A stretch of DNA of 42,943 bases from Rufibacter ruber (GTDB taxonomy: Bacteria > Bacteroidota > Bacteroidia > Cytophagales > Hymenobacteraceae). This document shows positions 1 through 42,943 of the stretch, piece after piece. The number at the start of each line of letters is the position of its first letter. Position 1 is the first letter of the stretch. Under the pieces are notes generated by a model. The model was not told the DNA's origin, did not search any database, and was given only the letters and a program-made list of their open reading frames with translations. Position numbers and translations under genes: made by a program. Where the stretch lies: contig NZ_LRMM01000040.1 in assembly GCF_001647275.1 (NCBI RefSeq), forward strand, positions 1 to 42,943, given 5' to 3'.

Positions 1-383
1 AATGAAATAATAATCAAAGTCAACTTTTTTTATTAATGCCATGCTATATTTAATTTAATAGTTAAGAAAAAAGAAAACAGAACGTGCCCTGCTGCTAAAG
101 AAATAATGTACCGGCACTTAAAGCAGATCATTGCCTTTATCTTTTTCTATGGGTATCTGGCTTACCGCTGGATACCGGTTGCCCCTAGGGGTGGTTGGGG
201 AATGAAGATGGAGTGCTTGCCCCCAAAGCCAGATTGAACAAGTCTGATGCCTGGTAGCATGACCGGTTCCGGAGCAGAATCACTCCCTGGCAATTAGAAA
301 ATCCTGTATATTGGGTAGTAATTTCAGGCTTTGTACCGCAAGGGCTGGCGCTTGATTGTTGTATGGTCACTTATCCACCCCAG
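1..383. other. Intergenic region before the deacetylase gene
   Basis: The first 70 bases are strongly AT-rich, like a promoter or repeat edge; the rest has mixed composition. The only reading frame of note is a 43-codon ORF at 106-237. No rRNA or tRNA structure, insertion-sequence end or terminator was recognised. The left neighbour lies outside the window. Confidence 0.4.
106..237 (+). CDS. Possible 43-residue membrane microprotein (doubtful)
   Basis: A short ORF opens with ATG and encodes an N-terminal segment rich in hydrophobic and aromatic residues (IIAFIFFYGYLAYRWI), which could span a membrane once, followed by a Gly/Pro-rich tail. No ribosome binding site, homologous family or conserved neighbour supports it. 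It could equally be the remnant of a longer gene or chance. It is recorded only because it is the one plausible frame in the first 380 bases. Confidence 0.15.
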   Translation: MYRHLKQIIAFIFFYGYLAYRWIPVAPRGGWGMKMECLPPKPD

Positions 384-1175
384 ATGATCTTTAGAAAAAC
401 CCTTCTGTTCCTGTTTTGCTGTTTGAGCCTTTCTGTGGCGGAGGCCCAGCATTGGAACCAGAAAAAATGTGCCGTGGTGCTTACGTATGATGACGCCTTA
501 GACGTGCACCTGGACAATGTGATTCCGGTGCTGGACTCGCTCCACCTGAAAGGAACCTTCTACCTCACCGCCGGGGCCCGTGCCTTTACCCAGCGCCTGC
601 CCGAGTGGAAGAAGGTAGCCGCCAACCAGCACGAATTGGCCAACCACACCCTTTTCCACCCCTGTGACGGCAGCCTGCCCGGCCGCAACTTCGTGTCTGA
701 GTATGATCTGTCTAAATACTCCATGCGGCGGCTTATAGATGAGCTGCGCATGACCAACACCGTGCTGGAAGCTATTGACGGCAAAAAAGAACGCACCTTT
801 GCCTACCCCTGCGGCGATGCCAAACTCAACGGTGTTTCTTATCTGGATCAAATGAAGGGCGAGTTTGTAGCGGCCCGTGGCGTGCACAATGAGCTGGTGC
901 CCTTTGCACCCAGAGACCTCTACACCATTGGCTGCTACAGCGGCAACGGCCAAACCGGCCAAGAGCTGATTGACCTGGTGAAAAAGGCCATGCAGAGCAA
1001 TAGTCTGATTGTGTTCCTGTTCCACGGTGTAGGCGGCGGCCATGGCCTCAACGTCTCCAATGAGGCGCACCGCCAGTTGGCGCAGTTTCTGAAACAGCAC
1101 GAAAAAGAGATATGGACAACCACTTTTCTGGAGGCCGCCCAGCATTTAAAAACGGCCGGCGCTGTGAAGAAGTAG
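384..1175 (+). CDS. Secreted polysaccharide deacetylase (NodB/CE4 fold)
   Basis: Predicted metal-dependent de-N-acetylase acting on an extracytoplasmic glycan. From the ATG at 384 the protein has 263 residues and begins with a classic signal peptide (MIFRKTLLFLFCC, cleavage near AEA-Q at residue 22). An upstream in-frame ATG at 363 would put seven poor residues before it, so 384 is preferred. NodB motifs are present in order: TYDD (34-37, base and metal Asp), HTLFHP (metal His 88 and His 92), RTFAYP (137-142) and LFHG with His 214. It is convergent with the sugar cluster on the other strand, with a palindrome just past its stop. Substrate is unknown; a role in trimming a surface glycan, perhaps one made next door, is inference. 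Confidence 0.88.
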   Translation: MIFRKTLLFLFCCLSLSVAEAQHWNQKKCAVVLTYDDALDVHLDNVIPVLDSLHLKGTFYLTAGARAFTQRLPEWKKVAANQHELANHTLFHPCDGSLPGRNFVSEYDLSKYSMRRLIDELRMTNTVLEAIDGKKERTFAYPCGDAKLNGVSYLDQMKGEFVAARGVHNELVPFAPRDLYTIGCYSGNGQTGQELIDLVKKAMQSNSLIVFLFHGVGGGHGLNVSNEAHRQLAQFLKQHEKEIWTTTFLEAAQHLKTAGAVKK

Positions 1176-1183
1176 GAGCGGGT

Positions 1184-1222
1184 CCTGTTTTCGGCCTGTT
1201 TTGAGAAAAACAGCGAAAACGG
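1184..1222. repeat. Dispersed intergenic palindrome, copy 1
   Basis: Arms TTTTCGGCCTGTTTT and AAAAACAGCGAAAA form an imperfect hairpin flanked by CC/GG. It lies 8 bp past the deacetylase stop, between convergent genes. No U-tract follows the stem, so it is not a standard intrinsic terminator. Confidence 0.75.
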
Positions 1223-1247
1223 AAATCACAAATACGTTCAACTACAA

Positions 1248-2378
1248 TCAACTCCCCAGCTCCACTTCTTCCTCTGCACTTAGAACGCTAGACTCAGAAG
1301 GCAGGACTCCCAATACATAGCTTTCCAGCTCCTGCGCGCGGTGGGCGGCGGTGTGTTGGGTAAGCACTTTCTGGCGGGCGCGTTCGCCAATGGCGAGGCG
1401 TTCTTCCTCGGGTAAATCTATCAGGAAGCCTAGGGTGTCTTCAGCGGAGTAGGAGACCAGAATCTCTTTGTTGAACTCAAAGATTTCATCCAGCCCGTCC
1501 CAATAGTCGGAGATGATGGGCGTACCGCAGGCGGCGGCTTCAAAGAGGCGCACGCTGGGCGAGTATCCTGCCTTGATCATATCGGCGCGGGTGATGTTCT
1601 GGGTGAAGCGCTGGCGGTTGTAGAATTTACGGTGTTCAGCGGGCGGAAGGTGGTGGATGTATTCGCAGTTCTCAGGCCACTGAATAGAGTCTGGGTACTG
1701 CGGACCCGCCACTACAAAGCTGCCCAACTCCCACTGGCGGGCGGCGTCCAGCATGAGTTTCTCCAGCGGCGGCTGGCGGTCATCTGAATAGGTGCCCAGG
1801 TAACCTAAGTCCCATACTTTCTCCTCGTTGGGTTCGGGGAAGTACAGCTCCGGGTCAAACGAGCAGTACAGCGGCCGCGCCATAGGCGACCCGAATTCTT
1901 TCTCCAGCTTTTCCAGCGTGGGCCCGCCCGTGAACGACAGGTATAGGTCATACATCGGGATGAGGCGCGGGTGCAGGTACTCGTAATCTTCGCGGGCCAG
2001 TTTGGCCAGGGTCACCGGCGTGTCAATGTCATAGAAGCCCGTCACGCCCTGCGCGGTGTTGATGGCCCATTCACCCACGGCCACGCCCTCGGGCACATAA
2101 GACCCAACCATCACGAAATCCGCGTCGCGCACCTGCTCGGTGAAGCGGGCCTGCAAATCATCTAAGGATTGGTACAGCTCCAGTTGGCAGTATTCAGGAT
2201 TGGGTAAATCGCGGTGAGAGGCGTACCACGGCACATCGCGCTCCAGGAACAGGATATGGTGGCCTCGGTTACGCAGTTCGCGCACCAGCCCTCTAAACGT
2301 GGTGGCGTGCCCGTTCCCCCAACTGGAGGTGATGGACAAACCTAGGATGACTATGTTCAGATGTTTTATTTGACTCAT
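1248..2378 (-). CDS. CgeB-like glycosyltransferase (paralogue 1 of 3)
   Basis: 376-residue cytosolic GT-B type protein resembling the CgeB / DUF3880 + Glyco_trans_1_2 family. Visible features: an N-terminal Rossmann strand (LNIVILGLS, 8-16) followed by WGNGHATTFRGLVREL, which resembles the GxxH/N-rich start of these enzymes; and a C-terminal donor-site block GYSPSVRLFEAAACGTPIIS (271-290) then DYWDGLDEIF. The same block recurs in the next two genes. It is probably the last gene of the minus-strand sugar cluster, about 350 bp after its neighbour, so it may have its own promoter or be read through the repeat-filled gap. Donor and acceptor sugars cannot be told from sequence. Confidence 0.82.
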   Translation of the reverse strand: MSQIKHLNIVILGLSITSSWGNGHATTFRGLVRELRNRGHHILFLERDVPWYASHRDLPNPEYCQLELYQSLDDLQARFTEQVRDADFVMVGSYVPEGVAVGEWAINTAQGVTGFYDIDTPVTLAKLAREDYEYLHPRLIPMYDLYLSFTGGPTLEKLEKEFGSPMARPLYCSFDPELYFPEPNEEKVWDLGYLGTYSDDRQPPLEKLMLDAARQWELGSFVVAGPQYPDSIQWPENCEYIHHLPPAEHRKFYNRQRFTQNITRADMIKAGYSPSVRLFEAAACGTPIISDYWDGLDEIFEFNKEILVSYSAEDTLGFLIDLPEEERLAIGERARQKVLTQHTAAHRAQELESYVLGVLPSESSVLSAEEEVELGS

Positions 2379-2387
2379 GGTGATGAG

Positions 2388-2415
2388 ATGTTAGTATCTG
2401 GATGTTAGATGCTAG
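2388..2415. repeat. Short quasi-tandem repeat upstream of a CgeB gene
   Basis: Degenerate units of the GATGTTAGAT / GATGCTAGAC type lie a few bases before the start of the 1248-2378 gene. Similar short-period degenerate repeats precede the gene at 3846-5003 and dnaE. Confidence 0.4.
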
Positions 2416-2433
2416 ACTTTTTTCTTTTTTACT

Positions 2434-2561
2434 CTTTCGGATTTCTCAATCCGAAAGCCCTCTGTCGGGGTTTGGAATCCCCATGCCTGCCAATTCTGCT
2501 CGTGGTTCACGGAGGATTGATAAATCCGCGACAGAGTGGTTCGGGATTGCAAATCCCGAAC
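2434..2561 (+). repeat. Composite four-hairpin element, copy 1 (GATT core)
   Basis: Four consecutive hairpins: H1 2434-2457 (arms CTTTCGGATT/AATCCGAAAG), H2 2467-2482 (GGGG..CCCC, one mismatch), H3 about 2511-2525 (GGATT/AATCC) and H4 2539-2561 (GTTCGGGATT/AATCCCGAAC). The linkers CTCTGTCG and CGACAGAG on either side of H2-H3 are also complementary, giving a branched fold. The central spacer TTCTGCTCGTGGTTC is shared with the inverted copy at 32096-32213. No reading frame crosses it sensibly. Confidence 0.75.
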
Positions 2562-2590
2562 AGCAATAGTAGAAGCGGCTAACAATTTTC

Positions 2591-2666
2591 CTGGCGCAAG
2601 CGTCCGCTTGTGTCCGCACGCATTTTGAATCTGCTATGCGTTGGCACAAGCGGACGCTTGCGCCAG
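2591..2666. repeat. 22-bp perfect inverted repeat with 32-bp loop
   Basis: The arm at 2591-2612 (CTGGCGCAAGCGTCCGCTTG plus TG) is the exact reverse complement of 2645-2666. It sits between two minus-strand glycosyltransferase genes, just downstream of the one at 2732-3856. No T-run follows on the minus strand, so termination is uncertain; it may be another REP-type element. Confidence 0.7.
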
Positions 2667-2687
2667 AAGTAGGTATATCTAGTTATT

Positions 2688-2721
2688 GTTTTGGGGCTGT
2701 TTTCTGAAAAACAGCCAAAAC
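2688..2721. repeat. Dispersed intergenic palindrome, copy 2
   Basis: Arms GTTTTGGGGCTGTTTT and AAAAACAGCCAAAAC. It lies 10 bp past the stop of the CgeB-like gene ending at 2732 (minus strand). Confidence 0.8.
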
Positions 2722-2731
2722 GGAAACTCAT

Positions 2732-3856
2732 TTAAGACACCAGCGCATCAGCGGCCGAAGATTTGGCAGTGGTGCGTGGGGTGGTCAAGAGCAGTTGCTC
2801 CAGTTCATCGGCACGGTGCCCGTAGGTGTGCTTAGCCAGTACTTTTTTGTAGGCGGCTTCCCCGATGGCTTTGGCGCGTTCCGGAGTTAAGCCTTGCAGC
2901 AACTTGGCTACTTCCTCGCCGTCTTTGGCTACCAGAATCTCTGTGTCTGGCTCGAAGAAGAAGTCAATGCCTTCCCAATAATCAGTGATGAGGCAGGCAC
3001 CGGCTCCGGCGGCCTCAAACACGCGGGTAGCGGGGGAGAAGCCGTAGCGGGCCATGCTCTCGCGGCTGATGTTCAGGACGGCTTTGGGGGTGCAGTTGAA
3101 GGCATTGTGCTCGTTGGTGTACACGTGCCCGATGTAGTTTACGTTGGCACTCAGAGGTTTATCACCCCAGCCGCTGCCGCCTATGATGAATTTCTGTTTT
3201 GGTAATTTGGCGGCTACGTCTAAGAAGAACTGCTCTACGCGGGCTTCGCGGTCGGGTAGGCGGTTGCCTAAAAACGCGAGGTCACATTCAAATTTCGCCT
3301 CTGGCGCAACGTGGTAATGGGTGGCGGTGTCCAGAGCGTTGTAGATGGGCACGCATTTCTTGGCGCCCAGTTTAGTGTAGGCATTTACCACGGGGTCGCC
3401 GCCGCCGTAGGTTAAGATTAAATCATACTGCGGAATGCAGGGGCGGAACGGATCGGCGGGGTCGCTTTCCACGCGGTCCAGGGTAGCGGGGGCATCCACG
3501 TCCCAGAAAATCACGAGGCGGTCTTTGCTTTGTAGTTTCAGCACCTCGGCCTCCAGCAGTTCGTCAAACACGCCTACGCCGCTGGCTTTCACTACCACAT
3601 CGGCGGTAGCCGCGTCTTCCAAGGCATTATAAACTGCTTCCTCGGTGGCTTGGTACACCACTACTTTGGCGTACTCGGGGTCTGGGATGTCGCGGTTTTC
3701 CTGGCGCTGGTAGGCATCTGGCTCATAGAAAGTAACCTGGTGGCCGCGGGCATGCAGGGCCCGCACGATACCACGGTAATAGGTGGCGGCCCCGTTCCAG
3801 TACGCTGAAACCAGACTTGATCCGAAAAAGGCGATGTTGAGCTTTTTATTCTGCAT
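2732..3856 (-). CDS. CgeB-like glycosyltransferase (paralogue 2 of 3)
   Basis: 374-residue paralogue of the 1248-2378 gene. It opens with the same layout (LNIAFFGSS then AYWNGAATYYRGIVRAL) and has the same C-terminal donor block, GFSPATRVFEAAGAGACLIT followed by DYWEGIDFFFEP. No signal peptide or membrane segment, so it is expected to act at the cytoplasmic face. Its start codon lies inside the end of the upstream gene (11-bp overlap, 3846-3856), implying translational coupling. Tandem duplication followed by divergence is the simplest origin, and the three copies may add successive or different sugars. Substrates are unknown. Confidence 0.82.
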   Translation of the reverse strand: MQNKKLNIAFFGSSLVSAYWNGAATYYRGIVRALHARGHQVTFYEPDAYQRQENRDIPDPEYAKVVVYQATEEAVYNALEDAATADVVVKASGVGVFDELLEAEVLKLQSKDRLVIFWDVDAPATLDRVESDPADPFRPCIPQYDLILTYGGGDPVVNAYTKLGAKKCVPIYNALDTATHYHVAPEAKFECDLAFLGNRLPDREARVEQFFLDVAAKLPKQKFIIGGSGWGDKPLSANVNYIGHVYTNEHNAFNCTPKAVLNISRESMARYGFSPATRVFEAAGAGACLITDYWEGIDFFFEPDTEILVAKDGEEVAKLLQGLTPERAKAIGEAAYKKVLAKHTYGHRADELEQLLLTTPRTTAKSSAADALVS

Positions 3857-5003
3857 ATGCTACGGGGGAGTTAGACGTGGAGGAAATTTTAGAGGGGGCA
3901 ATGCCCAGTTCTGCGCAGATGGCTTCCAGTTCATTGACGCGGTGGGCGCAGGAATGGCGGCGGTTGATGACGCGCAGGCCGTTGCACATTAAGTCCATGG
4001 CGCGGCGCTGGTCGGTGAGCACGGTTTGCAGGTGCTGTTTCATTTCTTCGCCGTTGCGGGCTACCAGGAAATCTTTGCCCGGGGCGAACAGGTTCTCAGC
4101 GTCTTCCCACGGCGCCGAAATAAGCGGAATCCCGCAGGCCATGGCCTCAAACGGACGGATGGTAGGAATGCCGGGCAGCGCCTCTACGTACGGTCTGCGC
4201 GGCACGTGCACCGTTACTTTGTACCTGGCAAATACCTCGGGCGCTTTATAATTGGGCAGCCACTCACCGTACTCAATGCCGGCTTCGGCTAAGGATTTAA
4301 TGGCGTGGTCTGGATAACGTACGCCATACACTTTGGCCTTCAGGCCGAGTTCTTTCACTGGATTTAAAAGGAATTCGTGCAATTCAGCGGTGCGCTCTTC
4401 GTCGCCCCAGTTGCCAATCCAGACCAAGTCGCCGTCAAAGGAATCTTTGGTGTGGGGGTAAAAAACGCGGGTATCGGCGGCCTCGTGCCAAGTCCAGGCT
4501 TTTTGGGTCCAGCCTTCTTTGAGGTATAACTCTTTGATAACTTGGCCGAAGGCCAGCACTCCGTCATAATGAGTCAAATCATAGGCGGCCATGCTTTCGC
4601 GTTCGGTCACGGCGCGGTGGTGGGTGTCATGGAATAGCAGGCGGTAATTGTTCTGCGTTCTGTGCTCACCCACGCGGCGTACTAGTTCATGGTCGTTCCA
4701 CTCGTGCATGAGCACCAAATCGGCGCCCGCCAGAACTTCGTCTAAATTAAGCGAATCCAGCTCATAAAAATTTGTTTCCAGACCCGGATAATACTGTTGT
4801 AGTTCCTCCAGTTTTTGCTCGCCGTATTGGCCAATTAAGTTGCTCAGGCTCCAGCCGCTTTTGGGTTCATAGACCTGCACGACATGGCCTCTGGATTTCA
4901 GTTCCGTCACCACGCCGCGCAGGAAGTGGGCGTTGCCATGGTTCCAGTCAGAGAGGAGGGAGTGGTAGAATAAGACAAGTTTCATAGGCATTTTTTGGGA
5001 CAT
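3846..5003 (-). CDS. CgeB-like glycosyltransferase (paralogue 3 of 3)
   Basis: Third and most divergent member of the tandem trio. The frame can be extended to a TTG at 5012, but the ATG at 5003 (MSQKMPMKLVLFYHS) gives an N-terminus matching paralogue 1 and is preferred (385 residues). The N-terminal strand is followed by SDWNHGNAHFLRGVVTEL, and the C-terminal block reads IRPFEAMACGIPLIS then APWEDAENLF. The sequence HVPRRPYVEALPGIPT before that block is not seen in the other two, so its acceptor pocket may differ. It ends with an 11-bp overlap into the next gene. A 450-bp gap full of hairpins separates it from the upstream GT4 gene. Confidence 0.82.
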   Translation of the reverse strand: MSQKMPMKLVLFYHSLLSDWNHGNAHFLRGVVTELKSRGHVVQVYEPKSGWSLSNLIGQYGEQKLEELQQYYPGLETNFYELDSLNLDEVLAGADLVLMHEWNDHELVRRVGEHRTQNNYRLLFHDTHHRAVTERESMAAYDLTHYDGVLAFGQVIKELYLKEGWTQKAWTWHEAADTRVFYPHTKDSFDGDLVWIGNWGDEERTAELHEFLLNPVKELGLKAKVYGVRYPDHAIKSLAEAGIEYGEWLPNYKAPEVFARYKVTVHVPRRPYVEALPGIPTIRPFEAMACGIPLISAPWEDAENLFAPGKDFLVARNGEEMKQHLQTVLTDQRRAMDLMCNGLRVINRRHSCAHRVNELEAICAELGIAPSKISSTSNSPVAYAE

Positions 5004-5053
5004 AAGACTCAAGATGTAAGACTTAAGACTTTTTGTTTTATTAATTTTTTATT

Positions 5054-5120
5054 CAGGTTCAAGTCTGGGACTTGGACCTGAAATGGCGGGAAGTTCTCAA
5101 CTGCCATGAGGCGGAGCCTC
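5054..5120. repeat. Three tandem hairpins
   Basis: 5054-5080 has arms CAGGTTCAAGTC and GACTTGGACCTG (one mismatch, loop TGG). 5084-5106 pairs TGGC/GCCA and AGTT/AACT around CTC. 5108-5120 is GAGGC-GGA-GCCTC. They resemble the hairpins of the composite elements but lack the shared spacer. Confidence 0.6.
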
Positions 5121-5137
5121 AAATTTCTTTTGCTGGT

Positions 5138-5170
5138 CGTCCCCCTTTGGAGGGGGTAGGGGGAGGATTA
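5138..5170 (+). repeat. CCCCCTTTGGAGGGGG element
   Basis: Palindromic core 5141-5156 followed by TAGGGGGAGGATTA. It is the same family as 5303-5331 and 7706-7740 and, inverted, 7823-7850. A shorter relative, CTCCCCTCAAGGGGAG, lies at 5226-5241. Confidence 0.65.
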
Positions 5171-5302
5171 CACAGGAGAGCCAGACATTGCTGATTCTTT
5201 TTCAATTGTAAACACCCCTCTTTATCTCCCCTCAAGGGGAGAATCTGCTTCTTCAAACGTTCACTTACTAAGACGCGGATTTACTTCCGTGCCTTTCTGA
5301 TA

Positions 5303-5331
5303 CTCCCCCTTTGAAGGGGGCGAAGGGGGAT
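5303..5331 (+). repeat. CCCCCTTTGAAGGGGG element
   Basis: Palindromic core plus a CGAAGGGGGATGT tail. A degenerate relative (CCCCTCCGAAGGGGG) lies at 5426-5440. Confidence 0.65.
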
Positions 5332-5459
5332 GTTTACACCTGCAGGTTCACGCATTGCAGATGTTCACTGTTTTGTTCTTAGCATGAGCTACTCCTATCA
5401 GCAACCGTCCTTGTCCTCACCCTATCCCCTCCGAAGGGGGACCACCAGGAATGCTTTAA

Positions 5460-6584
5460 TTACAGTGTCTCCACCTGATTCGCTGCTTCTGTTTTCACGC
5501 GCGCTTGCAGACTGGCATAAGCTTGCAGGTATTCCTGCGCCATGAGGGCGGCGGTGTAATCCTGGGCTTTCTTCACGGCACGGCAGGCCATGATGTTGCG
5601 GAGGAATTCATCATCAATCAGTTTCTGCAAAATGGCGGTGAGGCCTTCTACATCGTTTGTTTCCACGAACTCTGCGGAACGGTCCCAGACTTCCTTGAGG
5701 CTGTTAATCTTGCCCAGCACTAAGGCGCAACCCGAAAACGCAGCCTCCAGAATGGATAACCCGAAAGGCTCATATTTGGCAGGCAGCACGTACAAAGAGG
5801 CGCGGGAAAGCCAATCAGAAATTTCCCTTTGGGACAGCTTGCCCAGGAAGTGCACGTTCTTGAAGAGCTTGTTTTCGCCTGTGGCGGGGTGGGTGGCATC
5901 ACCGGCTATATAAATAGGCCAGTCCACGGCATCGGCTACCTGGGTGAGGAGGGCGATGTTCTTGGCCTCGTCCCAGACCCGGCCCATGCTGAAGATGAAC
6001 GGTTCCTTTCGCCCGAAGCGGAAGGCGTGTGGGTCGCGGCCGTTGTTTATGACCTGTTTTTGCGAAAATGTGCCATAAACGGCTTCGGCCTCGGTGAGCA
6101 TGGCTTGGGTAGGGGCTACTACCACATCGGCGGCATGCAGGCCATCGCGCACGCGCTCAAAGTAATAGTCTCGGCCGGCGGGGGCTTTCTCGTTTTTCAC
6201 GGCGCGCCACCAGGTCTGCACGCACGAATGGATGACCATGAGCACGGGTTTGTTCCAGGGCAGTTGGCCGTGGCAGAAGTTGTTGAGGTGAATGAGGTCT
6301 GGATTGAGTTCGCGGCTGAGTTCCAGGAGCCACTCACCGGCCGCGTCCACATCGGCCCAGGGGTAATCCATCCACTCCAGCTGATATTCACTTTCGTACA
6401 CCGTCACGTTAGAAAGGACGGTCAGTTCCTGCCGTTGCTGCAGGGTAATGGCGGCACCCATGGTGGCCAGGTAAAAGTGCACGTGGTGCGGCGCCATGGC
6501 CCGGATGAGCTCCAGGCTGTACGTCCAGACGCCGCCTACGGTGTCGGTGGTCATGAGAACGGTTCTGTGCTGCTTATCTACCAT
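5460..6584 (-). CDS. GT4-family glycosyltransferase
   Basis: 374-residue retaining GT-B enzyme (Glyco_transf_4 / Glycos_transf_1 layout). Seen in the sequence: the N-terminal acceptor domain begins TTDTVGGVWTYSLELIRAM (13-31) with the glycine loop of this fold; the nucleotide-sugar domain has FSMGRVWDEAKNI (198-210; Arg202, Lys208), and the EX7E motif EPFGLSILE gives Glu272 and Glu280. No membrane segment. Its start overlaps the end of the upstream oxidoreductase by 11 bp, so the two are almost certainly co-translated. It likely adds a sugar supplied by the upstream dehydrogenases and epimerases; which sugar is unknown. Confidence 0.88.
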   Translation of the reverse strand: MVDKQHRTVLMTTDTVGGVWTYSLELIRAMAPHHVHFYLATMGAAITLQQRQELTVLSNVTVYESEYQLEWMDYPWADVDAAGEWLLELSRELNPDLIHLNNFCHGQLPWNKPVLMVIHSCVQTWWRAVKNEKAPAGRDYYFERVRDGLHAADVVVAPTQAMLTEAEAVYGTFSQKQVINNGRDPHAFRFGRKEPFIFSMGRVWDEAKNIALLTQVADAVDWPIYIAGDATHPATGENKLFKNVHFLGKLSQREISDWLSRASLYVLPAKYEPFGLSILEAAFSGCALVLGKINSLKEVWDRSAEFVETNDVEGLTAILQKLIDDEFLRNIMACRAVKKAQDYTAALMAQEYLQAYASLQARVKTEAANQVETL

Positions 6585-7620
6585 AGATGCGGTCTAAAAC
6601 GGTGGCTACTTTTACAAACTGCTCTGCCTCTTCATTGAATTTCTCGCCGTTGGCTACCCGTTGGGCCCATTCTACGGCGGCACGTCCGCCCCAGGTATCT
6701 GGCGGAGAGACCAGCGTTTCGGTCTTGGTGCCCCAGAACCGATCGGCCACGAAGTCATAGAAGGAACCGTTCACGTTCTTGAACGAGGCGCCGCCGTTGG
6801 TGCCGTAGAACGTGGCGCTGATGATGGCTTCCTGCCCCGCGGGTAGGTTCCAGGAACAGCTCAACTGCACGTGCGGACCCGTAGCCAGGTGAATGCTGGC
6901 GGTGGCGTAGTCTTCTACCTTGCCATCGGCGGGGGTAACACGTTTGCCTTTGGAGAAGAGGCTGCTGGTCACGTTCTCCACTTCAGGGAAACCTAGTGTC
7001 CAGAGGGCTAAATCAACCAAGTGCACACCCAGGTCAATCACGCAGCCGCCGCCCGACAGTTTGGGGTCATAGAACCAGGCCTTATCGGGGCCATAGGCGT
7101 TGTGGAAGACCAGCTCCACGCCGTAGATGTCGCCTAGCTCACCTGATTTCACCAGTTCATAGACTTTGCACATGGCCACGGTGCTGCGGTAAGAAAGGTC
7201 TACGCCCAGTAAGGTATTGGCCTGGCGGGCGGCCTCTACCACGCGCTTGGTTTCCTCGGCGTAGCGGCCCAGCGGCTTCTGGCAGAAAACGGCTTTGCCG
7301 CTCTCTAACGCAATGATGGATTGCTCGGCGTGAAAGGCGCTGGGAGTGGCGATGACCACGCCCTCAATGTCTTCCTCTAACAATTCATTGATGGTTTGGC
7401 AGACTTTGGTGTTAGGCGCGGTTTTCTGGGCCTCCTCCACGTTTTGCGGTACAGGGTCGGCCACGGCGGTTACTTCGCCCACGCCCGAATTGGCAATGGC
7501 TTCCATGCGGTTACGGCCAATCCAGCCAATGCCCAGAAAGCCGAGTTTTAAAGTATCAGTAGGAGCAACGGTAGGGGCCGCTGCGGCTTGAGTAGGTTCT
7601 AGTACAGTCTCTTCCGCCAT
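6574..7620 (-). CDS. Gfo/Idh/MocA-family sugar oxidoreductase
   Basis: 348-residue NAD(P)-dependent oxidoreductase acting on a sugar or sugar nucleotide. Rossmann motif GIGWIG (30-35); the usual EKP reads QKP (114-116), keeping catalytic Lys115; the second-domain signature DLGVHLVD supplies Asp196, His200 and Asp203. The frame is open back to 7680, but those 20 codons lie within the dispersed palindrome at 7648-7685, so the ATG at 7620 (MAEETVLEP) is chosen. Residues 5-25 are a low-complexity Ala/Pro/Thr tail, unusual for the family. It overlaps the GT4 gene by 11 bp. The reaction (for example oxidation at C3) cannot be fixed from sequence. Confidence 0.88.
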   Translation of the reverse strand: MAEETVLEPTQAAAAPTVAPTDTLKLGFLGIGWIGRNRMEAIANSGVGEVTAVADPVPQNVEEAQKTAPNTKVCQTINELLEEDIEGVVIATPSAFHAEQSIIALESGKAVFCQKPLGRYAEETKRVVEAARQANTLLGVDLSYRSTVAMCKVYELVKSGELGDIYGVELVFHNAYGPDKAWFYDPKLSGGGCVIDLGVHLVDLALWTLGFPEVENVTSSLFSKGKRVTPADGKVEDYATASIHLATGPHVQLSCSWNLPAGQEAIISATFYGTNGGASFKNVNGSFYDFVADRFWGTKTETLVSPPDTWGGRAAVEWAQRVANGEKFNEEAEQFVKVATVLDRIYGR

Positions 7621-7647
7621 AGTGTAAAGGGTTATGGTTGTGTTTTG

Positions 7648-7685
7648 CGTTTTTGGCCTGTTTTCAGAAAAGTAGGCCAAAAACG
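7648..7685. repeat. Dispersed intergenic palindrome, copy 3
   Basis: Arms CGTTTTTGGCCTGTTTT and AAAAGTAGGCCAAAAACG. It lies 28 bp upstream of the oxidoreductase start and creates a spurious in-frame extension of that gene. Confidence 0.8.
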
Positions 7686-7705
7686 GGTTTGTGTTTGTTG
7701 TTGGT

Positions 7706-7850
7706 CGTCCCCCTTTGAAGGGGGTAGGGGGGTGATTACTCCTGTAGAATTTGGCTTTCTCGCTTTCAATTTTTCAAACCATTGCTTATAGCCGGAGCTA
7801 ATTAAGCTTTAAGCGGCCATGTCATCCCCCTACCCCCTTCAAAGGGGGAC
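7706..7850. repeat. Inverted pair of CCCCCTTTGAAGGGGG elements
   Basis: 7706-7740 (CGTCCCCCTTTGAAGGGGG then TAGGGGGGTGAT) and 7823-7850 (its near-exact reverse complement) flank about 80 bp of AT-rich sequence. The pair could form a cruciform and fills the gap between the MDR dehydrogenase and oxidoreductase genes. Confidence 0.65.
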
Positions 7851-7865
7851 GGAATAAGTGAGAGT

Positions 7866-8870
7866 CTACATCGTCACCAACGCCTTCATGAATCCGTCTG
7901 GGCGGTTGGTCAGGGCTTGAAACGCCTCTTCCATGTTTTCCAGCGGGAAGGTGTGGGTGTAGAGCATGTCTGGTTTCAGGCGGCCGCTTTCTACGGCGTC
8001 TACGGCTTCTTTCATGCCGTCAAGGTACATCTGCGGGTCGCGCTCGTGGGCGTTGATGACGTCCAGACCGCGCCAATTCCAGAGTTGGATGTTTACCTGG
8101 CGCATGCCGTCCTGGTGGAAACCGGCAATGATTAATCTGCCGCGTTCCTTGCATAACTCGCCGGCAAGGTTCAGGGGCCACTCCTTGCCAGTGCACTCAA
8201 TCACGCGGTCGCAGAAAACGCCGCCGGTGAGGTCTTTCACCTGCTCAATGATTTTGTAGTGATCATTCATGGGAATGAGTTCATCGGCACCGCATTGTTG
8301 GGCGATGTCCAGAGAGAACGGACGCTGGGAAATGGCAATAACCCTGGCGCCCGCCTCTTTGGCCAATTGAACCAGTAAAGCGCCTAAAAACCCGATGCCC
8401 AAAATGGCCACCGTCTGGCCCGCCTTGATGTCGGAGCGTTTGAAGATGTTCATCGCGCAGCCTAGCGGTTCACCTGGGAACGGTTTACCTGCCAAGGAGG
8501 CTGGCAATTTTACCACAGAAGTAGCCTCAGCCACGTCATAGGCGGCGTAGGAATTGTAAGAAAGAGCCGCCACGCGGTCGCCCACCTGCAGGTCTTTCAC
8601 TTCGGCACCCACGGCGTCAATGATTCCCCAGCCTTCGTGGCCAGGATTTCCTGCGCTGATGGGGTAAGTGAACCAGTCACGGCCTTCCCACACGGGAATG
8701 TTGGAGGCGCAGAGGCCACAGCCTTCCAGCTTAATGCGCACTTGCGTGGCGGTAGGCTCGGGCAGGGCTACTTCTTTGATTTCAACCTGCTGGGGCGCAG
8801 TAAGCACCGCCGCAGCCATGGAGGTGGCGACGGCGGTGTCTGGAGTGTCTTGGAAAAGATCAGTCTGCAT
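7866..8870 (-). CDS. Zinc-type MDR alcohol/sugar dehydrogenase
   Basis: 334-residue medium-chain dehydrogenase. GroES-like half: GCGLC (Cys54 as catalytic zinc ligand candidate), GHE (His78, Glu79), and Cys138 in PLGCAM as a third ligand. Rossmann half: LGIGFLG (157-163). The four-cysteine structural-zinc loop typical of classical members is absent. The N-terminus (MQTDLFQDTPDTAVATS) is an unusual acidic extension before the first strand. The stop lies in the repeat-rich gap; the start is 4 bp after the stop of the GH-epimerase fusion, so they are in one transcript. Probably oxidises or reduces a sugar or polyol intermediate of the cluster; substrate unknown. Confidence 0.85.
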   Translation of the reverse strand: MQTDLFQDTPDTAVATSMAAAVLTAPQQVEIKEVALPEPTATQVRIKLEGCGLCASNIPVWEGRDWFTYPISAGNPGHEGWGIIDAVGAEVKDLQVGDRVAALSYNSYAAYDVAEATSVVKLPASLAGKPFPGEPLGCAMNIFKRSDIKAGQTVAILGIGFLGALLVQLAKEAGARVIAISQRPFSLDIAQQCGADELIPMNDHYKIIEQVKDLTGGVFCDRVIECTGKEWPLNLAGELCKERGRLIIAGFHQDGMRQVNIQLWNWRGLDVINAHERDPQMYLDGMKEAVDAVESGRLKPDMLYTHTFPLENMEEAFQALTNRPDGFMKALVTM

Positions 8871-8874
8871 AAAA

Positions 8875-10944
8875 CTAAGCGACGGCTACGTTATCGGTTT
8901 CTTGTTCAACGGCGGTGGCAACGGGGGCGGGCAGGGAAACTTCAATGCCTCTGGTTTCGCAGAGCCATTGGTACAGTTTGGCTACGCCTTCCTGCACGCT
9001 GTTCTTGGGGTACCAGCCCGTGGCCTCATGGAACTTGCGGATGTCAGAGACATAATAGTGCTGGTCACCGGGGCGCCAATCACCGAAGCTCAAGTTCACT
9101 TTCTTGCCGCGGTAGGTGCCAATCAGGTCTAAAAGTTCTAACAAGCTGGTGGTGTTTTTTACGCCGCCGCCAATGTTGAACGCCTGACCCGACAGGTCTT
9201 TCATGTTCTCCTGTGCCAGTAAAAACGCGTCAACCAGGTCTTCCACGAACAGGATGTCACGCACCTGTTTGCCATCGCCGTAAATACTGATGGGTTTGTT
9301 TTCAATGGCGCGTATGGCGAAGTGGGCTACCCAACCCTGGTCTTCGTTGCCGTACTGGTGCGGACCGTAGATGCAGCTCATTCTGAACACCACGGCCGGA
9401 ATGCCATAGGTTCTGGCATAATCTACCACGTACTGGTCGGCGGCTCCTTTTGAGCAACCGTAGGGGCTGTGGAAATCCAGCGGACGGGCCTCAGAGATAC
9501 CGCTGGCCAGAATGTTTTTATCTGACGGGTTATACCGGGTTTTGTCTGGCAGAAACTGTAAATCTTCCAGGCCGCCATATACCTTATTGGTAGAAGTGAA
9601 CACCAGTGGCGGCGGATTGTCCTGGGCTCTGATGGCTTCCAGCACGTTCACCACGCCTCGGGCGTTGATTTCAAAGTCCTGAATGGGACCCGTGAGCGAA
9701 GTGGTCACGGCAACTTGTGCCGCGAAATGGAACACCTCATTGGCATACTTCATCACCCGCTTCACCGACTGCAAATCACGGATATCGCCTACATATACTT
9801 CCAGTTTATCGCCGTAGTTTTCGTGCAGCCACTGGAGGTTGCGCTCTACGCCGGTGCGGGAGAGGTTGTCAAAAATAAGCACACGCTTGCCTTGCTCCAA
9901 GAGGCGCTTGGCCAAGTTAGTGCCCACAAACCCGGCACCGCCGGTTACTACGGAATAGCGCTCTTGGTTGGAGAAATCCGTTTTGCGGCGGATGAAGTTG
10001 AATTTGTTTAGACCTTCCAATCCGTTCTCGGCCCAGAGGCGGTACAGGAGTTTAGGCGAGCCGTCGGTTTGCTTTAGCCCGAAGTAATATTCGCGGTCAT
10101 CTACGTGAAACCCGCCCACGGTAGAACGCTCCAGATCCAGGTCATGCAGGCTGTACCAGAACACTTTGTTTACCGGTGCCTGGCACACGTTCCGGAACTC
10201 CTGCAGTTGCTTGAATTCATCGTGCTGCCAGGTGGAGAAACCAGCTTCGGTAATCCAGAGCTCGGCTTTGCTTTCGTTGCGGTCCAAGACTTCGCGCACG
10301 CGGCTGATGTTGGTTTCCCAGCCTTCCCACATCTGATCGAAGACATCGGGGAAGCCATGGATGCCCACGGCATCAATGTATTGCATCACGCCACGATCAA
10401 ACATGAGTTGCAGCCAGTTAGGGTCAATGGGGCTCATGCCGCCCAGCACGGTTTTCTTGCCACGGTGCTTGGCCCAATAGGCCGCGCCGCCAATCATCTC
10501 AGCGAATTTGTCCCAGCTGTGGTCCAGCGTATAATCGTATTCTACTTTGTTGTTGGGTTCGTTCCAGAGCTCTACCCACTCAAAGTGCTGGCCCAGGTCG
10601 GTGATGATCACGTCCAGGAAATCGGCGAAGGCCTTTAGGTCTCTGGGTGGGGAAGAGGTTTTGGCAACCTCGCCTAGAGATGGTGGCGTGTACAGGAAAC
10701 ATGGCAGCACCTTCACCTGTTGGGCGAGGGTAGGGATTAACCAGGCGTACCAGTCTTTGCCGCTGGGGGTGTAATAGTCGGCCCAGGAGATGCCGGTGCG
10801 CAGCTCGGTCACGCCCAGTTCCTTCAGTTCCGCGAGCACTTTCTCCACGCGGGCGTGCTCGTTGGGCTGGAACCATTCAACCAAGCCGATGGTAGGGGCG
10901 GCGAGGGGAGTATGTATAGGTTGAGTTTTAGCGATTTTAGTCAT
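8875..10944 (-). CDS. Fusion: clan GH-A glycoside hydrolase + NAD-dependent sugar epimerase
   Basis: 689 residues in two modules. Residues about 15-315 form a (beta/alpha)8 glycosidase-like domain with both catalytic acids visible: WNEP with Glu129 (acid/base) and LWITEAG with Glu233 (nucleophile), a GH39/cellulase-like pattern. Residues about 328-665 form an extended SDR sugar epimerase/dehydratase with GGAGFVG (335-341) and YGCSK (Tyr495, Lys499), plus IYGDGKQVRDILFVEDLVDA typical of UDP/CDP-sugar epimerases. The junction (KFNFIRRKTDFSNQERYS) is continuous, without a stop or frameshift. No signal peptide, so the glycosidase module would work in the cytoplasm, which is odd. A linked hydrolysis/epimerisation or a non-hydrolytic sensor role is inference. 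Next gene starts 4 bp later. Confidence 0.85.
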   Translation of the reverse strand: MTKIAKTQPIHTPLAAPTIGLVEWFQPNEHARVEKVLAELKELGVTELRTGISWADYYTPSGKDWYAWLIPTLAQQVKVLPCFLYTPPSLGEVAKTSSPPRDLKAFADFLDVIITDLGQHFEWVELWNEPNNKVEYDYTLDHSWDKFAEMIGGAAYWAKHRGKKTVLGGMSPIDPNWLQLMFDRGVMQYIDAVGIHGFPDVFDQMWEGWETNISRVREVLDRNESKAELWITEAGFSTWQHDEFKQLQEFRNVCQAPVNKVFWYSLHDLDLERSTVGGFHVDDREYYFGLKQTDGSPKLLYRLWAENGLEGLNKFNFIRRKTDFSNQERYSVVTGGAGFVGTNLAKRLLEQGKRVLIFDNLSRTGVERNLQWLHENYGDKLEVYVGDIRDLQSVKRVMKYANEVFHFAAQVAVTTSLTGPIQDFEINARGVVNVLEAIRAQDNPPPLVFTSTNKVYGGLEDLQFLPDKTRYNPSDKNILASGISEARPLDFHSPYGCSKGAADQYVVDYARTYGIPAVVFRMSCIYGPHQYGNEDQGWVAHFAIRAIENKPISIYGDGKQVRDILFVEDLVDAFLLAQENMKDLSGQAFNIGGGVKNTTSLLELLDLIGTYRGKKVNLSFGDWRPGDQHYYVSDIRKFHEATGWYPKNSVQEGVAKLYQWLCETRGIEVSLPAPVATAVEQETDNVAVA

Positions 10945-10945
10945 A

Positions 10946-10985
10946 GCGTTTTTAGCTTCTTTTGGGAAAAACAGGTCAGAAACGC
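10946..10985. repeat. Dispersed intergenic palindrome, copy 4 (degenerate)
   Basis: Outer arms GCGTTTTTA / AGAAACGC are kept while the centre (GCTTCTTTTGGGAAAAACAGG) pairs poorly. It fills the 45-bp gap between the epimerase stop and the fusion start. Confidence 0.55.
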
Positions 10986-10989
10986 AGCG

Positions 10990-12114
10990 TTAAACGGTTA
11001 AGCCTCTGGCCGCCAGTTCGGCGCTGGCCTCATTCACGCGGTCGTACGCAATCTGTCCCTCCAGCCAGTCGGCCAGCTCGGTTAAGCCGCTGTTGAACTC
11101 AACCTGCGGATAGAAACCGAGCACTTTATTGGCCAGGCTGATATCGGCGTAGCAGTGCCGGATGTCGCCTACGCGGTACTTGCCCGTAATCTCTGGCATC
11201 AAGTCTTGCTTGCCCATTACCTCGGCCAGACGCTCGCCAATTTCTCTGATGGTGTAGTTGTTGCCACTGCCCACGTTGAAAACCTGCCCATTGGCTTCTT
11301 CTTTTTCCATGGCCAGACGGCAGGCCAATGCCACGTCGCGCACGTGCACAAAATCGCGCTGCTGGTTTCCGTCCTCAAAAATCATAGGGGCGTTGTTGTT
11401 CAGGAACCTTGATGCGAAGATGGCCAGCACGCCCGTGTACGGGTTGGAAAGCGCCTGCCGCGTACCATACACGTTGAAGAAGCGCATGGCCACGGTTGGG
11501 ATGTTATAGGCGCGGCCTACCATGAGGCAAAGGCGCTCCTGATCATACTTAGACAGCGCGTACACCGACGAAAGTGACGGGATTTTAGACTCTGGCGTAG
11601 GTACGGGCCTTAAGGTTTCGCCTTTGGGATCTTTCAGTTCCCAATCACCGGCTTTCAGTTGCTCCAGACCGCGCTCAACGGCGGTGACGGTCTCGCCGGA
11701 AGTTGATTTATATAGGCCCTCACCGTAGATGCTCATGCTGGAGGCCACCACCAGTTTGTTCACGGGTTTCTCAATGAGGCATTCCAACAGAACGGCGGTG
11801 CCGATGTTGTTCACGTCTGTGTATTCCTTGATCTCATACATGCTCTGGCCCACACCCACCATGGCCGCGAAGTGGAACACGGCATCTACCCCGTCCAGGG
11901 CTTTCATGACGGCGGCTTTGTCGCGCACGTCGCCAATTTGTAGTTCTACCGCTGGGTTCAGGTATTCTGGGCGCTCACAGTCTTTGCCGTGCACCTGCTC
12001 AGAAAGGTTGTCCAGTGCGCGTACCTCATACCCAAAGTTGATCAGTTCATCTGCCAGGTGCGACCCAATGAAGCCAGCGCCGCCCGTAATCAATACTTTC
12101 TTTTTCATCGTCAT
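10990..12114 (-). CDS. NAD-dependent nucleotide-sugar epimerase/dehydratase
   Basis: 374-residue extended SDR. GGAGFIG (11-17) binds NAD; YALSK gives Tyr185 and Lys189; SSMSIYGEG matches the active-site Ser/Thr region; RFFNVYGTRQALSNPYTGV and QQRDFVHVRDVA are typical of UDP-glucose 4-epimerase-like enzymes that use UDP-sugars. Two starts are possible (12114 or 12108, MKKKVLI). About 55 residues lie between the SSMSIYGEG block and YALSK, holding a Glu/Lys/Pro-rich stretch. It precedes the fusion protein carrying a second epimerase module, so the cluster has two. Probable role: supply of an epimerised nucleotide sugar for the glycosyltransferases; exact sugar unknown. Confidence 0.87.
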   Translation of the reverse strand: MTMKKKVLITGGAGFIGSHLADELINFGYEVRALDNLSEQVHGKDCERPEYLNPAVELQIGDVRDKAAVMKALDGVDAVFHFAAMVGVGQSMYEIKEYTDVNNIGTAVLLECLIEKPVNKLVVASSMSIYGEGLYKSTSGETVTAVERGLEQLKAGDWELKDPKGETLRPVPTPESKIPSLSSVYALSKYDQERLCLMVGRAYNIPTVAMRFFNVYGTRQALSNPYTGVLAIFASRFLNNNAPMIFEDGNQQRDFVHVRDVALACRLAMEKEEANGQVFNVGSGNNYTIREIGERLAEVMGKQDLMPEITGKYRVGDIRHCYADISLANKVLGFYPQVEFNSGLTELADWLEGQIAYDRVNEASAELAARGLTV

Positions 12115-12135
12115 TCGTGGGTGTTTTTTAGGGGG

Positions 12136-12849
12136 TTAAAAGGGTTGTGGCGTGGGCCGAAGGGTGAGGTAGTTCAGCGAGACGTGCCGGGGTTGCTGCA
12201 ACGCAAACAGCACGGTCTCGGCTACCTCCGCAGGGCTCAACGCGCCATACCCGATAGATTCAACAGTGTTATAGCCAGAAATGGTGTTCTCAAAGAAATG
12301 GGTATCCGTGACGCCCGGGGCGATGGTGGTGACCCGCAGTTTGGGCAGCGTCTCCTGCCGGAGCGTCTCGGCAATGATGTTGAGGGCGCTCTTGCTGGCC
12401 GCGTAAATGCCACCGTACGGGTATGCCTGTCCCGCCGAAACGGAACTCATGATGACCACATCGCCGGCTCCTTTCTCCAGCATACCGGGCGTAAAGGCCC
12501 TGATGAGCCGCAGCGTACCCATGATGTTCAGGTCCAGTACCTTCTGCCATTTGGCGGGATCGCCCTCCGTAAGTTTCTCATGAATGCCTTGCCCGGCGCA
12601 GCATACCAGTACATCCGGGTGACCGTAGGTCTGGGTCACGTGGGCATAGAGCGCGTCAATGTCCTCTGGTTGGGTGACATCACAGGTGAAATAATCAACT
12701 CCTGTGCCTGTTGGGCCAGCCGCCACATCGGCTGCGATGACGTTTATGCCTGCTGCGGCCAGTTTCTCCGCGATAGCTTTCCCAATTCCCGATGCTCCGC
12801 CGCTTACTACGGCTACGGATTTCTGGGTATGGGAAGAGGTTGCTGCCAT
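12136..12849 (-). CDS. Classical short-chain dehydrogenase/reductase
   Basis: 237 residues. SGGASGIG (16-23) is the coenzyme motif with Ser replacing the usual first Thr; NAG is represented by CCAGQG; the catalytic set is Ser136 (MSSVSAG), Tyr149 and Lys153 (YAASK). Asp41 at the end of the second strand (AADV) suggests NAD(H) preference. It is the first gene of the minus-strand sugar cluster, 21 bp before the epimerase, so a promoter is expected just upstream. The length is usual for the family. The substrate could be a sugar, polyol or ketone; no assignment is made. Confidence 0.87.
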   Translation of the reverse strand: MAATSSHTQKSVAVVSGGASGIGKAIAEKLAAAGINVIAADVAAGPTGTGVDYFTCDVTQPEDIDALYAHVTQTYGHPDVLVCCAGQGIHEKLTEGDPAKWQKVLDLNIMGTLRLIRAFTPGMLEKGAGDVVIMSSVSAGQAYPYGGIYAASKSALNIIAETLRQETLPKLRVTTIAPGVTDTHFFENTISGYNTVESIGYGALSPAEVAETVLFALQQPRHVSLNYLTLRPTPQPF

Positions 12850-12859
12850 AGAAGAAGAT

Positions 12860-12905
12860 GCTGACGGATTTATATATAGTTATTTTGCTTTCTTTCAAGT
12901 CAACA
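12860..12905 (-). promoter_or_regulatory. Probable promoter of the sugar cluster
   Basis: Read on the minus strand, TTTTGTTGACTTG is followed about 18 bp later by TAACTATATATAAATCC, ending some 15 bp before the ATG. AT-richness and position support a promoter; the boxes do not match the Bacteroidota TAnnTTTG consensus exactly. Confidence 0.35.
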
Positions 12906-13245
12906 AAACGTGATTCAACGGCATGGGGTTTAGGTAAATTCAAGGAATAGGTATTTATACGGATAGGGCAACGGCGTTATCCTTTGTGTCTATTGCCGGA
13001 GTTTTATTTTTATAGAAATTGTAATAATAGTGAGGGCAGATGAGAGCGTGAATGGAGGGGGAAAGAGCGACCTGGTAGTATGAGGCTGGTTCCAAGGTGT
13101 TTGGTGGAAAGGTGGCCTATGTAAAGAGATGCGATTGATTTGTGCTATTCTGATAAAATGAAAAGTATTGTTCAGGGAAGGCAGACAAAAGAGGCGTTCA
13201 AGAAGAAGATGGTTGAGTAATCTACTTTTTTGAGGTAGGACAACC

Positions 13246-13295
13246 GTTTTCTGTTTTCGGCCTGTTTTCTGAAAAACAGCGCCAAAACAGAAAAC
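13246..13295. repeat. Dispersed intergenic palindrome, copy 5 (long arms)
   Basis: Arms extend to about 22 bp: GTTTTCTGTTTTCGGCCTG and its near complement ending CAGAAAAC, with one extra base (CAGCGCC) in the right arm. Confidence 0.8.
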
Positions 13296-13335
13296 CGCAA
13301 CTTGAAAAACCACGATCTAAGAGCAGGTTTACATT

Positions 13336-13650
13336 TGTCTTTTGCGCTGCAAACGGGCCTCAACAGAACCTGACCTGGCGGTTGTCTCTCCCCGTAGCGC
13401 TGTTATGCTGCTCAAAATACGCTGTAGAAGAACCTTTTGCTCCTGTTTTCGCCTGCACAACCAAAAGGAAAATCAAGTTTTAACAAGAGACGCCCTCATT
13501 GCCTTGAAGCGTTCTTAAAGCCTGGTCGCGAGCATCTGGCCCAGCCGGTGCTAGCTCAATCCAGAAAATAAGTTGTCATCGTTATTGTTCTGCTGCTGAC
13601 CAGGTACGCCTAACAGGGAGTCGGCAGACCTCTTGCGGGTAGTAAACAGG
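13336..13650 (+). repeat. Diverged long intergenic repeat, copy A
   Basis: Shares blocks in the same order with 41012-41290: TTGCGCTGCAAAC, TGCTGCTCAAAA, AGAACC, TTCGCCTGC, AAAAG and, near the end, AGGTACGCCTAACAGGG. No frame is conserved between copies, which argues for a non-coding element. Confidence 0.45.
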
Positions 13651-13697
13651 CCCAAGAGGTATACCCAGCAGCCCGGGGTTGGGAAGAAAAGCTGTTG

Positions 13698-14501
13698 TTA
13701 TTTTTTCTTAACAATCCAGAAGTCATGAGGGAGCCAACCGTTTGCGTGCGGAGGAGCTGTAAGATGCTCTACAATTTCCTCCTTTCTGAAAAGGTGCCGC
13801 ATAAATGGTTCAGGGTGAAAAGCTGAATAGGTTCTATGGCCTTCCTTTACCTTCCCTCTCACTACCAGTTGCCCTTGGTTGAAGGACTCCCGTTCAGTGT
13901 TTGTGAGCTTGGCTATGTAGTTGTTGCCCTGGGTGGTTAAAAATAAGATTCCCTGTGGCTTTAAAACCCTGATGAGCTCTGCGTACCATTCATAATGAAG
14001 CGTTTCAGAGAGATGGGTAAAAATTGAGTAACCGTAGATAAGGTCAAAAAAGTTGTCTGGGTAAGGTAACTGGGCGGCTAAGGTGTTGGTGTTGAAGGTG
14101 ATGCCTTTCAGGTGTTGGGAGCACCACGCAATTGATTTTTGGTTGTAGTCAGTACCGTAGAATTCACAGCCATTCCCAGTCAAGGCTGGCATGTGCCGTA
14201 TAATTCGGCCGGGGCCGCAGCCCCAGTCTAAAATTTTCTTATCCTTTAATTCAATATGTTGACGAAACAACTCTACCAGCTCCTGTGCGGTTTCCCAGCC
14301 ATCTTCATAGTACAGCGGGTAGTGCAGCTGGAACGATTCATAGAGCAGGTAATCTGGCGGTAACTTTACTTCAGGGTGAGCTTTTCTAAAAGATTGGTTC
14401 AATTTCCGGTACCTCAGCCAATGGAAATAGAACCGGGCCTTGTCAGTTAGGTAAAGTAATCTAAGATGCCTGAGCAAATTACTGATTTTCGCCTTGAGCA
14501 T
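13698..14501 (-). CDS. Class I SAM-dependent methyltransferase
   Basis: 267 residues. Motif I is ILDWGCGPG (90-98), followed by an acidic strand end (YGTDYN) and a post-motif block (FFDLIYGYSIFTHLSE) typical of Methyltransf_11/25 enzymes in which the conserved THLSE follows the fourth strand. The N-terminal 60 residues are basic and aromatic (RHLRLLYLTDKARFYFHWLRYRKLN) and could bind membrane or a partner. Substrate is unknown; sugar O-methylation would fit the neighbouring glycan genes, but an 850-bp gap separates them and this is inference. It lies downstream of a terminator that isolates it from the CorC-like gene. Confidence 0.8.
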   Translation of the reverse strand: MLKAKISNLLRHLRLLYLTDKARFYFHWLRYRKLNQSFRKAHPEVKLPPDYLLYESFQLHYPLYYEDGWETAQELVELFRQHIELKDKKILDWGCGPGRIIRHMPALTGNGCEFYGTDYNQKSIAWCSQHLKGITFNTNTLAAQLPYPDNFFDLIYGYSIFTHLSETLHYEWYAELIRVLKPQGILFLTTQGNNYIAKLTNTERESFNQGQLVVRGKVKEGHRTYSAFHPEPFMRHLFRKEEIVEHLTAPPHANGWLPHDFWIVKKK

Positions 14502-14566
14502 TGGCTAGCTGGAATAGGAGTGAACTCAAAGATAAACAGACAACCAATATGAGGCACTTTAAAACC

Positions 14567-14613
14567 GAAAACAAAACCCCGCCTGCAGGAGGTGAGCGCG
14601 GGGTTTTGTTTTC
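14567..14613 (-). terminator. Intrinsic terminator of the CorC-like gene
   Basis: A 16-bp perfect inverted repeat (14567-14582 and 14598-14613, GCGGGGTTTTGTTTTC) with a 15-nt loop. On the minus strand the GC stem runs into a T-rich tract, the standard arrangement, 110 bp past the stop at 14724. Confidence 0.8.
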
Positions 14614-14723
14614 AATCTGTAGGTAAAGCGGGTGAATGACTAAATTGAACGTAGCCGTTTTCACCCCTCAGGGCCGGTGCTGACGGGAGGTTGGGACCAT
14701 GAAGACTATATGGTAGGGGCAAT

Positions 14724-16034
14724 CTACAAGATATCATCCCGCTTGTCTTCAGTCACGGTGAGCAGCACAGATTCAATGTTCCGCTCCGTTTTCTCCAGCA
14801 CTTTGATTTCATAAACGCCGTGTACTACCGTTTCGCCCACTTCAGGGATACGGCCGTAGATCATGGTCACGTAACCGCCCACGGTTTCATAGTCTTCGCC
14901 CTCTGGCAGCGGGTAAGGGAGGTCGTCATTGGCATCTTGAATAGAGACGGAGGTGCTTACCTTGTACTCAAAGTCCCCAATCTTCTCAATAAGCGGTACC
15001 TCCTCATCATACTCGTCCTGAATCTCGCCCACCAGCTCTTCAATGATGTCTTCAATGGTCACAATGCCTGAGGTGCCGCCAAATTCATCTGTGACCACGG
15101 CAATGTGCATGCGGTTGCGCTGGAAATCTTTGAGCAGGCGGCTGATGCGCTTGGTCTCCGGCACAAAGTAGGCGGGGCGCATGAGCTTCTCCAGGTTCAC
15201 GGGCTCGCCGGCCCGCAGTACCACCAGCAGGTCTTTCACATAGAGAATGCCCACAATGTTGTCAATGGAGTCACGGTAGACGGGCATGCGGGTGTAGCCT
15301 TCGTTGAAGACCACGTCAAAGATTTCCTGCTCGGTAGAGTCCAGGTCCAGGGCAATAAGTTTGGTACGGGGCACCATGATCTGCTTCACCATGCGCTCAT
15401 TGAACTCAAACACATTCTCAATCAGCTCCTGCTGGCTCCCGCCAATCTCGCCGCTTTCAGCACTCTGCTCAAACAACAGCCTCAGCTCTTCAGCGGTGTG
15501 TACCTCTGAGCCATGCATGGGGGTAACGCCAATGCGCTTTAAGATAAAGTTAGAGAACCCGTTCAGTACCCAAATGAAGGGCAGCAGCACATAATACACA
15601 ATGCGCAGCGGGAGTGCCACGGCCAGCGTAGTGGCCTCAGGGCGCTGAATGGCCAGGGACTTAGGGGCCAACTCCCCAAAGACAATGTGCAGCACGGTAA
15701 TCACCGCAAAGGAAATGGGCAAGGCAATCTGGTGGGCAAGTTCCGGGTCAGGGGCGGCCCCAAACGCATGCATGATCTCAATGACAATCTCAGACACCAC
15801 CCCTTCGCCAATCCAGCCAAGCCCCAGTGAGGCGAGGGTGATGCCCAGCTGGGTAGCCGAAAGATAGGCGTCCAGGTGGCTGATCATGTGGTGGGCAATC
15901 TTGGCCAGCTGGTTTCCGGCCTGGGCTCTCAGTTCAATTTGGGAGGACCGTACTTTTACCAGCGCAAACTCTGCGGCTACAAAGAAACCGTTGAGTGCTA
16001 CCAGCAGGATGGTCCAAAATATGTTCAGTATCAT
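14724..16034 (-). CDS. CNNM/CorC-type membrane protein (HlyC/CorC family)
   Basis: 436 residues in the standard order: DUF21/CNNM membrane domain (about 1-185; hydrophobic start MILNIFWTILLVALNGFFVAAEFALV, with ATQLGITLASLGLGWIGE typical), two CBS domains (about 205-330; MVPRTKLIALD and MHIAVVTDEFGGTSGIVTIEDIIEE) and a C-terminal CorC/transporter-associated domain (about 345-430). The family is linked to Mg2+/Co2+ efflux; the old hemolysin name is misleading. Full length. Divergent from the dsbD-like gene, with its own terminator at 14567-14613. Confidence 0.92.
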   Translation of the reverse strand: MILNIFWTILLVALNGFFVAAEFALVKVRSSQIELRAQAGNQLAKIAHHMISHLDAYLSATQLGITLASLGLGWIGEGVVSEIVIEIMHAFGAAPDPELAHQIALPISFAVITVLHIVFGELAPKSLAIQRPEATTLAVALPLRIVYYVLLPFIWVLNGFSNFILKRIGVTPMHGSEVHTAEELRLLFEQSAESGEIGGSQQELIENVFEFNERMVKQIMVPRTKLIALDLDSTEQEIFDVVFNEGYTRMPVYRDSIDNIVGILYVKDLLVVLRAGEPVNLEKLMRPAYFVPETKRISRLLKDFQRNRMHIAVVTDEFGGTSGIVTIEDIIEELVGEIQDEYDEEVPLIEKIGDFEYKVSTSVSIQDANDDLPYPLPEGEDYETVGGYVTMIYGRIPEVGETVVHGVYEIKVLEKTERNIESVLLTVTEDKRDDIL

Positions 16035-16213
16035 AGTTTCAACGCCGGGCAGTCGGGGTGTGACAGACCAGCTTGCGTCAAATTTAGCGGTTTGTTAACA
16101 CTATCAAAGGGAGAATCTGCGTTTGGTTTACGGTAAATGCAGAAGAAAGGTGATTTTGCGGGTGGTTCCTTAGAGGCAATGGCGGCAATGGTAAACGGTG
16201 TGAGGGATTTGTG

Positions 16214-16221
16214 TAAATTTG
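16214..16221 (+). promoter_or_regulatory. Probable -7 box of the dsbD-like gene
   Basis: TAAATTTG matches the Bacteroidota TAnnTTTG consensus, 28 bp before the chosen ATG at 16249. No clear -33 TTTG at the usual spacing was seen. It would place the extended TTG start at 16219 inside the promoter, supporting the shorter protein. Confidence 0.45.
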
Positions 16222-16248
16222 TCCGTTGCTAGACTGAAAAAAGAACAA

Positions 16249-18501
16249 ATGACTATATTCCTGAAACGCAGCTGGGCGTTGTGGTTGCCCTTGTGGTTGC
16301 TGAGCCAAACGGTTCTGGGCCAGATCCTGAAGCCCTCTACCTGGAGCCATGACGTGTCTGCCTCTGAGGTGAAGGTGGGCGAAGAGGTAGACCTGGTTTT
16401 CAACGTAAAGATCATCCCAGACTGGTACCTGTATTCCTCAGACTTTGATCCTGACCTGGGGCCTATTGTCACGTCTTTTTCCTTTCAGAAGCACCCGTCA
16501 TACGCGCTGGTGGGTAAGATCAAACCGGTCAACCCCAAGAAAAAGTATGACGAGATGTGGGGCGGGGAGTACACCTACTTTACCAAAACCGCTCAGTTCA
16601 GGCAGCGCATCAAAGTGCTGCAGCCCACGCTGGTGGTCAAAGGCACTTATGAATACCAGGTTTGCTCTGAAGTGAGTGGCCAGTGTATTCCCGGCGAAGG
16701 CGATTTCAACTTCACGCAGATCAAAGTTGTGGCGGGGGCCGCTCCGGCAGCCTCCCCTGCTTCTGGTACGGGCGCTTCACCAGGTACTGGGGCTGTGCAA
16801 CAGCCTGCTTTGGGTGCGGCTACCACTGCGGCTGCCCCGGCAGGGGCAGGTTCAGGCAGACAGGCTACAAACAATGCTTCGGCTGCTACTACAGATGTTT
16901 TCCCGCAAGATAGCTCCTTGTTGGGTACCGGTGCAGAGGGCTCAGCGCAGCCGGGAGTTTTAGACAGTGGCACTGCGCCACAAACTGAAACGGCGCCTGC
17001 ACCGGCGGCCAGTGCTCCCGTGGCGGCGGCGGCGGTAGAGGCTGCCGTAGAGGAGAACCTGTGGGAGTTCATGCTGGGGGCGTTTCTCTCTGGCTTACTG
17101 GCATTGCTTACGCCCTGTGTGTTCCCTATGGTGCCCATGACGGTGACCTTCTTTACCGGCGGAAGCTCCAGCCGCAGCCAGGGCATCATGAAAGCGCTGG
17201 TCTATGGCTTTTCTATCATTGCCGTGTACACGCTGATAGGCACGCTGGTGGCAAAACTGGCTGGCCCCGAAGCCGCCAATTTCCTGAGTACGCACTGGTT
17301 CCCCAACATCCTGTTCTTTGCCATCTTCCTTTTTTTTGCCATGTCTTTTCTGGGCATGTTCGAAATTACCCTACCGCACTGGCTGGTGAACAAAGCGGAT
17401 GCCCAAGCCGATAAAGGCGGTTACTACGGCGTCTTTTTTATGGCGCTTACGCTGGTGCTGGTGTCGTTTTCCTGTACGGGGCCCATTGTGGGTTCCCTGC
17501 TGGTGCTTTCCGCCGGCGGCGAAACCCTGAAACCTATTGCGGGCATGTTTGCCTATTCTCTGGCGTTTGCGCTGCCCTTCACGCTGTTTGCCATTTTCCC
17601 CAACTGGCTCAGCCGCTTACCTAAATCTGGGGGCTGGCTGAACTCCGTAAAAGTATGTCTGGGGTTTATAGAGCTGGCGCTGGCGCTGAAATTTTTGAGC
17701 GTAGCTGACCAGGTGTACCACTGGCGTCTGCTGGACCGTGAAATCTATCTGGCGCTCTGGATTGTCATTTTCTCCCTCATGGGCATTTACCTGCTGGGCA
17801 AACTCAAGTTCTCCCATGACTCAGACCTGCCGTACCTGGGGGTGCCGCGCCTGTTTGTGGCTATTGCCACCTTTGCGTTTGTAGTCTACCTGGTACCGGG
17901 GCTGTTTGGCGCCCCCCTGAAGGCCTTGGCCGGTTATCTTCCGCCACAGTCCACCTTAGATTTTGATCTCATGGCTAACCGCGGTGCCGCGGGAACTACT
18001 ACGGCCAGCACAATCTGTGAACCGCCCAAGTATGATGAGTTTCTGGACCTCCCGCACGGGTTGCAGGGATATTTTGATCTGGAGCAGGCCAAGAAATGCG
18101 CCGCAGAGCAAGGCAAGCCTATCTTCATTGACTTCACCGGCCACGGTTGCGTGAACTGCCGCGAGATGGAGGCCAACGTGTGGTCGCACCCCGAGGTGCT
18201 GAAGCGTCTGAAGGAAAATTTTGTGATTGCCGCCCTGTACGTAGATGACAAAACCGAACTTCCGCAGAGCGAGTGGTACACCAGCACTTATGACGGAAAG
18301 GAGAAAAAGACATTAGGCAAGAAATACGCTGATTACCAGATCACCAGGTTCAACGTGAACGCCCAGCCGTATTACGTGCTCCTAGATGAACACGAGAACT
18401 CACTGGTGGCCCCGGTAGCGTATGAGAAAGACGTGCAGAAGTTCATCCGGTTCTTAGACGCTGGTGTGGCCGCCTATAAAGCCCGGCAGCAGGCGCAGTA
18501 A
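16249..18501 (+). CDS. DsbD-type thiol:disulfide transporter
   Basis: 750 residues from the ATG at 16249 (an in-frame TTG at 16219 would precede a signal peptide with 10 charged residues and overlaps a -7 box). Order: signal peptide (1-25, to VLGQ), an N-terminal periplasmic DsbC/DsbD-alpha-like domain (about 26-165), an Ala/Pro/Gly/Thr-rich linker (about 170-265), a multi-pass core carrying the redox pair Cys290 (TPCVFPMVP) and Cys409 (FSCTGP), and a C-terminal thioredoxin-like domain with CVNC (Cys634, Cys637). It passes electrons from cytoplasmic thioredoxin to periplasmic thiol proteins or cytochrome c assembly. The long low-complexity linker is the only unusual part. Confidence 0.9.
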   Translation: MTIFLKRSWALWLPLWLLSQTVLGQILKPSTWSHDVSASEVKVGEEVDLVFNVKIIPDWYLYSSDFDPDLGPIVTSFSFQKHPSYALVGKIKPVNPKKKYDEMWGGEYTYFTKTAQFRQRIKVLQPTLVVKGTYEYQVCSEVSGQCIPGEGDFNFTQIKVVAGAAPAASPASGTGASPGTGAVQQPALGAATTAAAPAGAGSGRQATNNASAATTDVFPQDSSLLGTGAEGSAQPGVLDSGTAPQTETAPAPAASAPVAAAAVEAAVEENLWEFMLGAFLSGLLALLTPCVFPMVPMTVTFFTGGSSSRSQGIMKALVYGFSIIAVYTLIGTLVAKLAGPEAANFLSTHWFPNILFFAIFLFFAMSFLGMFEITLPHWLVNKADAQADKGGYYGVFFMALTLVLVSFSCTGPIVGSLLVLSAGGETLKPIAGMFAYSLAFALPFTLFAIFPNWLSRLPKSGGWLNSVKVCLGFIELALALKFLSVADQVYHWRLLDREIYLALWIVIFSLMGIYLLGKLKFSHDSDLPYLGVPRLFVAIATFAFVVYLVPGLFGAPLKALAGYLPPQSTLDFDLMANRGAAGTTTASTICEPPKYDEFLDLPHGLQGYFDLEQAKKCAAEQGKPIFIDFTGHGCVNCREMEANVWSHPEVLKRLKENFVIAALYVDDKTELPQSEWYTSTYDGKEKKTLGKKYADYQITRFNVNAQPYYVLLDEHENSLVAPVAYEKDVQKFIRFLDAGVAAYKARQQAQ

Positions 18502-18852
18502 TTATCTTATAAGTACCGCCCTTTTCTGATGAACCGCACGCTTTCCCATTCTGGAAGGATCTTGGTGGCCAACAGGAGGAAAGATTCTGAATTGCTTTTC
18601 TAGTTTGCCCAGAAGGTCCTTTTAAGATGGCAGGGTGGTATGCTGCCGCGCTACCCCTGTACTGCTCACCCTTTGGCGCAACCTAGGAATCTGTTTTAGG
18701 GCTGTTTTTAGAAAAGTAGCCCTAAAACGTATTTTGATTCGGCCTGCCGCGCATTTTAATAGAAAAGACTGGTGATTTACGGGTGTAGCTCTTTATCTTC
18801 ACCCTTTCCAACCTAACAGACAAACCCTAACCTACCCACTTACGCTCTCTCC
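18502..18852. other. Intergenic region with repeats
   Basis: It holds a fragment of a repeat (18547-18573, CCATTCTGGAAGGATCTTGG) related to 23161-23190, the dispersed palindrome (18693-18728), and a TTTATCTTCA segment near 18790 also found before the asparaginase gene. No gene seen. Confidence 0.45.
18693..18728. repeat. Dispersed intergenic palindrome, copy 6
   Basis: Arms GTTTTAGGGCTGTTTT and AAAAGTAGCCCTAAAAC; the TTTTA/TAAAA outer pair differs from most copies but still pairs. Confidence 0.8.
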
Positions 18853-20115
18853 ATGGAACCAGCCCATACGCCAGAACCGCTTATTACCAATGATGCCGTT
18901 GTCTTAGGCATTTTGGTGCTCATTCTCGCTTTTGTTTTTACCACCTCCTCCAGTGACCGCCCGTTTTTCAAGAAGTTTTACGGGGTTGTGCCCTCGGTGC
19001 TGCTGTGCTACCTGATCCCCAGCCTGCTGAACTCGGCGGGGGTCATTAACGGGGAGGTGTCTAAGCTGTATTTTGTAGCCTCGCGGTATCTGCTGCCGGC
19101 CAGTTTGGTGCTGTTCACCGTTAGCCTGGACCTGAAGGAAATCTGGAAGCTGCGGCACAAGGCCGGGGCCATGTTCATTACGGGCACCGTTGGGATCATG
19201 ATTGGCGGCCCCCTGGCTATTCTGCTGGTGTCTGCCGTGGCACCAGACGTGGTGGGCGGTGCCGGGCCAGACGCCGTGTGGCGCGGGCTCTCTACCATAG
19301 CGGGCAGCTGGATTGGCGGCGGCGCCAACCAATTGGCCATGAAAGAGGTGTTTCAGCCAAGCCCTACGCTTTTCTCAGCCATGATTGCGGTAGACGTGGT
19401 GGTGGCCAACGTCTGGATGGCCACGTTGCTCTACGGCATTGGCAAAAGCGAAAAGGTAGATGCCTTCTTCAACGCAGACAGCACTGCGGTAACCGAACTG
19501 AAAAACAAGATTGAAACCTACCGCCTAAGCATTACCCGCATCCCCACGCTGTCAGACACCATGGCCATTGTGGGGATAGGGCTGGGCATTACCGGTATTT
19601 CCCACTTCTTCGCAGATATCATTGCCCCCTGGATTGCCGAGCATGCCCCGTATCTGGAGCAGTACAGCCTAACCTCCGGCTTCTTCTGGCTGGTGGTGAT
19701 TGCCACGGCCCTGGGTATTCTGCTTTCCTTCACCAAAGCCCGGGAGCTGGAAGGCGTGGGCGCTTCCCGCATTGGCAGCGTGTTCCTCTATATTATGGTG
19801 GCCACCATTGGGATGCAGATGGACCTGCTGGCGGTGTTTGATAACCCGGGGCTGTTCCTGGTGGGCTTTATCTGGATTGCCATTCACGCCGTTCTGCTTA
19901 TCATTGTGGGGAAACTGATCAAAGCGCCGTTCTTCTTCTTCGCCGTAGGCAGCCAGGCAAACGTGGGCGGGGCCGCCTCAGCGTCTATTCTGGCGGGGGC
20001 GTTTCATCCGGCCCTGGCCCCGGTGGGCGTGTTGCTGTCCATTCTGGGCTATGCCATTGGAACCTACGGGGCGTACCTCAGTGCACTGGTCATGCAGATG
20101 GTGGCGCCGCAGTAA
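18853..20115 (+). CDS. DUF819 (YjcL-like) membrane protein
   Basis: 420-residue polytopic protein with about ten to twelve hydrophobic segments. Recognised by the family's two glycine-rich signatures: GSWIGGGANQLAM (about 154-166) and GSQANVGGAASASILAG (about 370-386), which form an inverted-repeat-like pair as in carrier folds. Members are annotated as putative transporters; no substrate is established. A single hydrophilic loop (about 198-225, KSEKVDAFFNADSTAVTELK) separates the halves. It stands alone between palindromes at 18693 and 20124. Confidence 0.85.
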   Translation: MEPAHTPEPLITNDAVVLGILVLILAFVFTTSSSDRPFFKKFYGVVPSVLLCYLIPSLLNSAGVINGEVSKLYFVASRYLLPASLVLFTVSLDLKEIWKLRHKAGAMFITGTVGIMIGGPLAILLVSAVAPDVVGGAGPDAVWRGLSTIAGSWIGGGANQLAMKEVFQPSPTLFSAMIAVDVVVANVWMATLLYGIGKSEKVDAFFNADSTAVTELKNKIETYRLSITRIPTLSDTMAIVGIGLGITGISHFFADIIAPWIAEHAPYLEQYSLTSGFFWLVVIATALGILLSFTKARELEGVGASRIGSVFLYIMVATIGMQMDLLAVFDNPGLFLVGFIWIAIHAVLLIIVGKLIKAPFFFFAVGSQANVGGAASASILAGAFHPALAPVGVLLSILGYAIGTYGAYLSALVMQMVAPQ

Positions 20116-20123
20116 GGATTTCT

Positions 20124-20159
20124 GTTTTTGGGCTGTTTTTCAGAAAACAGCCCAAAAAC
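20124..20159. repeat. Dispersed intergenic palindrome, copy 7
   Basis: Nearly perfect: GTTTTTGGGCTG and CAGCCCAAAAAC, filling the 45-bp gap between convergent stops at 20115 and 20161. Confidence 0.85.
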
Positions 20160-20160
20160 G

Positions 20161-20691
20161 CTACGTCTCATAATATTTCTCCCTGAACAACTGCTTCTGC
20201 CGCAGGTACTCCGGGTGGTCTTTGGCCCTGAACCAGTATTCCTTGAAGATAGCGGCGGCCTGGGCTTTCTCATTGGTCAACGCATCTTCTGCCTGCGGTA
20301 ACTCTTTGTTGCCTTTATGGGCGCTGCCCGAGGAATAAGGGTAAGGCAGGCTTGCGCTTTTGTCTTCATGGGAGGCGGTGTATTTGTGGCCGCTCTGGTG
20401 GTTGGCGTAGCGGCGGGCGCGGGTGAAGCCCATCTGCAGAAACTTGCGGGCCATGTCAGCGCCCACAAAATCCTGCTGCCCCAGGTACTCCTCAAATAGC
20501 TGGTAGATTTTCTGGGCAGAGGCGGTTGCCAGCTGCACGTTCTTAAACCGCCAGTGCGGCAGTATCTCGCTTTTATACGGCTCTACCAGCAGCACACCCT
20601 GCTCGCCCACCCCCACGCGGTACAGCTCTGGGTGCAGCCTGAAATCAGTAGACGTAAAGTTCAGGTGGTAGGGGAATTTGTTTTTGGCCAT
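20161..20691 (-). CDS. DUF4385-like cytoplasmic protein
   Basis: 176 residues. The run DFRLHPELYRVGVGEQGVLL and the following EPYKSEILPHWRFK, then DFVGADMARKFLQMGFTRAR and RRYANHQSGHKY, match my memory of the DUF4385 family, which has no assigned function. No signal peptide or membrane segment. The C-terminal half is charged and likely helical (KAQAAAIFKEYWFRAKDHPEYLRQK). It lies alone between two palindromes. The call rests on recognised sequence only. Confidence 0.7.
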   Translation of the reverse strand: MAKNKFPYHLNFTSTDFRLHPELYRVGVGEQGVLLVEPYKSEILPHWRFKNVQLATASAQKIYQLFEEYLGQQDFVGADMARKFLQMGFTRARRYANHQSGHKYTASHEDKSASLPYPYSSGSAHKGNKELPQAEDALTNEKAQAAAIFKEYWFRAKDHPEYLRQKQLFREKYYET

Positions 20692-20767
20692 ATCTCCTGT
20701 AACTGAACCTTTGAAATTTTGTTAGTTTCTGTAGAGGGGACAAATCAATTTCGGTTTCACAAGGCCA

Positions 20768-20800
20768 TTTTAGGCCTGTTTTCCCAAAACAGGCCTAAAA
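20768..20800. repeat. Dispersed intergenic palindrome, copy 8
   Basis: TTTTAGGCCTGTTTT - CCC - AAAACAGGCCTAAAA, a perfect 15-bp inverted repeat, between the clpP-like stop and the DUF4385 start. Confidence 0.85.
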
Positions 20801-20831
20801 CGGGTTCTGTGGGAATAACTTTTGGTGAAGG

Positions 20832-21500
20832 CTAAGGGGTTAGCGCTTTGCCCTCTGCATAGAAGCGAATGTCAAAGGCGGGCTGGTTGAGCTGGATCAG
20901 ATCAGTGGTATCCCCCAGTACCTCATCAATCAGCCCAAACGCCTTGGCCTCCAATACGCTCATGTAGCGGTCCCTGATGAAGAACTCCTCCACTTCTCGC
21001 CAGGAGCGGCCGCAGTGCTTGCCCATGAGGTGGAACAACTGCGTCTGAATGCGCTCCTGCTCACGGGTGGCAATGCGCACATCCTCAGTATATCCTTTAG
21101 AACCGCTGGTGGTGGGGTGCATGTGAATGGTGGCATGCGGCAGCGCCAACCGTTTGCCCTTGGCACCCGCTGAGAGCAGAGCTGTGGCCATGCTGCCCGT
21201 AAACCCGAAAGAGACGGTCGAGATTGGGGCTGCTACCATTTGCATAGCGTCATAGATGGCCAGGCCCGCATAAACGCTTCCGCCGGGGCTCTGGATATAA
21301 AGGTTGATCTGCTCAGTCTGGCTCAGGCTGTTGAGGTAGAGCATCTGCGCTACCACTACATTGGCTAACTGGTCATCAATGGCGCTGCCCAAGAAGATGA
21401 TGCGCTCTTTCAGGAGCAGGCTGTAAATGTCAAAGGCACGCTCCCCGCGGCTGGTGTTGTCAATCACCATGGGAATAAGGCCAGAATTCATGGGAAACAT
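20832..21500 (-). CDS. ClpP-family serine protease paralogue
   Basis: 222 residues with the ClpP catalytic triad at the usual spacing: Ser103 (FTGSMAT), His128 (IHMHP) and Asp177 (IRDRYM). Motif wording departs from housekeeping ClpP: TGSMATALL in place of the usual GQAASM, HMHPTT for HQPL. These point to a divergent paralogue, probably active. Located 10 bp after a small anti-sigma-like gene and downstream of an ECF sigma factor, so it is likely cotranscribed with them. Proteolysis would need a Clp ATPase from elsewhere in the genome; no unfoldase is nearby. Regulated proteolysis of the small neighbour is a speculation from gene order. Confidence 0.88.
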   Translation of the reverse strand: MFPMNSGLIPMVIDNTSRGERAFDIYSLLLKERIIFLGSAIDDQLANVVVAQMLYLNSLSQTEQINLYIQSPGGSVYAGLAIYDAMQMVAAPISTVSFGFTGSMATALLSAGAKGKRLALPHATIHMHPTTSGSKGYTEDVRIATREQERIQTQLFHLMGKHCGRSWREVEEFFIRDRYMSVLEAKAFGLIDEVLGDTTDLIQLNQPAFDIRFYAEGKALTP

Positions 21501-21510
21501 AGCGGTAGTA

Positions 21511-21783
21511 TTATAAGTGGGAGAAAAGCTGAAGAATGCGTTGCCTGAAGCTGCGGTGTTCAGGTGCCTGAAACAGTTTCTGGTGCACCGCCTCCAGTTC
21601 GGCTTTCAACTGCTGCCTGCCGTACAGGTGCACCAGCTGGTAGGTCTTCTGCTGCCATTGCACCTTCTCCTGCAGGGCCGGCGAAAGCAGTAGGTTTGCC
21701 TCAAAAACCAACTTGTCTTCGGCTGGGCCCAGACCAAGCAGGTGCTGTTCTATTTGCTTGCTTTCAATCACAGAAGTCTTCAT
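21511..21783 (-). CDS. Small anti-sigma-like protein
   Basis: 90 residues from ATG 21783 (or 92 from 21789). The N-terminal half (IEQHLLGLGPAEDKLVFEANLLLSPALQEKV) resembles the N-terminal anti-sigma domain pattern of a short helix, a loop and an acidic helix ending in LLL-x-P-x-L; no membrane segment and no zinc-binding His/Cys. It overlaps the end of the ECF sigma gene by 20 bp and ends 10 bp before the clpP-like gene. Partner of the sigma factor is inferred from position. It could also be an unrelated small helical protein. Confidence 0.6.
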   Translation of the reverse strand: MKTSVIESKQIEQHLLGLGPAEDKLVFEANLLLSPALQEKVQWQQKTYQLVHLYGRQQLKAELEAVHQKLFQAPEHRSFRQRILQLFSHL

Positions 21784-22315
21784 AGTCAAGGGCTTGGGTG
21801 CGTACGGCTTCTCTTACTTTCTCCAGGCATTTAAACTTTTGAACGGTGGCAGACCGCGGCCCGGAAAACCCGAAGGAGCTGGCCATTTCCTCAGCGGGGA
21901 TTCTGTCATAGTAGAAGGCCTTGAGCAAGTCCATGCATTTTTGACCAGCGGTGTTCAGGAACCGTAGCACCTTTTGAACTGAGGGCGTTGGCGGTTCTAG
22001 CGTGGCCGTTTCCAGTTGCAGCTGCGCCGGGTCAAGTGACTTCTGTTGCTGCTCTTGGCTATACCGCTTTGCCCACAGGTGTTTGGCTATGCCCATCAGG
22101 TACTTGGGCACATGGGGGATTTCATTGGTGTGCCCGTTGGCCGCTTTCTCATAATACACCACCACAGTGTCCTGGAAAACATCTTTGGCCTGGTCTAACG
22201 AGCCGCCTCTTCTGCTGACATACCTGGCCACCGCTGGAAATACCTGCTGGTACAGTTCTGTAAAGAGCGCCTCCCGTTCAGCCGCGGCGGGCGCTACTAA
22301 CATGCTCTGGGTCAT
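21764..22315 (-). CDS. ECF-type sigma-70 family factor
   Basis: 183 residues from ATG 22315; the frame continues to 22420, but the extra residues (QQEKLNSGFQVIRL...) are not conserved-looking. Region 2: LYQQVFPAVARYVSRRGG then DQAKDVFQDTVVVYYEKA (2.2, binding core RNA polymerase). Region 4: CMDLLKAFYYDRIPAEEMAS with a helix-turn-helix ending near VQKFKCLEKVR (about 127-168), where the small Cys/Lys block replaces the usual RxxLxxL. First gene of the sigma / small protein / ClpP operon and divergent from a lipoprotein gene at 22502, which it may control; inference. Confidence 0.85.
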   Translation of the reverse strand: MTQSMLVAPAAAEREALFTELYQQVFPAVARYVSRRGGSLDQAKDVFQDTVVVYYEKAANGHTNEIPHVPKYLMGIAKHLWAKRYSQEQQQKSLDPAQLQLETATLEPPTPSVQKVLRFLNTAGQKCMDLLKAFYYDRIPAEEMASSFGFSGPRSATVQKFKCLEKVREAVRTQALDYEDFCD

Positions 22316-22501
22316 GGCTTTGTTTTTTTGTTTATCTATATGTGCCTGATTCAGCAGACGTATCACCTGAAAACCTGAGTTTAATTTTTCCTGCTGACTT
22401 CTAGCCCGCCCTCTTTCCAACAGATGCTACCTGCAGAACAACAGAAAAGCATCTGCAACGGCAGAATTTCGTATGAGGGGTATTTCAACCTTTGTTGTAC
22501 C

Positions 22502-23065
22502 ATGAAACGTCCTTTCCTGTTCCCGCTTTCGCTGTTCATGTTTCTCACCGGCCTGCTCACGGCCACCATCTCCTGTGACACCACTCCGCGGGAGCGGAAG
22601 GAAACGGTTAGCCGGGAGCTGGACAAGCTGGATGAGCGGGTGGAAAGCGCCGCCAACAAAACCAGGGAGGAAGCCAAAGAGGCCAAAGCCGCCCTGGCCA
22701 GAAAGCGCGCCCAATCATTGGAGCGCAAAGCCCGCGGCCCCGTGGCGGGCAAGCAGCAGCAGATGGAGCAGGAGCTGCTGGGGGAGTACCGCTTCCTGTC
22801 CCAGGTTTCGGCAGAAAATATCAAAGATGCCTACGTGCATTTCCTCCAGCAGGTGCGTGACCGCAAAGACGTCTGGACCATGGAAGACTGGGACTACGCC
22901 AACGGCATTTACAAGCGCCTGAACGAACGCGAGAAAGTGTTGCATGAAGATATCATCTTACGCCACGCCACCAAGATCAAGGCCCTGCAGGCCGAATACC
23001 TGGCCCTGGAGAACCGGGCTGATTTAAAAGATTACCAGCGCATCAAGAAAGAGCAGGGCCAGTAA
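22502..23065 (+). CDS. Coiled-coil lipoprotein, function unknown
   Basis: 187 residues from ATG 22502 (an upstream ATG at 22424 would add 26 residues ahead of the signal). Signal and lipobox: PLSLFMFLTGLLTATISC with Cys25 to be lipidated. After that a long charged helical region rich in Glu, Lys and Arg (TPRERKETVSRELDKLDERV...), ending in a second helical domain (about 100-187). No recognised family. It sits immediately opposite the ECF sigma operon. The shared 186-bp intergenic space could hold two divergent promoters, one perhaps sigma-dependent. Confidence 0.7.
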   Translation: MKRPFLFPLSLFMFLTGLLTATISCDTTPRERKETVSRELDKLDERVESAANKTREEAKEAKAALARKRAQSLERKARGPVAGKQQQMEQELLGEYRFLSQVSAENIKDAYVHFLQQVRDRKDVWTMEDWDYANGIYKRLNEREKVLHEDIILRHATKIKALQAEYLALENRADLKDYQRIKKEQGQ

Positions 23066-23265
23066 TTGCTAATTTTTGAATGTGCTGATGTGCTAATTGG
23101 GATTTGAAGTTTTTCGCAATTTGGAGATGTGGGAATGGGTTGCTTCACTTAACTTCTCCTGTCATCCTGAAAGGATCTTGTGGGCGAACGGTAGTGGCTT
23201 TTTCTAAATGCGCAATCTGTGAACTGTACTCAATTTCAGAGTAACAATTCAATAATAAACCTTTT

Positions 23266-23446
23266 CCGCAAGTTTAGCGGCAGCATACCTTATGGGTGCC
23301 ATAAGGTAAGTTTAAAAACTTACCCATTAGTCTCAGTTGAAATACCAGCATGCCTGTTCGGCTTGGCGTGTAGCCCGGGCAGAAGAAGGAAGTTGAAAAC
23401 TTCCTGTCAAGTAAACCCGCAAGTTACGGTGTCGCTAAACTTGCGG
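23266..23446 (+). repeat. Composite hairpin element, copy 3 (AAGTT core)
   Basis: The outer arms CCGCAAGTTTAGCG (23266-23279) and CGCTAAACTTGCGG (23433-23446) are exact complements. Inside are hairpins 23286-23308 (TACCTTATGG/CCATAAGGTA), 23306-23323 (GTAAGTTT/AAACTTAC) and 23387-23405 (AGGAAGTT/AACTTCCT). The sequence GGGCAGAAGAAGG before the last hairpin matches the spacer of the element at 32096-32213. Confidence 0.6.
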
Positions 23447-23453
23447 GGGTTGC

Positions 23454-23489
23454 GTTTTGAGCCTGTTTTCTGAAAAACAGGTCAAAAAT
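23454..23489. repeat. Dispersed intergenic palindrome, copy 9
   Basis: GTTTTGAGCCTGTTTT and AAAAACAGGTCAAAAAT, 8 bp after the composite element. Confidence 0.75.
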
Positions 23490-23626
23490 AGAAATGCTCT
23501 CAATCCTGGGCTCCGCTTCATTAATCCCCAATACCCTTTATCTTCAAATTCTCACATCTCCAGATTTCTCAATTACATTCTGTAAATTAGCACATCAGCC
23601 CATTCTCACCTTAGCACCTTAATCCC

Positions 23627-24670
23627 TTGAAAAAACAACTACTCCTTACCTGGTTCTGCTGCTTTTTGGCCCTGACCGGGTGGGCCCAGGCCCCAAAGCA
23701 GGACTTTAGCAAAATCACACTGGTGATTCATGGCGGCGCCGGCACCATTACGCGCAAGAACATGACGCCCGAACGGGAGAAAGCCTATCAGGAGGTTCTC
23801 AACCAGGCGTTGCAAACCGGCTATGCCGTTCTCAAAAAAGGCGGCTCCAGCCTTGATGCGGTAGAGGCCACCGTGCGCGTGATGGAAGACTCCCCTTTGT
23901 TCAATGCCGGCAAGGGTGCCGTGTTCACCAATGAAGGCAGGAATGAGCTGGATGCCGCCATCATGGACGGCAAGACCCGCAAAGCCGGTGCCATTGCCAG
24001 CGTCACCACCATCCGGAACCCCATCTCCACGGCCCGGGCGGTGATGGAGAAATCTGAGCACGTGATGATGATTGGCTCCGGCGCAGAAAAATTTGCGAAG
24101 GAGCAGGGGCAGACCCTGGTAGATCCGGGGTACTTTAGAACCGAGACCCGGTTCCAGCAGCTCCAGAGGGCCAAGGTTAAGGAGAAACCCACCCTGGACC
24201 ATTCAGACACCACCAGCAGCCTTAACAACGGCGAGAACATCTTCACCGAAGGCAAAAAGTTTGGGACGGTGGGTGCCGTGGCCCTGGACGCCTACGGTAA
24301 CCTGGCCGCGGCCACCTCTACCGGCGGCATGACCAACAAACGCTACGGCCGGGTTGGGGATGCCCCCATCATTGGCGCGGGCACCTACGCAGACAACGGC
24401 ACGTGTGCGGTTTCGGCCACCGGCCACGGCGAGTTTTTCATCAGGTCAGTGGTGGCCTATGACATTGCCGCCATCATGAAATACAAGAATGCCAGCGTGA
24501 AGAAAGCCGCCGAGGAGGTGGTGAATGACAAGCTGGTGACGTTTGGCGGCGAAGGCGGCGTGATTGCCCTGGACAGGAATGGAAATTTTGCCATGCCGTT
24601 CAACTCTGAGGGCATGTACCGCGGCTACATCAACCAGAAGAAAAGCGAAGTGCTGATTTACAAGAACTGA
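23627..24670 (+). CDS. Isoaspartyl peptidase / plant-type L-asparaginase
   Basis: 347 residues, Ntn-hydrolase family T2. The gene opens with a TTG; it is kept because a clean signal peptide follows (MKKQLLLTWFCCFLALTGWA, cleavage near residue 20) and no ATG is available upstream. Typical start of the fold: LVIHGGAGT; SPLFNAGKGAVFT with ELDAAIMDG; the autocatalytic site is GTVGAVALD with the nucleophile Thr214 at the cleavage point, then STGGMTNK and GAGTYADN. Processing would yield alpha and beta chains. Removes beta-aspartyl dipeptides or asparagine in the periplasm. Its terminator (24740-24769) overlaps a palindrome. Confidence 0.92.
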   Translation: MKKQLLLTWFCCFLALTGWAQAPKQDFSKITLVIHGGAGTITRKNMTPEREKAYQEVLNQALQTGYAVLKKGGSSLDAVEATVRVMEDSPLFNAGKGAVFTNEGRNELDAAIMDGKTRKAGAIASVTTIRNPISTARAVMEKSEHVMMIGSGAEKFAKEQGQTLVDPGYFRTETRFQQLQRAKVKEKPTLDHSDTTSSLNNGENIFTEGKKFGTVGAVALDAYGNLAAATSTGGMTNKRYGRVGDAPIIGAGTYADNGTCAVSATGHGEFFIRSVVAYDIAAIMKYKNASVKKAAEEVVNDKLVTFGGEGGVIALDRNGNFAMPFNSEGMYRGYINQKKSEVLIYKN

Positions 24671-24715
24671 GGCAGCTGGAGAACAGCTGAAAGCCTGTGC
24701 CTCAAGCGGTTTTCT

Positions 24716-24751
24716 GTTTTAGCGCTGTTTTCAGAAAAAGAGGCCGGAAAC
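24716..24751. repeat. Dispersed intergenic palindrome, copy 10
   Basis: GTTTTAGCGCTGTTTTCAG and AAAAAGAGGCCGGAAAC. The right arm merges with the stem of the terminator at 24740. Confidence 0.7.
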
Positions 24752-24769
24752 GCTCCGGCCTCTTTTTTT
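24740..24769 (+). terminator. Intrinsic terminator of the asparaginase gene
   Basis: GAGGCCGGA (24740-24748) pairs with TCCGGCCTC (24754-24762), followed by seven T. Confidence 0.85.
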
Positions 24770-24868
24770 GCCTACACTGGAATTGCCCGCCTCTCTGGGG
24801 GTAGGAGCAGCCTGAGCTGGGGCCGTTCATGAGGATTTTAAATTTCTCTGTCCTCCCCAGTAGAAGCA

Positions 24869-24901
24869 TTTGGAAACATGCAGGGCTGCTGCCTATATTT
24901 A
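24869..24901 (+). promoter_or_regulatory. Probable promoter of the lipoprotein/M4 protease pair
   Basis: -33 TTTG (24869-24872), 21-bp spacer, -7 TATATTTA (24894-24901), one mismatch to TAnnTTTG. The ATG is 70 bp downstream. Confidence 0.45.
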
Positions 24902-24970
24902 CTTGAAAATCATTTACCTACCTCTGCCTTCCGCCGTTCCCACTGAACAGGATGCTGTTATTCTTTTTAC

Positions 24971-25405
24971 ATGAAGCCAAGTTGCTTTTTTCACCTTTCC
25001 GGCTGGTGGGTGTTTCTTCTGGTCTGCAGCCTCTCAGCGTGTGTAACACAGGCCCCCACTGCCAGTGAGTATACAAGTATGGCCCTGGTATGGGGCAAAG
25101 GCGGCGGTGTGACGGGTAAAGTGACTGAATACGTGCTTATGCCCAACGGGCAGCTCTCAGAAAGGGATGCTTTTACCAGGGAGCTGAAAGACGTGAAAAC
25201 GGTAGGCCAGGCAGAGACTCTCCAATTCTTCAGGCAGATGACCTCCCTGCCGGCTTCCTTTCACCGGCCTGGAAACATGTACCAATACCTTAAATTAGAA
25301 AAAGAAGGCACGGTGCAGAAAGAAGCCGTGTGGGGAGAACACAGGTTTACCCCGCCCGCAGAGATAGAGGCTCTTCACCGTCAGTTACAATCCTTGGTTT
25401 TATAA
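24971..25405 (+). CDS. Small lipoprotein, function unknown
   Basis: 144 residues: signal with lipobox (FLLVCSLSAC, Cys24). The mature part has a central beta-like stretch (SMALVWGKGGGVTGKVTEYVLMPNGQL) and no recognised family. It stops 31 bp before the M4 protease, with the same probable promoter, so the two may be cotranscribed; a role as an inhibitor, chaperone or anchor of the protease would be a guess. Length and start are supported by the clean lipoprotein signal. Confidence 0.6.
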   Translation: MKPSCFFHLSGWWVFLLVCSLSACVTQAPTASEYTSMALVWGKGGGVTGKVTEYVLMPNGQLSERDAFTRELKDVKTVGQAETLQFFRQMTSLPASFHRPGNMYQYLKLEKEGTVQKEAVWGEHRFTPPAEIEALHRQLQSLVL

Positions 25406-25436
25406 ACGAATCGGCTATTCTTATATCCAGAATTTT

Positions 25437-28427
25437 ATGCAGTCAATTTTTACACGGGCCACCTCTGTTGCCGCTCTTTTTTGTTTACTACAGCTCCCAA
25501 TGGCCCACGGGCAGCAGAAGCCGGTGCGTTTGCCGGCTGCAGATGTTTCTGTGGTAGAGGCAGAAATTCCCCATTTTCCCGCGTTGCCAGAAGGCCTTGA
25601 GGTCAAGCGTGCGCAGCAATCGCACCTGCCTGTTTTCATTACAGGCAAGTTGCCGGCCAAGGGCCAACCAAATGCCCGCAAAAGCAGCTCTCCGCAGGAA
25701 GCAGGTTATAGCTATTTAAGGGAGCTCAAGGCTACCCTGCAGATTATTGAACCAGACCAGGAGTTTGTGGTGGCCAACGTGCAGACAGATGAGCTGCAGC
25801 AAACCCACCTTCGCATGCGCCAGCAGTACCGCGGGGTGCCGGTGTACGGCGGCGAGGTGATGCTGCATACCCAGAATAACCAGGTTTCTGTGTTGAACGG
25901 GCAGTATTTTCCCACCCCTTCGCTGGTAAGCGTGTTGCCAACCGTGTCTGGGGAGGCGGCCATTAAAACAGCCCTGGCTTCTCTGGGTACTACGGGCACT
26001 GCTGCGCATTTGCAAAGCCATTCTATGCTGGGCAAGGGGGAAAACAAGGCCCGGCTGGTGATTTACCACCCCAAGAGAAACCATTTGGCAGAACGGCTTA
26101 CGTGGCATGTAACGGTCTATCCTGATCTGGTGCACCGGTGGGAATACTTTATTGATGCCCTGAATGGGGAAGTGCTCCACAGGTACAACCACCTCTGTTC
26201 GGCAGACGGCCCCAGAACAGCCACCGGCAAAGACCTCAACAACGTCAACCAGTCTTTGAACACCTACCAGCTGGGCGCTTCTTACTACCTGATAGACGCC
26301 TCCCGGGCCATGTATAACCCAAGTTCTGTTCTGCCAGAGAAAGGAACGGGCGTGATCTATACCTTAGATCTGAAAGACGCCGCCTACACGTTCAATGGCG
26401 CTTTTCAGCAGGTAACCTCTACTGATAACCTCTGGGCTAGCTCTGCCTCCGTTTCGGCGCATTACAATGCCGGGGTGGTGTATGAGTATTTTAAAACCAA
26501 GCATGGGCGTAACTCCATTGATAATGAGGGAAGTTCCATTGTCTCCGTCATCAATGTGAAAAGTGATAAAGGGGAAATATTGGATAACGCCTTCTGGAAT
26601 GGAGAGGCAATTTTCTACGGGAATGGAGACAAGGCATTCAAACCTCTGGCGGGCGCCTTAGATGTGGCAGGCCATGAGATGTCACATGGCGTAGTGCAAT
26701 ACACCGCAGGGTTAGAGTACCAGGATGAGCCTGGTGCTATCAATGAGTCAATGGCAGATGTGTTTGGGGTGTTGGTAGAAGGCCGCAACTGGTTGATTGG
26801 CGAAGACATTGTCAAGGCTACCGCTTACCCGTCTGGGGCTCTAAGGAGCATGCAAGACCCGCATAACGGCGGCACCGGGTTGCAAGATGTCAACAAAGGC
26901 TGGCAGCCGGCGCATTACAGTGAGCGCTACACCGGCACGCAAGACAATGGTGGCGTACACGTAAACAGCGGGGTTCCCAATAAAGCTTTCTATCAGTTTG
27001 CCACCGCTACAGGCATGAGTAAAGACAAAGCCGGGCGGGTGTACTACCGGGCGCTGAGTGTCTACCTGACCAGCCTGTCTCAGTTTACTGACCTCAGGTA
27101 TGCGGTGATTCAGGCGGCCACAGATTTATATGGGGCTAACTCAGCAGAGGTGGCGGCCGCCCGCACTGCCTTTACCACCGTGGGGATTGTGGACCCGGGC
27201 ACCGGGCCTACCCAGGAGGGGTACCAATTTACCATGGCTCCCAACCCGGGCGCTGACTTCCTGTTGTATCAGTATGCCCCAGATAAGTCATTGCGGAACG
27301 TAAATATCGCTAGCATGACGTACACCACCGTCACCACTACCCTGATGAAAGGCAAACCCAGTGTGACAGATAACGGAACGGTCGCCTACTTTGTAGCCCA
27401 GAACGGTATGATCAAGGCTGTAAACCTCACCGGGGCGGTAAACGAGCGGGTAATAGACAGCCAGCCGGTTTGGGACTATGTGGCAGTATCTAAAGACGGC
27501 TCTAAACTGGCGGCAGTAAAGTCTGTCCTGGAACCGGTTGTCCATATTTATGACTTAGCCCGGAGCCAGTGGTCTGCCGTGACTGCCGTTAATCCTGACC
27601 CGTTTCTGCAAGATGAGAAGCTACTTGATATCAAAAGCCTGGAGTGGGACTACACCGGTGAAAAGCTCCTTTTTGATGCCCTGTATTCTTACACAAGTGG
27701 CGCTGCCAAAAAAGAGATCAGAAACATTGGGCTTCTGAGTGCCTGGAGCAACACCAGTGCAAGCGTGGGAGATGGGGCTACTAAGAACTTTATTCTGCTG
27801 AACTCAGATATCATCAACCCCACGTTTTCCAAAAACTCTCCCCATATTGTAGCTTTTGACTATGTGGGAAAGGACCCTGCCAACCCCACCTCTGTCTCTT
27901 ATACATTGGTTACCTTAAACTTGAAAACGTCAGTGTTCAGAGGGGTTTTTGGCGGACAGGTCATGCACTACCCGTCATTCTCCAGAACAGATGACAGACT
28001 TATTTTTGGCGGCCGCAGCACCACCGGCTCTGAGTTGATAGGTTACCTGCCAATGGCCGAAGATAAATTACTTGCCTCTGCAGGGCCGGTGGGCTTTATT
28101 GGGCAAGGCAACTGGGCCGTCTGGTATGCCCAGGGCACCCGCATTCTGGGGTCTGAAGAAGATGTGGCCACCCAGGTGAATGCGCAGGTGTATCCCAACC
28201 CTTTCCTCTCAGAGTTGACCGTGCGGTATGACTACAAGGGCAAAGGGGCCGTCTCTATGACACTTATCAACCTGCTGGGGCAGGAATGCAAAACCGTGAC
28301 TGTTCCCCGGGCGGCTGTAGGGCAGAACCTGGAGACGCTTTCTCTGCAGGGGCTCCCCGCGGGACCCTACATTCTGCGTCTCACCAACGGGGAGGTAACC
28401 AGTAGTTACCGCCTGCTTAAACAGTAA
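25437..28427 (+). CDS. Secreted M4 metalloprotease (thermolysin family) with T9SS tail
   Basis: 996 residues. Signal peptide 1-25 (to AHGQ). FTP/PepSY-type propeptide about 40-250 (YRGVPVYGGEVMLHT; WHVTVYPD). Catalytic domain about 262-585: HEMSH (413-417) binds zinc with Glu414 as catalytic base, Glu437 in NESMADVFG as third ligand, His508 in GGVHVNSG as the transition-state His. A long extra domain (about 595-900) has beta-rich, WD40/TolB-like segments. The last 80 residues (from VYPNPFLSELTV) are a Por-type T9SS C-terminal sorting domain ending in YRLLKQ. Probably exported and anchored at the surface. Terminator at 28452. Confidence 0.93.
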   Translation: MQSIFTRATSVAALFCLLQLPMAHGQQKPVRLPAADVSVVEAEIPHFPALPEGLEVKRAQQSHLPVFITGKLPAKGQPNARKSSSPQEAGYSYLRELKATLQIIEPDQEFVVANVQTDELQQTHLRMRQQYRGVPVYGGEVMLHTQNNQVSVLNGQYFPTPSLVSVLPTVSGEAAIKTALASLGTTGTAAHLQSHSMLGKGENKARLVIYHPKRNHLAERLTWHVTVYPDLVHRWEYFIDALNGEVLHRYNHLCSADGPRTATGKDLNNVNQSLNTYQLGASYYLIDASRAMYNPSSVLPEKGTGVIYTLDLKDAAYTFNGAFQQVTSTDNLWASSASVSAHYNAGVVYEYFKTKHGRNSIDNEGSSIVSVINVKSDKGEILDNAFWNGEAIFYGNGDKAFKPLAGALDVAGHEMSHGVVQYTAGLEYQDEPGAINESMADVFGVLVEGRNWLIGEDIVKATAYPSGALRSMQDPHNGGTGLQDVNKGWQPAHYSERYTGTQDNGGVHVNSGVPNKAFYQFATATGMSKDKAGRVYYRALSVYLTSLSQFTDLRYAVIQAATDLYGANSAEVAAARTAFTTVGIVDPGTGPTQEGYQFTMAPNPGADFLLYQYAPDKSLRNVNIASMTYTTVTTTLMKGKPSVTDNGTVAYFVAQNGMIKAVNLTGAVNERVIDSQPVWDYVAVSKDGSKLAAVKSVLEPVVHIYDLARSQWSAVTAVNPDPFLQDEKLLDIKSLEWDYTGEKLLFDALYSYTSGAAKKEIRNIGLLSAWSNTSASVGDGATKNFILLNSDIINPTFSKNSPHIVAFDYVGKDPANPTSVSYTLVTLNLKTSVFRGVFGGQVMHYPSFSRTDDRLIFGGRSTTGSELIGYLPMAEDKLLASAGPVGFIGQGNWAVWYAQGTRILGSEEDVATQVNAQVYPNPFLSELTVRYDYKGKGAVSMTLINLLGQECKTVTVPRAAVGQNLETLSLQGLPAGPYILRLTNGEVTSSYRLLKQ

Positions 28428-28451
28428 AGAAAAGGGGACAAAGCCCCCTTT

Positions 28452-28487
28452 CCCCAGAGGAACCAAAAACCTCTGGGGATTTTTTTT
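28452..28487 (+). terminator. Intrinsic terminator of the M4 protease gene
   Basis: CCCCAGAGG (28452-28460) and CCTCTGGGG (28470-28478), then A and eight T. Confidence 0.88.
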
Positions 28488-28521
28488 GCCTTAGACCCAG
28501 GGAGCCATGGCGGGTAGAAAT

Positions 28522-28563
28522 CCTGTTTTAAGCCTGTTTTTCAGAAAACAGACCGAAAACAGG
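28522..28563. repeat. Dispersed intergenic palindrome, copy 11
   Basis: CCTGTTTTAAGCCTGTTTTT and its partner ending CGAAAACAGG, 34 bp after a terminator. Confidence 0.78.
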
Positions 28564-28689
28564 AGAGGGGTACGCTGAGAAACCTGCCCTGCCGGCTTGG
28601 CAAAAGCCTCAGATTCACCGAACTTTACGCAGGCACACACGCGTTGGGGCAATTAAATCGTTAGGGATACAGAATTAATCACTGAGTAC

Positions 28690-30618
28690 ATGAGGTCAAG
28701 TAGCTTACGCCACTTCTTTTTGCTTTTTCTACTACTAGGCGCTTTCTCTGCAAAAGCGCAGGACATGCAGATTGACACCCGCCTGGGCTATAATTACCTG
28801 GACAAGTTTGAGTTTACAGATGAGTGGCAGTACCTCTCAACAGACATGTACCTCTTTAATCCCAGCAAATTTTCCAGGGTGATCAATGAGCTGGAGCAGG
28901 GCACTACCAAAGCCAGGAGGCGGGACTACATCAACCTGGAGTCGTTGTTTATTTCGGCGCAGCTCAAGAACGCCAAGCTGTTTGGGCAGGAACCGGTGGT
29001 GTACCCGTTGTACAACTTCTCTATTGACAACTCCAAGCAGGGCTATACCACCACCACCTCAGACAACATTGACGCCATCCGTATCATAGACAAACTGCCG
29101 CTGGCCGCAGATGAGCGCAACATTGACGCCCTGGTAGAGGCCAAGCTGTTCACCTCAGACAGCCGCGAGCTGTTCTTCCACCTCATAGCCAACCAGCTCA
29201 CCAATATCTCCAAGCAGGTGTCTCTGCAGGCGGCCATGCTCTCCCTGGTGGGGGAGTTTGGGAATTTGATCCGGAACTCCGCGCAGCGGAAGGAGTACAA
29301 GTTCAGCTCTACCATCAGGCTGTATGAGGGGCAGAACTTTGATACCCGGTTGCACTCTGTGCGCGTGTATGTTTTCGTGCCCAGCTTTGCCAAGATTCCG
29401 GCGCTGCGCACAGCCCGGTTGACAGAGCTGCTGAGCAGCAGCCCGCAGGGCTTTGAGCGCGCCAAACTGGAGGCGGCGCTGGCGTATAAAGATTATCCGG
29501 TGCTGGTGGTGGCCAACTACAAGTCACTGTACCGCATGGATGCCCTCACCGGCTCTGAGATTACCTCTGAGACCATTGAGCGCCGCCGCGTGCGCATTGA
29601 GAACGCCTACGGCGCCGGTCTGGTGAATGATGACGCCTATAAGCAGGAAAAGTTCTTTATTGAGTTCCTGCGCAGCTTCGCAGATCTTAAACAGAAGCTG
29701 AACAGCTACCAGCTCAACTACAAGAACAACAGCCCAGAGGCCAACGCCAAAACCCTCTTTGCGGTAATTCAGGAGTACAAGCGCCTGAAAACCATGGCCA
29801 GCCTGCGCGACCAGGAGTTTTCACGCAACAGCACCTACCAGCGCATCTTCAAAAACGAGTATGAGTCTATTCTGGCAAACGCTGATGGCTACATGGAGTC
29901 TGACCACAACCTTAAAAACGGAAAGGAACTGGTGAACACCCTGCTGGTGCTGGACCGTGAGCAAACCAAACCCTACACCCAGCCCCAGCGCGAGTTTTAC
30001 CTGAGCCGGCTGTATTCAGTGGAGCTGCCCAGCAAAGACTACCTGACCAGCACCCTGGAGGGCGAAGGCATTTCCCGCCACCTCAACCGCCTGGAAACTG
30101 CCCAGTACACAGACCTCTTCGCCAGAGACGTGGTGCGCCTGCGCGATGCCCCGCCCACTGAGGAGAATGTCTCTTTCAGGAACTCAGTGCTGGAGAAAGC
30201 CAGCACCACCAAGTGCCGAAGCTGCCGTGACGAGGTGCAGCAGGCGGCCCGGCAGTTTAACCAGCGGCTGGAAGAGCAGCAGCTGCAGCAGGAACGCATT
30301 AAGCTGCAAGAGCTCAACCAGCAGGTGGAGCAAAAGATCTTCGCCTACCTCAAGCGTGACGACTGCCTGGATACTATTTTCAAGACCCAATATCCGGCAG
30401 ACGCCCTGCCTGACTTCATTCAGCGGTTGTATGAAAAGAAGGTTGAGCTAAGGAAGCAGGTGACAGAGCTGGATAACCTGTACAAGGCCCCTCCCAAGGA
30501 GCTGAAGTTATCTTTGCTCAAAGAGCATAACCAGCGTCTGGCCGTTCGTTTAAAGCTCCTGGACCAAGGCTACGCCGATATCTGTACCGCTGAGAAAACC
30601 CTCTGTGGCTGTGACTAG
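28690..30618 (+). CDS. Secreted 642-residue protein, function unknown
   Basis: Signal peptide MRSSSLRHFFLLFLLLGAFSAKA (cut near residue 23). Residues about 24-330 look mixed alpha/beta with DTRLGYNYLDKFEFTDEWQYL and a motif-like run VRVYVFVPSFAKIP; residues about 330-640 are mostly long helices with coiled-coil character (QQLQQERIKLQELNQQVEQ). Cysteines CRSC (about 508-511) and CTAEKTLCGC near the end could form disulfides or bind metal. No family recognised. No membrane anchor or T9SS tail seen, so periplasmic location is the best guess. Its 3' end meets the thioredoxin gene head-on with a shared terminator. Confidence 0.7.
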   Translation: MRSSSLRHFFLLFLLLGAFSAKAQDMQIDTRLGYNYLDKFEFTDEWQYLSTDMYLFNPSKFSRVINELEQGTTKARRRDYINLESLFISAQLKNAKLFGQEPVVYPLYNFSIDNSKQGYTTTTSDNIDAIRIIDKLPLAADERNIDALVEAKLFTSDSRELFFHLIANQLTNISKQVSLQAAMLSLVGEFGNLIRNSAQRKEYKFSSTIRLYEGQNFDTRLHSVRVYVFVPSFAKIPALRTARLTELLSSSPQGFERAKLEAALAYKDYPVLVVANYKSLYRMDALTGSEITSETIERRRVRIENAYGAGLVNDDAYKQEKFFIEFLRSFADLKQKLNSYQLNYKNNSPEANAKTLFAVIQEYKRLKTMASLRDQEFSRNSTYQRIFKNEYESILANADGYMESDHNLKNGKELVNTLLVLDREQTKPYTQPQREFYLSRLYSVELPSKDYLTSTLEGEGISRHLNRLETAQYTDLFARDVVRLRDAPPTEENVSFRNSVLEKASTTKCRSCRDEVQQAARQFNQRLEEQQLQQERIKLQELNQQVEQKIFAYLKRDDCLDTIFKTQYPADALPDFIQRLYEKKVELRKQVTELDNLYKAPPKELKLSLLKEHNQRLAVRLKLLDQGYADICTAEKTLCGCD

Positions 30619-30624
30619 CGTGTC

Positions 30625-30667
30625 TTCTGTTTTCGCCTGTTTTCTGAAAAACAGGCCGAAAACAGAA
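30625..30667. repeat. Dispersed intergenic palindrome, copy 12
   Basis: TTCTGTTTTCGCCTG and CAGGCCGAAAACAGAA, directly abutting the terminator at 30666. Confidence 0.82.
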
Positions 30668-30695
30668 AAGCCGCTCCTGCAAAGGAGCGGCTTTT
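30666..30695. terminator. Bidirectional terminator
   Basis: AAAAGCCGCTCCT and AGGAGCGGCTTTT (13-bp arms, loop GCAA) between convergent genes; U-tracts exist in both directions. Confidence 0.88.
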
Positions 30696-30719
30696 CTGTT
30701 TGATGAGGGCAGAATCAGC

Positions 30720-31046
30720 TTACGCCAGCTGGCCGTCTAATTTCTGGGCCAGCACGTTCTTAGGAACGGCGCCCACTTGTTTGTCTACCACTTGGCCGTT
30801 TTTGAAAACCAGCAGGGTAGGAATGCTTCTGATACCAAACTTGGCAGACGTCTGCGGGTTGGCGTCTACGTCTACTTTTCCTACTACCACGCGGCCTTCA
30901 TAGTCGCCGGCCAGTTCTTCCACCACGGGGCCAACCATGCGGCAAGGTCCGCACCACTCGGCCCAGAAGTCTACTAAAACGGGTTTATCAGAATTGATGA
31001 TCTCCTCAAAGTTAGCATCGGTGATCTCTATTGCTTTATGTGCCAT
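30720..31046 (-). CDS. trxA: Thioredoxin
   Basis: 108 residues from ATG 31046 (frame is open to 31106, but upstream codons cross the promoter). WCGPC (Cys32, Cys35) is the active site, followed by the thioredoxin cis-Pro in [10 protein letters not shown]; full length for the family. It reduces cytosolic disulfides and would also feed electrons to the DsbD-type protein encoded at 16249. A clear -7 box lies 46 bp upstream at 31092-31099. Shares a bidirectional terminator with the preceding convergent gene. Confidence 0.95.
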
Positions 31047-31091
31047 AATTGTCAGTTTATGATTGCTTAGTCTAACGTAATGATCTCTGTT

Positions 31092-31099
31092 CAAAGATA
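31092..31099 (-). promoter_or_regulatory. -7 box of the thioredoxin gene
   Basis: On the minus strand TATCTTTG matches TAnnTTTG; a weak -33 (GTTTTA) lies about 21 bp further up, at 31121-31126. Confidence 0.55.
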
Positions 31100-31645
31100 G
31101 AACCAAATTTGGTCTTCAGGTAAAACTACCACTTTTCTAGCAGGAAATCTAGTTTCCCCCAGGATACCGTTTTTGGCCTGTTTTCTGGAAAACAGCCCGA
31201 AAACAGTCAGTATATCTACTGATTACTATGTGAAAAGGTTAGGTTGGCCCGGAAGTTTGTACCTGACAGAATGTCAACGTCTGTGCCTTGCCTGAGCAGC
31301 TGCCGTTTCTGCCCGGCAGCGGGAGGTCCCTGAAAAAAACAAGGCTTTCCCAGAGAAAAGAGGTGGAAGCCAACTTAACCCGGAAAAGCCCAGAACCCGA
31401 AGGTTGGGACAAAGATAGGCAAAGTTGTGATGGCGGGCAAGCCGAAAGGAGATGGTTTTGCAAAGGCCGGCTATAAAGCCAGCTCCAGCACCCCTTTGCA
31501 GCTTTACGGTGGCCTGTCTCCTTACAGGCCGTCATCTGCCCTACCGGAGTTCTGCTTCGTATGCTAACTGCTAGGGCGTTTCTACTTTCCGGTATCCTTT
31601 TCAGATTCGCCTGAACGGGCTCAAACTGTTGCCGGTAAGGCTTCT
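31100..31645. other. Gene-free region upstream of the decayed transposase
   Basis: No convincing gene. It contains a dispersed palindrome (31169-31204), small GC hairpins (for example GGCCTGT/ACAGGCC at 31511-31530) and, about 31578-31620, a stretch (TATCCTTTTCAGATTCGCCT) similar to the end of the long repeat at 41290. Frames at 31239-31535 (-) and 31288-31476 (+) show no family features. Confidence 0.45.
31169..31204. repeat. Dispersed intergenic palindrome, copy 13
   Basis: GTTTTTGGCCTGTTTTC and GAAAACAGCCCGAAAAC, with two mismatches in the arms. Confidence 0.78.
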
Positions 31646-32034
31646 ATGGGGGTGAAGGGTAAAATACATGAAGACACCTTTCCTTTTTAACCATAGCAGT
31701 AGTAGGTTGGGTAGACGTTTTCACACGTTCAGTATAGCGGAGCAGACTTATAGACTCTCTTAAATTCTGCCAAGAAAAGAAAGACCTGGAAATTTAGGCG
31801 TGGTGGTGGTGAGCAACCACCTTCCTTTGATTGCCGCCGCCAAAGATGGGTATCCTCTGTTTAACATTCTTCGGGATTTTAAACAATTCACCAGCCGCAA
31901 CATCACAGAGACTGGATTACATTCACAAATGCCCGGTACGCACGGAGATTGTGCAGAAACCAGGGCAATAATACAGCTCTGCCATTGATTATGCAGGCGG
32001 GAAAGGTCTGCTGGAGATGATTCTGGTGGAGTAG
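31646..32034 (+). pseudogene. Decayed REP-associated (Y1/HUH, IS200-like) transposase
   Basis: Translating across frames recovers pieces of one protein in order: MGVKGKIHEDTFPF, then LTIAVVGWVDVFTRSV, LIDSLKFCQEKKDLEI, VVVSNHLPLIAAAKDGYPLF, NILRDFKQFTSRNIT, then LDYIHKCPVRTEIVQKP and YSSAIDYAGGKGLLEMILVE, with a stop at 32032-32034. These match the layout of REP-associated tyrosine transposases. It is dead: internal TAG codons near 31742 and 31792, at least three frameshifts, the HUH motif changed to HLP, and about 80 codons lost between FTSRNIT and LDYIH, likely with the catalytic Tyr. Downstream, from 32096, lies a REP-like hairpin cluster, as is usual for such genes. Confidence 0.8.
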
Positions 32035-32095
32035 TTGTATTTGTTCGGTACTTTTAGATTCCTGTAGTTGCTGTTTGGGAGATCTACGGTGTGCT

Positions 32096-32213
32096 GTTCG
32101 GGAGTTCCACTCCCGAACGTATCTGCTACGGAGTTCCACTCCGCGGGAACCACGGGCAGAAGAAGGGGAGTGGAACTCCCCGGCAGATGGCTTTAGGAGT
32201 AGGACTCCGAAAG
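32096..32213 (-). repeat. Composite four-hairpin element, copy 2 (GAGT core), inverted
   Basis: On the plus strand: 32096-32118 (GTTCGGGAGT/ACTCCCGAAC), 32129-32143 (CGGAGT/ACTCCG), spacer GGGAACCACGGGCAGAAGAA, 32165-32181 (GGGGAGT/ACTCCCC) and 32191-32213 (CTTTAGGAGT/ACTCCGAAAG). Linkers ATCTGC and GCAGAT pair as in copy 1. The whole aligns in reverse orientation with 2434-2561. Confidence 0.78.
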
Positions 32214-32334
32214 AGCAGAGAGCAGAGGAGCAGAGTTTCTTTTAAGAGCTTGTCGGTTTTTACAACATAACTGTTCGCAAAAAGTAGAAGAACATCTAGT
32301 GCCACTTGATTTGTACTGATAAACGCTTTTTACC

Positions 32335-33417
32335 ATGGCCAAAACCAAACCAGCCCAGGATACCCTGCTCCCGCAGATTCAGCAGAAGGAAAAAGCCAGC
32401 CTTTCTAAGTTGCAGCAGCAATTCAACAGCAAGGTGAAAAAGATAGACAAACTCAAAGCCGACCTGGCCGAGCGGGTCAGGGTGCTGGATGAGATCAGGG
32501 CCCGGGTGCAGCAGGAGATTCACCCGCTGGTGCAGGAACTGGTGCAGCAACGGGTGGCGTACGTGAAAATGCTGGACCAGATGTGCGGGCAAGATTTCTT
32601 CCGGAAGAAAGAAAAAGAGAAACTGGGTTACCTGATTGAAGACCTTTCCTATTCCCTCATTCATACTTACGGGGTGGAGGAGATGAAGGAGTACTTTGAC
32701 AAATACGCTGAAACCACCTTTGAGGAGGAAGAGGAACTGGCTGACGCCGAAGCCAAAGAAATGACCCAAACCCTGCTCAAAAACCTGCTGGGCCTAGACG
32801 TAGACCTCAAAGACCTGGATGATTTTGGAACGTTGCAAGAGAAGCTGGAGGGGCAAATGCGGGAAGAGCAGCAGAAGCGCGAAGCCCAGCAGAAGAAGCG
32901 TCAAAAGACCAAAGCCCAACTTGCCAAAGAAGAGAAAGCCAAGGCCGAGCTCCAGAACATCAGCAAAGCCACCCGCCGCCTCTACACAGACCTGGTCAAG
33001 CTGCTGCACCCAGACAAAGAGCAGGACCCCGCCGCCAAAGCCTGGAAAGAGGAGGCCATGAAAAAAGTAACCACCGCCTACAACCAGAATGATTTCTTTG
33101 AACTGCTAAGGCTGCAGATGGAGTTCATGCACGAGCAGGAACTGCACCTGGACCGCATTCCTGAAGAACAGTTGAAATACTTTGTGAAGCTGCTCAACGA
33201 GCAAATACGGGAGCTGCAGGAAGAGCAAAGCAGCTACTTCTACGGGCCAGACGCCCAGCTTTTCTATCAATTTGGTGGGCTACCCAAACAAATGGAAGCC
33301 AAATTCAACCGCGCCAAAAAAGAAATCCAAGCTGAGATAAAGCAACTTCAATTGGACACTCTGGAATTTCAGGATCCCCAGTTCCTGCGCCAATACCTAA
33401 AGGATCTGAAGTTTTAG
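32335..33417 (+). CDS. J-domain (DnaJ-like) protein
   Basis: 360 residues. Residues 1-205 are almost entirely charged helix/coiled coil (Lys, Glu, Gln; acidic patch EEEEELADAEAKE near 130-142). A J domain lies in the middle-to-C-terminal part (about 211-262): LYTDLVKLLHPDKEQ carries HPD (225-227), the Hsp70-stimulating motif, and the last helix is AMKKVTTAYNQNDFFELLRL. The J domain is therefore internal, not N-terminal, and there is no G/F or Cys-rich zinc domain, so it is a class III type. No signal peptide. Target unknown; coiled coils suggest protein binding. Confidence 0.82.
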   Translation: MAKTKPAQDTLLPQIQQKEKASLSKLQQQFNSKVKKIDKLKADLAERVRVLDEIRARVQQEIHPLVQELVQQRVAYVKMLDQMCGQDFFRKKEKEKLGYLIEDLSYSLIHTYGVEEMKEYFDKYAETTFEEEEELADAEAKEMTQTLLKNLLGLDVDLKDLDDFGTLQEKLEGQMREEQQKREAQQKKRQKTKAQLAKEEKAKAELQNISKATRRLYTDLVKLLHPDKEQDPAAKAWKEEAMKKVTTAYNQNDFFELLRLQMEFMHEQELHLDRIPEEQLKYFVKLLNEQIRELQEEQSSYFYGPDAQLFYQFGGLPKQMEAKFNRAKKEIQAEIKQLQLDTLEFQDPQFLRQYLKDLKF

Positions 33418-33442
33418 AGGGAAGTAAAGAGTTTTAGAGATG

Positions 33443-33482
33443 GCGTTTTAGGGCTGTTTTCTAAAAAACAGCCCTAAAACGC
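33443..33482. repeat. Dispersed intergenic palindrome, copy 14
   Basis: GCGTTTTAGGGCTGTTTT and AAAACAGCCCTAAAACGC, perfectly complementary 18-bp arms around CTAA. Confidence 0.85.
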
Positions 33483-33855
33483 AAATTTTCTTAGCCAAGA
33501 GTTATCCAGGTGGAGGGACTAGGATATGCTCTGCTTCTTCGGGCTGGCCTTTCATTTTAGTTGCTCTATCAGAGTTCTACTTTTTGCTCTTCCCCAGTTC
33601 TACTCAGAAAGAGCTGGTAAACCCTGGAAGAGAAGGCTTATGCAATCTTCAGTTATGACTTCCATTGAAGTAAGTGAAAGCTGCGGAAGAAGGTTTGTAC
33701 GGTTGCTAATGCTGAATGGAAGTTGCTTTAGCTGCTGCTTGGGATTGGTAAAAACGGAACAGCGAAAAATCTGGAAGAGCAGACAAAAGCAGATTTATGA
33801 AGTGCAAATAAGCTGTGAGTGCTGAGGAGAACGGAGCTGAAGACTAATCACTTTT

Positions 33856-33896
33856 CCTGTTTTTGGGCTGTTTTCTGAAAAACAGCCCAAAAACGG
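33856..33896. repeat. Dispersed intergenic palindrome, copy 15
   Basis: CCTGTTTTTGGGCTGTTTTC and GAAAAACAGCCCAAAAACGG, next to the dnaE terminator. Confidence 0.85.
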
Positions 33897-33898
33897 AA

Positions 33899-33937
33899 AA
33901 AGCCCAGCCGAAGAACCATCGTCCTCAACTGGGCTTT
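33899..33937 (-). terminator. Intrinsic terminator of dnaE
   Basis: AAAGCCCAG (33899-33907) and CTGGGCTTT (33929-33937). On the minus strand the stem is followed by a T-rich run. Confidence 0.75.
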
Positions 33938-33983
33938 CTCTACAAGCCTTGCTACTTGATACGTGCTACCTGATACCGCGAAG

Positions 33984-36900
33984 CTATATCAACTGACAAG
34001 TAGCCACTTCCAAATCCTTCACATTCTGTAGAAACGCCTTCGGGTCAATGCGGTACTTGCGACTAAATAATTCCACCGCTAACCGCTCCCCAGGCTCCGT
34101 CAAAACCAATTCCAGTTTCTTCTGTCCGGGGCTGTTGATGGCGGCTTCCTCCAGGCGGTCAATGAGTAGGGCGTTGATGTTCCGGATGTCAATGTCCATG
34201 CGCACGCCTTTGGCCATTTTGTCGGCTACGTCACTTAGCAGCTGCATGGAGATAGGCTTCAGTTCCCACTGGTCTTCAGACTTGTAACGCAGGGTTACTT
34301 TTGCCCGGATGAACAGGTACATGCCTTCTTTGATGTACGGCGAGAACTTCACAAAATCCTCCCCAAACAGCGCCAAACCCATGGTATTGTCATAGTCTTC
34401 AAAGGAGAAGAGCATGAAGGGGTTACCGTTTTTACCGGTGCGTACCACCACGTTGCTCACAATGCCGGCTACGTTTACATCGCGGTTCTTGAACTCAGCA
34501 ATGCGGTCCAGACTGCAGGTGCAGTACGAGTCAATTTCCAGCTTGAACTGATCTAGCGGGTGTCCGGAGAGGTAGAAACCAATTACTTCCTTCTCGCGGC
34601 GCAGCATTTCCGTCAGGGTCCAGGGCTGTACGTCTGGTACCTTCGGCAACGGCATGTCTACGGCTCCTCCACCGCCGAACAACGACTGCTGGGCAGCATT
34701 TTTCTCGGCTTGGAACTGGTTCCCGAAGCGCACCGCCTTTTCAATCAGGTTGATGCTTTCGCCTTCAGGAGTTTCTAGGTACTGGGCGCGGTGGTAACGT
34801 TCAAACGAGTCAAAAGCACCAGCTTGAGCCAGACTTTCAAAGGTCTTCTTATTCACGGCGCGCAGGTTCACGCGCTTCGCGAAGTCAAAGATATCGGTGT
34901 ATGGACCGTTCTTTTCGCGTTCTTCAATAATAGCTTCCACGGCGGCTTCGCCGGTTCCTTTCACGGCCCCCATCCCGAAACGGATTTGCCCCTGCTGGTT
35001 CACGTTGAACTGATGGATGGATTCGTTCACATCGGGCCCCAATACCTGAATTTGCTGCTTGCGGGCTTCCTCAATAAAGAACGTCACCTTTTTGATGTCG
35101 TTCATGTTATGGGTGAGTACCGCGGCCATGTATTCTGCCGGGTAGTGCGCCTTGAGGTAACCGGTCTGGTAGGCTACTACAGAGTAAGCGGCGGAGTGCG
35201 AGCGGTTGAAGCCGTACTGCGCGAACTTCTCCATCACGTCAAATACTTCAGAGGCGTGCTTGGCCGGAATGTTATGAATCTCCTTGGCTCCGGCCACGAA
35301 TTTCTCGCGCTCCTGGGCCATTTTCTTCATGTCCTTCTTACCCATCGCACGGCGCAGCAAGTCGGCACCGCCCAGAGAGTAGCCCGCCAGAATCTGGGCC
35401 GTTTGCATAATCTGCTCCTGGTACACCATAATTCCGTAGGTATTCTTCAGGATAGGTTCCAGCAGGTCATGCGGGTATTCCACTTCCTCCTTGCCCTGCT
35501 TCCGGTTAATGAAGTTCGGGATGAACTGCATAGGCCCCGGGCGGTACAAGGCGTTCATGGCAATCAAGTCCTCAATATTAGTGGGCTTCAGGTCCTTGAG
35601 GTACATACGCATGCCCTCAGACTCGAACTGGAACGTACCAATAGTATCACCACGCTGGTAGAGGGCATAGGTTTTCTCATCGTCCAGCGGAATGTTGTCA
35701 ATGTCAATCTCCACGCCGTGGTTCCGCTTGATGAGCGCCATGGCGTCTTTCAGAATAGACAGGGTTTTCAGGCCCAAAAAGTCCATCTTCAGCATGCCCG
35801 CGCTCTCAATCACCTTTCCGTCAAATTGCGTCACCAACAAGTCAGAATCTTTGGAGGTGGAGACGGGAATGTAATTGGTGATGTCATCTGGCGCGATGAT
35901 CACGCCCGCCGCGTGGATACCCGTGTTCCGCACCGATCCTTCCAGTTTCTCGGCCAGCCGAAGGGTTTCGCCTTTCAGGTCGTTCCCTTCTCTAAACGCA
36001 GCCAGTTCCGGAGATTCCACAAAGGCCTTGGCTAGCGTAGTGCCCGGTACTTCCGGTACCAGTTTTGCCAGTTCGTTCGCTTCTGACAAAGGCAAATCCA
36101 GGGCACGGGCTACGTCTTTAATAGACGATTTGGCAGCCATGGTACCGAAGGTGATGATTTGGGCCACCTGCGTCTTGCCGTATTTATCTACCACGTAGTC
36201 AATCACGCGCTGGCGGTTCACGTCGTCAAAGTCAATATCAATATCGGGCATGGATACCCGCTCCGGATTCAGGAAACGCTCGAACAGCAGCGAGTACTTG
36301 ATGGGGTCAATGTTGGTGATCCCCACACAGTACGCCACGGCAGAACCCGCCGCCGACCCCCGGCCCGGACCCACGGCCACGCCCATGTCACGGCCTTTGT
36401 TGATGAAGTCCTGCACGATCAAAAAGTACCCCGCAAAACCCATGGTCTCAATGATGCCCAGCTCATAGTTCAGGCGTTCCTCTACCTCAGGGGTAATGTC
36501 AATGTACCGTTTCTTGGCGCCCTCAAAGGTGAGGTGGCGCAGGAATAAGTCAGCGGTGGGGTGCTCCGGAGGGAGCGGGAAGTTAGGCAACAGGATATCG
36601 CGCTGCAGCTTGGGTGGCGTGATTTTGTCTACAATCTCGTTGGTGTTATCTACCGCAAAAGGAACGTCCTTGAACAGCTCGTTCATCTCGGCCTGAGACT
36701 TGAAATAGAACTGGTCATTGGGGAACCCGAAGCGGTCTGCGGGGCGGGGTTTCTGCAGTTCTTCGTCAATGCGGTAAAGCATGCGGCGCACGTTCTCGTC
36801 GTGGCTGTAACTCTGCCGGATGTTATCTAAGGTGTCATAAATCACTTCGCCGCGGCCGCTCATCAACCGGAAGTAGTTCGTTCTAAAATCGCCCACGGGC

Positions 36901-37619
36901 ACGCTCTGCTGCTCACCTGTATTTACGCACAACAGAATATCATGCGCGCTCCAGTCGGTTTGGTCTACGTAGTGCGAGTCATTGGTACAAATGACTTTCA
37001 CGTTGTACTTAATGGCCCACTTCAAAAGCACCTGGTTCACGTCTTCCTGAGATAGGCCGGTGCCGTCAATGTTCATGAGGCCGTGGCGCTGAATCTCAAT
37101 GTAAAAATCGTCCCCAAACAGATCCAGCCACCATTTCAGAAGCTTTTCGGCTTCCTCTTCGCCTTTCCAGAGAATGGCCTGGGGTAATTCGGCCCCGATG
37201 CAGCAACTGGTGGCGATGAGGCCTTTGTGGTATTTCACCAGCAGTTCCTTGTCAATGCGGGGCCATTTGCTGTAGAGGCCGTCAATGTAGGAGTAGGAGC
37301 AGAGCTTGGCCAGGTTCTGGTAGCCTTTCTGGTCTTTGGCCAGCAGCAGCTGGTGGTGGCGCACGTCTTTCTGCTCCTTAGAGAAACTTTTCTGGTGCCG
37401 GTCTTCCACCAGGTAAAACTCACAGCCCACAATGGGTTTCACGTTGTACTTGTTGGCCTCGGCCACGAAGTTGAACGCCCCGAACATGTTGCCGTGGTCG
37501 GTCATGGCAACGGCTTTCATGCCGTCGGCCTGGGCCTTTTTCATGAGCGCGCCAATGCTGGCGGCCCCGTCTAGCAAGGAGTACTGGGTGTGGGTATGGA
37601 GGTGGGAAAAATCTGGCAC
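33984..37619 (-). CDS. dnaE: DNA polymerase III alpha subunit
   Basis: 1211 residues, starting with GTG at 37617-37619 (MPDFSHLHTHTQYSLLDG). N-terminal PHP domain with HLHTHTQYS and DHGNMFGA. Catalytic core with PDIDIDFDD (about 456-464), then NTGIHAAGVIIAP, FDGKVIESAGMLKMDFLGLK, RPGPMQF and YQEQIM. Tandem helix-hairpin-helix region near VKGTGEAAVEAI and an OB-fold near 1000-1080 (VAGIVSNVVVRTGKNGNPF). It is the replicative polymerase subunit. Length and order are normal. Palindrome and terminator follow the stop; a TATCTTCG promoter-like box lies 66 bp upstream. Confidence 0.97.
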   Translation of the reverse strand: MPDFSHLHTHTQYSLLDGAASIGALMKKAQADGMKAVAMTDHGNMFGAFNFVAEANKYNVKPIVGCEFYLVEDRHQKSFSKEQKDVRHHQLLLAKDQKGYQNLAKLCSYSYIDGLYSKWPRIDKELLVKYHKGLIATSCCIGAELPQAILWKGEEEAEKLLKWWLDLFGDDFYIEIQRHGLMNIDGTGLSQEDVNQVLLKWAIKYNVKVICTNDSHYVDQTDWSAHDILLCVNTGEQQSVPVGDFRTNYFRLMSGRGEVIYDTLDNIRQSYSHDENVRRMLYRIDEELQKPRPADRFGFPNDQFYFKSQAEMNELFKDVPFAVDNTNEIVDKITPPKLQRDILLPNFPLPPEHPTADLFLRHLTFEGAKKRYIDITPEVEERLNYELGIIETMGFAGYFLIVQDFINKGRDMGVAVGPGRGSAAGSAVAYCVGITNIDPIKYSLLFERFLNPERVSMPDIDIDFDDVNRQRVIDYVVDKYGKTQVAQIITFGTMAAKSSIKDVARALDLPLSEANELAKLVPEVPGTTLAKAFVESPELAAFREGNDLKGETLRLAEKLEGSVRNTGIHAAGVIIAPDDITNYIPVSTSKDSDLLVTQFDGKVIESAGMLKMDFLGLKTLSILKDAMALIKRNHGVEIDIDNIPLDDEKTYALYQRGDTIGTFQFESEGMRMYLKDLKPTNIEDLIAMNALYRPGPMQFIPNFINRKQGKEEVEYPHDLLEPILKNTYGIMVYQEQIMQTAQILAGYSLGGADLLRRAMGKKDMKKMAQEREKFVAGAKEIHNIPAKHASEVFDVMEKFAQYGFNRSHSAAYSVVAYQTGYLKAHYPAEYMAAVLTHNMNDIKKVTFFIEEARKQQIQVLGPDVNESIHQFNVNQQGQIRFGMGAVKGTGEAAVEAIIEEREKNGPYTDIFDFAKRVNLRAVNKKTFESLAQAGAFDSFERYHRAQYLETPEGESINLIEKAVRFGNQFQAEKNAAQQSLFGGGGAVDMPLPKVPDVQPWTLTEMLRREKEVIGFYLSGHPLDQFKLEIDSYCTCSLDRIAEFKNRDVNVAGIVSNVVVRTGKNGNPFMLFSFEDYDNTMGLALFGEDFVKFSPYIKEGMYLFIRAKVTLRYKSEDQWELKPISMQLLSDVADKMAKGVRMDIDIRNINALLIDRLEEAAINSPGQKKLELVLTEPGERLAVELFSRKYRIDPKAFLQNVKDLEVATCQLI

Positions 37620-37626
37620 GGCGGTA

Positions 37627-37662
37627 AAGAGTCTTGAGTTCTGAGTCTTGAGTCCAGAGTTG
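37627..37662. repeat. Quasi-tandem repeat upstream of dnaE
   Basis: Degenerate units of AGTCTTGAGTTCTG / AGTCTTGAGTCCAG type just before the dnaE start, comparable to those at 2388 and 5006. Confidence 0.4.
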
Positions 37663-37684
37663 AAAATGAACCCGAAACGGACTA

Positions 37685-37692
37685 CGAAGATA
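37685..37692 (-). promoter_or_regulatory. Possible -7 box of dnaE
   Basis: On the minus strand TATCTTCG (one mismatch to TAnnTTTG), 65 bp before the GTG start, with a -33-like GTGTTTTC upstream. Confidence 0.35.
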
Positions 37693-37737
37693 CGAAGAAA
37701 ACACCGGAAACCGGAGTAAAAGTTGCTGCTGCGGAGG

Positions 37738-37778
37738 GCGTTTCCGGGCTGTTTTCTGGAAATCAGGCCAAAAAAAGG
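37738..37778. repeat. Dispersed intergenic palindrome, copy 16
   Basis: GCGTTTCCGGGCTGTTTTC and its weaker partner ending CAAAAAAAGG, within the divergent dnaE/lipoprotein space. It falsely extends the lipoprotein frame. Confidence 0.65.
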
Positions 37779-37836
37779 AAATCAAATTTTTAAGGTGTCT
37801 AAACTTTATCTGGTAGAGGCGAGTAAAAATGAGAGT

Positions 37837-38316
37837 ATGAAAATGAAAGTGTCTGTTTCCTGTTTCATGACAACGTTCGCGCCCCTTCTGCTGGCGGGCT
37901 GCGTGCTGGTGGCGTGCCAAAAGAAGGAAACCGACCAGCAACAACCAGGTGCCGCCGCAGTGGAAGAACCAGCCCATGAAATGGCTTTGGTGGGCACGTA
38001 TTCCGGTACGGTGCCCTGTGCAGACTGTGAAGGAATCTACACCTCCCTCACGCTGCAGCCAGACCAGAAATATCTGCTGGTAGAAGAATACATACGTGAA
38101 CGCCCCTACCCCCAGGAAAGCGAGGGCCGCTGGACTACGCGGGAAGGCGGTGTGCAGGTCATGCTTCTGAAAGACGAGGGGGAAGAGGTGCGGTACTTTG
38201 AGGTGATTGACGGAAAGACCCTGCGGGTGGTGCTGCCCCAGGAAGAGCGCATTGAGAACTCCCTGGACTATATGTTAGCCAGAGTTGACTCCACTGATAT
38301 TGAGATGGCAGAATAA
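37837..38316 (+). CDS. NlpE-like lipoprotein
   Basis: 159 residues from ATG 37837 (the frame opens at a TTG at 37723 whose codons run through the palindrome). Lipobox: LLAGC (Cys22) or LVAC (Cys27). NlpE N-terminal domain: VGTYSGTVPCADCEGIYTSL with CxxC (Cys61, Cys64), then the beta-barrel-like LTLQPDQKYLLVEEYIRE. In Escherichia coli NlpE senses envelope and copper stress through such a domain; here it is a single domain without the C-terminal OB domain. Signalling to a sensor is not proven, though a two-component pair follows 0.6 kb later. Confidence 0.85.
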   Translation: MKMKVSVSCFMTTFAPLLLAGCVLVACQKKETDQQQPGAAAVEEPAHEMALVGTYSGTVPCADCEGIYTSLTLQPDQKYLLVEEYIRERPYPQESEGRWTTREGGVQVMLLKDEGEEVRYFEVIDGKTLRVVLPQEERIENSLDYMLARVDSTDIEMAE

Positions 38317-38349
38317 CACAGGGTGGCAGGTAAATTGCAGAGGAACCAG

Positions 38350-38357
38350 TACCTTTG
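38350..38357 (+). promoter_or_regulatory. Possible -7 box of the DUF3817 gene
   Basis: TACCTTTG matches TAnnTTTG, 23 bp before the ATG at 38381; no good -33 box. Confidence 0.4.
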
Positions 38358-38380
38358 CGTTATCAAAATCCTGTTCTGTT

Positions 38381-38686
38381 ATGAGTTTCCATTTAGATAC
38401 TACCCTTGGCCGTTTCAGGCTTATTGCCGTTCTGGAAGGCATTTCTTACCTGGTCCTGCTGCTGATTGCCATGCCCCTCAAATATATGGCAGGCATTCCT
38501 GAGCCTGTTAAATACGTAGGCTGGGCGCACGGAGCCCTGTTTGTGTTGTTTATGGGGTTGCTGCTGCAGGTCTGGATCCAGTACCGCTGGTCTTTCTGGA
38601 AGGTGGCCCTGGCGTTTGTGGCTTCGTTGCTCCCCTTCGGTACGTTTTACCTGGATAAGAAAATTGCCCATGACAAGCAGCTGTAA
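38381..38686 (+). CDS. DUF3817 small membrane protein
   Basis: 101 residues from ATG 38381 (MSFHLDTTLGRFRLIAVLEG); upstream codons in the frame overlap the lipoprotein gene and are rejected. Three hydrophobic segments: RFRLIAVLEGISYLVLLLIA, GWAHGALFVLFMGLLLQVW and WKVALAFVASLLPFGTF, ending in LDKKIAHDKQL. This is the typical pattern of DUF3817; function unestablished. Lies 64 bp after the NlpE-like gene. Confidence 0.85.
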   Translation: MSFHLDTTLGRFRLIAVLEGISYLVLLLIAMPLKYMAGIPEPVKYVGWAHGALFVLFMGLLLQVWIQYRWSFWKVALAFVASLLPFGTFYLDKKIAHDKQL

Positions 38687-38727
38687 GGCGGCCGCACATT
38701 TTTTTAACTTTATCAAAATTGCCAGGT

Positions 38728-38773
38728 GCTCCTGTTTTGGGGCTGTTTTTAGAAAAACAGCCAAAACAGGAGC
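38728..38773. repeat. Dispersed intergenic palindrome, copy 17
   Basis: Outer arms GCTCCTGTTTTGG and CCAAAACAGGAGC are perfect; inner part GGCTG/CAGCC with loop TTTTTAGAAAAA. A degenerate further half-copy (CCATTTTGGCCTG) lies at 38871. Confidence 0.82.
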
Positions 38774-38874
38774 ATTCGTTTGAAACGGTTATGAAATTAG
38801 TGCCTGTTATCCCTTAAAGTCACAGATGAAGAGAAAAGCTGATAAAAACGGGGCGGCGCTTAAACATCTCCCAT

Positions 38875-38906
38875 TTTGGCCTGTTGCTCAGTAGCCTTTA
38901 TTTTTG
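38875..38906 (+). promoter_or_regulatory. Probable promoter of the response-regulator operon
   Basis: -33 TTTG (38875-38878), 20-bp spacer, -7 TATTTTTG (38899-38906, full match). The -33 falls in a degenerate palindrome. ATG at 38925. Confidence 0.55.
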
Positions 38907-38924
38907 GAAATATTGCGTGCTTAT

Positions 38925-39617
38925 ATGGGGGTGAAGATATTAATAGTAGAAGATGAGGCAAAGCTGGCCTCCATGCTCCAACGGGGACTGAAGGAGGAGG
39001 GGTATCAGGTGAGCGTGGCCATGACCGGGTCCTCTGGGTTTGAAATGGCCAAGTCTTTCAACTTTGACCTGATCATTCTGGACATTATGCTGCCCGGGTT
39101 AAGCGGGTTGGAAGTGTGCAAGCAACTGAGGGGGCAGGCGGTCTGTACCCCCATTCTCATGCTCACCGCCCTTGATTCGCCGGAGAACATAGTGTCAGGC
39201 CTGGACGGCGGGGCCGATGACTATCTGGTAAAACCTTTCAATTTTGCTGAGCTGAGCGCCCGTATCAGAACCTTGACCCGGCGGCGGCAGAATGGGGCGC
39301 TGGCCTCCCACCTCCTGACTATTGCAGATTTACAGATAGACACCCAAAGCAAAACGGTTACCCGCAGCGGCAATCCCATCACGCTCACGGCCACTGAGTT
39401 CAGGTTATTGGAGTTTCTGGTGCAGCGGCCTAACCGGGTGCACTCCAGAATGGAGATTCTGGAGCAGGTCTGGAATATAGACTTTAACCTGGGCACCAAC
39501 GTGGTAGACGTGTACATCAACTACCTCCGGAAGAAGCTGGACAAGCACTACCAGCCCAAGCTGATCCACACCATCATTGGCATGGGCTACGTGCTGAAAG
39601 AGGGGGAGGGGGCATGA
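38925..39617 (+). CDS. OmpR-family response regulator
   Basis: 230 residues from ATG 38925 (MGVKILIVEDEA); the TTG at 38904 overlaps the -7 box and is rejected. Receiver domain: acidic pocket EDE (9-11), phospho-acceptor Asp53 (ILDIMLPG), Thr81 (LTALD) and Lys103 (VKPF). C-terminal winged helix: LTATEFRLLEFLVQRPNRV, ending NVVDVYINYLRKKLD and IHTIIGMGYVL. It ends with an ATGA overlap into the histidine kinase. Likely target genes are unknown. Confidence 0.93.
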   Translation: MGVKILIVEDEAKLASMLQRGLKEEGYQVSVAMTGSSGFEMAKSFNFDLIILDIMLPGLSGLEVCKQLRGQAVCTPILMLTALDSPENIVSGLDGGADDYLVKPFNFAELSARIRTLTRRRQNGALASHLLTIADLQIDTQSKTVTRSGNPITLTATEFRLLEFLVQRPNRVHSRMEILEQVWNIDFNLGTNVVDVYINYLRKKLDKHYQPKLIHTIIGMGYVLKEGEGA

Positions 39618-40993
39618 AAATCCAGACCAAGGCCACCCTGCTGTTTTCGGCACTCACCACCCTGGTCATTCTGGTGTTCAGTGGCTTTATCTATTTTTTC
39701 ACCAACCATTACGCCTTTGAAGACTTCTATCAGCGGCTGGAGACGCGGGTGAACATAGCCTCTGACCTGCACCTGTTCCTGAATTCAAACAGTGACAAGC
39801 AGCTGGTGCGGCAAATGCGGCAGGCGTATCTGGAAAAGCTTCAGGGGGAGCGGGAATATCTGTTGGAGGTGCCAGAAGAGGGGACCCTGAAAAAGCTGAA
39901 AACAAGCGGCCTGCCACAGCCCCTGCTAGAAGAAGCGCTGGCCAACCGCACCGCCCGCTACAGAGCCAGCCATACCCTGTATCTGGGCAAGCTGCAGCAA
40001 GTTGACGGGAAAACCTACTTAGTGGTGGTGTCTGCACAGGACCCGTACTGGCTGGAGGAGATCAACACCCTGTCACGGGTTCTCCTGATTGGCTTTGTTC
40101 TGTCTGTTGCCCTGGTGTACGTCATAGGGAGGCGGTTTACCTGGCACACCTTTAAACCTGTGCGGGCCATCATTAAAAACGTGCAGGGCATCTCTGCTGA
40201 GAACCTGAACCTGCGGCTGGTGGTGGGGAACAGCAAAGATGAGCTGGCAGAACTGGCGCAAACCTTCAATGATATGCTCACCAGGCTGGAGACCGCGTTT
40301 GAGACCCAGAACAACTTTGTGAGCAATGCCTCCCATGAGCTGCGCACCCCGTTAACGGTGATCAAAGGCGAAGCCGAATTAACCCTGGCCAGCCCTGGCC
40401 TTACTCCTGTGCAGCGGCAGTCAGTTGAGGTGATTCTCCAGGAGGCCAACGTGCTGAGAGACATCCTCACCAGCTTGCTGGGCATGGCGCAGAGCGGCTT
40501 TGACGGCAAAAAGCAGAATTGGGAGCAGGTGCGGGTAGACGAACTGCTGTGGCTGGTCAAAGAATCTGCAGACCAGCTGTACCCAGGCAACCACATCAGG
40601 TTAGATTTCGCCCAGATGCCCACTGAGGAGGAGCAGCTTCTGGTAAAAGGCAATGTGAACCTGCTCAAGTTGGCTGTGAGCAACATTGTCATGAATGCCT
40701 GTAAGTACTCCCGCAACCAGGAGGTGGTGCTGGGCATTAAAGCCGAAAACACATTTGTGGCGGTGGTGGTGCGGGACAAGGGCATTGGCATTCCAGAGCC
40801 GGAGTTGCCGCATATCTTTGTTCCTTTCTTCAGGGCTTCCAACACGGCCAGCTTTGAGGGGCACGGGGTGGGGCTTCCTCTGGCCCTGAACATTGTGCGC
40901 CTCCACAAAGGCAGCATCATCATCAATACACAGGTTGATATTGGCACTGAAATAAAGGTGCTCCTGCCCACCATAGATGCCAGTGCCCCTTAA
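39614..40993 (+). CDS. Two-component sensor histidine kinase
   Basis: 459 residues, ATGA overlap with the regulator, so translationally coupled. TM1 about 8-29 and TM2 about 154-172 enclose an extracytoplasmic sensor of about 120 residues without recognised family. HAMP linker follows (RRFTWHTFKPVRAIIKNV). HisKA with SHELRTPL (phospho-His241), ATP-binding N box NIVMNACKYS, G1 DKGIGIP and G2 GHGVGLPLALNIV. Overall the CusS/HprS-like architecture; the signal cannot be inferred. Confidence 0.93.
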   Translation: MKIQTKATLLFSALTTLVILVFSGFIYFFTNHYAFEDFYQRLETRVNIASDLHLFLNSNSDKQLVRQMRQAYLEKLQGEREYLLEVPEEGTLKKLKTSGLPQPLLEEALANRTARYRASHTLYLGKLQQVDGKTYLVVVSAQDPYWLEEINTLSRVLLIGFVLSVALVYVIGRRFTWHTFKPVRAIIKNVQGISAENLNLRLVVGNSKDELAELAQTFNDMLTRLETAFETQNNFVSNASHELRTPLTVIKGEAELTLASPGLTPVQRQSVEVILQEANVLRDILTSLLGMAQSGFDGKKQNWEQVRVDELLWLVKESADQLYPGNHIRLDFAQMPTEEEQLLVKGNVNLLKLAVSNIVMNACKYSRNQEVVLGIKAENTFVAVVVRDKGIGIPEPELPHIFVPFFRASNTASFEGHGVGLPLALNIVRLHKGSIIINTQVDIGTEIKVLLPTIDASAP

Positions 40994-41011
40994 AGGAGCC
41001 TATTTGTTTTG

Positions 41012-41290
41012 TCTATTGCGCTGCAAACCGGCACCGCCAGCACCTGCTTTCCTCCCGTTCATCTGCCGTTGCTTTGCTGCTCAAAAGGGCTGAGCCAGAA
41101 CCATGCGTGGCTGATCTTCGCCTGCTAATCAAAAGATAAACAAGCGCTTAAAAGCACCGCTCTTCTCTGGCTGGCCTTCTTTCTGCTTTTGGGCTGTTTT
41201 CAGAAAAACAGGCCAGAAACACAGCCAGGAGACACACGGGGTACTTTTTATATCCCTTTCTTCAGGTGCGCCTAACGGGGCTGGTGAGAG
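41012..41290 (+). repeat. Diverged long intergenic repeat, copy B
   Basis: Aligns in blocks with 13336-13650, with the closing AGGTGCGCCTAACGGGGC also echoed at about 31598-31620. A dispersed palindrome lies inside. Confidence 0.45.
41183..41223. repeat. Dispersed intergenic palindrome, copy 18
   Basis: CTGCTTTTGGGCTGTTTTCAG and partner ending CCAGAAACACAG; two mismatches. Confidence 0.72.
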
Positions 41291-41422
41291 GGGTTGGGTG
41301 TGTCAAAAGAGCGGCAACTGTTCATCAAACAAAGGTTTTCTACCTTCTAATGGTATTCTAATCTCATTCTTACATGGGCTTAATGGGGGGCGCGTATGTT
41401 TACCGAAACCACTTTTTGTCCC

Positions 41423-41875
41423 ATGACCCATGTACTCCTTCCTTCCAATTTTCAAGAAGATTCATTCGCCAGTCTTGTGGAGCTGACAGAGACTTTTTCT
41501 GGGCTTCCGCTCAAAGTAGTCCTGTTCCATGCCTTAGAGATACCTACCTCTATCACAGAGTTACTGATGCTGCCCAGAGAAGGCGGTTGGGAGGAGTTAG
41601 CCCCCAAAGGCTTCGCCCAAAAGTGCCAACGGCTGGTGCAGGAACTGGGGCAGATACAGGAACTGACCCACACGGTTTTCTATGGGAATACCCAAAAAGC
41701 ATTTACTAATTTCTTGAAAGCCCATAGAATAGATTTCATGGCCGTGCCCAAAGGCTTCTGTTTTCAGGCGTTATCCACCCGCAGCCAGAACCCTTTGCCT
41801 TTCCTGGAGAAAGCGGTGCTGCCGTTGGTGACCATTTCCCACGGGGAGCCGCAGCTTGCCCAGGCCTTTGCATAA
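41423..41875 (+). CDS. Universal-stress-protein-like protein
   Basis: 150 residues from ATG 41423 (MTHVLLPSNF); a start at 41396 would add nine. The layout follows a Usp fold: first strand HVLLPSNF, mid strand KVVLFHALEIP, strand IDFMAVPKGF and last strand VLPLVTIS. It lacks the GxxGx9G(S/T) ATP-binding run, so it would be a non-nucleotide-binding Usp type, if Usp at all. It is followed after 52 bp by the bestrophin gene and may be cotranscribed. Function not assigned. Confidence 0.55.
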   Translation: MTHVLLPSNFQEDSFASLVELTETFSGLPLKVVLFHALEIPTSITELLMLPREGGWEELAPKGFAQKCQRLVQELGQIQELTHTVFYGNTQKAFTNFLKAHRIDFMAVPKGFCFQALSTRSQNPLPFLEKAVLPLVTISHGEPQLAQAFA

Positions 41876-41927
41876 GCAAGCCCAAATGCGGGGTAGACAT
41901 TTCCAGTATTTTAAACGTGTTGAAGTT

Positions 41928-42848
41928 ATGTTGTTGAAGAAGAATATCCCTGTGAGGTATGTGTTCGGGAAAATAAAGGCAGAAGTGCTGCTGGTCTTTA
42001 TGTATGCCACGCTGGTAGCGTTGGTGTACGTGAACTTCCATTTTACCAGAATCTCCATTCCTATTGCCGTGCCTACCATGCTGGGCACCATCCTGTCTTT
42101 GCTGCTGGCGTTCAGGTCTAACCAGGCCTATGACCGCTGGTGGGAGGCCCGTACCCTGTGGGGAGCCATTGTCAATGACTCCCGCACGCTCACGCGCCAG
42201 ATCCTGAATTTTGTAGAGACGCCGTACAATTCTGTAGAGGCGCTTTACTTCAAAGAAACATTTGTGAAACGGCAAATTGCCTGGTGCTACAGCCTGGGGC
42301 AGTCGCTGAGGGGGCTGAACCCGGTCAAAGGCGCTTCTGAGCATATGGGCAAAGGCCAGCTGGCATACCTGCAGGAGTACACCAACAAACCGGTGGGGCT
42401 GCTGGAGCTGCACGGCGAAGATCTGGCCAGTGCCTACAAAGAAGGCTGGATCAACCAGTACCAACAGGTGGAGCTGGACCGTACCCTAACCCGCCTCTGC
42501 AATGCAATGGGGGGCTGTGAGCGCATCAAGAATACTGTTTTCCCCGCTACCTACAGCCTGTACACCCATTTGGCGCTGGTGCTGTTCATTTTGGTTCTTC
42601 CGTTTGGGGTCATTGATGTGTTTGGGGTGATGATGGTGCCGTTTGTGGTAGCGGTAGCGGCGTCTTTCCTGCTCATTGAGAAAATGGCCATTCACCTGCA
42701 GGACCCGTTTGAGAACAAGCCCACTGATACCCCCATGACCACTATTGCCCAGACCATTCACCGGGACCTGAAGCAGATGCTGCGTGAATCGCAGGAAGTG
42801 GAAAAGCCTAAAACCTCTTCTAAAGTTGCCACTTTTTATATTCTGTAG
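41928..42848 (+). CDS. Bestrophin-family anion channel
   Basis: 306 residues from ATG 41928 (MLLKKNIPVRYVFGKIK); an ATG at 41886 adds 14 (MRGRHFQYF...). The family signatures are FRSNQAYDRWWEARTLWG near residues 65-80, and later LVLPFGVIDVFG. Four hydrophobic segments are visible, with the C-terminal half (EKMAIHLQDPFENKPTDTP) typical. Forms a pentameric chloride/anion channel in known members; bacterial physiological role is little known. Complete, with a palindrome beginning 69 bp after the stop. Confidence 0.9.
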   Translation: MLLKKNIPVRYVFGKIKAEVLLVFMYATLVALVYVNFHFTRISIPIAVPTMLGTILSLLLAFRSNQAYDRWWEARTLWGAIVNDSRTLTRQILNFVETPYNSVEALYFKETFVKRQIAWCYSLGQSLRGLNPVKGASEHMGKGQLAYLQEYTNKPVGLLELHGEDLASAYKEGWINQYQQVELDRTLTRLCNAMGGCERIKNTVFPATYSLYTHLALVLFILVLPFGVIDVFGVMMVPFVVAVAASFLLIEKMAIHLQDPFENKPTDTPMTTIAQTIHRDLKQMLRESQEVEKPKTSSKVATFYIL

Positions 42849-42917
42849 GGACCGGCTGTTGCCCCTGCACCAGGTGGCCTGCCTTCATTGATAAAGCTGA
42901 TACTGCAGTGCTTCCTT

Positions 42918-42943
42918 CCTGTTTTCGGGCTGTTTTTTCAAAA
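42918..42943. repeat. Dispersed intergenic palindrome, copy 19 (cut by window end)
   Basis: CCTGTTTTCGGGCTGTTTTT, the left arm of the family; the right arm would lie past the window. Confidence 0.7.

Follow-up and report, generated by a model that had tools for sequence, protein, structure and literature searches.

Why should two copies of one repeat differ by the same base pair in all four of their hairpins? The question is raised by a Rufibacter ruber contig of 42,943 nucleotides (NZ_LRMM01000040.1), referred to here as the window, in which an earlier note had described a four-hairpin element in two inverted copies. Our alignment agreed with that description: copies 1 and 2 match end to end over four hairpins (H1 to H4), the spacer TTCTGCYCGTGGTTC and paired linkers (CTCTGTCG/CGACAGAG in copy 1, ATCTGC/GCAGAT in copy 2). 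The cores were also as claimed, with GATT/AATC in copy 1 apart from H2, and GAGT/ACTC in all four hairpins of copy 2. The matched element extends slightly beyond the hairpins, reaching GAACAGC on one side and CTCTTT on the opposite side. The final base of linker CTCTGTCG in copy 1 is also the base at which H2 begins. In copy 2, mismatches occur in the outer stem of H1.

Table 1. Coordinates of the two element copies and of the neighbouring transposase gene in the window.
Feature	Coordinates	Strand	Remarks
Copy 1, four-hairpin element, GATT cores	2432..2564	+	alignment and fold; ends in GAACAGC
Copy 1 hairpins	H1 2434-2457; H2 2467-2482; H3 about 2514-2527; H4 2539-2561	+	H2 core GTTT/AATC
Copy 1 spacer	2494-2508	+	TTCTGCYCGTGGTTC
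Copy 1 linker stem	2460..2536	+	CTCTGTCG (2460-2467) paired to CGACAGAG (2529-2536)
Copy 2, four-hairpin element, GAGT cores	32093..32215	-	alignment and fold
Copy 2 hairpins	H1 32213-32191; H2 32181-32165; H3 about 32143-32129; H4 32118-32096	-	
Copy 2 spacer	32161-32147	-	
Copy 2 linker stem	32121..32188	-	ATCTGC (32188-32183) paired to GCAGAT (32126-32121)
Decayed RAYT gene	31646..32031	+	pieces match residues 1-9, 11-53, 54-87 and 139-181 of Rufibacter RAYTs

We folded both strands of each copy as single-stranded DNA. The z-scores against shuffled sequences were -5.9 and -5.7 for copy 1 and -6.9 and -7.3 for copy 2, and none of 200 shuffles folded as well in any of the four runs. H1, H4 and the linker stem were present in all four predicted folds; H2 and H3 mostly did not form separate hairpins, pairing instead with one another or with bases close by. 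The element can be pictured as two inverted halves around the spacer, each with a long and a short hairpin (H1-H2 and H3-H4), which the linker stem would close in copies 1 and 2. Across the 28 of 47 full elements that could be parsed, linker complementarity averaged 3.86 paired bases, compared with 3.23 after shuffling (highest shuffle mean 3.79, n=500); with so small an effect, the stem is evident in copies 1 and 2 and may not be a general trait. The spacer, allowing two mismatches, was carried by 4 of the 9 full GAGT elements of this genome versus 1 of the 38 full GATT elements, namely copy 1 itself, which makes the copy 1 spacer atypical for GATT copies here. Among the 16 full GATT copies inspected from relatives, 4 had it at up to three mismatches.

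The element also occurs beyond these two places; its absence elsewhere was the outcome that the earlier note had named as damaging to its reading. The genome of the window holds at least 83 element sites, a lower bound since 150 of 1356 candidates were scored and four weak listed sites were left out. Four cores were readable at 47 sites and not at the other 36; all 47 full elements had uniform cores (38 GATT and 9 GAGT), whereas shuffles gave a mean of 20.1 and a maximum of 29. We then turned to relatives for a second, selected set, comprising 42 loci picked because they matched a GAGT H4 pattern, resembled copy 1 or adjoined a RAYT (REP-associated HUH tyrosine transposase). They yielded 46 distinct matches, 12 without four readable cores, and the cores were uniform in all 34 full elements. 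Chance as the cause of the elements or of their uniformity was rejected on these counts and on the folding results. Elements with GACA cores were rare by exact pattern, with one site each in 5 of 60 genomes.

The earlier note had also singled out elements with mixed cores as evidence against it, and here the outcome was divided. No GATT/GAGT mix was seen among full elements, but there was one truncated GATT/GAGT hybrid (L294:276-411), and mixed cores lay beside RAYTs in other genera (L166, L197, L202 and L195) and in the same genus (L192). Core uniformity is therefore not absolute. In the window's own genome, the outer hairpins of one locus with a RAYT (L032) had mixed cores. A site scored as '-GTG' (L039:1345-1461) proved on inspection to be a decayed GAGT element, and at two loci (L075 and L094) stem pairs had one arm of the GATT type and the other of the GAGT type.

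Comparison of GAGT elements with the GATT elements sharing their spacer revealed ten near-fixed differing columns. Eight of these reflect a single stem pair per hairpin, T·A replaced by G·C in all four, and the remaining two make up one linker pair. This pattern, together with the uniform cores in both sets, strengthens the earlier proposal that the core is recognized. The note's second proposal, homogenization resembling gene conversion among the hairpins of one element, fared worse. Agreement of the cores inside each full element would fit such a process, and the truncated hybrid indicates that parts can recombine. Conversion, however, would be expected to level whole hairpins, whereas outer stems, loops and linkers stay different within an element while the apical pairs agree. 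Of 512 pairs of same-locus hairpins beside RAYTs, 53% had identical apical 3 bp, against 23% for the 3 bp that follow. We regard conversion as a very improbable source of the uniformity. Reading of the apex is further favoured by same-locus hairpins with differing bases, which shared the apex in 44% of cases versus 3.6% after shuffling.

In relatives, RAYT genes adjoin GATT, GAGT or GACA elements. Four-hairpin GATT elements lie directly upstream of the RAYTs at L174, L181, L190 and L193, all-GACA hairpins flank the RAYT at L198 on both sides, and at L195 RAYT-bearing and RAYT-less copies are adjacent and have the same unusual H4. Genome G012 has GAGT hairpins beside its second RAYT (RAYT2). 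In G009, which contains 59 exact GAGT H4 hairpins, the start of a RAYT is preceded by a GAGT element at two contig ends. The data include one full-length GAGT RAYT (n=1), and G005 has two GAGT hairpins, yet no GAGT RAYT was seen there. Within the window, the RAYT gene adjoining copy 2 is interrupted by stops and frame breaks and lacks its middle. It is collinear with RAYT2 of G012; the identity of its pieces does not tell the GATT from the GAGT type, and we assigned it to the GAGT type by their order and strand. The pieces were excluded from the tree. The window's draft genome yielded no intact RAYT of that clade, and in this window the GAGT system looks dead.

GATT hairpins were present in all 9 genus genomes with the RAYT clade and in none of the 7 without it (Fisher p = 8.7e-5, uncorrected for descent). 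This distribution bears on the idea that the hairpins are maintained because they serve the host in transcription or RNA processing. The intergenic position of both copies and their strong predicted folding might speak for it. Element presence instead tracks the RAYT clade across the genus, no Rfam family matched within the window at gathering thresholds, and among the 12 genomes having the intergenic region of copy 1, the element was present in 4 and absent in 8. A host function is accordingly a most unlikely explanation, although some copies may have acquired a secondary use. No clean insertion junction or empty site was found at the copy 1 locus among the 12 genomes. The 21 GAGT hairpin-end boundaries aligned from G009 had shared ends, and no target-site duplication was seen in them.

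Our preferred interpretation, to which we give a probability of roughly 0.7, places the element among MITE-like units of the REPIN/BIME kind: it lacks a RAYT gene, and a Bacteroidota-type RAYT that reads the hairpin apex would have copied it in trans. The RAYT seems to have changed its apex preference, with the same base pair changing together in all four hairpins. The enzyme would bind the folded single-stranded hairpins, read their apical base pairs, and cleave and transpose the unit. The main pair read would be the second from the loop, which is T-A in GATT, G-C in GAGT and C-G in GACA elements, and the reading may depend partly on helix residue 81. All hairpins of an element have to suit a single enzyme, so a RAYT lineage with altered reading would select for an identical pair change in each of the four, while the outer stems and spacer would stay.

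Residue 81 aligns with K82 of E. coli TnpA_REP, in a stretch whose own score is weak (12.2 bits, i-Evalue 1.2); K82 is reported as a REP contact in PMC8266576. The residue matched the apex class, under classes defined after inspection of the residue/apex table, in 60 of 61 RAYT loci. This set was reduced from 156 RAYT copies to 140 after deduplication, 86 with an apex backed by two hairpins, 67 after thinning and 61 with a clear class. Loci fetched later, recruited for their resemblance to a protein whose residue 81 is S, gave 28 matches and 5 misses among 33; here 92 copies were reduced to 39 (47 lacked two agreeing hairpins, 5 were ties and 1 was a duplicate), of which 33 had a clear class. 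A tree-corrected test contained 2 supported pairs (p 0.5), where a sign test needs at least 6 to reach 0.05. Residues 116, 115 and 120 were associated with the apex at least as strongly as residue 81. The core type follows both the neighbouring RAYT and its residue 81, again in favour of core recognition.

The same covariation speaks to descent from a master copy, whose core would have changed independently of the enzyme before its copies inherited it, uniformity then reflecting ancestry. Copying one master is expected to produce uniform families, GAGT copies do resemble each other outside the core as well, and copies within one genome are non-independent observations. Yet the same pair would have had to change in four different hairpins with almost nothing else fixed, other RAYT lineages have other shared apices (GACA at L198), and apex class goes with residue 81 in both sets of loci. 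We consider this history unlikely. Under the preferred interpretation of an apex-reading RAYT, a more specific address code can be put forward tentatively. The K82-equivalent residue, helped by the segment at about 115-120, might set the accepted apical pair, with K going with T-A, small residues (S/T/G/A) with C-G, and Q or R with others; a one-residue change and a concerted pair change in four hairpins might then give a new lineage its own separate element population.

The accessible portions of the open-access literature do not explain how RAYTs of the Bacteroidetes group discriminate their own from foreign repeats. The elements represent a natural mutation series, in which one pair is altered in four hairpins and tracks a residue aligned with a DNA contact reported for the E. 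coli protein. With short oligonucleotides it thereby becomes directly testable how transposase and repeat coevolve and how a new repeat family arises from an old one, and an abundant, hitherto loosely described class of genomic hairpins gains an identity.

The proteins P0001, P0002, P0003 and L174 scored 90-107 bits against the NCBIfam model NF047646 (REP_Tyr_transpos, cut-off 80) and 23-29 bits against NF033573 (IS200/IS605 transposase), below its cut-off of 55. The best solved relative of these RAYTs, by profile and by fold, was 4er8. IS200/IS605 elements encode an HUH Y1 transposase, have hairpin ends that are read single-stranded and give rise to gene-less derivatives. The present system resembles them in the transposase fold, in the gene-less derivatives and, under the proposed mechanism, in the single-stranded reading of hairpin ends, but its proteins pass the RAYT cut-off and fail that of IS200/IS605, and it has two hairpins per end. 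TIRtrons, according to the available text of PMC3733652, have RAYT-like genes between inverted repeats, some forming repeat families, and these repeats are TIRs mostly unrelated to REPs. The arrangement of RAYT-like genes between inverted repeats is alike, whereas the repeats here are hairpin pairs with a common apex.

Proteobacterial REPINs and BIMEs are described in PMC2817692 and PMC8266576 (see also PMC3116915) as RAYT-mobilized inverted palindromes with two hairpins and a GTAG/GTGG foot. Our elements are likewise multicopy inverted palindromes, with RAYT-repeat coevolution and cognate RAYTs that adjoin elements in relatives, with one decayed RAYT in the window. They differ in having four hairpins in two classes and no GTAG/GTGG foot: H1 is preceded by GCTC or ACTC and H4, in reverse, by GCTG. 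A close match is TnpA_REP subclass 2.6, or RAYT group 5, which the accessible text of PMC6006769 defines by NH[LIV]H, WQ, YIH[QN]NP and an HUH-to-Y distance of about 82 residues, and places mostly in Bacteroidetes, with hairpin-flanked genes, hairpin copies elsewhere in the genome and no GTAG. L174 has NHLH, WQ and YIHMNP (H61, Y143) and P0001 has NHLH, WQ and YLHQNP, while P0002 departs from the motifs (SSHVH, YVHTNP). By motif definition, NHLH, WQ and the spacing agree and the Y motif is close though not exact, and here too the RAYTs are flanked by GTAG-less hairpins with copies elsewhere. We found no description of a concerted core switch in the parts of the open-access literature available to us. 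In its accessible text, PMC6006769 terms the subclass 2.6 structures 'atypical'; to that account our analysis adds that they comprise four hairpins, occur with and without a RAYT gene, share an apex and seem to have switched it in concert.

By their sequences, the two copies are members of a single element family, in which a long hairpin (H1) and a short one (H2) are followed by a spacer, a short hairpin (H3) and a long hairpin (H4). The H1/H2 and H3/H4 linkers are mutually complementary in both copies. Both strands of both copies folded better than shuffled sequences (z -5.7 to -7.3), and the predicted structures contained H1, H4 and the linker stem while H2 and H3 were largely paired otherwise. 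Copy 1 (GATT/AATC cores) has an open reading frame on either side, both on the minus strand (1248-2378 and 2732-3856), and copy 2 (GAGT/ACTC cores) sits before the start of an open reading frame at 32335-33417. Adjoining copy 1, at 2595-2670, we observed a two-hairpin repeat (GGCGCAAGCGTCCGCTTGTG ... CACAAGCGGACGCTTGCGCC), whose hairpin also flanks another REP-associated HUH tyrosine transposase (RAYT) of this genome (locus L030); similar two-hairpin repeats occupy the same intergenic region in other genus members. A second palindromic repeat, family D1 (about GTTTTNGGCCTGTTTTCNGAAAACAGGCCNAAAAC), was observed at 19 places in the window. Its core, CTGTTTT-N(2-5)-AAAACAG, has 1105 exact sites in the window's genome versus 3 to 321 in the 15 other genus genomes, and no transposase was linked to it.

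Coordinates of the repeat elements and the decayed transposase gene in the window
Feature	Position	Strand	Basis or description
Copy 1, four-hairpin element	2434-2561 (hairpins)	+	sequence alignment
Copy 2, four-hairpin element	32213-32096 (hairpins)	-	sequence alignment
RAYT pseudogene	31646-32031		tblastn: L174 (Rufibacter roseus) RAYT matches in three pieces, 31672-32028; other RAYTs extend them
Family D1, examples	1182-1222, 2683-2723, 13248-13288, 33854-33894		palindromic repeat
Family D4	5130-5171, 5294-5335, 7698-7739		short repeat around CCCCCTTTGAAGGGGG

We built a covariance model from 16 elements and searched both strands of the window's genome. With 150 of 1356 candidates scored, the search yielded at least 150 matches on the two strands, or at least 83 distinct sites once strand duplicates were removed and four weak sites left out. 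Uniform elements are not independent events, because copies within one genome share descent, but all 47 of these sites with four readable cores were uniform (38 GATT and 9 GAGT), versus a mean of 20.1 and a maximum of 29 when cores were shuffled among elements at each hairpin position (10,000 trials). A second set, whose members were picked from relatives because they matched the GAGT H4 pattern, resembled copy 1 or lay next to a RAYT, was uniform in 34/34 (18 GAGT, 16 GATT; shuffled mean 4.3, maximum 12), with the same caveat of shared descent. One truncated hybrid was found (L294:276-411), its left part GAGT and its right part GATT.

To locate the difference between the core types, we compared 21 GAGT elements in one alignment with the five GATT elements having the same spacer; 134 of its columns have under half gaps. 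Ten columns differed between the groups (at least 80% agreement within each). Eight of them correspond to a single stem pair in each of H1, H2, H3 and H4, the second counted from the loop, which is T-A in GATT and G-C in GAGT elements; the remaining two form one linker-stem pair, T-A versus C-G. If columns were independent, the chance of eight of ten falling on the eight core columns of 120 would be ~5e-11. The change is therefore one base pair in each of the four hairpins, with pairing kept.

Four Y1 transposase genes are present in the window's genome, and all three scored with NCBIfam were RAYTs. At the RAYT on contig C112 (L032), each side has four hairpins with mostly AGTC apices (loop-side stem bases), which are non-uniform, and the spacer motif reads CGTGGTTCCCG on one side and CATGGTTCCCG on the other. 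The motif CGTGGTTC in the spacers of the two copies (2494-2508 and 32161-32147) was also observed in AGTC-apex elements of L032, L103 and L104, where the adjacent RAYTs share only about 52% identity with the L174 type; its presence there may point to exchange among families or to a function of the spacer. Another RAYT of the window's genome, the third (L031, G000:C97), is flanked on both sides by hairpins GGCGCGGAAGTTACTTCCGTGCC, and hairpins like these were seen again close to several GATT elements (compared: L023-L027).

RAYTs of another clade in relatives have GATT four-hairpin elements whose hairpins begin 77 to 224 bases upstream (L174, L181, L190, L193), and those of L174 and L181 (Rufibacter sediminis) carry the copy 1 linkers. 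A second, convergent RAYT in genome G012 (RAYT2), 78% identical to that of L174, adjoins GAGT hairpins. In G009, two contig ends (L256, L257) each have a GAGT element and then a RAYT start, as if the RAYT gene had been duplicated, breaking the assembly. After several GAGT elements of G009 (L291, L297, L300, L301, L307) comes much the same sequence, about TTTTTCCCTACAAGATTAGCC, so that a target preference within another repeat may be at work. In other genera, the RAYT lies between two hairpin pairs (L195, L198, L199, L200, L201), and at L195 a four-hairpin copy that lacks a RAYT but has an identical, unusual H4 comes after the RAYT-bearing unit. We interpret the four-hairpin element as both ends of this kind of unit, with the gene missing.

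Exact GATT H4 hairpins were found in 9/16 genus genomes (23, 19, 11, 10, 10, 8, 4, 4 and 3 sites), and the exact pattern was absent from the other seven. The same nine genomes carry a RAYT of this clade (≥70% identity), which has an open frame of nearly full length in seven, lies at contig ends in G009 and is decayed in the window's genome; in the seven genomes without GATT hairpins, the best RAYT match was at most 53% (Fisher p 8.7e-5, uncorrected for shared descent). The RAYT of G007 (same genus code) is identical to that of Rufibacter roseus. GAGT hairpins occurred in four genomes (59 in G009, as exact GAGT H4, then 5, 2 and 2), and no GAGT RAYT was seen in the draft assembly of G005, which has two such hairpins. 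As the assemblies are drafts, missing RAYTs may be hidden, G009 being an example. Searches with the reversed patterns, run as controls for GATT and GAGT, gave no hits. The element was present at the copy 1 site in 4/12 genomes with a readable region, and no junction was clean because other repeats also sit there.

The RAYT pieces in the window directly adjoin copy 2, and their stops, frame breaks and missing middle identify them as a pseudogene. The neighbour sequence (31327-31417), the pseudogene and the GAGT element lie on one strand in the same order as at RAYT2 of G012, whereas the GATT RAYT and the neighbour match lie on opposite strands in G004, G007, G010, G013 and G015. Because order and strand agree with RAYT2 and not with the GATT RAYT loci, copy 2 most likely belongs to a GAGT RAYT that is now dead; protein identity of the pieces alone did not decide between the GAGT and GATT assignments.

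GATT is spread widely over a tree of 26 RAYTs, several forks of which are moderately supported. The L174 group and the GAGT RAYT are sisters in this tree (support 80/77), and the GACA RAYTs fall on one branch together with two mixed GATT+GACT loci. Across 87 loci, the exact apex was common to 44% of same-RAYT hairpin pairs with different bases (mean over loci), versus 3.6% after shuffling hairpins among loci (maximum 10.2% in 2000). RAYT residue 81 tracks the core in the L174 clade, being K in the eight GATT RAYTs as well as in L166, Q in the two mixed-core RAYTs and the GAGT one, and G in the three GACA RAYTs. With wider apex classes defined after inspecting the residue/apex table, a small residue at 81 accompanied 14/15 purine-C and 0/46 purine-T apices in 61 thinned loci (12/13 and 0/39 with the discovery clade removed). 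In later loci, drawn by likeness to the RAYT P0002, itself S at 81, the unchanged rule gave 15/19 and 1/14 (Fisher p 5.9e-5, descent uncorrected); of the four purine-C misses, three carry R at 81, and a CGA apex accompanies two of those three. Residue 81 ranked fourth of 151 columns in association with the apex, behind 116, 115 and 120, and a tree-based pair test had two supported pairs only, with which significance was unreachable.

The best solved relative of a 20-RAYT profile was E. coli TnpA_REP (4er8; E 2.1e-6), with residue 81 aligned to chain position 82 in a stretch that is weak alone (12.2 bits, i-Evalue 1.2). 4er8 was also the best structural match (Foldseek E 1.1e-7) of a predicted RAYT model (mean pLDDT 85.3), in which residue 81 lies within helix 72-93. 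According to the available part of PMC8266576, K82 in helix alpha3 of E. coli TnpA_REP specifically contacts REP base C27, and loop bases are essential in group 3, set against E. coli REPs; that part of the account does not cover group 5, a name for Bacteroidetes RAYTs.

The literature searched yielded no description of the four-hairpin layout, of forms with and without a RAYT, of the concerted pair switch or of the residue link. In the available part of PMC6006769, Bacteroidetes proteins of this kind form subclass 2.6, whose genes are flanked by "atypical secondary structures" that also have copies in the genome; a 21-residue insert, located between alphaC and beta4, is suggested as a part that may help recognise those structures. 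Coevolution of RAYTs and REPs in general is already known (PMC2817692). As in a REPIN, the two halves of the element have opposite orientations.
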